From contig NZ_JANZNR010000001.1 of NCBI RefSeq assembly GCF_025153525.1, positions 186,001 to 250,000 on the forward strand: a DNA stretch of 64,000 nt, written 5' to 3'. Shown here piece by piece: positions 1 through 64,000 of this stretch. The notes under the pieces are model-generated. The model saw only the letters and a list, made by a program, of their open reading frames with translations. It did not search any database and was not told the origin of the DNA. Within the stretch, counting starts at the first letter, position 1. Each line of letters begins with the position of its first letter. The position numbers and the translations under genes are program-made. The stretch is from Psychroserpens sp. SPM9. GTDB taxonomy: Bacteria > Bacteroidota > Bacteroidia > Flavobacteriales > Flavobacteriaceae.

Positions 1-38
1 TTTTACAATTGAAACCCCAGTTAAAGTCGCTTTATTAA

Positions 39-1265
39 TTATTCAACCAACAACTTTTTTATTACTGATGCTTTAGAGCCACTTGTAACTTTCACTAAGT
101 AACTACCACTATTTAAAGTCGATACATCAATTGTATTTAAATTTTCAAAATATTTTAAAATACTTCGGCCTTGAATATCAATAATTTCAACTGAACTTAA
201 ATCGTGAACACCTTTAATATTTAAAATATTCTTACTAGGGTTTGGATATAACACTAAGTTATTGAACACACTATTTTCAACATTCAAATTAGGCTCTTTA
301 TTGAACTCTATTCTGTCAATGATAAAGTTACCTTCAGATGCTCCATTATTGGTTACATCATCATTTTCTGTATCTCTTACGATAATTTGAAAATCTTGCA
401 CAAACCCTATCCATTCATCTGGTCTTGCGATTGCTAAGTTTACCGATAAAGTTTCAAACTCAGTCATGCTTTGACTAATAGCAGCATTGGTGCCAACATA
501 AGCAGTGTAGCCATCTGCTGGATATCTAAACTGAATTCTCACTTGGTTATTCAATGCAGATTCATTTTTGTAAACAATATGAATAAAATCATTTTCTTCA
601 GCTTCAACTGAATTTTCGCCCTGCACTATCTTAGCCGCAGCATCAACTTCTGGAACTAAGGTAAGTAGACCTCCTGAGACACTTATAATGCTATTTGTTT
701 CTGACCATCCTTCAGTGTCGCCGTCTGTATTAAATTCATACATTGTTTTTTCAGGCCTTGTTCCTGCAGGAATTTCAGATAAAAACTCGATTTTATCAAT
801 TTCTATCGTTTCTCCGTCGCTGACATGATTAGTACCTGCTGTTGTTCCGTCATCATCTTTAAACTGAAATCTAATATCGTCTTCAATACCAGACCATTCG
901 GCATCTGTCACATCGATGTAATAGGTAACAAAATCAGTTTCTGAAGGGTCTAACACTGCTGGTTTATAAACATATCCACCTGCAGCTTTTGGAATTCTTA
1001 CTCTAACATAAGATGGTCCTCCAGCGCTTATTCTTAATGTAATTGCTGCAATGGTATTGGCATCGGCATCTATTCCAGAAGCGGTATTAGTTAGATTTGG
1101 ATTGTTGCCACCATTTGTTGTCAAAGTCCATGCATCTGGACCAACTGCAGCAGTACATCCTCCTCCTTTTACCCAGCCGTCTTCGGTATTTGTAAAGTCC
1201 CACGGACCTTGAGCCATAGCCATGATTGGAATCACCAATAATAGTAATAGTATGTGTTTTTTCAT
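39..1265 (-). CDS. T9SS-sorted surface protein, paralogue of its upstream neighbour
   Basis: Predicted secreted protein of 408 residues. It begins with a signal peptide (MKKHILLLLLVIPIMAMAQ) and ends with a type A T9SS sorting domain: YPNPSKNILNIKG, then IDIQGR, SYLVKVTSG and a KKLLVE tail. I chose the MKK start over an upstream in-frame ATG at 1301 because it places the signal peptide at the N-terminus. Between signal and sorting domain lie two beta-rich blocks, roughly residues 20-165 and 175-330. Both end in an 'IEIDKIEF / IIDRIEF'-type strand typical of jelly-roll carbohydrate-binding or 'choice-of-anchor' modules. No catalytic motif was recognised. The second block matches the neighbouring gene over its whole length (HIVYKNES, QVRIQFR, GTNAAI, DFETL-type stretches). 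I infer a surface glycan-binding role in the PUL; the family is not identified. Confidence 0.8.
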   Translation of the reverse strand: MKKHILLLLLVIPIMAMAQGPWDFTNTEDGWVKGGGCTAAVGPDAWTLTTNGGNNPNLTNTASGIDADANTIAAITLRISAGGPSYVRVRIPKAAGGYVYKPAVLDPSETDFVTYYIDVTDAEWSGIEDDIRFQFKDDDGTTAGTNHVSDGETIEIDKIEFLSEIPAGTRPEKTMYEFNTDGDTEGWSETNSIISVSGGLLTLVPEVDAAAKIVQGENSVEAEENDFIHIVYKNESALNNQVRIQFRYPADGYTAYVGTNAAISQSMTEFETLSVNLAIARPDEWIGFVQDFQIIVRDTENDDVTNNGASEGNFIIDRIEFNKEPNLNVENSVFNNLVLYPNPSKNILNIKGVHDLSSVEIIDIQGRSILKYFENLNTIDVSTLNSGSYLVKVTSGSKASVIKKLLVE

Positions 1266-1338
1266 AATTTCTTGTGTTGATTTAGTTAGTAAATTCAACA
1301 TAGTAATTAAGCTATGGCAGGTTTGGGAATTGACTTTA

Positions 1339-2568
1339 TTATTTGATAATCAATTTCTTGACCATAATATTATTGTTTGTATCAGCTAATCTTAACACAT
1401 AAATACCAGGTTTAAATGTTGAAACATCAACCTGATTGTTACTTAATTGATTGCTTTCAAAAACTTTCTTTCCTAGTACATCAAACAATTGAACCTTAGA
1501 TAGGTTATTAAATCCTTTAATATTTACGACCGTGTTTGCTGGATTAGGAAATATTGAAACATTAGAAAAACTCAAGTCATCTAAGCTTAAAGTGGTATTG
1601 TTGTTAAAAATAATTCTATCCACCACAAAATCACCATCTGCATTTGAAGCATTACCGCCATTGTTCGTATTTCTAATTGCTAATTGAAAATCTTGAGCAG
1701 TACCTACCCATTCTGTTCTTATTGTTGCTAAATCCAAAGAAATCGTTTCAAAATCGGTCATCCCTGAATTAATAGATGTATTAGTCCCAAAGAAACCTGC
1801 ATAATTATCAAAAGTTGACCTAAATTGAATTCTTAATTGATTATTTGTAGGTGATTCATTTTTGTATACAATGTGCATGTGAGAATTAGCACCAGCATTG
1901 ACAGAGTTAACTCCATTTGTCACTTTTGCAATGGCACCTCCATCTGGAGTTATAACAAGGTTTCCTCCAGACACATCTGTGCTAGCATCCACCAAATTAC
2001 TAAATCCTTCATCATCACCTGGAGTGTTAAATTCATAAGCTAATTTTTCTGGTCTAGGTTGAACATCAACAAAAATAATTTGATCTATTTCTATCGACCC
2101 AGCAGCATCAATACTATTGTCGCCACTAGTTCCTCCTGGCTCTCTAAACGCAAAGTCAATTTCGTTTTGAGTTCCACCAGCTCCAGCATTATCCCATTTA
2201 TCTTGTCCTGAAAGATCGATATAATAGGTTTGAAATTCAGTGTCATTAGCAGAAATAGGAATTACTGTCCCTGAAGTACCGCTTCCAGCTTGAAGATTTT
2301 GATAAACAAATCTGAACTCTGTCGCAGAAGAATTATTTTTTAAAGTGATTCCAATAATTCCATTAGTTACTGGATCAGTAACATTTGCAGCAAGATGTCT
2401 TAATTTAGGATCGGTATCTGCATCAAAGCTAATGGTGACAGTAGATCCGTTTTCTACTAAGGTAGACTGAACACCAGTCCATCCTTCCGCAGTATTAAAA
2501 TCGAAAGTTTGGCCCATACTCAATAAGGGTAAAATGAGCAATAAGGTAATACAAGTAATTTTTTTCAT
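1339..2568 (-). CDS. T9SS-sorted surface protein (tandem paralogue)
   Basis: Predicted secreted protein of 409 residues: signal peptide MKKITCITLLLILPLLSMGQ, two beta-sandwich-like blocks (about 20-160 and 175-325), and a type A T9SS sorting domain (IFPNPANTVVNIKG, LFDVLGKK, GIYVLRL, KKLIIK). It shares architecture and many short blocks with the gene downstream (EFNTPGDDEGF/EFNTDGDTEGW, HIVYKNESPTNNQLRIQFR, DFVVDRIIFNN). The two are therefore tandem duplicates that have diverged strongly, with only 73 bp between them. No enzymatic signature is visible. Because it lies at the end of a sulfated-polysaccharide PUL and carries a surface-sorting signal, a glycan-binding role is plausible but inferred. 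Confidence 0.8.
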   Translation of the reverse strand: MKKITCITLLLILPLLSMGQTFDFNTAEGWTGVQSTLVENGSTVTISFDADTDPKLRHLAANVTDPVTNGIIGITLKNNSSATEFRFVYQNLQAGSGTSGTVIPISANDTEFQTYYIDLSGQDKWDNAGAGGTQNEIDFAFREPGGTSGDNSIDAAGSIEIDQIIFVDVQPRPEKLAYEFNTPGDDEGFSNLVDASTDVSGGNLVITPDGGAIAKVTNGVNSVNAGANSHMHIVYKNESPTNNQLRIQFRSTFDNYAGFFGTNTSINSGMTDFETISLDLATIRTEWVGTAQDFQLAIRNTNNGGNASNADGDFVVDRIIFNNNTTLSLDDLSFSNVSIFPNPANTVVNIKGFNNLSKVQLFDVLGKKVFESNQLSNNQVDVSTFKPGIYVLRLADTNNNIMVKKLIIK

Positions 2569-2630
2569 GATTGTAAATGTTTTGAATTAATATTTATGTT
2601 TAGAGTATCTGTTATTAAAGAAGTTAGGCT

Positions 2631-2664
2631 AGCACTTATCCACACCCTACATTTGGTAAGTGCT
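2631..2664. other. Stem-loop downstream of the small basic protein gene
   Basis: AGCACTTATC pairs with GGTAAGTGCT (10 bp with one G-T pair) around a 14-nt loop. It lies 25 bp past the stop codon at 2689 on the minus strand. There is no T-run after it, so it is not a classical intrinsic terminator; an mRNA-end or processing hairpin is possible. Confidence 0.4.
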
Positions 2665-2688
2665 TTACCTACTTGCTAAAATCAATTC

Positions 2689-3033
2689 TTAATTTTTGAC
2701 TTTTTCTTTACCAGCTTTTCTGGCTTTCTTTTGCTTTTTAGTTAAAATCTCTTTATAAATCTTTTGATTGTACTTTTGGTTCACTTCTTTTTTTGCTGCT
2801 TTATCACCTCCATCTTTATTTACTTTTTTTAGCGCTTGTAAACGTTCAATATGTAGGTTATAGATTTGTTCTTTTTGTGCGTCGGATAATGCTAACGATT
2901 TATCGCCAGCTACAATCTCTGCATTCAATTGCTCAACTTTTTCAGTTGCTTTTTCTTTCATCTTAGCAGATTGTGCAAAACCTGTCATGGTTAATCCTAA
3001 AAAAAGGATACATGTAAATAGTATTTTTTTCAT
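2689..3033 (-). CDS. Small basic secreted protein, Spy/LTXXQ-like
   Basis: A 114-residue protein with a signal peptide ending at about residue 20 (TGFAQ) and a mature part that looks mostly helical and very lysine-rich. Two short motifs, LSDAQKEQI near residue 50 and LTKKQKKARKAG near residue 100, resemble the paired LTxxQ motifs of Spy/CpxP-like periplasmic proteins, with the same spacing logic. The tail KAGKEKVKN is strongly basic. The gene is 15 bp downstream of the Calx-beta lipoprotein gene and probably cotranscribed with it. It may be a periplasmic chaperone or an anionic-glycan-binding protein; both are inferences. The LTxxQ likeness is suggestive rather than certain. Confidence 0.65.
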   Translation of the reverse strand: MKKILFTCILFLGLTMTGFAQSAKMKEKATEKVEQLNAEIVAGDKSLALSDAQKEQIYNLHIERLQALKKVNKDGGDKAAKKEVNQKYNQKIYKEILTKKQKKARKAGKEKVKN

Positions 3034-3048
3034 CTTGTTTATTTTATA

Positions 3049-4767
3049 TTAATTATATACTTTGAAGTTATCTAACCTCCATTGTGTTTTCCAAAACGTA
3101 TCATCAATGGTTTGATTCACCCTAACTGCAACATAGAAATTGTCATTTGAAGTAATATTCATAACCTTCCTCTTATAATCATTAGTGCCAAAGCCATTTG
3201 TATTCAAACCTTCCGCTGTTTCTGAACCCATTACGATCCATTCAGATTCATTCCATGTTCCAGAACCATCATAGGTTTCAGAATAATAAAATGTAACTAC
3301 TGCATTATTAAATTGAGGTGCTTGGCTATATGTTATATCTATTGATACAGTAACATCTCCTGTTACATCCATGATAGGTGTTATAAGCAAATTATCTAAA
3401 GTTCCATTTCCATTTTGAGTATTACTATAAAACACTACTAATCCACTATCTGAACTTTGGGTTACATCATCAACATCAGAATATTTTCCCGCATTCTGAT
3501 TATAATTGAATTTCTTATTGTTAGGTAAGTCTTGTGCTGGTAATAAAAAGGATTCATAACCAATACTTGCTAAATCAGTAGCAGTTTCAAACGTCTCAAC
3601 ATAATTAAAAGCTACATCATCATTATCTATTAGAGTTAATGTTTGTGACAATAAATTAACACCAAAATCTAAACCACCAGTTACAGAAGTAATGGTTAAA
3701 ACAATTGTTTCATCTGTTTCTAAAACAGCATCATCAACCATTGTAATATCTACGCTTCCAGTTGTTGATCCTGAAGGAATAACAAATGTGTATGGATTAG
3801 CATTACTACCACTAAAATTAAAATCTGAAGCATCAGCTGTACCAGAGGTCGTTAACTCTATAGTAGCGTCTGATGTGGTCTGATCTGACACCTCAAAATT
3901 TAACGTTACTGTACCAGCATCCTCATTAAACGTTAGTGTATTAGATGCACTAAAGTCTATCACAGGATTTGGTGGCGAATCATCATTTAATATGGTAACA
4001 ACTGTTTGCGTTGTTACACCTGCTGAAAGTCCACCAGACACTTCACTAATAGTAAATGCTACCAATTTATCTGATTCAAAATCGGCGTTATCAATTGGGA
4101 GAACATTAAAGCTAGCTGATGTAGCACCTGCAGGAACAGTAATGCTAAAGTCTCCTGCACTTTGACCTTCAATAGTGTAATCTGTACCATAAACAGCAGC
4201 TCCAGAAGACGAAACTGTAATAGTTCCGCCATCTGTAGTTGCCTGATCAAAAGGGATATTAATTGTTAGGGGATTTGAAGAATTCTCTTCAATTTGATCA
4301 GCTTCGTTTTCAAAACCAACCATTGCTATTAAAGGGTTGTCATTATCTAATATGGTAAACGTAAGTGTCGTGTTATCTCCCAACTCTAAAGCACCAGTTA
4401 CACTACTTAGGGTAATAGTTAATACTTTATCTGTTTCTATAAGGTCATCATCTATTGGAATAATACTAAATGTAGACACCAAGCTTTGTGGCGAAACGTC
4501 TAAAGTAAAAGTGGCAGAACCTGTACTAGTGTCGTAGTCACTACCATAATCTGCACCAGAAATTGTAACCTCTATAGTACCACCACTATGGTTAAAATTA
4601 TCAATACCAACATTAATTACTAAAGGATCAGTTGCATTCTCCACTTCAACGAGTTCAGTAATTGAGAAGTTTACAACACCTGTCCCATTAAGGTTTTCGT
4701 CGTCTTCCTCACATGATGTGAATGCTATCAGAGCAATAATTGATAAAAGTAAGAGTCTCGTATTCAT
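3049..4767 (-). CDS. Calx-beta repeat surface lipoprotein
   Basis: A 572-residue lipoprotein: hydrophobic leader, then a lipobox ending in TSC, followed at once by EEDDEN, an acidic run of the kind that directs Bacteroidetes lipoproteins to the cell surface. Three consecutive Calx-beta-like domains follow (about residues 30-140, 150-260 and 268-385). Each has the DYGSDYD/VYGTDYT calcium-type loop, the SFxVxPIDN strand and an LTIxDNDxP ending. The C-terminal 180 residues form another beta-sandwich of choice-of-anchor type (DLASIGYESFLLP to WRLDNFKVYN). No catalytic site was seen. Likely a surface glycan-binding or adhesion protein of the PUL. A copy of the locus-wide GACA..ACC motif lies upstream, suggesting co-regulation with susC. 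Confidence 0.8.
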   Translation of the reverse strand: MNTRLLLLSIIALIAFTSCEEDDENLNGTGVVNFSITELVEVENATDPLVINVGIDNFNHSGGTIEVTISGADYGSDYDTSTGSATFTLDVSPQSLVSTFSIIPIDDDLIETDKVLTITLSSVTGALELGDNTTLTFTILDNDNPLIAMVGFENEADQIEENSSNPLTINIPFDQATTDGGTITVSSSGAAVYGTDYTIEGQSAGDFSITVPAGATSASFNVLPIDNADFESDKLVAFTISEVSGGLSAGVTTQTVVTILNDDSPPNPVIDFSASNTLTFNEDAGTVTLNFEVSDQTTSDATIELTTSGTADASDFNFSGSNANPYTFVIPSGSTTGSVDITMVDDAVLETDETIVLTITSVTGGLDFGVNLLSQTLTLIDNDDVAFNYVETFETATDLASIGYESFLLPAQDLPNNKKFNYNQNAGKYSDVDDVTQSSDSGLVVFYSNTQNGNGTLDNLLITPIMDVTGDVTVSIDITYSQAPQFNNAVVTFYYSETYDGSGTWNESEWIVMGSETAEGLNTNGFGTNDYKRKVMNITSNDNFYVAVRVNQTIDDTFWKTQWRLDNFKVYN

Positions 4768-4832
4768 AATTTAAAAATATAATCTGGTTGAGTTTTAACT
4801 TTGATAAATATCTAAAATAGTAGACCTAATGA

Positions 4833-4847
4833 GGTTCAAAATATGTC
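4833..4847 (-). promoter_or_regulatory. PUL motif copy upstream of the Calx-beta lipoprotein gene
   Basis: On the minus strand this reads GACATATTTTGAACC, the most divergent of five copies of the GACAATTAwkAAACC motif. Its left flank AAACGGTATCT is shared with the copy at 7599-7613. It lies 65 bp upstream of the lipoprotein start. No perfect TAnnTTTG box is present at the expected distance; GATATTTA at N27 matches four of six fixed bases. Confidence 0.5.
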
Positions 4848-4882
4848 AGATACCGTTTGTTTAATGTAAAAAATGCTTGATT

Positions 4883-7558
4883 TTAGTCTATTATAATCTT
4901 TTTGGTTACGTTTTTCCCTTCATTTCCAATTTGAACGACATAAATCCCAGAAGAAATATAGTGCATCTCAACTGTTTGTTGATTTAACGAAGGTTCTAAA
5001 GCAAATGATTGCATGAGTCTTCCTTGAATATCGTATAACCTGAGTATTGAATTATCAGACACATAACCATGAACCATAATTGATTTATTATTTGAAAATA
5101 TTAGGATATCACTTATTTCATTTTGGATCGTTGAAAGTGCATTATCACCAACTCGCAGGAAAAACCTACCTGTTCCGTTGAGATTTGTATTTGGTGTAAT
5201 GATGTAATCTGAATCGTTAAGCAAGGTAAACGAGTTTAGCTCAGTATCCTCTATATAAACCATAGTACTGTTTGGCAAATTTAGATTAGAAAGCGTAAAG
5301 GTAATTTGCTCACCTTGCCCAGCATTAACTCCCAAAGGTATTATAGTTTGAGTTATTTCATTTGGTCCTAATGTTTGTATCGCCAAAGGTGAATTGGAAC
5401 TATAATCTACCAATGTTGAGTATAGGGCAAAACCAGATACCGATTGTCCAAAATGAGTAGCATCATAACCTGCGTCTAATTCACTAGTTCCATTAGTATT
5501 GAAGTAAATATCCGTAGTATAAGAATTAGCATTACTTGTAAGTTTCAAAGTAAAATCACCAAGATGATTGCTTTGTTGATTTCTTCCCAATATAAAATCA
5601 TCTGAATCACCAATGGTACGCATATCTGTAGTAAAATCAACTGTGCCTCCGCCGTTTTTAGAAGCAACGAAAAACCCTTGACCTGGCGTTATTAATGTAT
5701 TCGGATTAGCATCTGAATATGCTTGATTCCAAATGGTCCACTTCGATCCATCACCAGTCGTATCATTATCATATCCATAAACTCCAGATGATGTAACATC
5801 AAACTCTGAGTTATTCGCAGCCAAAAAATCTGCTAAAGTAATGTAAGACGTATATGGGTTTCCGATTAGATTCCAATTACCAAAATTCCCAGTTTCTGAG
5901 GTTATACCCACACTAACATCGGTTGTTATTATTGAACCATGAAAATTTAAAGCAGAGGTTTCTGCCAAGTCACCATTAGTTCCCATACGGTAACCTACTC
6001 CAGGAATTAAAGGTGTGGTAGCGTCAAAATCCCAGTTTTCATAAACTCCAGGATTACCAGCGTTATTAAATGGGCCAAACAACACAGCATCACTATTGGT
6101 GTCTTCAACAAAGAAAGAGGCATTGTCTGTATAAAAATCATTAAAAGAAGCCATAGACACAGGTGAGGCAATAAGATCGTTACCAGCAGATGCTTCAACA
6201 TCGTTAACATAACGTCTAAATCTTATGTCGCCTGTCGAAGTCCCTTTGACAATTAAACTAGAAAACTGATTCGAATCACCACGTAAAACGAGACTATTAT
6301 TCACTCCAGAATCTGTTACCAAATCCCCTTCAATAGTTACAGAATTCCCTTTATTAACCAACAACTCTTTACCAGACAAAATTGTTAGGTTGTTGGCGGC
6401 GACATCATTATTCACAGTCACGACATGGCCAATAACGACATTGTCTCCAGCTAAAGGAATCACACCACCAACCCAAGTTGCTGTATCATTCCAGCTTCCA
6501 TCTTGCATCGATTGAATAGCGGCAGGAATCGCTGGATTTAGATCGTAATAATCAACAATTACAGATACATTATCAAAATCAAATGTGTCGCCTAAACTAG
6601 CCGAGGCTACATTAGTTTTTACGCGCAATGCCACTCTAATTTCATCAAAATCGCTACTTAGTGATCGGTTTATACTGTATGATGCCCAAGAATTAGTTAA
6701 ACTTTCATTGCCATTAAATTGATTAGTTTCTGAACCTGATAAAGAATGTGAAATTTGTACACCAACTGTAGCTGTAGTATTATTGGATTGTGCATCAAAA
6801 TTTACAGTTACTTGGTTAACTTGTTCTAATTCATTTGTATTGAATATAAAATAAGAATTTTGTAGGGTGTTATTTGTTGTTGCATTTTGGTCAAACGTCA
6901 ATCGACCTGCACTACCGCCATTATGACCCGTTGTTAAAGATGCTGAAACATCAGGCCCATTAGCCATCCATGGTGCTAGTTCACCTCCGTTATTTTCAAA
7001 ATCACCATTGGTTGCAATATCAACCGATAAAGTATTAACAATTACAAACTGGTCAATTTTAAGTGTTCCGGCAAGATCACCTGCAACATTTAGTTGAATT
7101 CTTAATCCGATTCTATCTAAAATCCCTGTATTATCTGAATTTGGTGGAATGGCAAAATCTAAAGTTTGAAAACCTGGACCATAAGGAATAGTAATATCAG
7201 AAGACTGCTCTGCATTCCCTGCATTCTGATCTCCTATATCATAATTTACAATTCTAAAAGTCTCGTGATTTCCACTTGTACCTGTCAAAAGATTTTCAAC
7301 AACCAGACGAACAATAGTATAATCGGATTCTACAAGATTTAATCCTTCAGGTGTTCTGATTTGCTGAAAACCGCCCGTGTAATCATTTGGTGAATCGGTT
7401 GCTTCCAACACGCCTCCGAATACATTCAAACTTGGTATTCCGCCTTGCGTAAACCCTTCAAAGTCACCATCACTATCAAAATCGTAATAATAACTTTGTG
7501 AAAACACTACAAAGGGTGAAATTAGCAAAAGGAATATTGTAATTTTTTTCATCATCAA
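4883..7558 (-). CDS. Large T9SS-sorted protein with CBM4/9-like and G8-like modules
   Basis: An 891-residue secreted protein starting MMMKK; the third Met at 7552 would serve equally well. After the signal peptide come two jelly-roll modules. One covers about residues 22-175. The second, about 178-340, begins ATNGDFENNGGELAPW, the typical opening of a CBM4/9/22-like carbohydrate-binding module. Next, SWNDTATWVGGVIPLAGDNV (about 350-380) matches the opening of G8-like beta-helical segments. A long beta-rich region follows, then a type A T9SS sorting domain (SILRLYDIQGR, SGIYVVQIGN, KKIIID). No glycoside hydrolase motif is evident. Its own promoter has the PUL motif exactly 27 bp upstream of a perfect TAnnTTTG. 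Probable surface glycan-binding protein; an undescribed enzymatic role cannot be excluded. Confidence 0.8.
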   Translation of the reverse strand: MMMKKITIFLLLISPFVVFSQSYYYDFDSDGDFEGFTQGGIPSLNVFGGVLEATDSPNDYTGGFQQIRTPEGLNLVESDYTIVRLVVENLLTGTSGNHETFRIVNYDIGDQNAGNAEQSSDITIPYGPGFQTLDFAIPPNSDNTGILDRIGLRIQLNVAGDLAGTLKIDQFVIVNTLSVDIATNGDFENNGGELAPWMANGPDVSASLTTGHNGGSAGRLTFDQNATTNNTLQNSYFIFNTNELEQVNQVTVNFDAQSNNTTATVGVQISHSLSGSETNQFNGNESLTNSWASYSINRSLSSDFDEIRVALRVKTNVASASLGDTFDFDNVSVIVDYYDLNPAIPAAIQSMQDGSWNDTATWVGGVIPLAGDNVVIGHVVTVNNDVAANNLTILSGKELLVNKGNSVTIEGDLVTDSGVNNSLVLRGDSNQFSSLIVKGTSTGDIRFRRYVNDVEASAGNDLIASPVSMASFNDFYTDNASFFVEDTNSDAVLFGPFNNAGNPGVYENWDFDATTPLIPGVGYRMGTNGDLAETSALNFHGSIITTDVSVGITSETGNFGNWNLIGNPYTSYITLADFLAANNSEFDVTSSGVYGYDNDTTGDGSKWTIWNQAYSDANPNTLITPGQGFFVASKNGGGTVDFTTDMRTIGDSDDFILGRNQQSNHLGDFTLKLTSNANSYTTDIYFNTNGTSELDAGYDATHFGQSVSGFALYSTLVDYSSNSPLAIQTLGPNEITQTIIPLGVNAGQGEQITFTLSNLNLPNSTMVYIEDTELNSFTLLNDSDYIITPNTNLNGTGRFFLRVGDNALSTIQNEISDILIFSNNKSIMVHGYVSDNSILRLYDIQGRLMQSFALEPSLNQQTVEMHYISSGIYVVQIGNEGKNVTKKIIID

Positions 7559-7570
7559 TTAATTAATTCA

Positions 7571-7613
7571 CCAAAACTAAAACAAGAATGTCCTTTTGGG
7601 GTTTATTAATTGT
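7571..7613 (-). promoter_or_regulatory. Promoter with PUL motif for the CBM/G8-like surface protein
   Basis: Minus strand: GACAATTAATAAACC (7613-7599), and a -7 element TAGTTTTG (7578-7571) that matches TAnnTTTG perfectly. The gap between GACAATTA and the -7 box is exactly 27 nt. No TTTG is found at the usual -33 position, which suggests activator-dependent transcription. The gene start is 12-18 nt downstream of the -7 box. Confidence 0.65.
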
Positions 7614-7656
7614 CAGATAACGTTTGAATAAAGTGAATAAAGCTATAGGGCTTGAC

Positions 7657-8556
7657 TTAGTCTAATTGCATTAAATTTTTCAGACCATTTTCATTGGCTT
7701 CTAAAATATGTTCTGGATCACCACCTTTTACATGTCCTAAAATCCCGAAAGGACCATTATAACCCAAATTCAATAATTGCTGAATCATGCTTTTTTCTAA
7801 ATCACCTTGTCCTATAGTGATGATTTTTGGACCTTCAGATTTCATACCATTGAGATTGACACACCATAAATAAGGAAATAACTTTTTGATATTTTCTGAA
7901 TAGTCTTCTAAGGCGTCATGTGCATGATGAAAATTTAAAACAACACCTAAATTTTTATTTGGAAGTGCTTTGATTATTTTTAATTGATTCTCTGGTTTTC
8001 CATACCAACCTCCATGGTTATACAACGCAATCTTACAACCTAGTTTTTTAGCTCGTTGCGATAAATATGTAATCATATCTTTTGCTTGACGTAGAGATTC
8101 TTCTTCTGATAAATCATCAAAATATTTAGGCTCAAATCCTACCCAAATCTGAGTTTGCAATCCTACGACTTTTAGGTTTTCAAAAACAGCTTCGCTTTCT
8201 GGTTTTAACTTACCTACTTTATCCTTCTTAAGGTTGATATACAACCAAACTGCTTTAACAGCAATGTTTTTTTCTTTTGCCAGTTCCCATTCCTGTTTCA
8301 TGGTCGGAATATGTTTGGGTCTATTTCCGTAGGCATATTGTTTATATCCTAAGCGTTCTAACATTTCCAATCGCTGTTCTGGTGTACGTTCTTTCACATC
8401 GAATCCAACGATGGACCAAGGAATGAGATTATCTTTACTGAATAAATCTGCTTTAGATTGATGTTGGTTAGTGCCAACGCTTTTGCATGAAACCAAAGAC
8501 AGCGCTATAAAAGCATAAACCAATAAAAACAAACGTGAAACCAGAACTTTGACCAT
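7657..8556 (-). CDS. Exported sugar isomerase/epimerase-like TIM-barrel lipoprotein
   Basis: A 299-residue protein with the fold signature of xylose-isomerase-like TIM barrels (AP endonuclease family 2). Strand-end motifs include AVKAVWLYIN, GCKIALYNHGGWYG, NLGVVLNFHHAHD and PFGILGHVKGGD, with His, Glu and Asp placed as metal ligands would be. The N-terminus is a lipoprotein signal ending LSLVSC, so the protein acts outside the cytoplasm, unlike classical sugar isomerases. I chose ATG at 8556 over an upstream TTG because it overlaps the preceding stop codon (TAATG), which implies translational coupling. It is the last gene of a four-gene operon with an epimerase-like protein, a phosphatase and a sulfatase. 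The substrate is unknown. Confidence 0.75.
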   Translation of the reverse strand: MVKVLVSRLFLLVYAFIALSLVSCKSVGTNQHQSKADLFSKDNLIPWSIVGFDVKERTPEQRLEMLERLGYKQYAYGNRPKHIPTMKQEWELAKEKNIAVKAVWLYINLKKDKVGKLKPESEAVFENLKVVGLQTQIWVGFEPKYFDDLSEEESLRQAKDMITYLSQRAKKLGCKIALYNHGGWYGKPENQLKIIKALPNKNLGVVLNFHHAHDALEDYSENIKKLFPYLWCVNLNGMKSEGPKIITIGQGDLEKSMIQQLLNLGYNGPFGILGHVKGGDPEHILEANENGLKNLMQLD

Positions 8557-9587
8557 TATAAAATTTCTATAGAAAATGAACAATTAAAGGTGTCATTTGG
8601 TGCTAATTTCATCACCCCATCTTTTTGCCTATAATCTTTGTTATGGTCTTTTCTGTCGGCAATGCCATACCAAGGTTCTATACACACAAATGGCGAACTG
8701 TCGTTTGGTGACCATATTCCCAAATACGGAAAACCCTTAAACTCAACACTTAAATACTTTTTTTGAGTTGGCTCGTGTACAAAGATTACTTTTGAAAACT
8801 TATTAGGATTGAAAGTCAAGGATCCTTTATCAAAAATAGTATCGGGTAATTTCATAATACCATCTTCTTCAAAAACCTCATAGGTATCGCCTTCATAAAG
8901 CCCTTTGACGTTGGAATGAAATTTTGGTGAAATCTTTTCATCAAATACCAATTGGTATTCGTTTCGTTTTTGCCCCTCTTCAAACGGACAATTAAATCCT
9001 GGATGCGCTCCAATGGTAAAGTACAAATCTTCAGATGTCGAGGGATTTTTCACTATATATTCTGTTTGAAGTGATTTACCTTCAAGTATATATTTTACTT
9101 GCAATACAAAATCAAACGGATAAATGGTCTTAGATTCATCGGTCGCCACTTGCTCAAAGGTGATGCTGGTTTCTGTTTTTTCAACAACCTTAAAATCATT
9201 ATCCCTTGCAAAACCATGCTGTTTCATTGGGTATGTTTTGTCCTTATAGGTATACTCATGGTCTTTTAATCTCCCAACTATAGGAAACAAAATAGGCGCA
9301 TGCCTTGGCCACACTTCAGGATCTGCCTGCCAAACATATTCTAAATCGTCTGTTTTAAAGCTTATCATTTCAGCACCTTTAGTTTTAAATGATGCAGAAG
9401 TTTCATTGTTTTTGAGTGTATGGATAGCCATGGTGTTTTCTAAAGTTAAATCGTTCTTTTCAGTTATTTTTACATTGACATCATTGATATCTTTTAACTG
9501 TTCCTTTTTATTATTACAACTTACTAGCAAGATAAGCATACAAAATATTTGAAAAGAACGTATGATTACTTTTTTCATTGTTATCAT
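8556..9587 (-). CDS. Aldose 1-epimerase family protein (LacX-like), exported lipoprotein
   Basis: Galactose-mutarotase-fold protein of 343 residues. Recognisable motifs are FPIVGRLKDHEY followed by KQHGFARDNDF, the substrate-side histidine in TIGAHPGFNCPF, and CIEPWYGIAD, which carries the catalytic-base-type glutamate of LacX-like members. The N-terminus is a lipoprotein leader (MLILLVSCNNKK). The start overlaps the stop of the upstream phosphatase gene (ATGA); an ATG 9 nt later (9578) is equally possible. In a PUL such a protein could interconvert anomers of released sugars, or bind modified sugars. Export to the periplasm is the unusual point, because most family members are cytoplasmic. 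Reaction and substrate are inferred from the family only. Confidence 0.8.
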   Translation of the reverse strand: MITMKKVIIRSFQIFCMLILLVSCNNKKEQLKDINDVNVKITEKNDLTLENTMAIHTLKNNETSASFKTKGAEMISFKTDDLEYVWQADPEVWPRHAPILFPIVGRLKDHEYTYKDKTYPMKQHGFARDNDFKVVEKTETSITFEQVATDESKTIYPFDFVLQVKYILEGKSLQTEYIVKNPSTSEDLYFTIGAHPGFNCPFEEGQKRNEYQLVFDEKISPKFHSNVKGLYEGDTYEVFEEDGIMKLPDTIFDKGSLTFNPNKFSKVIFVHEPTQKKYLSVEFKGFPYLGIWSPNDSSPFVCIEPWYGIADRKDHNKDYRQKDGVMKLAPNDTFNCSFSIEIL

Positions 9588-10840
9588 TTTTTTATTGTAA
9601 ATTCATCAAAAGTTTTTCCGGTGTACGAGTCAATTCCTTTAAACCTCAACACGTTACCATCAATTAAAATCAACGCAAAACTCGGAATGTGTTCAGCATA
9701 AGCAACAATAGAACCATCTATGCAGTTTTTAGGATCATTAGGATCTGCAGCCCACTTCTTATTGATTTTTCCACCTGCTCCAATGGTAACAGAAACAAAT
9801 CTGCTATCTAAATTTTCATATGCTGTTTCATTCACTCTCAACAAATCAACATCTCCATTTTCGTCATATGGCTTTAAGCGTTCGTAGGTATGTGCGTGTC
9901 CATTCAAGACTAAATCTACCTTGTTGTTGGCAAATATTTTATAGAGGTTTTCAACATGTTGGTAATCTTTTTTATAGGTACAACTTTTGCCATTATGGTG
10001 TAAATAAACCACTATCCAATCAAATTTGCTTTGGTTTTCTTTTAATGTTGCTGTTAACCAAGCGACTTGTTCTTCTACATTATAAAAATCACCATTACTA
10101 GAATCTAATCCAATGAACAATGCGTTAGAATAGTTAAAACTATAGTAATGCTCGTTATTAGGCAATGCCCATTCCTTTTCAAAATTCTTTTCAGGGTCCG
10201 AAAGCCAATCGTGGTTTCCTGCTACTGGGTAGAACGGAATATTTTTAAAAACCTCTTGAAAGGGTTTAAACAAATGGTTATCATAGTTTTTACTTTCACC
10301 TTTAGGATATACGATATCTCCCAATCCTAATCCGAAATCTGGCTTCACTGCTAATTCGGTAATTCTAGTTGCTGGCTCTTTGGCAAAACTACCTTGTTCT
10401 TTTGCTCCAATATCGCCTAATGCATAAAAAGAAAATGCAGTCTTCTTATTATCTGGTGCAGTTGTGAAATGATAATCTTCTCCACTTGCCAATAAATGAC
10501 CGTTTGAGTAAATATTGTAATTGTACGTTGTATAAGGTTTTAAGTTAGTTAGTATAGATTCATTAAACTTATTACCTTCATGGCTGACCAAATTCCCTTT
10601 TACAACAACTTTTTCAGTCGTTCCCTTTTCATTAAACTCAACAAAACAATTTTCAGAAATCGAATCGGTTTTCCAGGTAATGGTTGTAGACGTAGGTCTC
10701 ACCATTTGCAAATAAGGCTCACGAATTAACATTGGCTTTTCACCAAAGGCTTCAATTTTTACAGTTTCGCCAAATTTTTTTACTGATTTACATCCAATTA
10801 ATACAGTAACAACGACTAAAAGCAAAATATTTTTTTTCAT
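9584..10840 (-). CDS. Purple-acid-phosphatase-like metallophosphoesterase lipoprotein
   Basis: A 418-residue calcineurin-like metallophosphoesterase with an N-terminal fibronectin-type domain of purple acid phosphatases (about residues 40-125, REPYLQMVRPTSTTITWKTD). The metal-binding motifs are present in order: LGDIGAK, LGLGDIVYPKG, VAGNHDWLS, VYLHHNGKS and NGHAHTYER. A lipoprotein signal (LLLVVVTVLIGC) places it in the cell envelope. I chose ATG at 10840, one base after the sulfatase stop, over an upstream TTG. It sits between a sulfatase and sugar-processing genes, so it may remove phosphate from a glycan or a sugar. Activity on a sulfate or phosphate ester of the PUL substrate is inference. 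Confidence 0.85.
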   Translation of the reverse strand: MKKNILLLVVVTVLIGCKSVKKFGETVKIEAFGEKPMLIREPYLQMVRPTSTTITWKTDSISENCFVEFNEKGTTEKVVVKGNLVSHEGNKFNESILTNLKPYTTYNYNIYSNGHLLASGEDYHFTTAPDNKKTAFSFYALGDIGAKEQGSFAKEPATRITELAVKPDFGLGLGDIVYPKGESKNYDNHLFKPFQEVFKNIPFYPVAGNHDWLSDPEKNFEKEWALPNNEHYYSFNYSNALFIGLDSSNGDFYNVEEQVAWLTATLKENQSKFDWIVVYLHHNGKSCTYKKDYQHVENLYKIFANNKVDLVLNGHAHTYERLKPYDENGDVDLLRVNETAYENLDSRFVSVTIGAGGKINKKWAADPNDPKNCIDGSIVAYAEHIPSFALILIDGNVLRFKGIDSYTGKTFDEFTIKK

Positions 10841-10841
10841 T

Positions 10842-12323
10842 TTAATTTTTGTTTTCTTGCCCTTCAATATTCTCTTTATAAATTGAGTGTAGTATATTCT
10901 TTAACTCTAAAACCACTGTTTTATATTCTGAATCATTCACTACATTTTCATTTTCTTCTTTATCAATTCTATGGTCATAAAGCATTGACGTAATTAGTGA
11001 ATTATCTTCCGCTTTTATGAATTCGGTGTAACTAAAATCGTTTGTTTTTAGTGTAAAACCATTTCCTTTTTTTATAAAAACATGGTTCTTTCCTTCAGAT
11101 TTTGGATTTTCAAGCACAGAAACCATACTTTTTCCGTCTAATTGTGACGCTGGAATTTCCAAACTACATAATTCTGCTAATGTTGGATAAACATCAACCA
11201 AGGTCACTAAAGCATTGGTTGTTCCTTTTACTTCGGAAAGCGGATTATATATAATCATTGGTACTTGCGTCGATGTATTGTAACTTGTGAATTTTGCCCA
11301 TTGGGTATGTTCTTGCAAATTATAACCATGGTCAGAAACAAAAACCACAATGGTATTTTTATCTAATCCGGCCGCTTTTAATGCGTTTAAAATCTTTCCT
11401 ATCAGTGCGTCGGTATAACTAACGGTTGCATAATAGCCGTGAATTAAATCAATAGCTATAGAATCATTCACTTGACCTTGCTTTGGTATGTTAGAATACA
11501 TTCGCATCTCTGGCCAATTGCTAATGCTTATTTTTGGTGCATTCTTCGGAATATAATTGTAGTTTTCGGGTTGCTTGATTTGGCTTCTATCATATAAATC
11601 CCAATATTGTTTTGGCGCATTAAATGGTAAGTGAGGCGCAATAAAACCTGCAGTTAAAAAGAAAGGTTTGTCTGAATCTTTTAGCTTATTAATATCTCTT
11701 ATCACCTTTTCGGTCATTAAACCATCAATGTAAATGGAATCGTTCACATCGGCACTTTCATAAGCAGGACCAGTATTTGTCGCTTTATATTCGGCAATAT
11801 TTTCTGGTAGCTGATAATCTTTCCAAAGGGATTGCCAATAATCTGTTGGTGCTAAGCCTTGATTATTATTATCAAAGGCATAAGGTCTGTAAATGGCATC
11901 CCAATCGTTTTCTCGGTCATCTAAATGATGATAAATTTTACCGTTGGAAATCGTCGTATATCCGTTTTGTTTAAATAACTGCGGAAGCGTAACAGCATCA
12001 GGTGTTTCTTTTTCTACAAAAGTGTTATAGTTCAAAAATCGGTTTTTTGTGGGCAACATTCCTGTAAGCATACTAGCACGTGAAGCGCCACAAACAGGGA
12101 CATTACAATAGGCATTGTTAAACTGCACACCCTTTTCTGCCAAGGCATCAATATTGGGTGAAATGATTTGCGATTGACCATAGCTTGACAATTCTGGACG
12201 TAAATCATCCATATACAACAATAAAATATTGGGTTTTGAAGCCTTATCAACATTTGACGGTTCCTCTTTACAAGAAACAAATAATACTAATAGCCCTAAA
12301 ATGATTAATCGCTTAAATGACAT
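10842..12323 (-). CDS. Sulfatase, iduronate-2-sulfatase-like, Cys-type (lipoprotein)
   Basis: Type I formylglycine sulfatase of 493 residues. The metal site opens LLLYMDDLRPELSSYG, the modification motif is CGASR with the Cys at residue 78 followed by ASMLTG, and later motifs include GKIYHH, PFFLTAGFIAPHLPFNAP and VVFVSDHGYNLQEHTQWAK. These are characteristic of iduronate-2-sulfatase-like members of SulfAtlas family S1 (probably S1_7). The lipoprotein leader ends FVSC and is followed by KEE, a possible surface-sorting signal. It is the first gene of the operon running to 7657, and its promoter carries the PUL motif. The Cys must be converted to formylglycine, presumably by the FGE at 36870. 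The exact sulfate ester is unknown. Confidence 0.92.
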   Translation of the reverse strand: MSFKRLIILGLLVLFVSCKEEPSNVDKASKPNILLLYMDDLRPELSSYGQSQIISPNIDALAEKGVQFNNAYCNVPVCGASRASMLTGMLPTKNRFLNYNTFVEKETPDAVTLPQLFKQNGYTTISNGKIYHHLDDRENDWDAIYRPYAFDNNNQGLAPTDYWQSLWKDYQLPENIAEYKATNTGPAYESADVNDSIYIDGLMTEKVIRDINKLKDSDKPFFLTAGFIAPHLPFNAPKQYWDLYDRSQIKQPENYNYIPKNAPKISISNWPEMRMYSNIPKQGQVNDSIAIDLIHGYYATVSYTDALIGKILNALKAAGLDKNTIVVFVSDHGYNLQEHTQWAKFTSYNTSTQVPMIIYNPLSEVKGTTNALVTLVDVYPTLAELCSLEIPASQLDGKSMVSVLENPKSEGKNHVFIKKGNGFTLKTNDFSYTEFIKAEDNSLITSMLYDHRIDKEENENVVNDSEYKTVVLELKNILHSIYKENIEGQENKN

Positions 12324-12347
12324 TTTAAAAATTCAGATTCTTTTTTA

Positions 12348-12390
12348 CAAAATTACATCTAACTTCAAAAGTTTTGGTTTCATAATTGTC
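12348..12390 (-). promoter_or_regulatory. Promoter with PUL motif for the sulfatase-phosphatase operon
   Basis: Minus strand: GACAATTATGAAACC (12390-12376) and a perfect -7 element TAATTTTG (12355-12348). The gap from GACAATTA to the -7 box is 27 nt, identical to the promoter at 7571-7613. No -33 TTTG is at the normal distance. The sulfatase ATG is 24 nt downstream. Confidence 0.65.
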
Positions 12391-12408
12391 AATACAATTC
12401 CAACAACG

Positions 12409-12472
12409 GACAATTATTATACCTAATCGGTCTACCATGCAACCTTAAAAGGTTGAAATACGAATACATTTG
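12409..12472 (+). promoter_or_regulatory. Promoter with PUL motif and palindrome for the G8/beta-helix gene
   Basis: Plus strand: GACAATTATTATACC at 12409-12423, a perfect 16-bp palindrome CAACCTTAAAAGGTTG at 12440-12455, and a perfect -7 element TACATTTG at 12465-12472. The ATG is at 12492. The motif is in divergent orientation to the copy at 12376-12390, so each gene of the divergent pair has its own copy. Confidence 0.6.
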
Positions 12473-12491
12473 TTTTAGTAAAAAAATCAAT

Positions 12492-15400
12492 ATGAAAAAT
12501 TTATACTCCAAAATTTTAATACTTACTTCAGTAGCTATTTTGTCTGTTTCCTTTGCATCTGCACAAATGGACATGATGAATGCCTTGCCGTCAAATCTAG
12601 CCACACATACAGCTGTACAAAATGGGGATTGGTTTAGTGCTTCAACTTGGGATGCTAATACTGTCCCATCGACAGGCGCCATAGTTTACATTCCAAATGG
12701 TATAACTGTAAATTATGAAGGTACTTCTGGCGACCATATTTTTGCTATACGTGTTGATGGAAATTTCAATATGACACAAACCAACTCAGGTTCGACTACT
12801 CGTATTAAGTTTGATACATTTTTTGCAATGAGTTCGTCTTACGTAAAGATTCTTGCTAACAATTCAACCGACGGAAACATCATAGTCAATATTGAACCTT
12901 TTGACATTGAAGCGTATCGCTCTGGTGCTAACATCTGGTCTGCAGCTGCTTTAAATCATTTTAGAGATAATGGTGTGGTAACATTTAAAACCAGAACAGG
13001 ACAAGGTGATGACAGATATAATACCTATCAAGAAGCCATTAATGGTGATTTTCAAATTGTAGAAAGTGGTGCAACTAACATTGATGATGGTAAGGGTATT
13101 TTAGGACGATATAATTGGGATCCAACACAATTAAGTTTGGGTATGGTTACAATGGGACAATTGGAAATCATTGGCCAAGAAAAATTAAACATGGTAAAAC
13201 TCGCTGCAGATGCCAGCTCTGGTCAAAGCAGCATTCAAGTAGCTCAAATTCCTACAGGTTGGGAAACAGGTGACGATATCATCATTACGAGTGGTGGCAA
13301 TGCTTCGACCTCTAACAATGGTGAGGACGAAGCTATTATTCAAAGTATTTCTGGAACCACCATAAACCTAGAATCCAACCTCTCAAGAAATCATGAAGGC
13401 AGACCTTCTGAAGGTTTACACTGCTATGTTGGTAATTTAACCAGAAACATAGTTTTTAAATCGCCTTCAACAACGATAGTAAGTCGCAGAGGACATATTA
13501 TGGCCATGCATAATGACACCAATGTTCAGATTAAAAATGCACAGTTTTTACGATTAGGACGTACTGACAAATCAAAATTATTAGATGATTTTGTTTGGAA
13601 CAATTGGTTAGAACCAAAAGTATTTACCTCTAAAATTTCAGCTTTAGGACAAGAATGTGCCGAGATGAGAGCCATTCCAGAAAATGAAATGACCAATCCT
13701 AGAGGACGCTATTCCATTCACTTGCACAAATTAGGAACAGCCTTTGGAGCTAATATGGCTCAAGTGACAGGCAATGTAGTTTGGGATAATCCTGGATGGG
13801 CCATTACGCATCACGATTCTCATGCAAACGTCTCACAAAATGTGGTTTACAATGTGGTTGGTGCTGGAATTGTTTCCGAAACTGGTAGCGAAACTGGCAC
13901 TTGGGACAATAACCTTGTGGTAAATGTTTCACAAGGCCATACAACAGATCCTTACACTGCTTCATTACACCATGATGATTATTTGTTCTCTGGAGAAGGC
14001 TTAGCCATGAAAGGACGTGCCGTTTTATGTAGAAATAATGTTATTGCAAACGTTGTACGCGGTGTTGGTGTCATTAACATGAATAATTCTACAAAAAATT
14101 TAGACCGATTAGATGCACAGGCTTTAGCTACAACACGACCAGGTTATGAGGTTGATAATTTTCCATTGAGCGTTAATGGTTATAGCAAGGAAGAAGATGG
14201 TGTTTTGCCTGTTGAAGCGGCCTTAATAATGGAAAACACAACAGTTATTGATGCTAACTTCGGATTGCGCTCTATTGAAAGAGATATGGGTGTAAACAGT
14301 GAAACACGTTCTATTTTTGATGGTTTTAAGGCTTGGGGAGTAAGAAATGGCATCCGAATTACATATCAAGCAGACTACTCCTTTAAAGATGTTTATATTT
14401 CTGGAGATAACCCAAATAGCGCAGTTGGAATCGATATGTGGAAACATTCGCACAACCAAACTTTTGAAGGTTTAAAACTCGTAGATTTAAATTACGGCAT
14501 TCAAGTCTCAAAAACTGTTTTAAGCAATAGCGAAGAACCAAAAACAAGAAACAATGGGTTTACTCCTTGGGTTTTTGTAGACCTAGAGACCAATAACGTT
14601 AATGAATTATACCAAATAGTTGTTGACAACCCTAGCTTGGATCCAAGTTTTAACTATACAGAACATACGGACAATACGATTCATTTAAGCTCAGCAGATA
14701 TTACTTCTAGGCCAACCACATTTACCATTTTAGATGACTCCACATTGGAGGTCGATTATTCTGAAACTGGTGAAGATGCTTTGCGTTTTGAAGTTGATGG
14801 CGTTATTACCGACGACTTTGGAAGTTATGATATGGGCATCCAGCAAGCCTTGGCTCAAGGTAATTTAAGAGAAGGGTATCCAAAACGCATTTATCAATTT
14901 GCGTCTCATGCCAAATTTGAAGAATACTTACAAAACAATGGTGTCTATAAAGATGAAAATGATAATGACCAGTTATACTTCATCCTTAATGAAAGTTTGC
15001 CTAACCGACGTACATTTGAATACACAACCTTCCCTGTTCGAGTAAAAATCATGAATGCACCAAGTTCAGGTGTGTTTGCTAACCCGCAGGTTGAAAGCGC
15101 TACAGCTCTTGCACCAAAAAACCAACTTATAAGTCGACTAGCCACAGTTTCACAAAGCACAACGAGAAGCAATTTAAGCTATGACGATGGTACACATGCT
15201 ACAGCGACCATTACTTTAGAAGCCGAAAAAGCTGTAGATGGTAACAACAACGGTCGTATTAATGCACAATATTACCAAAGAGGTTTAGTGCCTGTTGGCA
15301 GTTTTTCGCACACGCAAAATTCAATAGAGCCTTACTACGATTTAGATTTTGGCGAACTTAAAACCATTGACTATTTTGATATTTGGAATACCGTTGAAAT

Positions 15401-15932
15401 CAATGGTTCTGATCTAGAAACACCATCAAACCACTTTAAGAATTTCTCAGTATTTATTTCAGATACACCTTTTACAGGAACAACATTTGCAGAATCTCAA
15501 GCCCAAGCGGATTATGAGTATGTAAAGAATTCAACTCCAACTTTAAAATTCTCTCAAAACAACTTAAATGCCGTAGGTCGCTATATGCGCATACATTCCT
15601 ATCACACAGGCAACATTAAAATAAAGCTAGCTGAAATTGAAGTCATAGGAAGAACCTACGAAGAAACTTTATCTACAGAAAATCCAGTAGAGGAAACATC
15701 TATTAAAGTATATCCAAATCCAACAGATGGATTCGTTACTATCAAATTAAATAAAACTTACTCTGATGTTACGATTGATGTCATCAACATTTTAGGGCAA
15801 CGTATATCATCAAATACATACGAATCTCTTGATACAACACAAATAGCTGTTGGAAAACAGTCAGGAATCTATTTTGTACAAATTAGAGGTGGCAAGGATT
15901 TAAACCTTACAAAGAAGATTATTAAGCAGTAG
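12492..15932 (+). CDS. Secreted G8-domain/parallel beta-helix protein, CEMIP-like, T9SS-sorted
   Basis: A 1146-residue protein. I used the ATG at 12492 because it starts a clean signal peptide (KNLYSKILILTSVAILSVS... ending ASAQ) and lies downstream of the -7 box; an upstream TTG would not. Domain order: G8 domain (about 30-170, NGDWFSASTWDANTVP); right-handed parallel beta-helix (about 200-720); discoidin F5/8C-like module (about 900-1055, KAVDGNNNGRINAQYYQRG and GRYMRIHSYHTGN); type A T9SS sorting domain (VYPNPTDGFVTI to KKIIKQ). Around residues 403-460, GRYSIHLHKLG, WAITHHDSHANVSQNVVYNV and SETGSETGTWDNNLV resemble the RYPxHFHxxG, VTIHG and EDGxExxN motifs of animal CEMIP/TMEM2 hyaluronan depolymerases. 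It may be a surface depolymerase or lyase for the PUL glycan. Enzymatic activity is inferred, not shown. Confidence 0.85.
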   Translation: MKNLYSKILILTSVAILSVSFASAQMDMMNALPSNLATHTAVQNGDWFSASTWDANTVPSTGAIVYIPNGITVNYEGTSGDHIFAIRVDGNFNMTQTNSGSTTRIKFDTFFAMSSSYVKILANNSTDGNIIVNIEPFDIEAYRSGANIWSAAALNHFRDNGVVTFKTRTGQGDDRYNTYQEAINGDFQIVESGATNIDDGKGILGRYNWDPTQLSLGMVTMGQLEIIGQEKLNMVKLAADASSGQSSIQVAQIPTGWETGDDIIITSGGNASTSNNGEDEAIIQSISGTTINLESNLSRNHEGRPSEGLHCYVGNLTRNIVFKSPSTTIVSRRGHIMAMHNDTNVQIKNAQFLRLGRTDKSKLLDDFVWNNWLEPKVFTSKISALGQECAEMRAIPENEMTNPRGRYSIHLHKLGTAFGANMAQVTGNVVWDNPGWAITHHDSHANVSQNVVYNVVGAGIVSETGSETGTWDNNLVVNVSQGHTTDPYTASLHHDDYLFSGEGLAMKGRAVLCRNNVIANVVRGVGVINMNNSTKNLDRLDAQALATTRPGYEVDNFPLSVNGYSKEEDGVLPVEAALIMENTTVIDANFGLRSIERDMGVNSETRSIFDGFKAWGVRNGIRITYQADYSFKDVYISGDNPNSAVGIDMWKHSHNQTFEGLKLVDLNYGIQVSKTVLSNSEEPKTRNNGFTPWVFVDLETNNVNELYQIVVDNPSLDPSFNYTEHTDNTIHLSSADITSRPTTFTILDDSTLEVDYSETGEDALRFEVDGVITDDFGSYDMGIQQALAQGNLREGYPKRIYQFASHAKFEEYLQNNGVYKDENDNDQLYFILNESLPNRRTFEYTTFPVRVKIMNAPSSGVFANPQVESATALAPKNQLISRLATVSQSTTRSNLSYDDGTHATATITLEAEKAVDGNNNGRINAQYYQRGLVPVGSFSHTQNSIEPYYDLDFGELKTIDYFDIWNTVEINGSDLETPSNHFKNFSVFISDTPFTGTTFAESQAQADYEYVKNSTPTLKFSQNNLNAVGRYMRIHSYHTGNIKIKLAEIEVIGRTYEETLSTENPVEETSIKVYPNPTDGFVTIKLNKTYSDVTIDVINILGQRISSNTYESLDTTQIAVGKQSGIYFVQIRGGKDLNLTKKIIKQ

Positions 15933-15942
15933 TTAGTCAAAT

Positions 15943-15983
15943 AAAAAAAGCCTGTAGCGCGTATACGTTACAGGCTTTTTTTT
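15943..15983. terminator. Bidirectional intrinsic terminator between convergent genes
   Basis: A-run, then GCCTGTAGCG, loop CGTATA, CGTTACAGGC and a T-run. The stem has about 10 bp with one G-T pair and is flanked by A7 and T8. It serves both the G8 gene (plus) and the sulfatase operon ending at 15997 (minus). Confidence 0.9.
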
Positions 15984-15996
15984 ATTCGAACTTATC

Positions 15997-17679
15997 TTAT
16001 AATTGTTGTGTAACAATAGTGCTTTCTTTATAGCCTATGCGCTCTGCCATAGTGTACAAATACTGCCCTTTTCTAACCTTAAAAGGTTTACTGTATAGTT
16101 GCCAACCACTATCAAAATTAACATCATTTAAGGCTTTATCTGAAACGATATAAGCAATGGAAGCTCCTTTGGTTTGTGTTGATAGCGAAACCTTTTCGTC
16201 TTCAATAACCATTTCAACTGCATTTGTTGTAGGTTGCTCAAGGTTAGGCCACATACTTCTAATCATTTCTACTTCAGGCTGTAGTGCTCTATCTTCAAAA
16301 CGGTTTTCTCTAAACTCAGTTAATAGGTTGCGTCCTTTTTCTAATTCTGATTTATAATCTAAATTTTCAGCTAAATTAGTAAGATTGTGAGGGTCCGTTT
16401 TTCTATTGTATAGTTCTTCTTTCGGTTTATCACTAAACCATTCTAGTTGTGTTGCATTGAGTTTTCTTGCATCACGAAGTTGAAGTATTTCAGCCATCAT
16501 GGGTACTTGCTTTCTGTAACCAACATCTTTATACCACATTTTATCAGGAAAATCATTTTGGATGTAGATAAAATCATCGAAATAAACGGTTCGGGAACGG
16601 TCTGTAAATTCATCAAAACGATCTGAAGTACCAAAAGCAGCTGCTCTTTTTTGATTTAGGTTTTCACCTAAAAATGGTTTGCCTTGAAGATGCTCTGGTA
16701 TGTCCACACCAGCAAGATGTAATACCGTTGGTGCCAAATCTACAAATGATACCATAGCACTACTGCGTCCTTTTTTACCATCAATTCCTTTGATCATGAA
16801 TGGTACATGCAATCCACTTTCATAAAGCTCCCGCTTTTGCCTTGGCAATGGTCCACCATGATCGCTGTAGAAAAATATAATAGTGTTATCGTAAAGCCCA
16901 TCTGCTTTAAGTTCTGCGATTAACTTTCCAACTTGCTTATCTAACAATTCTATATTACTGTAAACTCTTGCTATATCCTTTCTTGAAGTTTCTGTATCTT
17001 GATAATATGGTGGCACAGGCACTGTTGATGGCTCTACAGTTAACGGTTTGTCGTCATTTTTCCAGATTTTACTTTCGTGAGTCACATCAAAATTAAATAC
17101 TGAAAAGAAAGGTTGTCCGTCTTTTCTATTTCGCCAATGTGCATTATTATTATTTTGATCCCAGGCTGTAACTGGTGCCGCAAATTGGTAGTCGGTTTTT
17201 TTATTATTTGTTGTGAAGTAACCGTCATTACGAAGGTATTCCGTAAAGCATTTTACATTTTCTGGGATGACTGCGCTGTATTGTATCACTTCTTCTCCTT
17301 CCAAATCAAAACGATTGGTATCTGTTTTGTATTCGCGCTTTCCCCAAGATTGTATATCCAGACCTGTTCGCATGTGCATAGTGCCAATGCTTGTTGGGTA
17401 CATTCCTGTTATAATGGACGAACGACTTGGGCCACAAACGCCAACCACAGAAAAAGCATTATCATACACAACACTTTCTTTTGCCAATGCATCCAAATTT
17501 GGGGTTTTAGCGGTAGTGTCACCGTAAAATGATAACATCGGACTAATATCTTCGCAAACCACCCAAAGGATGTTAGGTTGTGATTTTGAAGCCGAACTTG
17601 AATCTGAAGTTGATTGCGAATTTGGTGTCGAATTGCACGACATTAAAATAAGAGCAAAAAGTGCTAATAATCTATTCAT
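15997..17679 (-). CDS. Sulfatase, S1_8-like, Cys-type (lipoprotein)
   Basis: Formylglycine sulfatase of 560 residues. Motifs: ILWVVCEDISPMLSFYGD (metal site), CGPSR with the Cys at residue 82 followed by SSIITGMYPTSIG, FSVFNFDVTHES, and IIFFYSDHGGPLPRQKRELY. The CEDISP and MYPTSIGTMHMRT blocks resemble heparan N-sulfatase-like members (tentatively S1_8). The lipoprotein leader ends LILMSC and is followed by a Ser/Thr-rich linker of about 20 residues. The C-terminal 80 residues (about 480-560) form an extra beta domain with a chitobiase/Fn3-like look. Its ATG overlaps the GH10 stop (TAATG), so translation is coupled. Substrate linkage unknown. Confidence 0.9.
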   Translation of the reverse strand: MNRLLALFALILMSCNSTPNSQSTSDSSSASKSQPNILWVVCEDISPMLSFYGDTTAKTPNLDALAKESVVYDNAFSVVGVCGPSRSSIITGMYPTSIGTMHMRTGLDIQSWGKREYKTDTNRFDLEGEEVIQYSAVIPENVKCFTEYLRNDGYFTTNNKKTDYQFAAPVTAWDQNNNNAHWRNRKDGQPFFSVFNFDVTHESKIWKNDDKPLTVEPSTVPVPPYYQDTETSRKDIARVYSNIELLDKQVGKLIAELKADGLYDNTIIFFYSDHGGPLPRQKRELYESGLHVPFMIKGIDGKKGRSSAMVSFVDLAPTVLHLAGVDIPEHLQGKPFLGENLNQKRAAAFGTSDRFDEFTDRSRTVYFDDFIYIQNDFPDKMWYKDVGYRKQVPMMAEILQLRDARKLNATQLEWFSDKPKEELYNRKTDPHNLTNLAENLDYKSELEKGRNLLTEFRENRFEDRALQPEVEMIRSMWPNLEQPTTNAVEMVIEDEKVSLSTQTKGASIAYIVSDKALNDVNFDSGWQLYSKPFKVRKGQYLYTMAERIGYKESTIVTQQL

Positions 17680-19427
17680 TATAATTCTATTTTATGAAAA
17701 TTGGATTGTCTTGGTTTTAGCTGAAACGTTCCAGTAACAACTTTGCCATTTTCAACAAACGAATATTCGTACTCCCCAAAAAAACCGATTCCTGAAACAG
17801 TGCCTTCTTCAGAGGTTGTTCCACTTAGGTTGGTATTCCATGCATCATGAACTAGTGAGAAATAGGCTTTTCCCATAACGCCAATTTCATTATCGGTATT
17901 AAAAATATCTGATTTTTTACGACCATCTTCGGTATTTCCCCAAAATAGAAATTCTGATACATTTGGATGACTAAAAGCGGCTATCATAAAATCGCGTGTG
18001 TATTGCTCACGTACTTTTGGATCCTGAACATCCATTGTAAACTCTGAAATACTGATTTGCTTTCCTAAAGTAGCATAAAACGATAAAATTTCAAGCACAC
18101 GTTCTGGTGGTGTTAAGTCACTTCCTATATGGCTTTGAATGCCTATGCCTTGTACCAATCCGCCAGTGTTTTCATCAATTCGCTTAATGAAATCATAATA
18201 CCATTGTTGCTTTTGGGTGTCAATTCCGCCTTTACTTATAATCCCATATTCGTTGGTAAAACGTTTAACATTGGGTTGTTTTTGAGCAATAGTTCTAAAT
18301 CCGTTGTAAAGAATCTCTTCACTTCCAGTAATCTTTTGTAAATCTCTATTAGTATAGGCTTCATTAACCACATCCCAATGCGTTAGTTTCCCTTGGGTTG
18401 CATCTAAAATAGCATTAACATGGCTTTCAATTATTTCTATAACTTTTTCAGGATTGTTTTTGTTTTGTCTCACTTCTGGAGTGAGATAATTAAATCCTGG
18501 CCAGATTAGCACATGACCTTTTACAGGATAGCCATCTGCTTTTAAAACTTCCAAAGCCTTTAAAGTCATTTCACGCTTATCTTCTCGTTGCCAATGTTTA
18601 ATCTTGAGATCATTACCAAGAACCAAACTATTGAATGCTTTTTTAAAGTTTTTGTAATCGTCGGTATTGTTTACAATATCTTCGGCAGCCATTCGTGCAC
18701 CAAAAGGAAACAAATGGTTTTTTAGTTTTACATTAAGCGATTTATTTTTAATGGGTTGGCCGTCTTTATAAAACTGTAACGTGAATTTCCCTTGCCTAAT
18801 CGTTTCAATACGTTTTATGGCATCTTTTCGCCATTGCGCATCAGCTTCCATACCTGCGTAGGTAATTTCGGTTTTAGGTAGATCTCCTAATTTAGTACCT
18901 TCTTGAAAGACTTCAAATTTAATATCCTTAATAGAGAACGACTGCGGTCTGTAACCATACTGCATCACAAGTGCTAAATCCTCTTTTTTTATGTATCTAT
19001 CAGCTTCAAAAGGCAAATAGTAGGTTTGCCACTCCGAAGAAAAACTCTGTGTATAATCGATATTACCTTTGTAATCTCCAGTTTGCTTAAAGATTATCAG
19101 TGCTTTAGCCTCACCTGTTTCAAGGCTTGCTGTTTCGGTTTTTGCTTTAAAGGACAATAAAAAAACGGTTCCCTTTTTATAGCCTTTTTGTTTGATTGGT
19201 ATACTTGTCGCACACTTATATATAAACTTTGGTTCCTTAACCGTTTCTATTAAGTATTGTAATCTACCTGTATCATCTTTAGATTTTTCAATGCTTGCAA
19301 ACTCGCTTTTGGTTTTCAATAAATTAATTCGCTTTTGATCTATGATATCTTCTCCAACAGGTTTTTGCTGGGCAGATGTAAATCCGTAAATAAATAAGAT
19401 AAGTAGTATGGCTAATTGTTTTTTCAT
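17679..19427 (-). CDS. GH10 family glycoside hydrolase with N-terminal CBM-like module
   Basis: A 582-residue secreted protein with a signal peptidase I leader (IYGFTSAQQ). Residues about 25-185 form a jelly-roll CBM4/9/22-like module. Residues about 200-540 form a GH10 (beta/alpha)8 barrel. The acid/base is Glu356 in HWDVVNEAYTN and the nucleophile is Glu462 in ISISEFTMDVQD. Other GH10 marks are GHVLIWPG, FTNEYGI, GIGIQSHIG and EFLFWGNTEDG. Family members are mostly endo-beta-1,4-xylanases acting with retention. The sequence is divergent (ISEFTMDV rather than the usual ITELDV), so specificity for a sulfated xylan-like glycan is inference. One base separates it from the upstream sulfatase, within a four-gene operon. 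Confidence 0.9.
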   Translation of the reverse strand: MKKQLAILLILFIYGFTSAQQKPVGEDIIDQKRINLLKTKSEFASIEKSKDDTGRLQYLIETVKEPKFIYKCATSIPIKQKGYKKGTVFLLSFKAKTETASLETGEAKALIIFKQTGDYKGNIDYTQSFSSEWQTYYLPFEADRYIKKEDLALVMQYGYRPQSFSIKDIKFEVFQEGTKLGDLPKTEITYAGMEADAQWRKDAIKRIETIRQGKFTLQFYKDGQPIKNKSLNVKLKNHLFPFGARMAAEDIVNNTDDYKNFKKAFNSLVLGNDLKIKHWQREDKREMTLKALEVLKADGYPVKGHVLIWPGFNYLTPEVRQNKNNPEKVIEIIESHVNAILDATQGKLTHWDVVNEAYTNRDLQKITGSEEILYNGFRTIAQKQPNVKRFTNEYGIISKGGIDTQKQQWYYDFIKRIDENTGGLVQGIGIQSHIGSDLTPPERVLEILSFYATLGKQISISEFTMDVQDPKVREQYTRDFMIAAFSHPNVSEFLFWGNTEDGRKKSDIFNTDNEIGVMGKAYFSLVHDAWNTNLSGTTSEEGTVSGIGFFGEYEYSFVENGKVVTGTFQLKPRQSNFHKIEL

Positions 19428-19428
19428 T

Positions 19429-20850
19429 CTAAAAGTGTGCTTTCCAATTATTAAGTTCGGCTAATAATGCTTGAGTTATTTCAGGATTTTCTTTTGAAAT
19501 ATCATTAGTTTCAGAAGGATCCTTTTCAATATTATAAAGTTCTGTACGTCCTTTTTCGTACCAATTGATGAGTTTGTAGTTACCTTTTCTAACAGCTGAT
19601 GATTTGGTGTCACCAGTGTTTACAGGTCTTGCTTTAGACGAATGCCAAAACACAGTTCTATCGGTCCATTGTTCTTTATTTTGAAGAATTGGTAGAAAGC
19701 TTTTTCCGTTGGTTTGTAAAACCTTTTGAGCTGTGATATCTAAAACCGTTGGAAACACATCCATGAGCATTACCAAAGATTCGTTATCGATTTTTGGTTG
19801 AAATTTTCCATTCCATTTTACCATTAACGGCACTTTGATACCACCATCGTACAACCAACCTTTTCCTGCGCGAAGCGGATGGTTTGTGGTTGCTAAATGA
19901 CGTTGTTTTGTTCCGTCGTTGGATAAACCTCCATGATCTGAAGAAAAGATAACAATAGTGTTGTTAGCAATATTCAAATCTTTTAAAAGTTGCAGCAATT
20001 TGCCAACGTTGTCGTCCATGGTTTCCACCATAGCTGCGTAAGTTGCGTTATCCTGACGCATTTTGGTACGACCAGTTCCTTCTTTGATGTATTCTGGCTG
20101 ATTTCCGAAGTCAAAATTTTTGATTTCAGTTTTATTTCTAGCAATATCTTTTTCCTTTGCTTCTAAGGGCTGATGTACTGCATAAAACGAAAACATGGCC
20201 ATAAACGGTTTGTTCTTGTCTGCATTTCTAATGTATTTCGCCACATTATCGGTCATCACATCCATAAGGTAATCACCTTCTTTGCTTATTTCATCTACAT
20301 CTGGAATGGGTGATTTTTTGGTTTTACCGTTGCGTTTCAGTTCATTAAAAGGATACAAAAAACTAATTGGCGAACCTGCATGACCAGCAGCAAAACTAAA
20401 ATCGTAACCAAAATCTTTTAAGCTTTCCTCGCTTCCTAAATGCCATTTTCCAAAATAAGCCGTTTGGTAACCAGCTGTTTTAATATTCTTAACAAAATTC
20501 TTTTGATCTGGAACACTATTCATTTCAAACCCATCATCTGGAACATCACCATTTTGCACAGGATAATTGCCTGTCATCATCGCATATCGTGATGGCACGC
20601 AACGCGGATAATTAGCATAGGCATTATTAAATACAACCGATTCCTTTGCCAACGCATCAATATTTGGCGTTTGATAAATCTGGCTACCATTCATACTCAA
20701 ATCGTGAAAACCTAAATCATCTACATGAATAATGAGAATGTTAGGTTTTGTTTCAGTTAAAACTGAAACTGAAGTCTGGGTAGTTTGTTTAGGCTTGCAA
20801 CCTAGAAACAGTAAAACAATAAGTAAAATGCTTGGCTGAAAAAACCTCAT
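19429..20850 (-). CDS. Sulfatase with CVPSR motif, tandem paralogue of its upstream neighbour
   Basis: Formylglycine sulfatase of 473 residues: ILIIHVDDLGFHDLSMNG, CVPSR with the Cys at residue 84 in a PRCVPSRYAMMTGNYP context, FGKWHLGSEESLKDFG, and IVIFSSDHGGLSNDG. A Val follows the Cys instead of the usual Gly, and Tyr follows the Arg; the next gene shares these traits. The lipoprotein leader ends FLGC. It abuts the upstream sulfatase gene with no spacer. The pair clearly arose by tandem duplication, and both keep all metal and formylglycine residues. Family S1 subfamily uncertain (S1_16-like is possible); substrate unknown. Confidence 0.9.
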   Translation of the reverse strand: MRFFQPSILLIVLLFLGCKPKQTTQTSVSVLTETKPNILIIHVDDLGFHDLSMNGSQIYQTPNIDALAKESVVFNNAYANYPRCVPSRYAMMTGNYPVQNGDVPDDGFEMNSVPDQKNFVKNIKTAGYQTAYFGKWHLGSEESLKDFGYDFSFAAGHAGSPISFLYPFNELKRNGKTKKSPIPDVDEISKEGDYLMDVMTDNVAKYIRNADKNKPFMAMFSFYAVHQPLEAKEKDIARNKTEIKNFDFGNQPEYIKEGTGRTKMRQDNATYAAMVETMDDNVGKLLQLLKDLNIANNTIVIFSSDHGGLSNDGTKQRHLATTNHPLRAGKGWLYDGGIKVPLMVKWNGKFQPKIDNESLVMLMDVFPTVLDITAQKVLQTNGKSFLPILQNKEQWTDRTVFWHSSKARPVNTGDTKSSAVRKGNYKLINWYEKGRTELYNIEKDPSETNDISKENPEITQALLAELNNWKAHF

Positions 20851-22299
20851 TTAGTTTTTCTTTTTATTATTTCCTTGCCCCTTATTACCGCCTTTGTTTT
20901 TCTTACCAACATTCAAGCGCTCTGGAACAAGGTATTCCTTTTTCCAATCTTTTAACAGTTCCAGCATTTGTTTCGCTTTTGCTGATTCTTTTTCGGCTAG
21001 GTTATTTTTTTCTGAAATGTCTTCCTTTAAATTATAAAGTTCAATGGCTTTGGTTTCTAGATATTGAACTAATTTATAATCGCCAGAACGTACGACAGCC
21101 ATTTTACTGTCTCCAGTACTGTGAGGTCTTGCTTTTTTTGAAATCCAAAATACGGTTCTGTCTTTCCAGTTGTCTTTTCCTTTTAAAACAGAAGCATAAC
21201 TTTGTCCATCGACACCTTCAACCTTTTTGTTTGCTGCTAACTCTAATAAGGTTGGAAAGACATCCATCCCTAAAACAATAGACTCACCATCTACACGAGG
21301 TTTTAAGTGATTGTCCCATTTAACAAATAATGGCACACGAATACCACCTTCATACAACCAACCTTTTCCTGCACGAAGCGGAATATTAGTTGTAGCCAAA
21401 TGACGATCACCTTTGTGACCATCGTTTGACAGACCACCATGATCTGAAGAAAATACGATAATGGTATTTTTATCGATTCCTAAATCTTTAAGCGTTTGTA
21501 ATAATTTACCAACATTTTCATCGACGTTCTCAACCATTCCTGCATAAGCAGCATCATCTTGACGCATTTTACGACGCCCTTCACCTTCTTTGATATACTC
21601 TGGTGTATCGCCAAAATCCATAGATTTCAACTGCTCTTTATTACGAGCTTCATCTTCTGGCTTTGCTTCAATGGGTGTATGTACCGAATAGTAGGCTAAA
21701 ACAGCTAAAAATGGTTTGTCTTTTGGATTGTTTTTGATGAAATTGATGGTTGCGTCAGTTAACATATCTGAAGCATAATCACCTTCTTTTCCATCTCTTT
21801 CTAAATCTGCAACTTGCTCTTTATGTTTTTTACCATTTTTGTTATAGTTAAATGGGAAAAATCTACTGCCAATTCCTCCAGCTCTTCCTGCCGCATACGA
21901 ATCTGTAAACCCAAAAGGCTGTGGATCACTATCCCCTTCTCCTAAATGCCATTTTCCAACATAATAGGTATTATAACCAGCTTTATTAAATTGCTTAATG
22001 AAGTTTTTTTCTTCGGGAATGGCTCCCAAATTTCCTTTGTTTTCATTGACTGGATAAGTACCAGTAATCATACCATAGCGCGAAGGTGTACAACGTGGAT
22101 AACTGCTATAGGCGTTTGTAAAATTAACCGATTCTTTAGCTAAGGCATCAATATTTGGTGTATCATACAACTCTGAACCAGTAATGCTTAAATCGTGATA
22201 ACCTAAATCATCCGTATGGATAATTAAAATGTTTGGTTTGTCTTGTGCAAAAACTCCAATTGTCAGACAAAATACTAGTAAAAAAGTTATTTTTTTCAT
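20851..22299 (-). CDS. Sulfatase with CTPSR motif, signal-peptidase-I secreted
   Basis: Formylglycine sulfatase of 482 residues: ILIIHTDDLGYHDLSITG, CTPSR with the Cys at residue 70 (PRCTPSRYGMITGTYP), VGKWHLGEGDSDPQPFG, and IIVFSSDHGGLSNDGHKGD. I chose ATG at 22299 because MKKITFLLVFCLTIGVFAQ is a clean signal peptide; an ATG at 22344 would add 15 residues. It differs from its paralogue in lacking a lipobox, so it should be soluble in the periplasm or secreted. It also has a low-complexity Lys/Asn/Gly tail (about the last 20 residues, KKNKGG... ending NNKKKN) that could bind acidic glycan. It is first in the run 22299-15997. Confidence 0.9.
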   Translation of the reverse strand: MKKITFLLVFCLTIGVFAQDKPNILIIHTDDLGYHDLSITGSELYDTPNIDALAKESVNFTNAYSSYPRCTPSRYGMITGTYPVNENKGNLGAIPEEKNFIKQFNKAGYNTYYVGKWHLGEGDSDPQPFGFTDSYAAGRAGGIGSRFFPFNYNKNGKKHKEQVADLERDGKEGDYASDMLTDATINFIKNNPKDKPFLAVLAYYSVHTPIEAKPEDEARNKEQLKSMDFGDTPEYIKEGEGRRKMRQDDAAYAGMVENVDENVGKLLQTLKDLGIDKNTIIVFSSDHGGLSNDGHKGDRHLATTNIPLRAGKGWLYEGGIRVPLFVKWDNHLKPRVDGESIVLGMDVFPTLLELAANKKVEGVDGQSYASVLKGKDNWKDRTVFWISKKARPHSTGDSKMAVVRSGDYKLVQYLETKAIELYNLKEDISEKNNLAEKESAKAKQMLELLKDWKKEYLVPERLNVGKKNKGGNKGQGNNKKKN

Positions 22300-22329
22300 G
22301 GTGTTAATAAATGTTGTTATCAATAAGTC

Positions 22330-22345
22330 CATGTCATTAGACATG
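22330..22345. promoter_or_regulatory. Inverted repeat upstream of the second sulfatase run
   Basis: CATGTC-ATTA-GACATG, a perfect 6-bp-arm inverted repeat 31-46 bp before the sulfatase start at 22299. No TAnnTTTG or GACAATTA box is near it. It may be an operator or a leader hairpin. Confidence 0.35.
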
Positions 22346-22380
22346 TAGTTGTTGTGTTAGTTTAATTCAGAAAGTGTGCC

Positions 22381-22409
22381 AAAAAAAGCGATAATAGAAT
22401 ATCGCTTTT
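22381..22409 (-). terminator. Intrinsic terminator after the susC-to-sulfatase operon
   Basis: On the minus strand AAAAGCGATA, loop TTCTAT, TATCGCTTTT and more Ts, 6 bp past the sulfatase stop at 22416. The stem is 10 bp but AT-rich, so partial readthrough into the downstream sulfatase-GH10 run is possible. Confidence 0.75.
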
Positions 22410-22415
22410 GATGTG

Positions 22416-24002
22416 TTACTGAGCAAGGTGCGATTTGAGCTTTGACTTTAAATCTGCAACAATAGCTTTATATTTTGAATCATCAACCCAGTTTTTTGTT
22501 TCCAAAGGATCGTTTTCATAATCATAAAATTCACGCCCAACAATGTTTTCCTCTTTATAGGTTTTATAACTTCTGTACTCATTATCGTGCCATTCAGTAT
22601 AGCGGTATTTGTCTGTTCTCACTGAATAACCCATACGTTTACCACGAGCATATTGGTGATATGCATAATCCATAGTAACTGTTGTTGCAGGATCATTGTC
22701 TAAAAGCGGCACTAATGATTTGCCATCGGTTTGTGAGCTTTGTGGTACATTAGCTAATTCGAAAACTGTTGGAAATAAATCTACAAGATTTACTGGATGA
22801 TGAGATTTTTGGTTCTTCTCAACACCAGGACCTGCAAACATAAACGGAATGCGTGTTGCTTGCTCAAAGTTTGAGTGTTTACACCATTCGGTATGGTCAC
22901 CTAAATGCCACCCATGATCTCCCCAAAGCACAATTATGGTATCGTCTAAAATGTTACGTCTTTCTAATTCATCTAATAACTTACCTATTTGCGCATCTAT
23001 ATAGGATATACAAGCCATATAGCCGTGAATGAGTTCACGTTGTTTTGCTTCAGGTAGAACATCTCCCTGACGCAATTTATTATCGATATCTGAAAATGCA
23101 CGTAACTCTCCGAAAGAGTGAAATGCAAATTTTGGTGTGCCTTCTGATAGTTCTTGAAATTGAGCTAATTCAATTTTATCTCTGTCATATAAATCCCAAT
23201 ATTTTTTTGGGGCTACAAATGGTAAATGTGGCTTTTGGTAACCGACACCTAAAAACCAAGGTTTTCCAGATTTTTCTAAATCATCTAATTGTTTAAAAGC
23301 GGTTTCAGTGTATAAACCATCTTGATAAGCTGTATCACTAACATCTGCACTTTCGGTTGAAGGCTTTAAATGCTTAAACACATAGGCTCTGATTTTACCA
23401 TTCTTAGTAATGCCTTTGGCTTTTGCTTCAGCTTCGAGTGCAGCCATTTGACGTTTTGTCTCTGGGTTTTGATAGTAAGAAAACGCCGCTTCGCCAGCAG
23501 CAGGATCAAAATTATTTGGCAATTGATGAGGCATCGACCAACTTTTTCCATCATGTCCAGGTGCTGAAGATCCTTTATGGTATATTTTCCCTACTGCTGT
23601 AGTTGCATAACCTTGAGAGATCAAATATTCTGGCATTGAAATTAAATCTGAAGATGTTCTAAAATCGGTATGTAAATCCCAAACTTTTGTACGGTCTGGG
23701 TTAGCTCCTGTCATCACACTTGCACGAGATGGTCCACAAACCGCATATTGCACATGTGCGTTTGTAAAGGTCATACCCATTTTTGCCAAACGGTCAAAAT
23801 TAGGTGTATGCATTTGCGAGGCTCCATAATTTGAAAGTAATGGTTTTAAATCGTCAATGGCAAAGAAAAGAATATTCTTCTTTTGACCATTTGGTTTCGT
23901 TTCCGTTTTAATTGTAGTTGTTGAGGTAGAAGATTTTTGTGCATTACACGCTACCAAAGTCACAAGAACAACTAATGTTGCTATGGTTAGTATTTTTTTC
24001 AT
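22416..24002 (-). CDS. Sulfatase, iduronate-2-sulfatase-like, Cys-type (lipoprotein)
   Basis: Formylglycine sulfatase of 528 residues: ILFFAIDDLKPLLSNYGASQ (metal site), CGPSR with the Cys at residue 89 followed by ASVMTGANPDRTKVWDL, VGKIYHKGSSAPG, PWFLGVGYQKPHLPFVAP, and IIVLWGDHGWHLGDHTEW. The NPDRTKVWDL and WGDHGWHLGDH blocks are typical of iduronate-2-sulfatase-like enzymes (probably S1_7). It is a clearer match to that group than the sulfatase at 10842. The lipoprotein leader ends LVAC and is followed by a Ser/Thr linker. It is the last gene of the susC operon and is followed by a terminator. Family resemblance does not prove a uronic-acid sulfate substrate. Confidence 0.92.
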   Translation of the reverse strand: MKKILTIATLVVLVTLVACNAQKSSTSTTTIKTETKPNGQKKNILFFAIDDLKPLLSNYGASQMHTPNFDRLAKMGMTFTNAHVQYAVCGPSRASVMTGANPDRTKVWDLHTDFRTSSDLISMPEYLISQGYATTAVGKIYHKGSSAPGHDGKSWSMPHQLPNNFDPAAGEAAFSYYQNPETKRQMAALEAEAKAKGITKNGKIRAYVFKHLKPSTESADVSDTAYQDGLYTETAFKQLDDLEKSGKPWFLGVGYQKPHLPFVAPKKYWDLYDRDKIELAQFQELSEGTPKFAFHSFGELRAFSDIDNKLRQGDVLPEAKQRELIHGYMACISYIDAQIGKLLDELERRNILDDTIIVLWGDHGWHLGDHTEWCKHSNFEQATRIPFMFAGPGVEKNQKSHHPVNLVDLFPTVFELANVPQSSQTDGKSLVPLLDNDPATTVTMDYAYHQYARGKRMGYSVRTDKYRYTEWHDNEYRSYKTYKEENIVGREFYDYENDPLETKNWVDDSKYKAIVADLKSKLKSHLAQ

Positions 24003-24009
24003 TTTTATA

Positions 24010-25644
24010 CTATCTATCAGTTAATACATCTTGAACAGAGGTTTCATCGTCTTCTCTATCAATAATAGAACCAAAATCTTTATCTGTAATTTTTCGGAAA
24101 TCTACCAACGATTTATCGTTTTCATATTTCTTCATTAGGTCTTTTAATTCAACTTTTAAATCTGCTACTACTTTAGTATACTGCGGATCGCCAATAATAT
24201 TATTTATTTGGTTTGGATCATTTTCTAAATCATACAATTCCCAAACATCAATATTATAATAGAAATGTGCCAGCGTATACTTTTGAGTTCTGATCCCATA
24301 ATGAGGCTGTACATGATGCCAATAAGGAAACTCGTAATAGTGATAGTACATTCCTTTTTGCCAATTTTTCGGTTGTTTCCCTTCTAAATTAGATTTAAAA
24401 CTAACACCTTGCATTTTTTGTTCGGTTTCAATATTTGCTAAATCCAATAATGTTGGTGCAAAATCGATATTAGTAATAATATCTTCATTAACTGTACCAG
24501 CTTTAACTTTCGCTGGATACCTTACCATAAATGGCATGCGCAAAGATTCTTCATAGATAAAACGCTTATCAAAGAATCCGTGGTCTCCTAGATAAAATCC
24601 TTGATCTGAAGTTAATACAATGATTGTATTTTCAGTTAAATTATTATCATCTAAATATTTTAATACGCGGCCAATGTTATCGTCAACAGACTTGACACAA
24701 GCCAAATAATCTTTAATATAGGTTTGATAACGCCATTTTCTACCTTCTTCGGCAGTCATCCCTTCTGGCTGGACAATTTCTCCTGGTTTTGCACCATAGA
24801 AAGCCCACTTGATTTTTTCTTTTCCTTTTAAATTGGCTGGTTCTTCAAATTTCATATCTCTTCTTGAGAAATATTCCATAGTCATTTCTGTATCTCCAGC
24901 TGTTAACTCACGTCCTTTATAATCATCGTTAAACGTTGCTGGGTAAGGCATTTCAATATCTTCCCAAAGTTTTTCATATTTGGTATCTGGTTGCCATGGT
25001 CTATGAGGTGCTTTGTACTGTAAGACCATCATAAAAGGAGCGTCTTGCTTTCTTCCGGTTTCTAACCAATTCATAGCAAAATCGGTACTCAAATTCGTTG
25101 AGTAGCCTTCTACTTTTACATCTGTGCCATTTTCGTTATAAACTGGATTCCAATAATGTCCTTGTTGTCCTGCCGAATTATGATATTTAAACATATCAAA
25201 ACCTTTCGGCTCTGTGCCTAGATGCCATTTTCCGAAAAGAGAAGTTTGATAGCCATTTTTTTGAAATTCTTGAGGGAATGTCCATTGTGTTTCATCAAAC
25301 TTACCTCCACTTTCATTTTTGTAATAGCCATTTAGGTTACTATAATTACCTGTTAAAATGGCGGCACGTGAAGGTCCGCAGATAGCATTTGTACATAACA
25401 CATCTTGGAACAGCATCCCTTCCTTGGCAATCCTGTCAATATTTGGTGTAGGCGCTATATCACTATATATCCCACCATAAGCACTAATGGCTTGTGTTGT
25501 TAAATCATCTGCCATGATGTAGATAATGTTAGGTTGCTGTGTCTCTTCTGCTTCAATATAATTTAAAGCTTGATCTTTATTCGTTTGCTTGCAAGCAACC
25601 ATAAGCAGCATGCATAGAACACCTAATTTTAATGTCTTTAACAT
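24010..25644 (-). CDS. Sulfatase, GlcNAc-6-sulfatase-like, Cys-type (lipoprotein)
   Basis: Formylglycine sulfatase of 544 residues: IIYIMADDLTTQAISAYGG, CGPSR with the Cys at residue 89 followed by AAILTGNYSNLNGYY, FGKWHLGTEPKGFD, VLQYKAPHRPWQP, and IIVLTSDQGFYLGDHGFFDK. The last block and the NYSNLNG motif resemble N-acetylglucosamine-6-sulfatase and mucin-desulfating sulfatase relatives (tentatively S1_11 or S1_8). The lipoprotein leader ends LMVAC. One base separates it from the GH3 gene and 7 bp from the next sulfatase, so it is inside the susC operon. The substrate is a guess from relatives. Confidence 0.92.
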   Translation of the reverse strand: MLKTLKLGVLCMLLMVACKQTNKDQALNYIEAEETQQPNIIYIMADDLTTQAISAYGGIYSDIAPTPNIDRIAKEGMLFQDVLCTNAICGPSRAAILTGNYSNLNGYYKNESGGKFDETQWTFPQEFQKNGYQTSLFGKWHLGTEPKGFDMFKYHNSAGQQGHYWNPVYNENGTDVKVEGYSTNLSTDFAMNWLETGRKQDAPFMMVLQYKAPHRPWQPDTKYEKLWEDIEMPYPATFNDDYKGRELTAGDTEMTMEYFSRRDMKFEEPANLKGKEKIKWAFYGAKPGEIVQPEGMTAEEGRKWRYQTYIKDYLACVKSVDDNIGRVLKYLDDNNLTENTIIVLTSDQGFYLGDHGFFDKRFIYEESLRMPFMVRYPAKVKAGTVNEDIITNIDFAPTLLDLANIETEQKMQGVSFKSNLEGKQPKNWQKGMYYHYYEFPYWHHVQPHYGIRTQKYTLAHFYYNIDVWELYDLENDPNQINNIIGDPQYTKVVADLKVELKDLMKKYENDKSLVDFRKITDKDFGSIIDREDDETSVQDVLTDR

Positions 25645-25645
25645 A

Positions 25646-28027
25646 TTAGTTTACTTTTTCAATGGTGAAACCATTCTTCACAGAAATGGTTGTTGTCTTT
25701 AAATCTTTATCAGCAGAGGAATTCCCTGTCATTATAGTAAAATCTCCAGGTTCAACTACAAAGTTGAAATCTTTATCGTACATGGCTAAACTTTCTGCAG
25801 TAATAGGAATACTTACTGTTTTAGATTCACCCGCTTTCACAAATACACGTTTGTAACCTTTTAGTTCCTTAACTGGTCTTGTGTATGAACTTCTGTTATC
25901 TCTCACATACATTTGTACAACTTCTTCGCCATCAACATTACTTGTGTTATTGACAGTAACTTCAACAGTGATGGTATCATCAATTCCTGCAAAATCAGCT
26001 TTTGAAACTGTAGGTTCAGAAAATTCGAATTTTGAAAAGCTTAAACCAAATCCAAATGGGTGTAATGGTACTTTCTTTTCGGTATTATACTTATGAATGT
26101 AAGCCGTTGGCTTATGATTATATATCATTTGTAACTGACCAACACTTCTTGGTACAGTTAATGGTAACTTTCCACTTGGATTAACTTCTCCCGTTAAGAT
26201 TTCTGCTACTGCTTGTCCGCCAAATGCTCCAGGTTCCCATGCATTTACTACAGCTTTTGCACGTTGCTCTAACCAAGGCTCTGCAATAGGGCTTCCACTT
26301 ACGTAAACTACAACAACAGGTTTATTTAGTTCAAATAGTTTATTTGCTAATTTTATTTGATTGCCAGATAATGCTAAAGTGGCGCGGTCAATGTTTTCAC
26401 CTGTGGTTTTGTTTTTCCAATCGTGTCTGTATGAGTTTTCACCCAAAACCAATATGATGATATCCGATTGTGCTGCCCTTTGCTTTGCAGTGGCAATATT
26501 CTCATCTGTAATCCATTTTGAACGTTGACCACAATCGTAATAATCTGTTGCGTAGTTATACTTTTCAGCCAAATTATCAATACCTTCTTTTATGGTAACA
26601 TAGTTATCTTCTGGTTGTGGTGATGTCCAATCACCAAGCGTTGTCATATTATCTGCATTAGGACCAGTGATGAAAATTTTCTTTCCTGATACATTTTTTA
26701 GTGGAAGAAAACCATTGTTTTTTTGAAGCACAACACCTTTTCTAGCCTGTTCTAAAGCTGTCTGTTTGTGTTCTTCGGTAAAAATTTTGCTTTTTATACT
26801 CTCTAAATCGATAAATGGGTTTTCAAAAAGTCCTAATCTAAATTTCGCTTCCAGAATTTTATAAACAGCATCATTTACACGCTCTTCACTTAGCTTACCT
26901 TCATTAACTAACTCAACTACATAATCTTGAAAATAGGGTCCGTGCATATTCATATCCATACCCGCTCCAACCGAAAACTGAACAGATTCTTTAAAGTCTC
27001 TAGCAACATGATGCCATTTTGCGATACGTGAAATATCATTCCAGTCGCTCACATAAAATCCTTTAAAGCCCCAACGGTCACGCATTAAGTCGGTCATCAT
27101 GAACTCATCCATATGTCCTGGCATCCCATTTACTTCGTTGTGTGCAGCCATAATAGAAAACACGTTAGCTTCTTGAACCGCTCTACGATAAGGTGGTAAG
27201 AACATTTCAAAAAGTGTTCGTTTTGACACATCGGTTGGTGAAGCATTGAGTCCATTGACAGACTGGCTACCCGCAATTAGATGTTTTGCACAAGCAATAA
27301 CTTTATCACTTCCAGAAAAGTCATCACCTTGCAATCCTTTGATCGCCGCAACACCCATATTCCCAACAAGGAATGGATCTTCACCATAGGTTTCACCTGT
27401 TCTTCCCCAACGTGGATCTCTTAATACATCAATATTTGGTGTAAAGGTCCATTGGGTTCCTGTAGCTCGCATTTCTTTAGCTGTTTGCTGACTTGCTTTT
27501 ACCATTAAAGAGTCATCAAATGTAGCTGCTTGTGTAATTGGCGTTGGGTAAACGGTTGCGCCACCTTGATAATAGGCATTACCATGGATAGCATCTATAC
27601 CAATTAACAATGGAATTTTTAAAGGTGATTCTTGAGCTAATTCTTGAAGTTCATTGGCTTCTTCAGCAGTTAATACGTGAAGAAAAGAACCTATTTTACC
27701 TTCTCTTGTAAGTCTGGCAATATCAGTAGTTTTAAACCCAGGGTAAAAGCCTTGTGCATCATTTTTATCTAATTCTTCTTCAGATAAATCTCCTAAAGCC
27801 TTGCGCATATGTTCCATACCAACATACTGACTCATTTGCGCTGCTTTATCTTCAAGCGTCATACGAGACATCAAGTCTTCAATTCTATCTTCAACTGAAG
27901 CTGATGCTTCCAGGTAAAGTGGATTTTGATCGTTTCTAGAATTTTGTGTTTTCTTTTCATTACACGAAATTATTAATGTAGTTACAACAATAATAATAGA
28001 CATGTATTTAAATAGGTTTTTGATCAT
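25646..28027 (-). CDS. GH3 family beta-glycosidase lipoprotein
   Basis: A 793-residue GH3 enzyme. Domains: (alpha/beta)8 barrel about residues 45-370, alpha/beta sandwich about 400-620, and a C-terminal Fn3-like domain about 690-765 (VDGEEVVQMYVRDNRSSYTRP). The nucleophile is Asp328 in GFYVSDWNDI. KHLIAGSQSVNG and TPNIDVLRDPRWGRTGETYGEDP are standard GH3 substrate-binding blocks. The lipoprotein leader ends LIISC. Family members remove terminal beta-glucose, beta-xylose or GlcNAc from the non-reducing end; in the company of GH10, a beta-xylosidase role is plausible. It lies 11 bp from susD in the core operon. Confidence 0.92.
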   Translation of the reverse strand: MIKNLFKYMSIIIVVTTLIISCNEKKTQNSRNDQNPLYLEASASVEDRIEDLMSRMTLEDKAAQMSQYVGMEHMRKALGDLSEEELDKNDAQGFYPGFKTTDIARLTREGKIGSFLHVLTAEEANELQELAQESPLKIPLLIGIDAIHGNAYYQGGATVYPTPITQAATFDDSLMVKASQQTAKEMRATGTQWTFTPNIDVLRDPRWGRTGETYGEDPFLVGNMGVAAIKGLQGDDFSGSDKVIACAKHLIAGSQSVNGLNASPTDVSKRTLFEMFLPPYRRAVQEANVFSIMAAHNEVNGMPGHMDEFMMTDLMRDRWGFKGFYVSDWNDISRIAKWHHVARDFKESVQFSVGAGMDMNMHGPYFQDYVVELVNEGKLSEERVNDAVYKILEAKFRLGLFENPFIDLESIKSKIFTEEHKQTALEQARKGVVLQKNNGFLPLKNVSGKKIFITGPNADNMTTLGDWTSPQPEDNYVTIKEGIDNLAEKYNYATDYYDCGQRSKWITDENIATAKQRAAQSDIIILVLGENSYRHDWKNKTTGENIDRATLALSGNQIKLANKLFELNKPVVVVYVSGSPIAEPWLEQRAKAVVNAWEPGAFGGQAVAEILTGEVNPSGKLPLTVPRSVGQLQMIYNHKPTAYIHKYNTEKKVPLHPFGFGLSFSKFEFSEPTVSKADFAGIDDTITVEVTVNNTSNVDGEEVVQMYVRDNRSSYTRPVKELKGYKRVFVKAGESKTVSIPITAESLAMYDKDFNFVVEPGDFTIMTGNSSADKDLKTTTISVKNGFTIEKVN

Positions 28028-28038
28028 TATTTAAAATA

Positions 28039-29565
28039 TTAGTATCCAGGGTTTTGATCTGCCTGAGAGATTTCGGTATTGTTTGATAGTTCAGTTGAGG
28101 GAATAGGCAATAACATGTTTTTTACAGAAACAGGGTATATATAATCTCGATTTCCAAGGTTAGAGAAGTTATTATGTGTCTCAATGACCTCTTCCAAGAA
28201 ATATTCGTAACCACGTCTTCTCGTATCAAACCATTCATGATTTTCGCCTAATAATTCATATTGGCGTTCTCTCATAATTCTATTTCTAAATTCATCTTGT
28301 GCCATACCACTCCAATCAGCTGGTTCTGCTGCTTGAGTACCATCTGCTTGCGTTCTTGCTCTAGTTAAAACTTCGTTAACATATTGATAAGCATTTGAAG
28401 GACCATTAAGTTCATTCTCTATTTCTGCTAACATTAAGAGTAAGTCAGCATACCTCATCTTTAACATATTTCGGCTTGTAGTAGAGCCATTGAAGCTAGG
28501 GTCTAAATATTTTTTTAAACCTGTATAGCCATTATTTCCATTAATTTGAATTGGGTAAAGATTTTGAGTTGAGCCGTTTACTTTTGTATAAGAATCATAA
28601 ATAAACGTCGCCTCTATTCTTGGGTCTCCAGGATACTGATTAGCATGCTGGTCATACACTTCCTTATTAGGTCTAACACGACCAAATGTAGGATAGTCAA
28701 AAAAATCTTGAAGTGTATAAGTTCTAATGATATCTGAATTTCTTTCGGCACCGTTAGCACCATACTGAATTTCAAAAACTGCTTCTGACGTGTTTTCATT
28801 GCTTGGGTCATAAAGACTTTCAAAAACCGGCACCAAACTATATTGGCCATACACCTGAATTGCTTCATCGTAAGCAGCTTGCCACATTGCCATATCATTA
28901 TTCTCACCGGCTAGAGTCATATACACTTTAGCCAAAAACATGTTTGCTGCGGTCTTAACAGGTCTGTCAGACAAATATTCTCCCGGACTAGGAAGCATTA
29001 GTTTTGCCTTTTCAAAATCTGATATCACAAGGCTATAAACATCTTCTTTAGAGCTTCTGCCTGTATTCAAACTATCGATGTTTGCAGGTAATGTTTTAAT
29101 AGGTACACCACCAAAATAACGTACCAAATCAAAATAAGTGGCAGCTCTTATAAAGTAAGCTTGACCCAATGTTATATCTCTGTTTGGAAGTTCAGAGTCT
29201 TCCATATTAAAAATTATTGTATTTGCGACATTGATTGTAGCATACATTTGGGGCCACATACGTGTAAGCCAAGTATTATTTGGCAATGTATTTAAGCTTG
29301 TTGCATCTTCACTAGCACCTTGGTTAGAAAAAAACTTACCTGAAACAGGTGCAATAAAAGTATGGATTGAAGACCCGTGATAACCTGGTCCTGAATAACT
29401 TTTATACAAACCATTTATGGCAGTTTCTACACCTTGTTCGGTCGAAAAGACCTGTTCTTCTTCAAAGAAAGTTTCATAATCTTCTTCTAAATAATCGTCA
29501 CACCCTACATATGTTAGGCAAAATGTAACTATTCCGATAATTGCTATATATTTTTTCATTTTCAT
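28039..29565 (-). CDS. susD: SusD-like glycan-binding outer-membrane lipoprotein
   Basis: A 508-residue SusD/RagB homologue. The lipoprotein leader ends YVGC and is followed by the acidic run DDYLEEDYE, typical for surface SusD proteins. The TPR-like helical core includes QAYFIRAATYFDLVRYFGGVP, RYADLLLMLAEIENEL and FRNRIMRERQYELLGENHEWFDTRRRGYE, all hallmark SusD blocks, and the C-terminus ends in NPGY. It caps the SusC transporter and captures oligosaccharide at the surface. It is 4 bp downstream of susC and certainly cotranscribed. Specificity cannot be read from sequence. Confidence 0.95.
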   Translation of the reverse strand: MKMKKYIAIIGIVTFCLTYVGCDDYLEEDYETFFEEEQVFSTEQGVETAINGLYKSYSGPGYHGSSIHTFIAPVSGKFFSNQGASEDATSLNTLPNNTWLTRMWPQMYATINVANTIIFNMEDSELPNRDITLGQAYFIRAATYFDLVRYFGGVPIKTLPANIDSLNTGRSSKEDVYSLVISDFEKAKLMLPSPGEYLSDRPVKTAANMFLAKVYMTLAGENNDMAMWQAAYDEAIQVYGQYSLVPVFESLYDPSNENTSEAVFEIQYGANGAERNSDIIRTYTLQDFFDYPTFGRVRPNKEVYDQHANQYPGDPRIEATFIYDSYTKVNGSTQNLYPIQINGNNGYTGLKKYLDPSFNGSTTSRNMLKMRYADLLLMLAEIENELNGPSNAYQYVNEVLTRARTQADGTQAAEPADWSGMAQDEFRNRIMRERQYELLGENHEWFDTRRRGYEYFLEEVIETHNNFSNLGNRDYIYPVSVKNMLLPIPSTELSNNTEISQADQNPGY

Positions 29566-29569
29566 TTTT

Positions 29570-32500
29570 TTAGAATGTTAAATTAAGTGCTAATGTGAAG
29601 GTTCGCTGATTAGGAAAAGAATTCCAATCAACTCCTACTCTTCCTGGATCGAAAGTGAAACTAGCACCTTCAGGATCAAAGCCACTATAATTTGTAAATA
29701 GCAGTAAATTTTGACCTGAAATAGAAATGTATGCGTTGTCAAGAACTGAGGTGTCATTAAAAGGAATTCTGTATCCTAATGTGACATTAGACAGTCTTAA
29801 AAAGCTTCCGTCCTCAACAATTCGGTCTGTAAAACCAGTTTCATCAGCTAAGTCATAACCTACTCTTGGGTACGTACCATTTGGATTATCTGGTGTCCAA
29901 GCATTAAAATACGCTTCGCTTCTTACATTAGTAGAACCATTATCTGCGTAAGCTTCTCGTAATAAATTACCATTAGCGATGTCATTTCCATATACACCGT
30001 TAAATAAAGCACTCAATGACCAATTTTTATATTCGAAACTCGTTCCAAAGCCATAATTAAAATCAGGGTTTGGGTTACCTATGATTGTTAAATCATTATT
30101 ATTTATGATACCATCTCCATTTTGATCGACGAGATAAACATCCCCTAATTGCGCTGGTGTTCCATTAAAACTTGCTGCATTATCAACATCGTCTTGATTG
30201 CTCACGATTCCATTTGTTGCATAACCGTAAAACAAACCAGGTTCTTCTCCTTCGATAAAAATGTTCGCTTCTGTTTTAAAGAAATTTCCACCTGAAATCT
30301 GGCTTCCTAGATATGCGCTGTAAGTTTCTGTTCCAAATTGATTTGGAGAAAAGCCTATATCACCAACTTCATTTCTATTGAATGCAATATTTCCATACAC
30401 ATTCCATTTAAAGTTGTCGTTACTCACGATATCAGCGTTAATTGAGATTTCAATACCTTTATTGATAAGCTCTCCTCTATTAAAAAACGTAGTTTCAAAG
30501 CCATTAGATGGAGCAATAGGCGCATTTAACAATAAGTCATAAATGTTCTTATAATACACATCTACTGATCCTGTTACTCTATCATTAGCCATCCCAAAAT
30601 CTAGACCAGCATTATATTGACTCGTGGTTTCCCATTTTAATTTAGGGTTGCTAAGGTTTTGCGGCACTAAAGATGTCACAGGGTTACCCTCGGCATCAGA
30701 ATAAGGCGTTTCGGTTAGATTAAAACGTGTAATAGTACTATAAGGATCTATGGCCTGATTACCTGTTAACCCCCAACCTATTCTTAGTTTGGCTTGTGAT
30801 ATAAATTTAGAATCTTTAAGAAAGTTCTCTTCTTTCATTTTCCAAGCGAACGCAAATGCTGGGAAATAGCCCCAACGGTTATCGCCTCTAAATTTTGAAC
30901 TACCGTCTGCTCTAAATGTAGCCGTAAATAAATACTTATTAAACATGGTATAGTTAAGTCGTCCTAGATAAGACAAGAGCGACTCTTCTTCAGTATAATA
31001 AAATGTAGGCTGTTGGTTTTGACCTGTAGTAATCCCATCTGCCCTTAAATCTTGTAAAGGAAAGTTTGTAGCAGAAGCCGTTGTAAATTTAGTTTGTCTT
31101 TGATCAACGATAAACCCAACAGTTCCATTAATTCTATGGTTACGATTAAATCTATGTTTAAACATTAATGTATTATCTATGTTGTATCTAAATCTCTCAA
31201 GATTACTTAAACCAGCTTCACCATTACTAAGTGCACCTCGTCTTAAAGCTGTTCCATACCACACCTGTCTTTCTTTAACTCTATAATCTGTACCAATAGC
31301 AACTCTATATGTAAAAGCATTGGAAATTTTGTAGTCTAATTTTAGTGACCCTAACAATCTCGTTTCTTTAGATTCATCATCATAATCTGATATCCATGCT
31401 CTAGGACCGTCTAAGCTGATATCAAATTCGTCTCCTTCAAAATTATCTTCTTGTCCTATGATAGGTGCTCCTGATACGACTTGTCTAATTAAGCTATTAC
31501 TTGTACCACCAAGATTTTCTGTCCCTTTAGAAGCAAAGTTTTGAGTAAATTGTGCCGCTATTTTAGTGGTCAATTCTAGTTTATCTGTTAAATTATTGGT
31601 GAGTTTTGCATTAAAATCAGTGCTCTTCGCAATAGCTCTTGGTACAATGCCTTCATTTTGAAGATATCCAGCAGAAATATAATAGTTACCATTATCACCA
31701 CCTCCAGAAACGGCAAGTCTATACTTGTTTGTTATAGCTGTTCTGTAAGTATCATCAGTCCAATCTACACCTTCAATTCTTTCAATGGTATTAGCATTAT
31801 CAATCATAAATTGTTCATCAACTTCAAATAGAGCGATACTTCCGTCAGGATAAGTATAGTATCTAGGGTTGAAGCCTTGATTTGCTCTTATGTCATTTTG
31901 ATACTGCACGTATTGTCCCGTGTTTAACACATCAATATTATTAGTAATATGACCTATTCTTGTAGATGTATTAAATGTAAACTTAGCTTCTCCTGGCACG
32001 CCTTTTTTGGTTGTTATGATGATAACACCATTGGCACCACGAGAACCGTAAATTGCTGTTGCAGAAGCATCTTTAAGAACTTCAATGTTTTCAATATCCC
32101 TTGGATTTAATCCTGTAATACCACCTTGTGGAGACAAGTAACTATTGCCACTCGACAGTGGATCTAAGGTGTCTTCCGTAGCAGAATCGACAATAATTCC
32201 ATCAATAACATAAAGTGGTTGTGTATTCCCTGTAAGACTATTTAGACCACGAATTCTAATGCTATTTGCTGCTCCAGGTTCAAAAGAACTTTGCACCAAA
32301 ACACCTGCAGCTCTACCTTGTAAAAGTTCTTCTACATTATTGGATTGTGAGACTAAATCTTCTTTTTTATTTACTGAAGAGATGGCACCTGTTAGGTCTT
32401 TTTTATTAACCTCTCCATAACCAATAATCACAACCTCATCTAAAGTTTGTTTATCTTCCTCTAAAACAACCTTTATGTTTGTTTGAGAGTTGATAATGAC

Positions 32501-32734
32501 TTCTTTAGACTTAAATCCTAAATAACTTATTACTAAGGTTGCTGGTGTCTCATCTAAAGTAATGGTAAACTTACCATCAATATTTGTTATCTCTCCTTTT
32601 GTTGTCCCTTTAACTATAATTGAAGCTCCTGGTAGTGGGAAATTTGATTCGTCTGTTACAATTCCAGTTACTTGTAGTTGAGCAAAAGTAATTAGTGGAA
32701 GTAAGAAAAGGATTAGACCAAAGTATTTTCTCAT
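29570..32734 (-). CDS. susC: SusC-like TonB-dependent oligosaccharide transporter
   Basis: A 1054-residue TonB-dependent receptor of the SusC/RagA type. After the signal peptide (LPLITFAQ) there is a carboxypeptidase-regulatory-like domain (about 22-95, GIVTDESNFPLPGASIIVKG). A TonB-box-like LDEVVIIGYG follows at about 100. The plug domain (about 115-225) includes RIRGLNSL, PLYVIDGI, the SusC signature IENIEVLKDASATAIYGSRG and ANGVIIITTKKG. A long outer-membrane barrel ends NQRTFTLALNLTF. It imports the sulfated oligosaccharides that SusD binds. It heads the core PUL operon and is preceded by a 158-bp region with paired direct repeats and the PUL motif. Confidence 0.96.
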   Translation of the reverse strand: MRKYFGLILFLLPLITFAQLQVTGIVTDESNFPLPGASIIVKGTTKGEITNIDGKFTITLDETPATLVISYLGFKSKEVIINSQTNIKVVLEEDKQTLDEVVIIGYGEVNKKDLTGAISSVNKKEDLVSQSNNVEELLQGRAAGVLVQSSFEPGAANSIRIRGLNSLTGNTQPLYVIDGIIVDSATEDTLDPLSSGNSYLSPQGGITGLNPRDIENIEVLKDASATAIYGSRGANGVIIITTKKGVPGEAKFTFNTSTRIGHITNNIDVLNTGQYVQYQNDIRANQGFNPRYYTYPDGSIALFEVDEQFMIDNANTIERIEGVDWTDDTYRTAITNKYRLAVSGGGDNGNYYISAGYLQNEGIVPRAIAKSTDFNAKLTNNLTDKLELTTKIAAQFTQNFASKGTENLGGTSNSLIRQVVSGAPIIGQEDNFEGDEFDISLDGPRAWISDYDDESKETRLLGSLKLDYKISNAFTYRVAIGTDYRVKERQVWYGTALRRGALSNGEAGLSNLERFRYNIDNTLMFKHRFNRNHRINGTVGFIVDQRQTKFTTASATNFPLQDLRADGITTGQNQQPTFYYTEEESLLSYLGRLNYTMFNKYLFTATFRADGSSKFRGDNRWGYFPAFAFAWKMKEENFLKDSKFISQAKLRIGWGLTGNQAIDPYSTITRFNLTETPYSDAEGNPVTSLVPQNLSNPKLKWETTSQYNAGLDFGMANDRVTGSVDVYYKNIYDLLLNAPIAPSNGFETTFFNRGELINKGIEISINADIVSNDNFKWNVYGNIAFNRNEVGDIGFSPNQFGTETYSAYLGSQISGGNFFKTEANIFIEGEEPGLFYGYATNGIVSNQDDVDNAASFNGTPAQLGDVYLVDQNGDGIINNNDLTIIGNPNPDFNYGFGTSFEYKNWSLSALFNGVYGNDIANGNLLREAYADNGSTNVRSEAYFNAWTPDNPNGTYPRVGYDLADETGFTDRIVEDGSFLRLSNVTLGYRIPFNDTSVLDNAYISISGQNLLLFTNYSGFDPEGASFTFDPGRVGVDWNSFPNQRTFTLALNLTF

Positions 32735-32792
32735 AATTGATTAAATTAGTTTTGGCTAAACTAACCCAAAGCTTTTAGTTAAGGGTTTAAAA

Positions 32793-32840
32793 AAATATCA
32801 CAAAAGGTCTATTAATTGTCAAATATCACAAAAAGCCTAT
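32793..32840 (-). promoter_or_regulatory. susC upstream region: two 20-bp direct repeats plus PUL motif
   Basis: On the minus strand, ATAGGCTTTTTGTGATATTT (32840-32821) and ATAGACCTTTTGTGATATTT (32812-32793) are direct repeats with 17 of 20 bases identical, 28 bp start to start. The motif GACAATTAATAGACC (32820-32806) begins right after the first repeat and runs into the second. A near-match -7 element TAGTTTAG lies at 32763-32756. The layout suits a dimeric AraC-type activator such as the neighbouring HTCS; binding itself is inferred. Confidence 0.6.
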
Positions 32841-32892
32841 ATAAAACGGTATAAAGAACACATCTCAGATTTGTTGATGTATAGTAAAAAAA

Positions 32893-35800
32893 TTACTTTT
32901 TCAAACTTTCAAGAAACCCTGTTGGAGTCATTCCATAGAATTTTTTAAACGATGTACTGAAATATTTTGGATTAGAAAATCCAGATAGATATGCAACTTC
33001 CTTGATACTATGTTCTCCTTTGATTAATAAATTTTTTGCATGTTTAAGTTTAGTATGGATAACAAAATCTTGTGGTGATAAATCCACTAAATTTTTGAGT
33101 TTCATATATAGTGATGTTCTACTCATCCCAAAACTACTTGATAAATCATGAACTGAGAAGTTATTATTCTCAATATTTTCTATCACAGTATTTTCAAGAT
33201 TCGTTAAAAATTCATGATCATTTTTGTTTCTGTATATTTCTGCACTATCTGCATCGCTATCATGAACATATTTTATTCTGAGTTTTTGTTGCCACTTTAA
33301 GGTATTAATAATTTTTGCAAGCAAGTATTTTATATCCACTGGTTTTTCAAGGTATTCAGTAATACCCGTTTCAATACTTTCAAGTTTTTGTTCAGAATTT
33401 TGTAATACCGTAAGCATAAATACAGGAATATGATTTAAGCTAATATCCTCTTTTAAATGTTTAGCCATTTGCATACCATCCATTTCGGGCATAATGAGGT
33501 CTGTTAAAATAAGATCTGGAAAAATTGTTGAAGCGACCTCAAGACCTTCTTTCCCGTTTTTAGCTTCAAAAATTTGAAAGTAATTACCTAAGGTGTTCGA
33601 TAATAAATTTCTCAGTTCGTCATTGTCTTCAACAATTAATATTTTGCTGTTACTAAAATCTGTTAGCACTTCATGATCTTCTATTTCATCAATGGGCGCC
33701 GTAACTGTTTCCTTCTTTGAACTTAGAGCTTTATCATATTCGTATTTTAAATTTTTCATCAAAATCGTAAAAGTGGTCCCTTTATTTTCTTGACTTTCAA
33801 AAGTTATTGAGCCGTCGTTTTTTTCAAGCAATTTTTTTACCATCATTAAACCAAGCCCTGTTCCTGGACGTTGACTGTTAATAACATTTCTAGCTCTGAA
33901 ATAACGCTTTAAAATAAATTTTTGTTGATCTTTTGGAATTCCAATACCTTCATCAATAACTTCAATTTTTAAATCTCTCATTTGTGTTTTTGAGGCATTG
34001 ATTGTTATTTTTCCATTTTCAAAAGAATATTTTATCGCATTAGATATGAGATTAAGCATAATCTTATCAAAACTATCTTTATCATAGTAAAAGTCTTCAT
34101 TCCAGTTATTATTCAATACGATTTCAATATTGTGTTCTTCGGTTAAGGGTTTAAAATTATTTATTCTTTGTTGTATATGAGCATAGACATCTAACTTGGA
34201 AACATCTTGATCAACATTATTAGCAGAAGTTACCTTTTGAAAATTAAGCATTTGTTCAAAAAGAGAGTTAATGCGCTTGACAGTTGTTTTAATTCGCTTT
34301 TTAGAGTCATCTTCATTATTAATATTTTCAGTGACATTATCTAAAGACGAAATTAATATGGTTAGCGGTGTTTTTATTTCATGCGTTATATTGTTAAAAA
34401 AGTCTATTTGTTCATCTGCGTTTTTCTTCTTAATGATAACACTAGTAAAATGAATAATTGTATAAAACAATGCAATTAGAGCAAAAGCGTATAAAACATA
34501 AGCGCGATTTGTAGCCCACCAAGGTGAATTGATAGTGATTTTTAATTGACGTTCGTTGCCATAGTTACCAAACTTATTATTGGCTTTAACTTTAAATGTG
34601 TAGTCTCCTGGATTTAAGTTTGTATATGTTGCAATATTAGTACTAGATGGTATTGACCAAGTCTCATCAAAACCTTCCAAAATCCATGAGTATTTAACTT
34701 TAGAAGACGAACTATGTAATATCCCAGTAAATTGAATTTCTACAGAATTATCTTTATGATTTAAAGTAATGTTTTTTGTTTTATCAATATGTTTTTCAAG
34801 TGGTGCTTGTCCGGGATTAATAACTTTGTTGGACAGTTTAAACGTATCAAAAACTAATCTAGGTTTATAGCTTTCATTCTTAATAGTATTTGGATTAAAC
34901 ATAGTGACACCATCTATACCGCCAAAGGCAATTAAATCATCATCAAGTTTCTTAAAGCTTCCGTAATTAAATTCTGTACTGGCAAGCCCATCTTTTTTAT
35001 CATAAATATTAACAATAGTGTCGTTTTCTTCTATTTTAATATTGACAAGACCTTTGGTAGTACTAGCCCAGAGGTTATTTATATTACATACAATTATACC
35101 TTGGATAATATCTGAAGGCATTCCAGATTTAATCTTTAGTTTTTTTAGGGTTCTATCTTCTGGACTATAAAACACTAAACCTTCACCATTGGTTGCTAAA
35201 ATAAGTTGACCATTTTGAGTCTCATATACCGTATTTATAGTAGAATACGCTAATGATTTTTTTTCTGGTATAAGATCTTCAATTAACCCAAATGTTTCTA
35301 ATTGATGATTAATTTTAAATACCCCTTGCCGACCAGACACTAATATTTCGCCAGATTTGATTTCTGAAATGGATTTAATTTGTTGTATTGGATACGTCGT
35401 AATTTTATTATCAGAAGAAATGACGTTTAAGTCTTTTTCTATACCACCAGCCCATATATTATTTTTAGAATCTTTATGAATTGAGTATACCTTATCTATA
35501 ATGTGTTCTGAAACTTCTGAATTATAATGAATCCTTTTGAATGTGTCAATATTTATCTTATACAGCCCTTCATTGTAGGTTCCTGCCCACATAAAATTAT
35601 TATCTGGTTCAAGAGCCAATACAATAACATCTTCGTTAAGATTTGAATTTGACAAGTTCTTAATATGTTTCCAAGAATTATTCTTTAGATCTAAAATGCT
35701 AATTCCCTTTTTTGTACCAAACCAGATATTGCCGTTTTTGTCTTCAGCTATGGTTCTTGTAAAGTTGGTAACAATACTATTTTCGTCATTTATTTTATGG

Positions 35801-36795
35801 CGAATATTTTGAAACGGAAGTTCTCCTAAGTTAATATAATTTAAACCACCTCCATAAGTAGCTGCCCATAAAATTCCCTCTCTATTTAATTCAATATCAT
35901 AAACACCATTGCTAGAAATAGAATATATTTCATTTGGATTTTCAGTGTAATGATCAATTATATTAAAATCTGAAGTCAGTTTATAAATCCCATCACCATC
36001 AGTAGCTAAAAAGAAAGTATTAGGTGAATTTTTAATAATATCTGTTATAGCGTTTGACAATTGAAAATCAAAATTAACTTGAGACGTTGCTTTTTGTCCG
36101 TTTTCAATTTTATAAAGGACACCCGTTTTTGTACCAATTAAAATTTGATCGTCAAAACTTGTAATAAATCTAATATTTTTTTCTTCGGAATCGATTCCGA
36201 TCTCTTCTAACAAATTGGTTTTATAATTATAATAGAACGCTCCTCTTTGAGTGCCAAAAATAAGATTGCCTTGATGATAATGAAGTGCCTGAATATTATA
36301 ATTCCCGAGGACTCTATTAAAATTTCCACTGTTTTCTTGTTCATCATATTTCCAAAGTCCATTAAAACCACCTACCCAAATAATATGATTATCATCTTCA
36401 ATAATAACATCAACTAATGATGGATTTAAGCCTCCTGAACTTTCAACAAATTCAAAAACATCCAAATCAGCATTATAAAGACAAACCCCTTTTTCTGAAC
36501 CAATCCATACACGTTGCTTAGAGTCAACAAAAACTTCTTTTATACGATTACCAACCAAATCGGGCAGCCCATTATACGAATTGTAAATTTTATAGAATTT
36601 TGAATTGTGTTTCAAAACACCTTCTTCCGAAGCAATCCACACATTACCTAAGCTATCATTCGCAACAGCATATGTAATACTTTGAGTGGGCACATTCTCT
36701 CCTCTTAACTGACGAAATTCAACAGTATTCTGTGCAGAAGAAAACATCCAAAAAAAGTTAATTAATAATAAAAGGATGTTAGATTTCGACCTCAA
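32893..36795 (-). CDS. Hybrid two-component system regulator (HTCS)
   Basis: A 1300-residue membrane sensor-regulator, typical length for its class. After the signal peptide (to about residue 21) comes a long two-component-regulator beta-propeller (about 25-690; repeated blades such as GNVWIASEEGVLKHN and GNIWFGTKKGISILD). Then come a Y_Y_Y domain (to about 755), a membrane span (about 760-788), a histidine kinase with His805 in NNITHEIKTPL and ATP-site motifs (NLISNAIKYS, DEGIGIP, GTGLGLMMV), a receiver with Asp1099 in ILTDLIMPEMDG, and a C-terminal AraC-type DNA-binding domain (SMSRTSLYMKL-like through SGFSNPKYFSTSFKKFYG). It senses periplasmic oligosaccharide and activates PUL genes. It reads toward susC and diverges from the FGE gene. 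Confidence 0.96.
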   Translation of the reverse strand: MRSKSNILLLLINFFWMFSSAQNTVEFRQLRGENVPTQSITYAVANDSLGNVWIASEEGVLKHNSKFYKIYNSYNGLPDLVGNRIKEVFVDSKQRVWIGSEKGVCLYNADLDVFEFVESSGGLNPSLVDVIIEDDNHIIWVGGFNGLWKYDEQENSGNFNRVLGNYNIQALHYHQGNLIFGTQRGAFYYNYKTNLLEEIGIDSEEKNIRFITSFDDQILIGTKTGVLYKIENGQKATSQVNFDFQLSNAITDIIKNSPNTFFLATDGDGIYKLTSDFNIIDHYTENPNEIYSISSNGVYDIELNREGILWAATYGGGLNYINLGELPFQNIRHKINDENSIVTNFTRTIAEDKNGNIWFGTKKGISILDLKNNSWKHIKNLSNSNLNEDVIVLALEPDNNFMWAGTYNEGLYKINIDTFKRIHYNSEVSEHIIDKVYSIHKDSKNNIWAGGIEKDLNVISSDNKITTYPIQQIKSISEIKSGEILVSGRQGVFKINHQLETFGLIEDLIPEKKSLAYSTINTVYETQNGQLILATNGEGLVFYSPEDRTLKKLKIKSGMPSDIIQGIIVCNINNLWASTTKGLVNIKIEENDTIVNIYDKKDGLASTEFNYGSFKKLDDDLIAFGGIDGVTMFNPNTIKNESYKPRLVFDTFKLSNKVINPGQAPLEKHIDKTKNITLNHKDNSVEIQFTGILHSSSSKVKYSWILEGFDETWSIPSSTNIATYTNLNPGDYTFKVKANNKFGNYGNERQLKITINSPWWATNRAYVLYAFALIALFYTIIHFTSVIIKKKNADEQIDFFNNITHEIKTPLTILISSLDNVTENINNEDDSKKRIKTTVKRINSLFEQMLNFQKVTSANNVDQDVSKLDVYAHIQQRINNFKPLTEEHNIEIVLNNNWNEDFYYDKDSFDKIMLNLISNAIKYSFENGKITINASKTQMRDLKIEVIDEGIGIPKDQQKFILKRYFRARNVINSQRPGTGLGLMMVKKLLEKNDGSITFESQENKGTTFTILMKNLKYEYDKALSSKKETVTAPIDEIEDHEVLTDFSNSKILIVEDNDELRNLLSNTLGNYFQIFEAKNGKEGLEVASTIFPDLILTDLIMPEMDGMQMAKHLKEDISLNHIPVFMLTVLQNSEQKLESIETGITEYLEKPVDIKYLLAKIINTLKWQQKLRIKYVHDSDADSAEIYRNKNDHEFLTNLENTVIENIENNNFSVHDLSSSFGMSRTSLYMKLKNLVDLSPQDFVIHTKLKHAKNLLIKGEHSIKEVAYLSGFSNPKYFSTSFKKFYGMTPTGFLESLKK

Positions 36796-36810
36796 TATTT
36801 ATAATTTGTT

Positions 36811-36818
36811 TAGTTTTG
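36811..36818 (+). promoter_or_regulatory. -7 promoter element for the FGE gene
   Basis: TAGTTTTG, a perfect TAnnTTTG, 51 nt before the ATG at 36870. It overlaps a possible TTG start at 36816 and therefore argues against that start. Confidence 0.55.
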
Positions 36819-36869
36819 ATAGCTAAATGTAGTCAAAATATAATTTACTTAATAACCTATTATTACCAA

Positions 36870-37991
36870 ATGACTTTTCGAATCCTGATTAAAAATTTAT
36901 TAGTACTACTCCCTATCTTATTTTTTTTCAATTGTAAAAATGAAACTAAAGAAAAAGATGTAAAATCATTACAAAAAGAAGAGCGTCCCTTTAAGGTTTT
37001 AAAAGAACAACCATCATCTATTACAACACCAGAAGGTATGGTATGGGTTGAAGGAAAAACTTTTTTACAAGGCGCAAAAGCAGGAGATAAATTTGCAATG
37101 ATGAGAGAAAAACCAGCACATCAAGTTACCGTTGACGGTTTTTTTATTGACATTACTGAAGTAACCAATAAAGCTTTTAAAGCCTTTGTCGAAGCCACAA
37201 ATTATATCACCGTTGCTGAACGTCCTATCGATTGGGAAGCAATGAAAGCAGAACTTCCTGAAGGAACCCCTAAACCTCATGATTCTATTCTTCAACCCGG
37301 AAGCTTAATATTTAATAAAAATGTAAATGCAGTTGCAAATATGGAAAATTATAGCCAGTGGTGGACCTGGAAAATTGGTGCTAATTGGAAACACCCTGAG
37401 GGGCCTAATAGTTCAATTGAAGGTAAAGATGATTATCCTGTTGTTCATATTGCTCTAGAAGACGCTCAAGCCTATTGTAAATGGGCTAATCGTCGATTGC
37501 CTACCGAAGCAGAATGGGAATCTGCGGCTCAAGGTACAGCAAATGATAATATTTATACTTGGGGTAATAATGATAACGATTTGGTTAAAAATGCAAATAC
37601 TTGGCAAGGTACATTTCCTATAAAAAATGAGAGTATTGATGGTTTTGAACTCATAGCACCTGTTAAGTCTTATGCTCCTAATAGTATTGGACTCTATGAT
37701 ATGATGGGAAATGTTTGGGAAGTTACAAGTGACCTTTTTAATATCAACTATTATAAAGAATTAGACACTTCTAAGGTTTTAATCAATCCTAAAGGGGCTG
37801 CAAAATCTTACAGTCCAGATAACCCTTATCAAAAAGAACATGTCATGAAAGGCGGTTCTTTTTTATGTCACGCTTCGTATTGTGCGAGTTTTAGAATTTC
37901 AGCAAGAATGGGGGTTAGTACAGACTCAGGATCTGATCATACCGGATTTAGAACTGTTGCTACGATAAATATGTTAGAAACCCATAAATAA
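36870..37991 (+). CDS. Formylglycine-generating enzyme (FGE), lipoprotein
   Basis: A 373-residue SUMF1-type FGE. This enzyme oxidises the motif cysteine of sulfatases to C-alpha-formylglycine using O2 and copper. The active-site block GGSFLCHASYCASFR contains both catalytic cysteines, Cys333 and Cys338, with the same spacing as Cys336 and Cys341 of human FGE. Other family marks are EVTNKAFKAFVEATNY, PVVHIALEDAQAYCKWANRR, LPTEAEWESAAQG and GLYDMMGNVWEVTSD. The leader ends FFFNC, so the enzyme is a lipoprotein acting outside the cytoplasm, in the same compartment as the six PUL sulfatases. I used the first ATG (36870). It diverges from the HTCS and is closed by a terminator at 38014. Confidence 0.95.
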   Translation: MTFRILIKNLLVLLPILFFFNCKNETKEKDVKSLQKEERPFKVLKEQPSSITTPEGMVWVEGKTFLQGAKAGDKFAMMREKPAHQVTVDGFFIDITEVTNKAFKAFVEATNYITVAERPIDWEAMKAELPEGTPKPHDSILQPGSLIFNKNVNAVANMENYSQWWTWKIGANWKHPEGPNSSIEGKDDYPVVHIALEDAQAYCKWANRRLPTEAEWESAAQGTANDNIYTWGNNDNDLVKNANTWQGTFPIKNESIDGFELIAPVKSYAPNSIGLYDMMGNVWEVTSDLFNINYYKELDTSKVLINPKGAAKSYSPDNPYQKEHVMKGGSFLCHASYCASFRISARMGVSTDSGSDHTGFRTVATINMLETHK

Positions 37992-38013
37992 GAGCATTAA
38001 ATTATTTCAAAAC

Positions 38014-38043
38014 AAAAAAGCCGAAACTCTCGTTTCGGCTTTT
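38014..38043 (+). terminator. Terminator of the FGE gene (left copy)
   Basis: AAAAGCCGAAAC, loop TCTC, GTTTCGGCTTTT. A 12-bp stem with a T-run, 23 bp past the FGE stop. Sequence is nearly identical to the tRNA-Leu terminator at 38179-38208, so it was probably acquired by the duplication. Confidence 0.85.
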
Positions 38044-38125
38044 CATTTGTACTGAAGACGGGAATTGCCAATGGCGAGCCCCATATCAACATTGTGAGAA
38101 AAGCCAATCCAAAGACTTGGATTTC

Positions 38126-38184
38126 TTTTTTGTTTTCAAAATCATTTCTGAAGTAAAACTTCCAACGATTTTGAAAACAAAAAA
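38126..38184. other. Long inverted repeat between the terminator copies
   Basis: TTTTTTGTTTTCAAAATC (38126-38143) and GATTTTGAAAACAAAAAA (38167-38184) are perfect 18-bp arms around a 23-nt loop. The right arm overlaps the A-run of the second terminator copy. The left arm may be a fragment of an inverted third copy of the terminator flank. Confidence 0.55.
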
Positions 38185-38208
38185 GCCGAAACTTTCGTTT
38201 CGGCTTTT
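38179..38208 (-). terminator. Terminator of the tRNA-Gly/tRNA-Leu unit
   Basis: On the minus strand AAAAGCCGAAAC, loop GAAA, GTTTCGGCTTTTTT, starting 7 nt after the tRNA-Leu 3' end. Confidence 0.85.
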
Positions 38209-38214
38209 CATTTG

Positions 38215-38298
38215 TACTGAAGACGGGACTTGAACCCGTACGTCCTAATGGACATTGGATTTTAAGTCCAACGTGTCTACCAATTCCACCACTTCAGC
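38215..38298 (-). tRNA. tRNA-Leu (anticodon TAA)
   Basis: 84 nt on the minus strand. The acceptor stem GCTGAAG pairs with CTTCAGT (one G-T). The anticodon arm is TTGGA-CTTAAAA-TCCAA with TAA, and there is a class II long variable arm (TGTCCATTAGGACGTA region). The T-arm is ACGGGTTCAAGTCCCGT. The discriminator is A and CCA is not encoded. Its 3' end is partly duplicated at 38050-38067. Confidence 0.95.
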
Positions 38299-38344
38299 AT
38301 TTAGATGTACATAATGTACAAATTGGTATATCTTCTAGGCTTAG

Positions 38345-38416
38345 AGCGAAAGACGGGATTTGAACCCGCGACCCTCACCTTGGCAAGGTGATGCTCTACC
38401 CCTGAGCTACTTTCGC
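38345..38416 (-). tRNA. tRNA-Gly (anticodon GCC)
   Basis: 72 nt on the minus strand. The acceptor stem GCGAAAG pairs with CTTTCGC, the anticodon arm is CACCT-TGCCAA-GGTG with GCC, and the T-arm is GCGGGTTCAAATCCCGT. It precedes tRNA-Leu by 46 bp in one transcription unit. CCA is not encoded. Confidence 0.95.
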
Positions 38417-38460
38417 ATTATAGCAATTATTTAAATGAACGTTTGTTGTAATTGCGAGGG

Positions 38461-38490
38461 CAAATTTAAGACTTTTATCAGAAATGCAAA
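38461..38490 (-). promoter_or_regulatory. Bipartite Bacteroidetes promoter of the tRNA unit
   Basis: Minus strand: TTTG (38490-38487), 18-nt spacer, TAAATTTG (38468-38461), matching the -33 TTTG / -7 TAnnTTTG consensus. The tRNA-Gly 5' end is 44 nt downstream. Confidence 0.75.
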
Positions 38491-38518
38491 GCCTTTTTAA
38501 TAAAAAAAATCACTTTTT

Positions 38519-41131
38519 TTATGCACGCTTCTTTTTCAGTAACATACGCTTAATTTCATTGAGTTTCATAAGCGCTTCTACAGGTGTTAATGTATCAATA
38601 TCTAAAGTTACTATTTCGTCTTTTATCTGTTCTAGTAAAGGATCATCCAAATTAAAGAAGCTTAATTGCAGGTCGTTATCTAAAGTTTTTACCTTGTTCG
38701 TTAACTCTTCACTGGAATGTGATTTTTCTAACTGTTTCAATATTTTATTTGCACGATGAATCACTTGCTGTGGCATTCCTGCCATTTTAGCTACATGAAT
38801 ACCAAAACTGTGTTCACTTCCACCAGCAACTAATTTTCTCAAAAATAAAACCGTATCCTTTAGTTCTTTTACAGACACATTAAAGTTTTTAATACGCTCA
38901 AAAGTTTCAGACATCTCATTGAGTTCATGGTAGTGTGTCGCAAATAAAGTCTTTGCTCTGCTTGGATGTTCGTGCAAATATTCACTAATAGCCCACGCAA
39001 TTGAAATCCCATCATAGGTACTCGTACCACGACCTATCTCATCAAGCAACACCAAACTTCGTTCGGATATATTATTTAAAATTGACGCGGTTTCATTCAT
39101 TTCAACCATAAACGTTGATTCGCCCATCGATATATTATCACTTGCGCCTACACGTGTAAAAATCTTGTCGACCATACCAATAGTTGCCTTTTCAGCAGGT
39201 ATAAAACTTCCCATTTGAGCTAACAAAACAATTAGAGCTGTTTGACGTAAAATAGCCGATTTACCAGACATATTCGGACCTGTAATCATGATGATTTGCT
39301 GCTCGTCTCTATCTAAATACACATCATTAGCTATAAAAGGCTCTCCATGTGGCAATTGCTTTTCAATGACCGGATGGCGCCCGTTTTTGATGTCTAATTC
39401 AAAGCCATCAGACAGTGTTGGCCTTGTATAGTTGTGCTCTTTAGCTAATTGGGCAAAACCTACCAAACAATCTAATTGGGCAATAAGTGCCGAATTTTTC
39501 TGAACAGGTCTTATAAACTCACTGATCCAGATTACTAATTCGGTAAACAACTGCTGCTCTATAGCTAAAATACGTTCTTCAGCACCTAATATTTTAGCTT
39601 CGTAATCTTTGAGTTCTTCAGTTATATAACGTTCTGCACTGACCAATGTTTGCTTTCTAATCCAGTCTTCAGGAACTTTGTCTTTATGGGTGTGACGGAC
39701 TTCAATATAATAACCAAACACATTGTTGGATGCAATTTTAAGTGAGGTGATTCCGGTACGTTCACTTTCCCGCTCCAACATTTTATCGAGATAATCTTTA
39801 CCTGATGCCGACAAATCTCTGAGTTCTTTTAATTCCGCAGAAAAATCAGAAGCGATCGTATTTCCTTTTAAAATATTGACAGGAGCATCTTCGTTTAAAG
39901 TCGCTTTGATGCGCTCACGTAATGTTTCGCAAACATCCATTTGCGTTCCTAAATGCTGTAAAGCCTTATTATTAGTCTGGATTGCCAAAGCTTTGATAGG
40001 AACAATAGCCTCAAGCGCATTTTTTAGCTGAATGACTTCCCGAGGTGAAATTTTTACTGTGGCTACCTTAGAAATAAGACGTTCAATATCGCCTATTTGT
40101 TTAAGTTGCTGCTGAAACTTATCTATTAATACAGTATCATTTTTTACATAATCGACGACATCAAGGCGTTGGTTAATTTGATCTTTATCTATTAACGGTA
40201 ATGCCAACCAGCGCTTTAGAAGTCGGCCACCCATTGGCGAAATCGTTTTATCAATCACATCTACAAGCGTGACAGCATTTTGATTGGTAGATTGATACAA
40301 CTCCAAATTTTTAATCGTAAAACGATCCATCCAAACATGCTCCCCTTTAGACAATCGCTGTATCGATGTGATGTGTTGTAACTTGTGATGTTGTGTTTCT
40401 CCCAAATAGTGTAAAATAGCACCTGAAGCGACAATGCCTTCATATAAATCGTCAATTCCAAAACCTTTTAAAGATTTGGTGTTGAATTGTTTTAATAAGG
40501 TTTCATTGGCATAATCATCCTGAAACACCCAATCTTCCAGGTAAAACGCATGAAAATCATTTCCGAAGTTTTCATTGTAAATCTTTCGGCTGGGTTTCGC
40601 AACCAGAACTTCACTTGGTCTAAAATTTTGAAGCAATTTATCAACATACTCACTATGACCTTGAGCGCTAAAAAACTCACCTGTAGACACATCTAAAAAG
40701 GAAACACCAATCGTGTTAATTCCAAAATAAACTGCAGCTAAAAAATTGTTGGTTTTAGAATGTAAAATATCATCATTAAGCGCTACACCTGGTGTCACCA
40801 ATTCTGTGACTCCACGTTTCACAATGGTTTTTGTTTGTTTGGGGTCTTCTAATTGATCACAAATCGCAACACGCTCTCCAGCCTTTACCAATTTAGGCAA
40901 ATAAGTATTTAAGGAATGATGCGGAAAACCTGCTAATTCGGTTTCGGTTGCACTTCCAGCGCCACGTTTTGTAAGTATAATATCTAATATTTTGGAAGCT
41001 CTAACGGCATCCTCACCAAAGGTTTCATAGAAATCGCCCACTCTAAACAGCAGCAAAGCATCAGGATATTTAGCCTTGATGGCATTATACTGCTTCATTA
41101 ACGGTGTTTCCTTTTTTACTTTTTTAGCCAA
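38519..41131 (-). CDS. mutS: DNA mismatch repair protein MutS
   Basis: An 870-residue MutS of the normal length. The N-terminal mismatch-recognition domain has the conserved [14 protein letters not shown] (Phe-x-Glu motif) near residue 30. Connector, lever and clamp domains follow. The C-terminal ATPase carries the Walker [14 protein letters not shown] near residue 620, [15 protein letters not shown], Walker [17 protein letters not shown] and ATHYHEL. It binds mismatches as a dimer and starts repair with MutL. It transcribes toward the tRNA unit and is the first clear housekeeping gene right of the PUL. Confidence 0.98.
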
Positions 41132-41247
41132 TGGTTTTATGTATTTTTGTGAACATTGTAAGACTGCTAAAGTACTTATATTTTGAAGTTCTATAAAGTC
41201 TAAAAAGGATAAGTTATCTACAATTATTTGTAGATTTTAACAATAAA

Positions 41248-41284
41248 GTGAGGAGATTGCCACGTTCTTTGTCCTCACAATGAC
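41248..41284. repeat. REP-like stem-loop before the SpoU methyltransferase gene
   Basis: GTGAGGA (41248-41254) and TCCTCAC (41272-41278) form a perfect 7-bp stem around GATTGCCACGTTCTTTG, followed by AATGACA. The GAGGAGATTGCCACG...CCTCACAATGACA layout resembles intergenic REP-type repeats common in Flavobacteriia. Only one clear copy is in this window. It ends 7 bp before the next start codon. Confidence 0.5.
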
Positions 41285-41290
41285 AAAATT

Positions 41291-41824
41291 ATGCGAAAAC
41301 TAAAAAACAGCGAACTTGACAGATTAAATATTGACGAATTTAAATCGGCAAAAAAAACACCGCTCATTATTATTCTTGATAATATTAGAAGCTTAAACAA
41401 TATTGGTTCGGTATTTAGAACGAGTGATGCTTTTTTGGTTGAGAAGATTTACCTCTGTGGTATCACAGCAAAACCACCTCATAATGACATTAGAAAAACC
41501 GCTTTAGGAAGCACTGAAACCGTAGCCTGGGAATATGCCGAAGATACGCTTGATGTTGTCAACACTTTAAAATCTCAAAATGTAAAAGTCATCTCAATCG
41601 AACAAGCCGAGCGTGCCACGATGCTAAACACCTTTCAACCTGAAGCCAATCAAATCTATGCCTTAGTTTTTGGAAATGAAGTCAAAGGTGTAAGTCAAGA
41701 GGTTGTTGATGCCAGCGATATGGTCATTGAAATCCCTCAATTTGGAACCAAACATTCCTTAAACATTTCGGTGAGCTGTGGTGTTGTGGTTTGGGATGTT
41801 TTTAGTAAACTAACACAGAAATAA
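41291..41824 (+). CDS. TrmH/SpoU family RNA 2'-O-methyltransferase
   Basis: A 177-residue SPOUT methyltransferase holding all three family motifs: DNIRSLNNIGSVFRTSDAF (motif 1), ALVFGNEVKGV (motif 2) and IEIPQFGTKHSLNISVSCGV (motif 3, which forms the AdoMet knot). It is the short form without an N-terminal RNA-binding extension. The target nucleotide (tRNA or rRNA) cannot be read from sequence. The next gene follows with no intergenic gap, suggesting one transcript. Confidence 0.92.
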   Translation: MRKLKNSELDRLNIDEFKSAKKTPLIIILDNIRSLNNIGSVFRTSDAFLVEKIYLCGITAKPPHNDIRKTALGSTETVAWEYAEDTLDVVNTLKSQNVKVISIEQAERATMLNTFQPEANQIYALVFGNEVKGVSQEVVDASDMVIEIPQFGTKHSLNISVSCGVVVWDVFSKLTQK

Positions 41825-42481
41825 TTGCGTAAACCATCAAAAACTCCTTGGCCTACAGAAGCTGTCATGAATCAAATTTATGAACAGCATTTTTGGGGTG
41901 GAAACCGTTTTGACTTTTATTCTGGTGAAGGCTCTCATGATCCCAAAATTATAGTTCCATATTTAGAAGCCGTCACTTCTTTTTTAACATCTCATCACCC
42001 TACTTTAACCGTTTGCGATTTAGGTTGTGGCGATTTTAATATAGGAAAACACCTCACAAAGCACACTAAAACTTATATAGCTGTTGATATTGTAGACCGT
42101 CTTATTGAACGAAACAAAACAAAATTTAAAGAAGCCCATCTTGAGTTTCAGTGTTTAGATATTGCAAACGATCAATTACCTGCTGCAGATTGCGTCATTA
42201 TAAGACAAGTATTTCAACATTTATCAAATGCAGAAATTAATTCGGTAATTAAAAAATTAAGCTGTTACAAATACATCATCATCACCGAACACATTCCTAA
42301 CGGACATTTTAATCCGAATAAAGACATTATTTCCGGACAAGGCATACGTCTGAAACACAACAGCGGTGTTGACTTGCTTAAAGCGCCTTTCAACTTAAAG
42401 ATTACTGAGCAATCTCTATTAAACACCTATGTTTTGGAATACAATAAAGGCCAGATTTTAACCACACTCTATACCTTATAA
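41825..42481 (+). CDS. Class I SAM-dependent methyltransferase
   Basis: A 218-residue Rossmann-fold methyltransferase: motif I VCDLGCGDFNIG (about 63-74), YIAVDIVDRLIE (motif II acidic Asp), ADCVIIRQVFQHLS (motif IV region) and YIIITEHI. I used the TTG start that directly follows the previous stop, because the segment KTPWPTEAVMNQIYEQHFWG looks conserved in relatives as I remember them. An ATG at 41867 would cut into it. Substrate unknown. The 3' end overlaps the convergent folK fusion gene by 6 bp. Confidence 0.8.
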   Translation: MRKPSKTPWPTEAVMNQIYEQHFWGGNRFDFYSGEGSHDPKIIVPYLEAVTSFLTSHHPTLTVCDLGCGDFNIGKHLTKHTKTYIAVDIVDRLIERNKTKFKEAHLEFQCLDIANDQLPAADCVIIRQVFQHLSNAEINSVIKKLSCYKYIIITEHIPNGHFNPNKDIISGQGIRLKHNSGVDLLKAPFNLKITEQSLLNTYVLEYNKGQILTTLYTL

Positions 42482-43621
42482 TTCCTTTTTATCAGAATCA
42501 CAAATTTCACCCAGCAACCACAAATAATCGGCTCGGTTTTTTACAAAATCCTTATCGGATATATCAATAATTTTCACGTTGAGTTCCGATTGATTTTTCA
42601 AAAAATCTAAATATCCCGAATTGATTTTTTCCAGATATTCATCTTCGATATTTTGCTCGTAATCACGACCGCGTTTTTTAATATTTGCCTGCAAACGCTC
42701 AGTATTTTGATATAAATACACATACAGCTCTGGCTTGGCAATATCTTTATACATTAAGTAAAACAACTTTCTGTAAAGCTTAAATTCGTCTTCAGGCAAA
42801 GTGATTTTTGAAAAAATAAGCGATTTGTAAATATCGTAATCGCTCACCATAAAATCCTTAAACAAGTCCAATTGTGATAAATCGTCACTAATTTGCTGGT
42901 AACGATCGGCAAGAAATGACATTTCTAAAGTAAACGCATAACGTTGAGGCTCTTCGTAAAACTTTGGTAAAAAAGGATTATCAGCAAAGCGTTCTAAAAT
43001 CAATTTTGCATTAAAATCGTTTGAAATTAAATGCGCTAAACTTGTTTTTCCTGCACCAATATTACCTTCAATAGCGATATAATTATACTTAGAAAAATCA
43101 AATTGCTTGGAAGGGTTTTTCAACCAGATTTTAATCGCTTCAAGTTCACTTTGATCCTCACACTCACCAACTAAAGTTTCAACAGTCTTATTTAGTTTAG
43201 GGTGTACTACTTTTAAGGCAATATCTTTTAATGGCTGCAAAACAAATTGTCTGTTTTGTAATTCTGGATGTGGCACTTGCAATGTTTTAGTCTGAATAAT
43301 TTCAGCATTAAAAAAGAGAATATCCAAATCTATTGGTCGCGATTCGTAGGTTTGAGATAGTGATTTTTCACGCCCTAATTTTGTTTCTATGGTTTGCAAT
43401 TTCTCTAACACCTCTTCTACAACACACAGGGTTTCTACATAAATGCAGGTATTTAAAAAATCATCACCTTCAAAACCAAAAGCTGGTGTGTTGTAGACTT
43501 TGGCAATACTGTTGACCTTACCAATTTCAGTAAAAATCAAATCAACAGCGTCCTGCAGATATTTTAATCTGTCGCCTTTATTACTCCCAAGAGCGATGTA
43601 AACGTGGTTAGTTAAATTCAT
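42476..43621 (-). CDS. folK: HPPK (FolK)-deoxynucleoside kinase fusion
   Basis: A 381-residue two-domain protein. Residues about 1-160 are 6-hydroxymethyl-7,8-dihydropterin pyrophosphokinase: YIALGSNKGDRLKYL, YNTPAFGFEGDDFLN, ETKLGREKS, and SRPIDLDILFF with the metal-binding Asp pair. Residues about 175-381 are a deoxynucleoside kinase-like domain: P-loop IEGNIGAGKTSLAH near 185, the DFMVSDYDIYKSLIF lid region, and IKKRGRDYEQNI with the arginines. The first domain makes a folate precursor; the second would phosphorylate deoxynucleosides. I chose ATG at 43621 over an upstream TTG. It lies divergent to the queuosine transporter gene. Confidence 0.93.
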   Translation of the reverse strand: MNLTNHVYIALGSNKGDRLKYLQDAVDLIFTEIGKVNSIAKVYNTPAFGFEGDDFLNTCIYVETLCVVEEVLEKLQTIETKLGREKSLSQTYESRPIDLDILFFNAEIIQTKTLQVPHPELQNRQFVLQPLKDIALKVVHPKLNKTVETLVGECEDQSELEAIKIWLKNPSKQFDFSKYNYIAIEGNIGAGKTSLAHLISNDFNAKLILERFADNPFLPKFYEEPQRYAFTLEMSFLADRYQQISDDLSQLDLFKDFMVSDYDIYKSLIFSKITLPEDEFKLYRKLFYLMYKDIAKPELYVYLYQNTERLQANIKKRGRDYEQNIEDEYLEKINSGYLDFLKNQSELNVKIIDISDKDFVKNRADYLWLLGEICDSDKKEL

Positions 43622-43691
43622 ATAGAACGTCAAAATAATGAAAAGAAATCCGTTTTATCTTATATTTACAGTAACTTTTTATTCACAATTT

Positions 43692-44396
43692 ATGACCTTA
43701 AAAGACAAACTTGCCGCACAGAAAATTTATTTATTTCTTGCTGCCTTGTTTATCACGTCATTGGTGGTTTCCAATCTTATTTTTAAGAAGTTTTTTTATT
43801 GGCATCCGTTTGATGTAGAAATTTTTGGCGCTAAGCTTTTTGAAATTTCTGTTGGGATTCTACCCTACCCAATTACGTTTTTAATTACCGATTTGATTAG
43901 TGAAATCTACGGAAAGAAACGCGCCAACCAAGTAGTCATTGCTGGTATATTTGCTTCGGTATTTTCATTGCTAATTATTTTGGTCGCAGACAGCGTACCT
44001 GCAATTGCAAGTTCGCCTATAAAAAATGACATGTTTTCTAAGGTTTTTGGTAATTCGGCCATAGCTGTTTTTGCAAGTATGACCGCTTATTTATTTGCAC
44101 AATTTATCGACATTCACATTTACCATTTCTGGAAGCGACTTACCAAAGGAAAACATTTATGGTTGAGAAATAACTTTTCTACATGGCTCTCACAGTTTAT
44201 TGACACCTTTTCTATTGTTTTTTTATTGTGCAGTTTCGACATATTACCCTGGAGCAGCTTTAAAGGGCTACTCATTAGCGGATTTTTATTTAAAGTGTTA
44301 GTAGCAGCATTAGATACGCCGTTTTTATATTTGGGCGTTTACCTCTTTAGAAAGCGATTTAATTTAAAAATTAATGAAGAAATTGAATTAATCTAA
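43692..44396 (+). CDS. yhhQ: Queuosine precursor transporter (YhhQ/DUF165 family)
   Basis: A 234-residue membrane protein with about six transmembrane helices. Family marks are LVVSNLIFKK in TM1, PYPITFLITDLISEIYGKKRA, AYLFAQFIDIHIYHFWKR and LSQFIDTFSIVFLL. Relatives import 7-deazaguanine precursors (preQ0/preQ1) for tRNA queuosine. An in-frame ATG at 43638 would add 18 residues; I prefer 43692 because family members usually begin close to MTLKDKLAAQK and a near-consensus -7 box (TATATTTA) lies between the two. Function is assigned by family. Confidence 0.9.
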   Translation: MTLKDKLAAQKIYLFLAALFITSLVVSNLIFKKFFYWHPFDVEIFGAKLFEISVGILPYPITFLITDLISEIYGKKRANQVVIAGIFASVFSLLIILVADSVPAIASSPIKNDMFSKVFGNSAIAVFASMTAYLFAQFIDIHIYHFWKRLTKGKHLWLRNNFSTWLSQFIDTFSIVFLLCSFDILPWSSFKGLLISGFLFKVLVAALDTPFLYLGVYLFRKRFNLKINEEIELI

Positions 44397-44497
44397 AGCA
44401 CCAATAATCCTATCAAATGGGTTAAAGTTTTACTAAACTTTTGTTTTAATTGAGCCTAAATTTTATTCTGTACGTATATAGATTATAAAACAACCAC

Positions 44498-47134
44498 ATG
44501 AAGAAACTATTAAAAATCACCGGAATTACATTACTTATTATAATCGCCTTACTTGTAGCCATTCCGTTTGCCTTTCAAGGTCAAATTAAGGATATGGTTA
44601 AAGCCTTTATCAATGAGAATCTCAATGCAAAAGTTGAGTTTAGCGATGTAAGTTTGAGCTTTATACGAAGCTTTCCGCAAGCTCACGTTACCGTTGATGA
44701 TTTGGTGATTACCAATTTCAAGCCATTTGAAGATCAAACCTTTGCTACCGCAAAAAACATCGCTTTTACTATGTCTGTAAAAGAGTTATTTAAAAGCGCG
44801 AATGAAGATCCTATTGTTGTGAATTCTATTTCGGTAGACGAGGCCCTTTTAACCTTAAAAACAGACGCCTTTGGCAACAATAATTATGATATTACCAAAG
44901 AAAAAGAGCATGCGTCAACTACTGCAGATTCGTCAAGCGGATTTGCCTTCGATATCGAAAACTACGTGATTAACAATAGTGCATTTACCTATATAGATGA
45001 AAAATCGAATACTGAGATTTATATTTCGGAGCTCAACCATTCTGGTAACGGAACGTTTTCCGAAGAAAAATCTGAACTCGACACCAAAACAGCGGCGAAT
45101 ATTAGCATGAGTATTGACAGTACAAAATACCTCAATCAAAATGCAATAAAATTGGACGCTTTAATTGGCATGAATCTCAAAGAACAGAAATACACATTCA
45201 TGGAAAATAAAGGATTTATTAATCAGCTTCCTTTAGTTTTTAATGGCTATGTACAACAATTGGAAGACGGTCAAGATATCGATCTTAGGTTTGAAAACCC
45301 GGAGTCATCTTTTAAAGATTTTCTGGCTGTGATTCCTGAAACCTATTCTAAAAACATTGAAAATGTTGATACTTCGGGTGATTTTAAAGTCAGCGGTATC
45401 GTTAAAGGCAAGCTTACTGAAACAACGATTCCTACATTAGATGTCAATATTTCATCTGATAATGCGTCGTTTAAATATCCCGATTTACCTAAGCGGGTGA
45501 GCAATATCACGATTAATACATCGATAAAAAACACGACCGGAAATGCTGATGACACCTTTGTAGATATCAAAACGCTCAATTTTAAAATTGACGATGATGT
45601 GTTTAAATCTAATGCTATCATTAGAAACCTAACCGATAACATGTTGGTAAACGCCAATATTGATGGCGTTCTAAATTTAGCAAATATCACTAAAGCGTAT
45701 CCTATCGATTTTGACAAGCAATTAAGTGGTATTTTAAAAGGAAAACTCAATACGTCATTTGATATGAATGCTATTGAAACTAATGCTTATGAACGTATCA
45801 AAAATAACGGAAGTGTGCAATTGAGTGATTTTGTGTTTTCTTCGGAAGACATTGTGAATCCTATTCAAATTAATACAGCACAAATGACTTTCAACCCTGG
45901 AAATGTATCGCTCAATAGTTTTGACGCCAAGACGGGAACCAGTGATTTTAATGCGACAGGAACGATTAAGAATTTACTCGGATTTTTACTGAGCGATAAA
46001 AAACTACAAGGGAATTTTAAAGTTAATTCTAACACTTTTGTGATTAGTGATTTTATGGTTGAAGATGAAGCTGCTAATGAAAGCTCCAACAAAACGACAT
46101 CTGACGAAGCTTCATTAAAAATTCCTGCGTTTCTGGATTGCACTATTAATGCCAATGCAAAAACAGTCGTCTACGACAACCTAACACTAAAAGATGTAAA
46201 TGGGACCCTTCAGATTAAAGATCAGGAAGCCGATTTAACAAAACTCACCTCAAATTTATTTAACGGTGTTTTAGCCCTAACCGGAAAGGTGTCTACTAAA
46301 ACCGATATTCCTGTGTTTGATTTAAATCTCGCTGCTGAAGATTTTGACATTTCGCAATCATTTAAAGATTTAGAATTACTTCAAAACTTAGCACCAATAG
46401 CAAAATTATTACAAGGAAAACTCAACACCGTTATTAAACTTCAAGGGACACTTGACAACGAATTTTCACCAAACCTTTCCACCCTATCTGGTGATGCCTT
46501 TGCCGAATTATTGACAACTAACATAAAAAATAATGAAGCCTCAATTTTAAACAAATTAAATGGAGCGCTCAATTTTATAGATTTTGATAAATTGGATTTA
46601 AAAGATATTAAAACACGATTGGATTTCTCTAATGGTCAGGTGAATGTCAAACCGTTCAATTTAAAATATAAAGACATAGAAATTGTAGTTTCGGGAAATC
46701 ATGGATTCGACAAAAGTCTCAACTACAATGCAGTGTTTCAGGTTCCTGCAAAATATTTAGGCAGTGAAGTAAACCGCTTAATAGGCAAGATTAATGATCC
46801 TGAAGTGAATAAAATCACAATTCCGGTTACCGCCAATATTACAGGCAGCTATACAAACCCTCAAGTACAAACCGATTTAACAAGTGGTGTTTCTAATTTA
46901 ACCAAACAACTCATTGAAATTGAAAAGCAAAAACTCATCGACAAAGGCACCGACAAAATAAAAGATTTATTGGGTGGTGTTATTGGCGGCACAAAAAATG
47001 AAACTACCAAAGATTCAACTTCTGTGCAAACCGATACTTCTAATGTAAATACGGTCAAAGAAAGTGTTAAAGGAATTCTTGGCGGACTCATAAAAAACAG
47101 AAAGAAAGCGCAAGACTCCACAAAAAAACAGTAA
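44498..47134 (+). CDS. AsmA family envelope protein
   Basis: An 878-residue AsmA/TamB-like protein. It has an N-terminal membrane anchor (about 5-27) then NLNAKVEFSDVSLSFIRSFPQAHVTVDDL, the classic AsmA N-terminal block. A long beta-strand-rich body follows, and a conserved C-terminal core VNVKPFNLKYKDIEIVVSG...VPAKYLGSEVNRLIG (about residues 700-780). The tail after about 820 is low-complexity Lys/Ser/Thr. AsmA-like proteins bridge the periplasm and are thought to move phospholipid to the outer membrane. It is a single gene with its own upstream region. Confidence 0.9.
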   Translation: MKKLLKITGITLLIIIALLVAIPFAFQGQIKDMVKAFINENLNAKVEFSDVSLSFIRSFPQAHVTVDDLVITNFKPFEDQTFATAKNIAFTMSVKELFKSANEDPIVVNSISVDEALLTLKTDAFGNNNYDITKEKEHASTTADSSSGFAFDIENYVINNSAFTYIDEKSNTEIYISELNHSGNGTFSEEKSELDTKTAANISMSIDSTKYLNQNAIKLDALIGMNLKEQKYTFMENKGFINQLPLVFNGYVQQLEDGQDIDLRFENPESSFKDFLAVIPETYSKNIENVDTSGDFKVSGIVKGKLTETTIPTLDVNISSDNASFKYPDLPKRVSNITINTSIKNTTGNADDTFVDIKTLNFKIDDDVFKSNAIIRNLTDNMLVNANIDGVLNLANITKAYPIDFDKQLSGILKGKLNTSFDMNAIETNAYERIKNNGSVQLSDFVFSSEDIVNPIQINTAQMTFNPGNVSLNSFDAKTGTSDFNATGTIKNLLGFLLSDKKLQGNFKVNSNTFVISDFMVEDEAANESSNKTTSDEASLKIPAFLDCTINANAKTVVYDNLTLKDVNGTLQIKDQEADLTKLTSNLFNGVLALTGKVSTKTDIPVFDLNLAAEDFDISQSFKDLELLQNLAPIAKLLQGKLNTVIKLQGTLDNEFSPNLSTLSGDAFAELLTTNIKNNEASILNKLNGALNFIDFDKLDLKDIKTRLDFSNGQVNVKPFNLKYKDIEIVVSGNHGFDKSLNYNAVFQVPAKYLGSEVNRLIGKINDPEVNKITIPVTANITGSYTNPQVQTDLTSGVSNLTKQLIEIEKQKLIDKGTDKIKDLLGGVIGGTKNETTKDSTSVQTDTSNVNTVKESVKGILGGLIKNRKKAQDSTKKQ

Positions 47135-47275
47135 GATAAAGCCTGAAACGTTAATAAAACCCTAAAAAATCGACGTTTTTGATATTTTTTTGTAAAGAAG
47201 TTACTTTTTATTTGCTTTTTTCATTTTAAAAGTTACATTACACTCTTGCAAACTATTTAAAACAAGATAGAATAT

Positions 47276-48139
47276 ATGAGGCAATTAAAAATTACCAAAC
47301 AAGTTACCAACCGTGAATCTAAATCTCTAGATAAATACCTACAAGACATCAGTAAACTCCCAATGATTACTGCTGAAGAAGAAGTAGAACTTGCCCAGCG
47401 CATACGCGAAGGCGACCAGGTTGCTTTAGACAAGCTCACGACTGCTAACTTACGTTTTGTGGTTTCTGTTGCTAAGCAGTATCAAAATCAAGGCTTAACC
47501 CTTCCCGATTTAATTAACGAAGGCAATGCTGGATTGGTTAAAGCTGCGAAACGCTTTGACGAAACCAGAGGTTTTAAGTTTATCTCTTATGCCGTTTGGT
47601 GGATTAGACAAGCAATTTTACAAGCTTTAGCAGAACAATCTCGAATAGTTAGATTACCTTTGAACAAAATTGGTTCTATTAATAAAATCAATAAAGCGTT
47701 TTCGTTCTTAGAACAAACACATCAACGTCCGCCAAGTGCACAAGAAATTGCACAAGAATTAGACATGACAGTTTCTGAAGTGAAGCAATCATTGAAAAAT
47801 TCTGGAAGACATTTATCAATGGATGCCCCTTTAAAAGAAGGGGAAACATCAAGTTTATATGATGTTGTAAAATCTGGTGAGTCACCAAATCCAGATAGAG
47901 ATTTGATGAAAGAATCGCTTAATGTTGAAATTAACAGAGCATTAGACACCTTATCTCAAAAGGAAAGCGATGTTATTCGTTTGAATTTTGGTTTGAGTAA
48001 TGAGCCACCAATGACTTTAGATGAAATTGGAGCTACTTTCGATTTAACTCGGGAGCGTGTAAGACAAATTAGAGAAAAAGGAATCAAGCGATTACGCCAA
48101 GATTCAAAAAGCAAAATATTAAAAACTTATTTAGGATAG
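47276..48139 (+). CDS. rpoD: Primary sigma factor RpoD (Bacteroidetes sigma-ABfr type)
   Basis: A 287-residue group 1 sigma-70 without region 1.1, the usual form in Bacteroidetes. Region 1.2: [20 protein letters not shown]. Region 2: [33 protein letters not shown], then [17 protein letters not shown]. Region 3: [16 protein letters not shown]. Region 4: [28 protein letters not shown]. This sigma recognises the TTTG / TAnnTTTG promoters seen throughout the window. It is followed after 29 bp by rpsU. Confidence 0.98.
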
Positions 48140-48168
48140 TCCTAAAACAGATAACCACAATAATTACA

Positions 48169-48363
48169 ATGATAAAAATTTTAGTTAAAGAAGGAGAAAG
48201 CATCGAACGTGCTCTAAAGCGTTACAAAAGAAAACACCGTAACGTAAAAACGATGCAAAATATTCGTGAAAATCAGTTTTTCACTAAACCATCAGTAAAA
48301 AGAAGACGTGAGATACAAAAGGCTGGTTATATCCAAGGCTTGAGAGATCAGGAGGATATTTAA
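48169..48363 (+). CDS. rpsU: 30S ribosomal protein bS21
   Basis: A 64-residue bS21: MIKILVKEGESIERALKRYKRK then a basic middle and FTKPSVKRRREIQKAGYIQ. Tyr54, in the C-terminal part reported to help sequester the anti-Shine-Dalgarno end of 16S rRNA in Bacteroidetes, is present. No Shine-Dalgarno sequence is visible in the 29 bp between rpoD and this ATG. Autogenous control through a strong SD has been described for rpsU of a Flavobacterium; its absence here would make that unlikely for this copy. Ends before a strong bidirectional terminator. Confidence 0.96.
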   Translation: MIKILVKEGESIERALKRYKRKHRNVKTMQNIRENQFFTKPSVKRRREIQKAGYIQGLRDQEDI

Positions 48364-48382
48364 TAGTTTTTTGACACTATAT

Positions 48383-48417
48383 AAAAAAAGCCCAAACTTA
48401 AAGTTTGGGCTTTTTTT
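48383..48417. terminator. Bidirectional intrinsic terminator
   Basis: A7 GCCCAAACTT / AAGTTTGGGC T7, a near-perfect palindrome. It terminates rpoD-rpsU (plus) and the Omp28-like gene (minus). Confidence 0.95.
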
Positions 48418-48438
48418 ATGGGCTGTATCTATTAGATA

Positions 48439-49749
48439 TTAATCAAATACAACTTCAGTATTTATAGCCGCTTTATTGATATTAATAATAGAATTATCTG
48501 AAGCTACCAACATAGCTACAATCTCTAAATTATTTGGATTTCCTACAGAACCTGCTGGTACATTATAATTAATCTTGGTTCTATACGTATTATTTGCAAC
48601 CGATTCACTCGCTGGAATCGCATCTCCTAATACATTTGTAAACGAATGACGTAATACATGGTTATGCACAAAATTAGGAACAGGGTTTTGACCTCCATAA
48701 TATTCTGGATAATAATTCGCCTGATTTAAAACCAAACCATTTTCTAATAAGAAAATAACAAGTTTAGAACCATTCATTGTTTCTCCAAAGCCTACATTTA
48801 CCATAAACGACAGGCTGCTCCCTTTAGAAGCCGAAGTGATAGAAATCCCACTAGTCATAGTCCCTTGAGCTTTACTTGTCACCTGAGCAACATTGTTAGT
48901 TTCAGGGAAAACCCAATCTTCTTGTCTATTAACTATAGCTGTTGGTAATCCTGTGACACCAGCATTATCAGCCATTTGTAAACCATATTGGTTTTCATAA
49001 GGATCGCCATTAAATACATGAGTTGCAACAATAACAACATCATCACTAGCCTCTTCAACCATTTCTATAGCAACAGCAACTCTAGTACAATAACCACACC
49101 AATCACCTGTATAATCTTCAATTAAAGCCCGTCTATTATAGGTTGCAGGCGTGCCTGCATTGTCTTCCACAGTAACCATTACTGGTTCAGTTGTAAACGT
49201 ATCAAAAGTTGCATAAGCACTTACTGTACCAACAGCATCAGGAATATAAGCGCCTCCTGTTACAGATTGTGTGTCATTGATATAGATATTTGAAGCACTT
49301 GTAATATCTGTATCATTCCCTTGAGTATCTGTAGCAGTAACAGTATACTTAATTCTAGACCCCAAATTAAGTGTTGATTGATTCGCTGTAATAGAAACAG
49401 CATCTATAACAGCCAGTACTTGCACTGTTACAGGCTGACTTGTTAGGTCTCCATAAATTGCAGTTATAGTATACGAACCAGAGTTAGCCGCAGTATACAC
49501 ATTGCCAGTTATAGGTGTCCCATTAACACGAATTGTTGATTGCGATGTCACATTATCACCTTCGTTTGTCGTTACTTCAAAGGTTACAGACTGACCAAAA
49601 TCCACAAAAAGTGAACTAGCATTAACGCTTATTGAGTTTGGACCATTACTACCTCCATCACCTCCGTCTCCACTGTCGGAAGAACTACATGAGAAAAGTG
49701 CAGCAACAGCAACAAACAGAAAAATTTTAGTTAAACTTTTAATCTTCAT
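48439..49749 (-). CDS. Omp28-related lipoprotein with thioredoxin-like domain
   Basis: A 436-residue lipoprotein (leader ends LFSC, then SSSDSGDGGDGGS linker). Two Ig-like beta domains (about 38-115 and 118-200) precede an Omp28/thioredoxin-like domain (about 205-430). That domain carries an active-site type CxxC, EDYTGDWCGYCTRVA, with cysteines at 218 and 221, and a cis-Pro-like GVTGLPTAIVN. It probably works in disulfide chemistry or as an outer-membrane protein of unknown role. It is divergent from a TlpA-like gene, and the neighbourhood (Omp28/TlpA/beta-barrel) suggests a shared envelope function. Confidence 0.88.
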   Translation of the reverse strand: MKIKSLTKIFLFVAVAALFSCSSSDSGDGGDGGSNGPNSISVNASSLFVDFGQSVTFEVTTNEGDNVTSQSTIRVNGTPITGNVYTAANSGSYTITAIYGDLTSQPVTVQVLAVIDAVSITANQSTLNLGSRIKYTVTATDTQGNDTDITSASNIYINDTQSVTGGAYIPDAVGTVSAYATFDTFTTEPVMVTVEDNAGTPATYNRRALIEDYTGDWCGYCTRVAVAIEMVEEASDDVVIVATHVFNGDPYENQYGLQMADNAGVTGLPTAIVNRQEDWVFPETNNVAQVTSKAQGTMTSGISITSASKGSSLSFMVNVGFGETMNGSKLVIFLLENGLVLNQANYYPEYYGGQNPVPNFVHNHVLRHSFTNVLGDAIPASESVANNTYRTKINYNVPAGSVGNPNNLEIVAMLVASDNSIININKAAINTEVVFD

Positions 49750-49876
49750 AATATTAGTTTGTAATTAGTATTTGAATTAGTCGCACGAATATAAAAATAT
49801 ATTTCTAGTTTTATTAACTAATAAATGTATAGTTGGCAAAAATTTTAAGAATCCTTTAATAGTTTTTAAAAAAAAT

Positions 49877-49884
49877 TAACTTTG
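49877..49884 (+). promoter_or_regulatory. -7 promoter element of the TlpA/barrel operon
   Basis: TAACTTTG, a perfect TAnnTTTG, 25 nt before the ATG at 49910. Confidence 0.65.
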
Positions 49885-49909
49885 TCCTTCTAATAATTAA
49901 AATTTCATA

Positions 49910-50395
49910 ATGAAAATCCTAAACACACTAATTCTAACCCTAATGTTTACCTCGCTTGTTTTTGCTCAGGATGTACTTCCAAGAATGCAGGTAAAAACAT
50001 TAAATGGTGATCAAATTCAATTAGAAGACATCTCAAAAGATAATCAATTGGTAATCATCTCTTTATGGGCAACTTGGTGTGTGCCTTGCAAAAAAGAACT
50101 TGATGCTATAAGTGATGTTTATGATGATTGGGTTGACGAAACCAATGTAAAACTTTATGCTGTTTCGGTTGATGACTCTAGGACTGTAAAAAGAGTGAAG
50201 CCTCTCGTAAGCGGTAAAGGCTGGGAATTTGACATTCTCCTCGATACTAATAGCGACCTCAAACGCCAACTTAATGCACCAACTATTCCTTTGACCTTAT
50301 TAGTTAAAAACAATAAAATACTTTACAGACATTCAGGTTACACACCGGGAAGCGAAGACGAACTTTTCGAAAAAATTAAAGAATTCTCTAAATAA
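49910..50395 (+). CDS. TlpA-family thiol-disulfide oxidoreductase
   Basis: A 161-residue periplasmic thioredoxin-fold protein. The signal peptide ends SLVFAQ. The active site is WATWCVPCKKEL with Cys57 and Cys60, and a cis-Pro loop APTIPLTLLVK follows. It belongs to the TlpA/ResA reductase group. It is followed after 27 bp by a beta-barrel gene and is divergent from the Omp28-like gene, which also has CxxC, so the three may handle disulfides of an outer-membrane protein. Confidence 0.92.
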   Translation: MKILNTLILTLMFTSLVFAQDVLPRMQVKTLNGDQIQLEDISKDNQLVIISLWATWCVPCKKELDAISDVYDDWVDETNVKLYAVSVDDSRTVKRVKPLVSGKGWEFDILLDTNSDLKRQLNAPTIPLTLLVKNNKILYRHSGYTPGSEDELFEKIKEFSK

Positions 50396-50422
50396 TTAAC
50401 GAATCCCTCAACCCACAACTAA

Positions 50423-52099
50423 ATGAATCGCTACAAATTAATAGTCTTATTGCTATGTATTCCCTTTTTTGCCAGTTCGCAAGATGATGAAAAAAAAGAC
50501 TACGGAAAACTTAGTGGTGGTATCGAATCAAACTCACAATATTACGTTGATGATGCTAAAACTGGAGATTTCGAACAGGAAGATCCTTTTAGATCAAATA
50601 ACTACTTGAGATTAAACTACACTTACAAAAACTGGTTTGCTCATGTGCAATTAGAATCTTACGAGCCTAATGCAATACTTAATTTTTATCCTAAGTATAA
50701 TGGTACCGATATAGGAACCTTTGCGGTTGGTTATAAAAATTCAAAAATTGAAGTTACACTCGGTCATTTTTACGAGCAATTTGGTAGCGGACTCATATTG
50801 CGCTCATGGGAAGACCGACAATTAGGAATCAATAACGCTATTAGAGGTGCAAATGTAAAATATAGACCAACACATAGTTTAGAATTTTCGGCGCTCTACG
50901 GTAGACAACGTGACGGCTTCGAAGTATCTGACGGCTCCATTTTTGGTTTTAATGCTGAAATTGGATTGGCTACGCTCTTTAAATTTGAATCTACAGGTTT
51001 GAATCTTGGTTTGAGCTATGTTGGAAGAGATGAAGATTTAGATATTGACAACCCTAATTTTGAATCTTTGACTAATTCATTTTCTGCGCGATTAGATTTT
51101 TCTGAAGGAAATATTTATTCTTCAATTGAATATGTCAAAAAGGGAGAAGATGTTTATGCTGAATTAGGGAACATTATCGACGACAAATATTTTGACGGAA
51201 GCGCTATCCTTTTCAATATTGGTTATGCCGCATCCGGATTAGGAATTGACGCGACTTTTAGACGTATGGAGAATATGGCTTTTTTCTCCGAACGTGACGA
51301 ATCAGCAAATGTATTTAACCAAAATTTCATCAACTTTATTCCTGCCTTAACCAAACAACATGATTACGGCTTAACTAATATTTTTGTTTATCAGTCACAA
51401 CCACGTTTAACGTTTAATCCTTTATTTAAATCAGGTGAAATTGGAGGTCAAGTAGACATCTTCTACAACATAAAAAAAGGAACAACATTAGGTGGTAAAT
51501 ACGGTACAAAATTAGCCTTCAATTTTTCAACCTGGTCAGGACTCAAAGGTGATTTCAACATCAATGATCGCAGTTATGAAGACACCGATTTATTTGGTTT
51601 CGGAGATAAGTATTTTGAAGAATTTAGCTTAGATATCAAGAAGAAATGGTCTCCAAAATGGTCATCTATTTTCTCCATAGTTAATACATATTATAATGCA
51701 CGCTATGTTGAAGATCGCATTGGCGAAGTTAATGCTACAGCTGTGGTTGGTGAAGTGACTCGAAAATTTGACGGCGGAAAATCATTAAGAGCAGAATTAT
51801 CCCACTTGTTTTCTGATGATGAAACCACTGAAAGAGCTAAAAACTGGGCTGGCGGAACTTTAGAATACAACTTTAGCAGCAGACTTAGCGTTTTTGCCAC
51901 AGATATATGGAATTACGGTAATCCTGATGAAGACCAACAAGTGCATTACTATACATTTGGAGGTAGTTTTACAAAAGGTGCAACACGTGTTATGGCTAGT
52001 TATGGAAGACAACGTGGCGGACTCGTTTGTGTTGGTGGTATTTGCAGATTTGTTCCAGAAAACACCGGATTTACTTTAAACCTTTCGACATCGTTCTAA
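50423..52099 (+). CDS. Outer-membrane beta-barrel protein, DUF6029-like
   Basis: A 558-residue secreted protein (signal peptide to FFASSQ). Alternating aromatic/polar strands throughout (LRLNYTYKNWFAHVQLESYEP, GLNLGLSYVGRDED, IYSSIEYVKKG) end NTGFTLNLSTSF, as in outer-membrane barrels. Two cysteines near the C-terminus (VCVGGICRF) could form a disulfide, which fits the TlpA-like neighbour upstream. Function unknown; DUF6029 is assigned from memory of similar gene order and architecture. Confidence 0.8.
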   Translation: MNRYKLIVLLLCIPFFASSQDDEKKDYGKLSGGIESNSQYYVDDAKTGDFEQEDPFRSNNYLRLNYTYKNWFAHVQLESYEPNAILNFYPKYNGTDIGTFAVGYKNSKIEVTLGHFYEQFGSGLILRSWEDRQLGINNAIRGANVKYRPTHSLEFSALYGRQRDGFEVSDGSIFGFNAEIGLATLFKFESTGLNLGLSYVGRDEDLDIDNPNFESLTNSFSARLDFSEGNIYSSIEYVKKGEDVYAELGNIIDDKYFDGSAILFNIGYAASGLGIDATFRRMENMAFFSERDESANVFNQNFINFIPALTKQHDYGLTNIFVYQSQPRLTFNPLFKSGEIGGQVDIFYNIKKGTTLGGKYGTKLAFNFSTWSGLKGDFNINDRSYEDTDLFGFGDKYFEEFSLDIKKKWSPKWSSIFSIVNTYYNARYVEDRIGEVNATAVVGEVTRKFDGGKSLRAELSHLFSDDETTERAKNWAGGTLEYNFSSRLSVFATDIWNYGNPDEDQQVHYYTFGGSFTKGATRVMASYGRQRGGLVCVGGICRFVPENTGFTLNLSTSF

Positions 52100-52136
52100 G
52101 CTGAAAAAATTTCAATACAGGATTGACTATAAACTT

Positions 52137-52766
52137 TTAACCACGATACTTTAAAGGTAAATGCACGACCTTTTTAGTATCAAAAAAGTCCTCGTTATAA
52201 TAGTCGCTAAGATTATAAATTGTAGCCGTTTTGTAGGTTTTCAATTCTTCAGACAAGTCACCGCCTTTTAGGTATAATATGCCGTTTTTGAGGTCGTGAA
52301 GTTGCGTTTTTGAGATTTTTCCTTTGACCCAATTTACAAATGCAGGCATTGCTGTCACTGCACGACTTACGATGAAATCAAACTGTTCGTCAATAGCTTC
52401 TACTCGACTGTGGGTTGTCTTGACGTTGGTAAGGCCAATCCCTTCAGCAACACCATTAACAACTTTAAGTTTTTTGGCAATACTATCTACCAAATGAAAC
52501 TGACAATCGGGATGTAAAATTGCTAACGGAATTCCGGGAAAACCGCCTCCAGTACCTACATCCAGAATATGAGCACCAGGCTGAAACCTCATAACTTTTG
52601 CAATCCCTAATGAGTGAAGTACATGACGTAAATACAAGTCGTCAATATCTTTACGAGACACGACATTAATTTTTGTGTTCCAATCCAAATACAGCGCTTC
52701 AAGTTGTTCAAATTGATGCTTTTGCACCTCGGTTAAATCAGGAAAATATTGCAGTATCAGCTCCAT
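52137..52766 (-). CDS. rsmG: 16S rRNA (guanine-527-N7)-methyltransferase RsmG
   Basis: A 209-residue RsmG (GidB). Motifs: WNTKINVVSRKDIDDLYLRHVLHSL, ILDVGTGGGFPGIPLAI (AdoMet motif I), FHLVDSIAKKLKVV, and DFIVSRAVTAMPAFVNW. It methylates N7 of G527 in the 530 loop of 16S rRNA. It is convergent with the beta-barrel gene and divergent from the desaturase. Confidence 0.97.
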   Translation of the reverse strand: MELILQYFPDLTEVQKHQFEQLEALYLDWNTKINVVSRKDIDDLYLRHVLHSLGIAKVMRFQPGAHILDVGTGGGFPGIPLAILHPDCQFHLVDSIAKKLKVVNGVAEGIGLTNVKTTHSRVEAIDEQFDFIVSRAVTAMPAFVNWVKGKISKTQLHDLKNGILYLKGGDLSEELKTYKTATIYNLSDYYNEDFFDTKKVVHLPLKYRG

Positions 52767-52847
52767 TTATTAAAATTTCAACAAAAATAGACAATTTTAT
52801 GTGGATATTTTTAGTATTTTCTTACCATATCGGCAGCATTTATTACA

Positions 52848-52855
52848 TATCTTTG
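52848..52855 (+). promoter_or_regulatory. -7 promoter element of the desaturase gene
   Basis: TATCTTTG, a perfect TAnnTTTG, 51 nt before the ATG at 52907. Confidence 0.6.
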
Positions 52856-52906
52856 CGCCTTAATATGATAACGTAATTTTATGCGTTACTATTAAAATTA
52901 ATAGCG

Positions 52907-54004
52907 ATGACAAAACAAACTTTATCCTTCTCAAGATCTGACTCTGCTAAATTCTTTAGAACATTAAACAAGCGAGTTAATAATTACTTCAAGGAAAACA
53001 ATATAAAACGTACAGGAAATTGGAAACTATGGCTTAAAACCATTGTGATGTTTTCATTATTTCTATCACCTTATTTTTTAATTCTCACTTTAGATATTCC
53101 AGGTTGGTTACAACTTATTCTCACTGTAATCATGGGAATTGGAATGGCTGGAGTTGGGATGAATGTCATGCATGATGGTAATCATGGCTCATTTTCAAAT
53201 AAAGACTGGATCAACCGTTTAATGGGAAGCAGTATTTATATTCTAGCTGGAAATGTTTACAACTGGAAAGTACAGCACAATGTTTTACACCATACTTATA
53301 CTAATATTCATGGGCATGATGAAGATTTAGAAGCTGGACGTATCTTGCGTTTTTCTAAGCATTCTGAATGGCGTAAGCATCATAGATTTCAACATTATTA
53401 CTCGGTATTACTTTACGGTTTACTTACAATTAACTGGGCAATTACTACCGATTTTCAGCAAATGTACCGCTATATGAAGCGTAAATTAGCCTACGGAAAA
53501 CTACCAAATCCGGTCGTAAACTGGAGTAAATTAGTGATTTCGAAGTTGATTTACATTTCTATATGGATTGTAATTCCTATGTTAGTTTTAGATATTGCCT
53601 GGTGGAAAATTTTACTCGGATTTTTCATTATGCACTATGTAGCGGGTTTAATTTTAAGTGTTGTTTTTCAATTAGCACATGTTATGGATGAAGCTGAGAT
53701 GCATGTTCCAGACGAAAGTGGTACCATGAAGAATTCCTGGGCTATTCATCAATTAAAAACTACGGTCAACTTTGGTGCAAAAAATAGAATTGTAAACTGG
53801 TATACTGGTGGCTTAAACCATCAAGTGGAACATCATATTTTTCCGCATATTAGTCATATTCACTACGGAAAAATCTCTAAAATTGTTAGAGACACTGCCA
53901 AAGAATTTAATTTACCTTATAAAGAATACGAATCCACTAGAAAAGCGGTTATTGCTCATTTTAAATTCTTAAAAGAAATGGGAATGAAACCTGCAATAAG
54001 CTAG
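52907..54004 (+). CDS. Fatty acid desaturase (front-end/linoleoyl-CoA-like)
   Basis: A 365-residue membrane di-iron desaturase. The three histidine boxes are present: HDGNH (His89-93), HNVLHH (His124-129) and HQVEHH (His305-310, QxxHH type seen in front-end and acyl-lipid desaturases). Hydrophobic spans lie near 45-85 and 205-250. It introduces double bonds in fatty acyl chains, for membrane fluidity. Position specificity is not deducible. The aspartate aminotransferase gene follows by 20 bp. Confidence 0.92.
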   Translation: MTKQTLSFSRSDSAKFFRTLNKRVNNYFKENNIKRTGNWKLWLKTIVMFSLFLSPYFLILTLDIPGWLQLILTVIMGIGMAGVGMNVMHDGNHGSFSNKDWINRLMGSSIYILAGNVYNWKVQHNVLHHTYTNIHGHDEDLEAGRILRFSKHSEWRKHHRFQHYYSVLLYGLLTINWAITTDFQQMYRYMKRKLAYGKLPNPVVNWSKLVISKLIYISIWIVIPMLVLDIAWWKILLGFFIMHYVAGLILSVVFQLAHVMDEAEMHVPDESGTMKNSWAIHQLKTTVNFGAKNRIVNWYTGGLNHQVEHHIFPHISHIHYGKISKIVRDTAKEFNLPYKEYESTRKAVIAHFKFLKEMGMKPAIS

Positions 54005-54024
54005 AATAAGCACTATTTTTTTAA

Positions 54025-55209
54025 ATGACACAACTTTCAGAAAGAGTTCTTAATATGGCAACATCTGCCACATTAGCCATGGCTGCAAAAGCCAGAGAAC
54101 TAAAAGCAGAAGGCAAAGATATTATAGGTTTAAGTTTGGGAGAACCCGATTTTAACACGCCAGATTTCATTAAAGATGCTGCGATTCAAGCGATTAATGA
54201 CAACTATAATTCGTACACTCCTGTTGATGGTTATGTGGAGTTAAAGGATGCTATCATCACTAAATTCAAAAGAGACAACAACCTCAATTATCAACGTTCG
54301 CAAATTGTCGTATCTACTGGTGCAAAACAAGCTTTAGCTAATATTGCTGCAGTGCTTTTAAATAAAGGTGACGAGGTTATTTTACCCTGTCCTTACTGGG
54401 TCAGTTACAGTGATATTGTAAAACTTAATGAAGGGATTCCTGTAGAGGTTAAAACTTCAATTGAAAACGATTTTAAACTTACTCCGCAACAATTGGAAGC
54501 TGCTATCACACCAAAAACAAAAATGATTTGGTACAGCTCTCCTTGTAATCCTAGTGGTTCGGTTTACAGTCAGGATGAGCTTAGAGCTTTAGCTGATGTA
54601 CTTCAGAAGTATCCTAACATTATTGTAGTTTCTGATGAGATTTATGAGCATATCAACTTTATTGGTGGTCATGCTAGTATGGCACAGTTTGACGATATGT
54701 TTGATAGAACAGTGACCGTAAATGGTGTCTCTAAAGCATTCGCTATGACAGGTTGGAGAATTGGATATATTGGTGCTCCTGAAACAATCGCAAGAGCTTG
54801 CAATAAGATGCAAGGTCAAATTACAAGTGGAGCTAATTGTATTGCTCAACGTGCTGTGATTACTGCATTAAACGAATCGCCTTCTCGCGTACAATTTATG
54901 ATTGATGAATTTAAGGCTAGACGCGAATTAATCTTAGACTTATTGAGTGCTATTGAAGGTTTTAAAACCAATGTTCCTGAAGGTGCTTTTTACGTATTTC
55001 CTAATGTGTCTTATTTCTTTGGAAAAACTTTAAAAGGACAACTCATCGAAAATGCAACCGATTTTTCATTGTACCTGCTAGAACATGCCAATGTAGCAAC
55101 AGTAACAGGTGCCGCTTTTGGAAACCCTGATTGTATTAGAATTTCTTATGCAGCCTCTCAAGAACAGATTATTGAAGCGATTAAGAGAATTAAAGACGCT
55201 GTATCTTAA
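54025..55209 (+). CDS. Pyridoxal-phosphate aminotransferase (aspartate aminotransferase type)
   Basis: A 394-residue fold-type I aminotransferase of subgroup I. LSLGEPDFNTPDFI, YTPVDGYVELKDAI, STGAKQALANI, SSPCNPSGSVYS, and the PLP lysine at 237 in NGVSKAFAMTGWRIGY are all seen, with Arg near the end in DCIRISYAAS binding the substrate carboxylate. It converts aspartate and 2-oxoglutarate to oxaloacetate and glutamate; related specificities are possible. The 3' end overlaps the convergent small membrane gene by 4 bp. Confidence 0.95.
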   Translation: MTQLSERVLNMATSATLAMAAKARELKAEGKDIIGLSLGEPDFNTPDFIKDAAIQAINDNYNSYTPVDGYVELKDAIITKFKRDNNLNYQRSQIVVSTGAKQALANIAAVLLNKGDEVILPCPYWVSYSDIVKLNEGIPVEVKTSIENDFKLTPQQLEAAITPKTKMIWYSSPCNPSGSVYSQDELRALADVLQKYPNIIVVSDEIYEHINFIGGHASMAQFDDMFDRTVTVNGVSKAFAMTGWRIGYIGAPETIARACNKMQGQITSGANCIAQRAVITALNESPSRVQFMIDEFKARRELILDLLSAIEGFKTNVPEGAFYVFPNVSYFFGKTLKGQLIENATDFSLYLLEHANVATVTGAAFGNPDCIRISYAASQEQIIEAIKRIKDAVS

Positions 55210-55475
55210 AGTACATCATAGTAGTACACAACCATAACTGCAAGAAGAAAGAAGAGCAAAAAGAACGTGACAAAAATGAACTCTTGCCGCTTTGAGTCTC
55301 TTCTTGTTTTATGTCGTATCTGTTCTAATAATTCATTGTTCGCTTCAGGAAAATCGAATTCAACTTTACGATTTTTGTTATAGCCACCAAGCGTCTTTCT
55401 AAACCTTGAAGATTTATCAAGCTTAATACTGTTATTACTCTTTAACGAGCTAATCATTGATTCTCCTAAAGGCAT
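55206..55475 (-). CDS. Small basic single-pass membrane protein, unknown function
   Basis: An 89-residue protein with a hydrophilic Lys/Arg-rich N-terminal part (RFRKTLGGYNKNRKVEF), a basic stretch QIRHKTRRDSKRQ and one C-terminal membrane span (about 66-87). The basic stretch aligns with that of the next gene upstream (VRIKTKRENRR), so the two look paralogous. No known domain recognised. The N-terminus is expected in the cytoplasm by the positive-inside rule. Confidence 0.65.
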   Translation of the reverse strand: MPLGESMISSLKSNNSIKLDKSSRFRKTLGGYNKNRKVEFDFPEANNELLEQIRHKTRRDSKRQEFIFVTFFLLFFLLAVMVVYYYDVL

Positions 55476-55600
55476 CGTTTTAATTTTAAGTTATTATCAA
55501 TACTACAAACAAGGTAATACTCTAATTGCTTGGCAGCTAATTTATTTCTAAAAACACATTATTTAAAGACGCTATCATATAGCATTGCTTCGCCTAATAA

Positions 55601-55870
55601 TTATTGACTCAGATACATAACATAAACGATCATTACTACTAAGGTTACAAAACCAATACTAATTTTCTTGATTAATAAACGTCTGTTTTCTCTTTTGGTT
55701 TTTATACGCACACGTCTTAATACATGCGGAAATACTTCAGGTAAGACATAAGGCTTATACAGTCGAGGCTTACCTGAACCACCATTCATTTTAGTAAAAG
55801 GTTTGCGTTTTCCGTTTTTCAATAATTTTCTATTATTATTGATGGTAGCATTCATTGATGAGATTCCCAT
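55601..55870 (-). CDS. Small basic single-pass membrane protein, paralogous neighbour
   Basis: An 89-residue protein: Lys/Arg-rich start (NNNRKLLKNGKRKPF), YKPYVLPEVFPHVLRRVRIKTKRENRR, then one C-terminal membrane span (about 67-86). It shares length, layout and the basic juxtamembrane block with the gene at 55206. Function unknown. Confidence 0.65.
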   Translation of the reverse strand: MGISSMNATINNNRKLLKNGKRKPFTKMNGGSGKPRLYKPYVLPEVFPHVLRRVRIKTKRENRRLLIKKISIGFVTLVVMIVYVMYLSQ

Positions 55871-55956
55871 AATTGTATGATTTATTCTGAATTAATTTCA
55901 GAAATCCAACCGTTAACATTAAAGTATATCAAACCTTTCGGTACTTGTAATTATAC

Positions 55957-55964
55957 CAAAATTA
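55957..55964 (-). promoter_or_regulatory. Possible -7 element for the middle small membrane protein
   Basis: Minus-strand TAATTTTG, a perfect TAnnTTTG, 86 nt upstream of the start at 55870. The leader would be long, so this is tentative. Confidence 0.3.
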
Positions 55965-56036
55965 TATTGACTTAGAATGTAAAAGATAGTTGAGTGAGAA
56001 CTCAATCGTACCAGTTAAAAAGGTCTATAGTATAGC

Positions 56037-56291
56037 TTAAAAGATTAAGGCTAATACTGTTGCAAAAACAGACAGTTTTAAGAGGGTATCGATACTTGAA
56101 GTAAATTGATATTGTCTGCTTTTTATACGTTGCTTAATACCAGATATAGATGTTGAATTTGCGTGATGCTTTTGACATCTTGCTACGCTTTTGTAGCTTG
56201 AATTTAATAAACCTCCTGGTTCAATAAATTCTGTTTCTAATCTACGTTTGGGTGAAGGCTCTAATTTTTGTGATGTTAATACTAATTCCAT
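56037..56291 (-). CDS. Small membrane protein of unknown function
   Basis: An 84-residue protein from the ATG at 56291 (an upstream TTG would add 22 residues). The sequence begins MELVLTSQKLEPSPKRR, has the conserved-looking EFIEPGGLLNSSYK, a basic block KQRIKSRQYQF, and one C-terminal hydrophobic span (about 68-84) ending ALIF. It has the same general layout as the two genes that follow it, but no clear sequence match. Unknown function. Confidence 0.55.
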   Translation of the reverse strand: MELVLTSQKLEPSPKRRLETEFIEPGGLLNSSYKSVARCQKHHANSTSISGIKQRIKSRQYQFTSSIDTLLKLSVFATVLALIF

Positions 56292-56452
56292 GATTGGTTG
56301 ATTTAATTGATTACACCTATATGACGCACATACCGTTAAAATGTTACACACATACAAAACCCTAACCCCTTAAAAACCAATACAAAAATCCCGAAATACC
56401 TATAAATATTAATAATTCCGAATAAAAAAATATTTGAAAATAATTTGAAAAT

Positions 56453-57946
56453 TTATCGATTTCGCCAGAAAAAAGGTGTCAATAATATCAACACAGTGAA
56501 CAATTCTAGTCGTCCGATGAGCATCAAAAATGCCGACCACCATTTTCCTAATGCTGGTAATTCGCCATAGTTATTTACAGGACCATAATTACCTAATGCC
56601 GGACCGACATTACCTAAACTGGAAGCCGATAAACCAATAGCCGATTCGAAATCAATCTGAAACATAGAAAACACCAAAGCTCCAACAATAAAAGACAACA
56701 TATACAAAATAAAGAAGCCCAGAATATTAAATACAATCCCTTTTGACACAGCTTTTTTATTGTAGCGTACAGGAAGAATCGCATGAGGATGAAGTGCGCG
56801 TTTAAACTCTAAAAATCCGTTTTTGATCATAATCATATGGCGCACAACTTTCACGCCTCCTGAAGTACTTCCTGCCGAACCACCCAAAAACATGAGTCCG
56901 AAAAAGAACACCACCAAAAAGGGTGTCCATAAGGTATAATCGGCGGTTACAAATCCTGTGGTTGTTATAATAGCAATCACCTGAAAAAGACCATGTCTAA
57001 ACGAAGCTTCAGCCTTACCTAACACCATGGGATGATCTATTGAAGAAATCGAAAAATCGGCATTAAAATAAATAATCAAAGCCGCAATAATGGTGAACAA
57101 TGCTATAAATTTAAAGTACAATTTAAACTCTTCATCACGAATGGCTTTTTGAACTTTTCCTTTAAAAGCAAAGTAGCTTAATACAAAGTTTGTTCCTGCC
57201 AAAAACATGAATACAATTATAATATACTGAATCACAGGCTGACCGTTCCAATAAGCCACACTAGCATTTTTAGTCGAAAACCCTCCAGTAGACAAAGTAC
57301 ATAATGAATGGTTAATCGCATCAAAAAACGTCATTCCTGCCACCTGAAGCAAAATAGTTTCAGCAGCTGTATAGCCAAAATAAATGAGCCATAGTCGCTT
57401 TGCCGTATCTGTAATTCTTGGGTGTAATTTATCGGCATTAGGTCCTGGTGCTTCCGCAGCAAACAATTGCATTCCTCCAATACCAAGTAAAGGCAAAATA
57501 GCAATCGCTAAAACAATAATTCCCATACCACCAATCCAGTGTGTCATACTTCGCCAAAACAAAACGCCTTTAGGCATGGCTTCGATATCGTTTAAAATAC
57601 TGGCACCTGTTGTGGTATAGCCAGACATCGTTTCAAAAAAAGCATTAGTAAAACTCGGAATCGAACCTGTAATCACATAGGGCAAAGTTCCTGTTAAAGC
57701 CATGACAATCCACCCAAAAGCGACCACAATATAACCATCCCTTTTATTGAGTTCTTTTTTATGATCTTTGGTTAGATACATGGCAATGGCACCTAACAAG
57801 ACAACAATAACTCCTGCCCCAAGTAGCTCAATTGTAACCCCATCGTTATAGATCAAACTTATGAGTGTCGACAAGAGCATAAAACCGCCATTAAACAAAC
57901 ATAGCAAGCCGAAAAAGTGAAAAATAATTTTATAGTTGAGTTTCAT
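56453..57946 (-). CDS. trkH: Trk-type potassium uptake channel TrkH
   Basis: A 497-residue membrane protein of the TrkH/KtrB superfamily. The four selectivity-filter-like loops appear as SGYTTTGAS, CTLSTGGFST, TTTGFVTAD and SSLGNVGPALGN. Pore-helix neighbours such as WRSMTHWIGGMGIIVLAIAILP and FLGGSAGSTSGGVKVVR are typical. It forms the K+ conducting dimer that TrkA gates. It lies 8 bp downstream of trkA in one operon. Confidence 0.97.
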   Translation of the reverse strand: MKLNYKIIFHFFGLLCLFNGGFMLLSTLISLIYNDGVTIELLGAGVIVVLLGAIAMYLTKDHKKELNKRDGYIVVAFGWIVMALTGTLPYVITGSIPSFTNAFFETMSGYTTTGASILNDIEAMPKGVLFWRSMTHWIGGMGIIVLAIAILPLLGIGGMQLFAAEAPGPNADKLHPRITDTAKRLWLIYFGYTAAETILLQVAGMTFFDAINHSLCTLSTGGFSTKNASVAYWNGQPVIQYIIIVFMFLAGTNFVLSYFAFKGKVQKAIRDEEFKLYFKFIALFTIIAALIIYFNADFSISSIDHPMVLGKAEASFRHGLFQVIAIITTTGFVTADYTLWTPFLVVFFFGLMFLGGSAGSTSGGVKVVRHMIMIKNGFLEFKRALHPHAILPVRYNKKAVSKGIVFNILGFFILYMLSFIVGALVFSMFQIDFESAIGLSASSLGNVGPALGNYGPVNNYGELPALGKWWSAFLMLIGRLELFTVLILLTPFFWRNR

Positions 57947-57954
57947 GAGTTTGT

Positions 57955-59301
57955 TTAAAAAAAGAAACGTTCAACTTGAGTGATGGATCTTGGCAAACAA
58001 CATACAACTACCTTATCTCCTAGTTCTATTTGAAAATCACCTAAAGGAATGATGCCAACATCGTTTCTAATAACACCTCCTATAATTGCCGAACGCGGAA
58101 AATCTAAATCTTTGATTTTCTTTTGAGTAATCTTTGATTTAGAATTGATTTTAAACTCTAGCAATTCTGCATTCATATTGGTTAGTTTTGTCATAGCAAC
58201 CACCTCACCACGCCTGATATATCTAAAAATATTATTGGCTGCCAGTAGTTTTTTATTGATAAGCGTATCGATTCCGATAGATTGCGATAACTGGTAATAA
58301 TCCATATTTTCAACTAAAGCAATCGTCTTTTTCACACCTTTAGATTTAGCTACTAAACAAGACATGATATTGGTTTCAGAATTACCAGTCACCGAAATAA
58401 AGGCATCCATATCTGAAATACTTTCTTCATCTAAAAGCTCCACATTTCTACCATCACCATTAATCACCAATGCATTAGGTAAATCATCGGCACATTCAAA
58501 AGCGACTTCTTTATCACTTTCAATCAATTTGACTTTAAATTTGCCTTTACAAAGATCGCGAGCTGTTTTATACCCAATTTTACTTCCGCCTAGAATCATG
58601 ATGTTTTTAAGTTCGGTTTTCACTTTACCTGAAAGCTCAAACAACTCTTCATCACCTCCTTTTGAAGTCATAAACACCACCTTATCACCTTCTTTAAATT
58701 CGGTATCGCCTCTAGGAATAATCGTGTATTGGGTTCCAAAACGCTGAATGGCTATGGGCACAAAATGCAGTTCGGGAAATACTTGAGCCGCTTCACGCAC
58801 TGTTTTACCTACAAAGCTTGCCGTTCTAGACAAACGCAAACTCAACATGGTTAATTTGCCTTCTTCAAACTCATAAGTATCGTTAAATCCGTACTGATTT
58901 AAAAGTAATTCTATCTCGGCAGCTGCCAGTGCTTCTGGTGAAATTAATTCATCAATACCAAATTTGGTAAACCCAACTTCGGTTTGATCTAAGAATTCAG
59001 AATTAGAGATTCTGGCAATGGTTTGTTTGGCGCCCAATTCTTTAGCAAGAACACAAGCTGTAATATTTGTAGTTTCAGATGAGGTTACTGCTATAAACAA
59101 TTCGGAAGTATTAATTCTCGCCTCATTTAATATCGTAATAGAGGTGACATCTCCTTTTATTACTCGAATATCTAAGTGGTCATTGGCATAAGCTAAACTG
59201 TTTTTATCAGTATCGATTAAGGTAATCTCTTGAGATTCATAAGACAATAATTTTGCCAAATGAAATCCTACTTCTCCTGCACCTGCAATTATTATTTTCA
59301 T
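57955..59301 (-). CDS. trkA: Trk potassium channel regulatory protein TrkA
   Basis: A 448-residue cytosolic protein with two RCK halves. The first Rossmann fold starts MKIIIAGAGEVGFHLAKLL and ends at about 120, followed by a TrkA_C domain (to about 220). The second Rossmann domain starts IMILGGSKIGYKTARDLC (about 233) and is followed by another TrkA_C domain (about 365-448). It binds NAD(H)/ATP and controls TrkH. First gene of the trkAH operon. Confidence 0.97.
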   Translation of the reverse strand: MKIIIAGAGEVGFHLAKLLSYESQEITLIDTDKNSLAYANDHLDIRVIKGDVTSITILNEARINTSELFIAVTSSETTNITACVLAKELGAKQTIARISNSEFLDQTEVGFTKFGIDELISPEALAAAEIELLLNQYGFNDTYEFEEGKLTMLSLRLSRTASFVGKTVREAAQVFPELHFVPIAIQRFGTQYTIIPRGDTEFKEGDKVVFMTSKGGDEELFELSGKVKTELKNIMILGGSKIGYKTARDLCKGKFKVKLIESDKEVAFECADDLPNALVINGDGRNVELLDEESISDMDAFISVTGNSETNIMSCLVAKSKGVKKTIALVENMDYYQLSQSIGIDTLINKKLLAANNIFRYIRRGEVVAMTKLTNMNAELLEFKINSKSKITQKKIKDLDFPRSAIIGGVIRNDVGIIPLGDFQIELGDKVVVCCLPRSITQVERFFF

Positions 59302-59403
59302 TGATCTGTTTATTCAAAAAAACATACAAATATACTACATTATTATGTGATTGGCAGTGTTCTAAAAGTAAGCTACAAATTATTTAAAGCTATTAGTTTT
59401 AAG

Positions 59404-59411
59404 TATATTTG
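59404..59411 (+). promoter_or_regulatory. -7 promoter element of ubiE, sets its start codon
   Basis: TATATTTG, a perfect TAnnTTTG. Transcription should begin about 7-8 nt later, near 59419, so the ATG at 59425 is the first usable start and the leader is only about 6 nt. A GTG at 59347 lies upstream of the promoter and is excluded. Confidence 0.65.
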
Positions 59412-59424
59412 CAAAAAAAAAGGA

Positions 59425-60156
59425 ATGTCCTCAAAAGTTACTCCATATAAGGATAGTGATTTAAACAAAAAGCAACAAGTCACTCAAATGTTTGATAATA
59501 TTTCAAAAGAATACGATGGCTTAAATCGTGTTATTTCTTTTGGAATCGATATAAAATGGCGTAATAAAGTGGTCGACATTGTTTCTAAAACAAACCCTGA
59601 ACGCATTTTAGACATCGCCACAGGAACTGGTGATTTGGCCATAAGCCTTGCCAAAACCAACGCCAAAGAAATAATTGGCTTAGACATTAGCGATGGCATG
59701 CTCGAAGTAGGCAGAAAAAAAATCAAGAGTAAAGCACTTGATAATCGCATCTCAATGGTGATTGGCGATTCGGAAAATTTACCTTTTGAAGACCATAGCT
59801 TTGATGCGATAACCGTTGCTTTTGGTGTTCGTAATTTTGAAACATTAGAAACTGGTTTAGCCGAGATTTTTAGAGTCTTAAAACCCAATGGAACTTTTGT
59901 GATTCTAGAAACTTCGGTTCCAACGAAAACACCTTTTAAACAGGGCTATAAATTTTACACAAAACATATATTACCTGCTATTGGAAAACGCTTTTCAAAA
60001 GACCAGTCGGCTTATACTTATTTATGCGAATCTGCATCTGTTTTTCCTTATGGTGAGGTTTTAAACAATATTTTGCGTAAAATTGGGTTTATTAACGTGC
60101 AAGACAAACCTCAAACTTTTGGTGTTGCAACTATTTATATTGCATCAAAAGCCTAA
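59425..60156 (+). CDS. ubiE: Demethylmenaquinone methyltransferase UbiE/MenG
   Basis: A 243-residue class I methyltransferase: [25 protein letters not shown] (UbiE opening), [14 protein letters not shown] (AdoMet motif I, about 55-68), [50 protein letters not shown], and the C-terminal [12 protein letters not shown]. It methylates demethylmenaquinone to menaquinone, the quinone of Bacteroidetes. It is followed directly by porT, as is common in Flavobacteriia. Confidence 0.96.
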
Positions 60157-60183
60157 GTGTTTCCAAGTCATTATCGTGAATTT

Positions 60184-60897
60184 ATGAAGAAAATACTAAT
60201 AATTTTAACCTTGTTAATTGGATCTCAGACAGCCTCTGCTCAATTATTTAGTAAGGAAAAAATAAAAAATAATGAAAACTTTGATAAGCAATTATTGAGT
60301 TGGGGATTTTACCTCGGACTCAATAGTTACGATTATCAATTTAATTATGAACAGGATCAACCTGATATTTTAACCGAAACTAATCTTGGCTTTAGTGTGG
60401 GATTAATTTCAAATCTTAGAATCAACGATCATTTAGATTTACGTTTTGAACCCGGACTTTATATTACAACCCGAACACTTCAATACGATCCTACCTATTT
60501 TGCAGGTATGGAGTTTTCTAATGCCGATTTAATGCGTGAAGTCAAATCGACTTATGTTCATTTTCCGTTATTATTAAAAGTATCGACCAAACGCCTCAAT
60601 AATTTTAAGCCTTTTATTATTGGAGGTTTCTCTACAGCTTTAAACTTATCCAGTAATGAAGAAAATCCTGATGACAATTCCGCAGGGCAATTTAGAACCA
60701 AAAAAAGTGTCCTCTTTTATGAGCTGGGAATTGGGATAGATTTTTACAATCAATGGTTTAAATTCACACCATCTATTCGTGGCGTATTTGCACTCAATGA
60801 CGAGTTGATTAGAGATGAAGATCCTAATAGTCCGTGGACTCAAAACGTTACGACGATGAAGACACGCGGAATTTTCTTGAATTTCACCTTTCAATAG
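60184..60897 (+). CDS. porT: T9SS outer-membrane protein PorT
   Basis: A 237-residue outer-membrane barrel. ATG at 60184 gives the signal peptide MKKILIILTLLIGSQTASAQ. Strand motifs include WGFYLGLNSYDYQFNY, LDLRFEPGLYITTRTLQYD, VKSTYVHFPLLLKVSTKR and YELGIGIDFYNQWFKFTPSIRG, which match the PorT/SprT family. PorT is required for type IX secretion, so it links to the T9SS-sorted proteins encoded in the PUL at the other end of the window. It sits right behind ubiE. Confidence 0.88.
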   Translation: MKKILIILTLLIGSQTASAQLFSKEKIKNNENFDKQLLSWGFYLGLNSYDYQFNYEQDQPDILTETNLGFSVGLISNLRINDHLDLRFEPGLYITTRTLQYDPTYFAGMEFSNADLMREVKSTYVHFPLLLKVSTKRLNNFKPFIIGGFSTALNLSSNEENPDDNSAGQFRTKKSVLFYELGIGIDFYNQWFKFTPSIRGVFALNDELIRDEDPNSPWTQNVTTMKTRGIFLNFTFQ

Positions 60898-60938
60898 ACA
60901 GACTTAAACCTCTCAGATATTTTGAGCCATTGAAATAG

Positions 60939-61649
60939 TTAGCGTTTAAACTCACTGAGTATAATTGCTGTTGCTGTTGCGACATTTAAGCTTTCAGTCA
61001 CCTTAAGGTTCCCAAATCTAGGAATACTCAGTTTTTTAGTGACCAATTTTTCGATAGCTTCTGAAATGCCATTGGCTTCATTTCCCATGACAATGACACC
61101 TTGATCTGGTAAGGATTCCGAATAAACCGTGTTTCCATCCATAAAAGTTCCGAAGACAGCATGTGCATAGGTTTTAAGATAAGCTTCCAAATCTAAATAT
61201 TGAATATTGACACGCGTTAACGAACCCATTGTCGCCTGAACCACCTTAGAATTATAACAATCTACAGTCGCCTTGCTACATAACAACTGTTTAATTCCAA
61301 ACCAATCACAAAGCCTGATAATCGTTCCTAAATTTCCTGGATCGCGCACATCGTCTAAAGCGAGTATTAATCCGGTAGGCGCTGTAGGTATGTCCTTCGG
61401 AATTTTAAATAAAGCCACAGCAGTATTAGGCGTTTTAAGTCGGCTTATTTTATGAAGTTCCTGTTCAGAAATAAGAGTACTTTCTACGTCAAATATAGCC
61501 GCTGTTGAAAACAACTGGTACAATTCAAAATGCGAATTCAAAAACTCCTGAATACCTTTTATACCTTCAACAACAAATAATTGATGTTGTACTCTAAACT
61601 TTTTTTGGTGGAGACTTGTAATTAATTTAATCTGACTTTTGGCTAACAT
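60939..61649 (-). CDS. TrmH/SpoU family RNA methyltransferase with N-terminal substrate-binding domain
   Basis: A 236-residue SPOUT methyltransferase. The N-terminal region (about 1-85, KFRVQHQLFVVEGIKGIQEF) is the SpoU substrate-binding domain. The catalytic part has LDDVRDPGNLGTIIRLCDWFG (motif 1), GVIVMGNEANGIS (motif 2) and LSIPRFGNLKVTESLNVATATAI (motif 3). It probably 2'-O-methylates rRNA, as 23S-acting RlmB relatives do. It is divergent from tamL. Confidence 0.92.
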   Translation of the reverse strand: MLAKSQIKLITSLHQKKFRVQHQLFVVEGIKGIQEFLNSHFELYQLFSTAAIFDVESTLISEQELHKISRLKTPNTAVALFKIPKDIPTAPTGLILALDDVRDPGNLGTIIRLCDWFGIKQLLCSKATVDCYNSKVVQATMGSLTRVNIQYLDLEAYLKTYAHAVFGTFMDGNTVYSESLPDQGVIVMGNEANGISEAIEKLVTKKLSIPRFGNLKVTESLNVATATAIILSEFKR

Positions 61650-61749
61650 TAAATTCGGTATAATTTTGTGATATCCTAATGAAAATACAAAGTAATACTT
61701 TTTTGGTCTATTATTTGTTATGATAAGAACTTAACCAAACAATAAATTG

Positions 61750-61757
61750 TAAATTTG
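61750..61757 (+). promoter_or_regulatory. -7 promoter element of tamL
   Basis: TAAATTTG, a perfect TAnnTTTG, 12 nt before the ATG at 61770. The predicted leader is only about 5 nt. Confidence 0.6.
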
Positions 61758-61769
61758 GATTGAATTTAA

Positions 61770-64000
61770 ATGCAAACAGCTTCCTTATTGAAACTTAACG
61801 CTTCCAAGATATTAATCTGTATAATCATTTGCAGCACATTTTCATGTGATGTTATGAAGCGCGTCAAAAAAAATGAACACTTATTGACGAGCAACACCGT
61901 TTTAGTTAATGATAAAAAGAATAACTCTGAAACCGTAAACAATCTTATTTATCAAAAACCAAATGGGAAACTCTTAGGAATTCCGTTACGAGTTCATATC
62001 TACAACCTGGCCAGACCTAATATCGATTCGATCCTCAATGCCAAATACAGAAATCCGGAAGACCCAAAAGAAGGCTTAAAAAACTTCTTATCTATCAAAC
62101 AATATGAAGCGCTTATAAGGTCTAAGAAAAACTTCAATAGCTGGTTAAAAAAGACAGGAGAAGCTCCAGCCGTTTATAAAGAAAATCGCGCAGAAAGAAC
62201 AGCACTTGAACTTAAAAAATATTACTTCAGCAAAGGTTGGTTTAATGTCAAAACATCGTTTGAAACTGAAAAAGACAGCAATCAAAGAGCAAAAGTCACT
62301 TACAAAGTAGAAACTGGCGATCCTTACTTTTTAGATTCGATACATACCATTATCAAAACACCAATCGTCGATTCACTATACCAATCTAAGTTGAAAAAAG
62401 GCTCATTAATTGCCAAAGGCCAACAGTATGACGAAGATAATTATACGGCAGAACGTGACAGAATAACAACCGAGTTACGAAATTCTGGTTTGTATCATTT
62501 TGGACAAGATTATATCACTTTTGATCTTGATACTATTAACACTAACAAAAAAGTAAAAACAGATTTATTAATTGCACAAAGAGCCATTAGAACGGAAGAT
62601 TCGGTAGCACATGTGCCGTTCAAGATTTATAAAATTAAAGATGTCAATATTTACACCGATTATAAAAATGCCTATCAGGATTCGACAATCACAGATTCTG
62701 TGCAATACAAAAACTTTAATTTGTATAGCTACGAAAAGCTAAAATACAGACCAAAAGCGATTACTGATGCTGTTTTTATTAATAAAGATCAGGTGTTTAG
62801 AGACATTGATCGTACCCGAACCTACAGGTATTTAAGTGAATTACAAGCATTTAGATATCCGAGAATTACTTATATCGAAAATGAAAGCGATACAACTTTA
62901 ACCGCAAATGTGTATTTGGTTCCTCGGAAGAAATTTGAGCTCACGACCAGCTTTGAAGTCTCGCAAAGCAATATTCAAACAGTTGGTTTTGCTTTTAGTA
63001 GCGGTCTATTAATTAGAAACATTTTTAGAGGTGCCGAAACTTTAGAGATTTCGGCTTTGGGAGCCATTGGATCATCAAAAAATGCTTCCGATAGTAAAGA
63101 TCAATTTTTTGATATCAACGAATTGGGTGGAAATTTACGATTAAATATTCCGCGATTTTTTCTTCCTTTTAAAACCGAGAAAATCATTCCCAAATACATG
63201 TCGCCAAGTACGAGAATTAGTCTCAATGCAACGAGCCAGCGTAATATCGGTCTAGACAAACAAACCTTTACTGGCACCTTAAACTACAACTGGAACCCAA
63301 CCACCAAAGTGACCAATAATCTGGATTTATTTAATGTTCAATTTGTAAAAAACTTAAATACTGCGAACTATTTTGGAGTGTATACAAATTCATTTGAAAG
63401 CTTAAATGACATTGCGATATCTATTGGTGCTATAGAAGATGGTGAGATTTTAAAAGACCCTGAGAGTGAAGGAGGCTCATTTTCACCTGCAGATGAATTT
63501 ATTAACGATGTCGTTAGTGGCAACACTTCATTAACGCCCAGTGATGAGGACTATATTACTGTAAACAATATTAAACAGCGTAAAGACCGACTAACAGAAG
63601 ACAACCTTATCTTTTCTTCCAGCTTTAACTTTGTTAAAAACCGAAGAGAAAACATTTTTGACAACGACTTTTCTATTGTTAGACTACGATTAGAATTAGC
63701 CGGAAATTTATTGTCTAATTTATCAAAAGTATTCGATTTAAATAAGAATGCCGATGACAAATACGAAGTCTTTGGCGTTCCATTTTCTCAATATGTAAAA
63801 GCCGAAATCGATTATGTGAAACACTGGGATTTAGGCAGAAAAAACGAATTTGCTATCCGCACCTATTTTGGAATTGCCATTCCGTACGGCAACTCAAACA
63901 GTATTCCGTTTGCTAAAAGTTTCTTTGCAGGTGGACCAAACGACATTAGAGCATGGACTGCTTATAACTTAGGACCAGGAAGTTCCTTATCCACTAATGA
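61770..64000 (+). CDS. tamL: Omp85-family outer-membrane lipoprotein TamL (partial, runs off the window)
   Basis: An open frame of at least 743 codons with no stop before the window end. The N-terminus is a lipoprotein leader with Cys26 (CSTFSC) followed by DVMKRVKKNEHLL, the typical opening of TamL-like proteins. POTRA-like repeats follow (TALELKKYYFSKGWFNVKT, then RITTELRNSGLYHFGQDYI near residue 240). A barrel region begins around residue 385 and contains the Omp85 hallmark SFFAGGPNDIRAW near residue 720. It inserts or assembles outer-membrane proteins, or works in lipid transport with a TamB-like partner. The C-terminal barrel strands lie beyond the window. It is divergent from the SpoU methyltransferase. 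Confidence 0.92.
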   Translation, partial: MQTASLLKLNASKILICIIICSTFSCDVMKRVKKNEHLLTSNTVLVNDKKNNSETVNNLIYQKPNGKLLGIPLRVHIYNLARPNIDSILNAKYRNPEDPKEGLKNFLSIKQYEALIRSKKNFNSWLKKTGEAPAVYKENRAERTALELKKYYFSKGWFNVKTSFETEKDSNQRAKVTYKVETGDPYFLDSIHTIIKTPIVDSLYQSKLKKGSLIAKGQQYDEDNYTAERDRITTELRNSGLYHFGQDYITFDLDTINTNKKVKTDLLIAQRAIRTEDSVAHVPFKIYKIKDVNIYTDYKNAYQDSTITDSVQYKNFNLYSYEKLKYRPKAITDAVFINKDQVFRDIDRTRTYRYLSELQAFRYPRITYIENESDTTLTANVYLVPRKKFELTTSFEVSQSNIQTVGFAFSSGLLIRNIFRGAETLEISALGAIGSSKNASDSKDQFFDINELGGNLRLNIPRFFLPFKTEKIIPKYMSPSTRISLNATSQRNIGLDKQTFTGTLNYNWNPTTKVTNNLDLFNVQFVKNLNTANYFGVYTNSFESLNDIAISIGAIEDGEILKDPESEGGSFSPADEFINDVVSGNTSLTPSDEDYITVNNIKQRKDRLTEDNLIFSSSFNFVKNRRENIFDNDFSIVRLRLELAGNLLSNLSKVFDLNKNADDKYEVFGVPFSQYVKAEIDYVKHWDLGRKNEFAIRTYFGIAIPYGNSNSIPFAKSFFAGGPNDIRAWTAYNLGPGSSLSTN

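Follow-up and report, generated by a model that had tools for sequence, protein, structure and literature searches.

The window, by which we mean the whole 64-kb stretch of DNA analysed here, holds a sulfatase-rich PUL next to a gene for an HTCS with a C-terminal AraC-type HTH. Kordia and Algibacter are among the flavobacterial genera that have orthologues of this PUL. The HTCS and the five proposed target units lie at the following positions:

32893..36747, minus strand: HTCS, the proposed binding protein (Pfam: Reg_prop/Y_Y_Y sensor, HisKA, HATPase, receiver, AraC-type HTH)
15997..32734, minus strand: target unit 1 (susC, susD, GH3, four sulfatases, GH10, sulfatase)
7657..12323, minus strand: target unit 2 (sulfatase, purple-acid-phosphatase-like, aldose epimerase, TIM-barrel isomerase-like)
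12492..15932, plus strand: target unit 3, the G8 gene (CEMIP-type beta-helix protein with a T9SS tail)
4883..7555, minus strand: target unit 4 (secreted protein with a T9SS tail; the CBM/G8-like gene of the earlier note)
3049..4767, minus strand: target unit 5 (Calx-beta protein)

The gene spacing in unit 1 suggests that it is co-transcribed, and the gene overlaps in unit 2 suggest that it too is a single unit. The start of the G8 gene was taken as the ATG at 12492, not the listed TTG. Pfam recognised only the T9SS tail of the CBM/G8-like protein.

An earlier note on this DNA had picked out five copies of a 15-mer, GACAwwTwnnrnACC, as a candidate operator of the HTCS that would define a regulon across the locus. 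All five are present and fit the pattern, and a pattern scan of both strands finds exactly these five matches in the 64 kb, where a mean of 0.17 would be expected by chance; none of 100 shuffles of the window contained five or more. Every copy is intergenic (between listed ORFs) and oriented towards the next gene, and, as had been claimed, stands upstream of a start codon in the direction of transcription, with 44-71 bp to the ATG at 5/5 sites. Four of the five positions given there were right, while the CBM site lies at 7600-7614 and not at 7599-7613, a displacement of one base. Across the genome the 15-mer is at background level, with 15 matches compared to 16 for the reversed pattern, and so by itself it fails to discriminate as a search pattern. 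The midpoints of its ten matches outside the window always fall within a mechanically called ORF (≥70 aa).

The 15-mer is a real unit of the motif but only a half-site. Each copy is one element of a tandem direct repeat, in which two boxes of ~15 bp (consensus GACAATTATTAAACC) recur with a 21-bp period. Our initial search for tandem sites in the loci of relatives used spacing penalties that favoured 21 bp; the later spacing scan used no spacing preference and, with susC sites left out, covered 49 intergenic boxes, of which 5 lie in the window. Partners scoring above 5 bits were found 13 times at +21, 11 times at -21 and twice at -22; no other of the 172 offsets, which extended to 100 bp, gave more than one. 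SusR-type Bacteroides operators are also direct repeats upstream of PUL genes, but the available text of PMC3878776 gives a spacing of 67 or 77 bp for their boxes, compared with 21 bp here. A SusR-type arrangement was rejected: no partner above 5 bits occurs at 67 or 77 bp on either side of the 49 boxes. The five 15-mers are not equivalent, being box 1 at the susC and G8 sites and box 2 at the other three. The second box does not always follow the 15-mer: at the CBM, Calx and sulfatase sites the partner lies upstream. Both boxes are recognisable at susC, CBM and Calx. The operators and their associated -7 elements are as follows:

32785..32820, minus strand: susC operator; box 1 32820-32806 (the 15-mer), spacer TTTTGT, box 2 32799-32785
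32756..32763, minus strand: susC -7 element TAGTTTAG, 57 bp from the start of box 1
7600..7635, minus strand: CBM/G8-like gene operator; box 1 7635-7621 (CACTTTATTCAAACG, missed in the earlier note), box 2 7614-7600 (the 15-mer)
7572..7579, minus strand: CBM/G8-like -7 element TAGTTTTG, 56 bp from the start of box 1
4833..4868, minus strand: Calx-beta gene operator; box 1 4868-4854 (TACATTAAACAAACG), box 2 4847-4833 (the 15-mer)
4812-4805, minus strand: weak Calx-beta -7 element GATATTTA
12376..12411, minus strand: sulfatase operon operator; box 1 12411-12397, degenerate and barely recognisable, box 2 12390-12376, strong (the 15-mer)
12355-12348, minus strand: sulfatase operon -7 element TAATTTTG, 35 bp from the start of box 2
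12409..12444, plus strand: G8/beta-helix gene operator; box 1 12409-12423 (the 15-mer), box 2 12430-12444, weaker (GTCTACCATGCAACC)
12465-12472, plus strand: G8/beta-helix -7 element TACATTTG

The divergent G8 and sulfatase operators overlap by three bases. A profile scan of the window detected no site upstream of the HTCS gene itself or of the divergent FGE gene.

The two boxes stand in a fixed register to the promoter. At four of the five window promoters TAnnTT[TA]G follows the first base of box 1 at a distance of 56-57 bp, which places it 20-21 bp downstream of box 2 and 35-36 bp from the start of that box; the Calx element is weaker, and the Calx promoter lacks a full TAnnTTTG. We collected 46 tandem operators from the loci of 15 relatives, each intergenic, no more than 260 bp from an ORF and scoring above 16, and set aside the 2 with 22-bp spacing for the promoter count and the matrix tests. 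Of the remaining 44, 27 have TAnnTT[TA]G starting at position 56 or 57 and 17 do not, the background upstream of ORFs being 0.0017 per position. Such a constant distance to the -7 element might also be expected if the motif were itself a core promoter or general upstream element of the family, read by sigma-A or an ECF sigma factor. We regard this as highly improbable, given that an ordinary TAnnTT[TA]G lies downstream at four of the five promoters, that the ten other genomic matches to the 15-mer are all in ORFs, and that the two-box profile described below finds nothing under E 0.037 in this genome outside the locus and nothing under 0.015 in 15 genomes without the HTCS. The specific variant in which the boxes are the -35 and -10 elements of an ECF sigma promoter, with no sigma-A -7 element, was rejected on the TAnnTT[TA]G found 20-21 bp after box 2 at 4/5 promoters.

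A profile built from the operators of relatives with the window excluded (model R1, 39 operators, five more of under 24 bits having been dropped) ranks the susC, CBM and Calx sites first, second and third in the 3.8-Mb genome, with E values of 2.8e-6, 4.2e-4 and 0.011 (150 of 7034 first-look candidates scored). The genome-wide scan, uninformative with the 15-mer, is specific for these three full sites with the two-box profile. The Calx value is only slightly better than 0.0152, the best match in the genomes without the HTCS, and tandem sites are also present upstream of the calx orthologues of six other genomes. There are 42 own-genome matches outside the window; of nine checked, seven are centred in an ORF, one of them barely, and two are intergenic. 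Within the window the same profile recovers the five sites of the earlier note as ranks 1-5, the G8 operator being fourth and the sulfatase operator fifth at 10.4 bits, hardly ahead of a sixth match at 24705. Genome-wide these last two are at chance level by sequence (E 0.48 and 4.6, respectively), and they rest on position, promoter geometry and window rank. An operator in the same register, allowing for a one-base shift, precedes the G8 gene of G345 (77% identical).

The outcome of matrix scans of the window depends on the operators used. A matrix of 29 non-susC operators from other genomes again places the five sites at ranks 1-5 (17.6-31.4 bits; best of 40 shuffles, 17.2 bits), with the G8 and sulfatase operators once more fourth and fifth. 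With the matrix of all 44 operators, the G8 (16.4 bits) and sulfatase (12.9 bits) sites are both under the best shuffle (21.0). A matrix of 15 operators preceding ORFs of more than 3 kb, 13 of them from susC, one from a G8 gene and one from an HTCS gene, was discarded as it misses three of the five window sites: CBM scores 7.4 bits, G8 and sulfatase are outside the top seven, and the best of 40 shuffles (21.5) exceeds Calx at 18.1. One could read the motif as chance, or as a pattern-hunting artefact of an AT-rich genome, on the grounds that the 15-mer was written after the five sites had been seen, that it is at background level genome-wide, and that the profile, when run over the whole genome, does not lift the G8 and sulfatase sites above chance. 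Against this, a profile that contains nothing from the window returns the same five sites as its top five there, and the operator is present in 7/7 held-out loci. For the three full sites we regard this reading as already refuted, the G8 and sulfatase sites being candidates, and for the motif as a whole we give it very little credence.

The conservation of the site follows the HTCS. Six relatives picked by SusC similarity gave no footprint; the stretches examined contain no orthologous HTCS, though one of the six genomes (G067) has an HTCS at 26% identity, and no site is found upstream of susC in any of them. The footprint was obtained because relatives were chosen by their HTCS instead (G346, with a best HTCS match of 31% identity, was not used). 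In the comparison of orthologous loci proposed by the earlier note, 14 relatives have the PUL beside the HTCS, and 13 of them carry the two-box site upstream of susC, at SusC identities down to 38-76%; in the fourteenth, G462, it is degenerate (E 0.0068). The susC seed set comprised 13 of 15 aligned sites, with the window and G462 left out. In all 15 genomes with an orthologue of the HTCS, a match lies no further than about 360 bp from the 3' end of its gene; 14 of these genomes, all except G462, had fed the profile. In the held-out HTCS loci a site lies just downstream of the HTCS gene in 7/7 cases (E 1.9e-8 to 8.4e-5), the two Tamlana sites among them being nearly identical. None of 15 genomes lacking an orthologue, defined as having no HTCS match at E 1e-180 among the two candidate proteins scored per genome, has a site match below E 0.015 (best 0.0152; six matches up to 0.05), and none of 13 loci taken from 64 more distant HTCS loci has the site. 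A single E 0.0074 match in loci without this HTCS is within a sulfatase coding region. The site accompanies the HTCS orthologue, not susC. Neither of the outcomes looked for as refutation, namely matches at unrelated genes and missing conservation, was found.

Both HTH recognition helices of the HTCS, at the positions that we take them to occupy in this family, are nearly invariant in 20 orthologues. Among the Reg_prop proteins found in the genome there is one other HTCS, on contig C22, and its recognition helices differ. The existence of this second HTCS leaves some room for a different regulator, unlinked but inherited with the PUL, that binds the site while the adjacent HTCS acts elsewhere, the more so as binding of the HTCS to the boxes is only predicted and our survey of regulators covered HTCS-type proteins. 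We nevertheless judge this unlikely. A two-turn direct repeat is the predicted target of HTCS domains (PMC3878776), the site is missing upstream of susC in the six related loci whose examined stretches have no orthologous HTCS, and the second HTCS has different recognition helices. Moreover, in G212, where the HTCS and the PUL are on different contigs, the site adjoins the HTCS gene and the PUL still has its sites.

The AraC/XylR proteins of E. coli are one-component sugar-binding regulators of sigma-70 promoters that recognise head-to-tail half-sites with a spacing of ~21 bp, the promoter-proximal one adjoining the -35 region. That geometry is matched here by the ~21-bp period and by the start of box 2 35-36 bp before the -7 element. 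The earlier note went too far in asserting that very few PULs have a described HTCS operator, as motifs were predicted in 2013 for 16 of the 36 HTCSs of B. thetaiotaomicron (Ravcheev et al., PMC3878776). According to the available text of that study, the predicted operators are direct repeats with two conserved sites averaging 21 bp apart; as here, they are upstream of PUL operons adjoining the HTCS, and regulons can take in several units of one locus. Our site belongs to a sulfatase-rich flavobacterial PUL and is likened to those operators by architecture, not by box sequence; in addition to such predictions, the distance to the -7 element and the co-occurrence with the HTCS were measured here. 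The XylRA sites of Vibrio (PMC12125979) likewise form direct repeats, which precede several units of a single marine locus for beta-1,3-xylan, but XylRA is XylR-like with a LacI-type ligand-binding domain and no kinase mentioned in the available text, whereas the regulator here is an HTCS. An HTCS ChIP-seq study (PMC3404733) does not use the word 'motif' in the main text available, and we found nothing on HTCS motifs in the accessible part of PMC11501099. We found no HTCS operator from a flavobacterium in the open-access literature searched, a scope that subscription papers mostly fall outside. Gut bacteria already provide examples of this kind of site; the present one is new and is conserved in related bacteria.

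We are confident, from the susC footprint, the co-occurrence with the HTCS and the genome-wide specificity, that the motif is the repeated unit of an activator operator for the PUL's own HTCS, and the regulon across the locus proposed in the earlier note is supported by the same evidence. By analogy with its family, the HTCS would respond to an oligosaccharide met by its periplasmic sensor by phosphorylating its receiver and so freeing the C-terminal AraC-type domain. Two such domains would then bind head to tail, one to each ~15-bp box, and with the boxes two turns (21 bp) apart both would be on the same face of the helix. Because the proximal box begins 35-36 bp before the sigma-A -7 element it would abut or cover the -33 region, where the bound domain could recruit RNA polymerase. 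Activation is probable but not certain, because one Bacteroides HTCS is described in PMC3404733 as binding repressed as well as activated targets. All five proposed units carry a site that could serve in this way: susC-D-GH-sulfatases, sulfatase-phosphatase-epimerase-isomerase, G8, CBM/G8-like and Calx-beta. More tentatively, and with somewhat less than even expectation, we suggest that HTCS promoters of the Flavobacteriaceae have a fixed architecture, in which a pair of head-to-tail boxes spaced by two turns, with the proximal box starting 35-36 bp before the -7 element, allows the HTCS to replace the -33 element, and in which the strong box may be the first or the second of the pair, its partner being weak, as the sulfatase and G8 operators illustrate.

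Judged from sequence comparison, the paired site is very probably the means by which a single sugar-sensing protein turns on five groups of genes in the sulfatase-rich locus. The site would link one sensor to every proposed unit of a PUL shared by many genera within one family, and defines an exact candidate target and promoter register for the HTCS. The profile also finds sites where the sensor and the PUL are unlinked, as in G212, which PUL annotation based on position would miss. Should the geometry be general for HTCSs, operators and regulons, including those of sensor-unlinked PULs, could be read from sequence alone across the Bacteroidota. The substrate of the PUL was considered at family level.

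The sulfatase-rich polysaccharide locus (PUL) of the window was recognised from Pfam domains, the scan covering 28 of the 45 listed ORFs. Its features are as follows.

32893-36747, minus strand: hybrid two-component system gene (HTCS) with a C-terminal AraC-type HTH, the proposed binding protein of the operator
Minus strand, in order: HTCS, susC, susD, GH3, four sulfatases, GH10, sulfatase
Plus strand: CEMIP-type beta-helix protein, divergent from the next entry
Minus strand: sulfatase-phosphatase-epimerase-isomerase operon
Beyond this divergent pair: secreted protein with a T9SS tail, then Calx-beta protein
Divergent from the HTCS: FGE sulfatase-maturing enzyme

From 38.5 kb onward the genes (mutS, an rRNA methylase and others) are not of PUL type. 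Among matches listed from 22 same-genus genomes, identity to the SusC of the 3049-36795 locus is at most 39%, and 76-77% is reached in other genera; the PUL was possibly acquired by transfer.

An earlier note had claimed a 15-mer, GACAwwTwnnrnACC, at five promoters: those of susC, a CBM/G8-like gene, the sulfatase operon, a G8/beta-helix gene and the Calx-beta gene. The 64-kb window indeed holds exactly five, at the positions claimed except for the CBM site, which was off by one; the expected mean is 0.17, and five were reached in none of 100 shuffles. All five lie ahead of start codons, point in the gene direction, as had also been claimed, and fall between listed ORFs. Genome-wide (3.8 Mb) the pattern has 15 matches and its reversed form 16, so that the 15-mer alone is no evidence. 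All ten matches outside the window have their midpoint inside a mechanically called ORF.

Relatives were chosen by their HTCS, with orthologues at 49-66% identity in 15 other genomes (397 searched, our own included) and a 16th match, at 31%, left out. A PUL of similar order adjoins the HTCS in 14 of the 15. Conservation in related genomes, which the note had proposed to examine, is borne out in 13 of these 14, where susC is preceded by the block TTTGACAAT....A.ACC TTTTGT GATG.TTTTT.A.ACC; in the remaining one (G462) the block is degenerate, yet still a 21-bp direct repeat. Since the conserved block has two parts, the predicted operator consists of two boxes, distal box 1 and promoter-proximal box 2, and the 15-mer is one of them. 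A single-box matrix from the 13 susC sites was then run on 49 other intergenic boxes, 5 of them in the window, with no spacing favoured. Over 172 offsets up to 100 bp, partners above 5 bits numbered 13 at +21, 11 at -21 and 2 at -22, with at most one at each remaining offset. Of the relatives' 44 tandem operators, 27 have the sequence TAnnTT[TA]G beginning at position 56 or 57, counted from the start of box 1, and 17 lack it there; its background ahead of ORFs is 0.0017 per position. The sigma-A -7 consensus of Bacteroidota, Flavobacterium included, is given as TAnnTTTG (PMC9723704, PMC7366714).

The five window sites fall into two classes by promoter register, the 15-mer being either box 1 or box 2. 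The operator-to--7 architecture is constant across the five promoters, while the distance to the start codon varies.

Window promoters in the two-box register (-7 positions counted from the start of box 1)
susC: 15-mer is box 1; -7 element at +57
G8 gene: 15-mer is box 1; -7 element at +56
CBM/G8-like: 15-mer is box 2; upstream box 1 CACTTTATTCAAACG; -7 element at +56
Calx-beta: 15-mer is box 2; upstream box 1 TACATTAAACAAACG; weaker -7 element GATATTTA at +56
Sulfatase: 15-mer is box 2; upstream box 1 degenerate, GTCCGTTGTTGGAAT; -7 element at +56

The susC -7 element reads TA.TTTAGC in 11 of 15 susC promoters (window 32755-32765 and relatives), unlike the TAnnTTTG of three other window promoters. 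Around box 1 of the window susC promoter (32785-32840) lies an exact TTTTGTGATATTT repeat, copies 28 bp apart; in the relatives' aligned susC promoters the copy on the upstream side is hard to make out. The G8 and sulfatase promoters diverge, and their operators (12376-12444) share three bases, which would put two regulator dimers back to back.

Specificity was assessed with R1, a sequence-only profile of 39 operators from 14 relatives, window excluded; in our own genome, 150 candidates out of the 7034 from a first look were scored. The full susC (E 2.8e-6), CBM (4.2e-4) and Calx (0.011) sites are the top three matches and are firm in this test, the fourth-best having E 0.037. The G8 and sulfatase sites, where R1 aligns one box only, have genome-wide E values of 0.48 and 4.6. 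There are 42 matches outside the window, and seven of nine checked lie in ORFs. Within the window the five sites take ranks 1-5, the fifth and sixth matches both at 10.4 bits. A matrix of 29 non-susC operators gives G8 19.9 and sulfatase 17.6 bits (highest of 40 shuffles, 17.2); one of all 44 gives 16.4 and 12.9, both under the highest shuffle (21.0). A matrix of 15 operators before long ORFs (13 of them susC) leaves both outside the top seven and gives CBM 7.4 and Calx 18.1 bits (highest shuffle, 21.5). Window rank, position and promoter register make the G8 and sulfatase sites candidate operators.

The predicted operator tracks the window-type HTCS. In all 15 genomes with an orthologue (14 of which fed R1; G462 did not), R1 finds a match no more than about 360 bp from the 3' end of the HTCS gene. 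Seven named loci outside training (Winogradskyella, two Tamlana, two Flavobacterium MAGs, a Flavicella MAG and a Flavobacteriia MAG) all carry the site, at E 1.9e-8 to 8.4e-5, and whole-genome searches of six of these held-out genomes gave best E values of 5.3e-7 to 1.3e-5. In 15 genomes without an orthologue the best match has E 0.0152, with six up to 0.05, a range that also holds weaker matches from HTCS genomes. Thirteen loci of more distant HTCSs gave no R1 match up to E 0.5, and six related-susC loci without an orthologous HTCS in the fetched stretches have no site ahead of susC; one E 0.0074 match among such loci lies within a sulfatase coding region. In relative G212 the HTCS (contig C7, L110) and the susCD/sulfatase PUL (C2, L242-L244) are separate, and the operator occurs at both: the PUL has five matches (E 2.2e-4 to 0.04), none in training, and the operator beside the HTCS precedes what looks like a transporter gene, then an 812-aa protein resembling a glycoside phosphorylase. 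In another relative a tandem site (G457:C4:46168-46204) precedes the HTCS's own gene by 126 bp, which suggests autoregulation there; none was seen ahead of the window's HTCS gene.

Both AraC-domain recognition helices, taken at the positions usual for the family, are nearly invariant in 20 orthologues, the sensors being 42-69% identical to the window's. The window HTCS contains the phospho-accepting motifs THEIKTP and LTDLIMPEMDG. The search for other HTCSs in our genome covered the five Reg_prop ORFs found there; among the four besides the window's, Pfam identifies one HTCS (G000:C22:66611-70708, in L273), whose recognition helices differ.

Computation shows the operator's two-box structure, its period and its promoter register, as well as its conservation, its specificity and its co-occurrence with the HTCS. 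Of the 36 HTCSs of B. thetaiotaomicron, 16 have a predicted motif, in every case a direct repeat, with an average of 21 bp (Ravcheev et al. 2013, PMC3878776); the window operator shares their testable features and thus belongs to an already known kind. Among the mainly open-access papers listed by our literature search, none was seen to report a flavobacterial HTCS operator; new here are this particular operator and the promoter register added to the known kind. An AraC-type domain dimer would bind head to tail on a single face of the DNA, box 2 placing one domain at the position of the -33 element. Activation is the likely sense. In Bacteroides an activated HTCS binds at the PUL it upregulates, and also at repressed targets (PMC3404733). 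HTCS receiver-HTH proteins of Bacteroides have been assayed on susCD promoters; once substitutions relieve the contact between receiver and HTH, binding no longer requires phosphorylation (PMC11253607). Receivers of Bacteroides HTCSs feature an S/CHIP motif (PMC11253607), whereas the window HTCS (32893-36747) has NHIP at that place.
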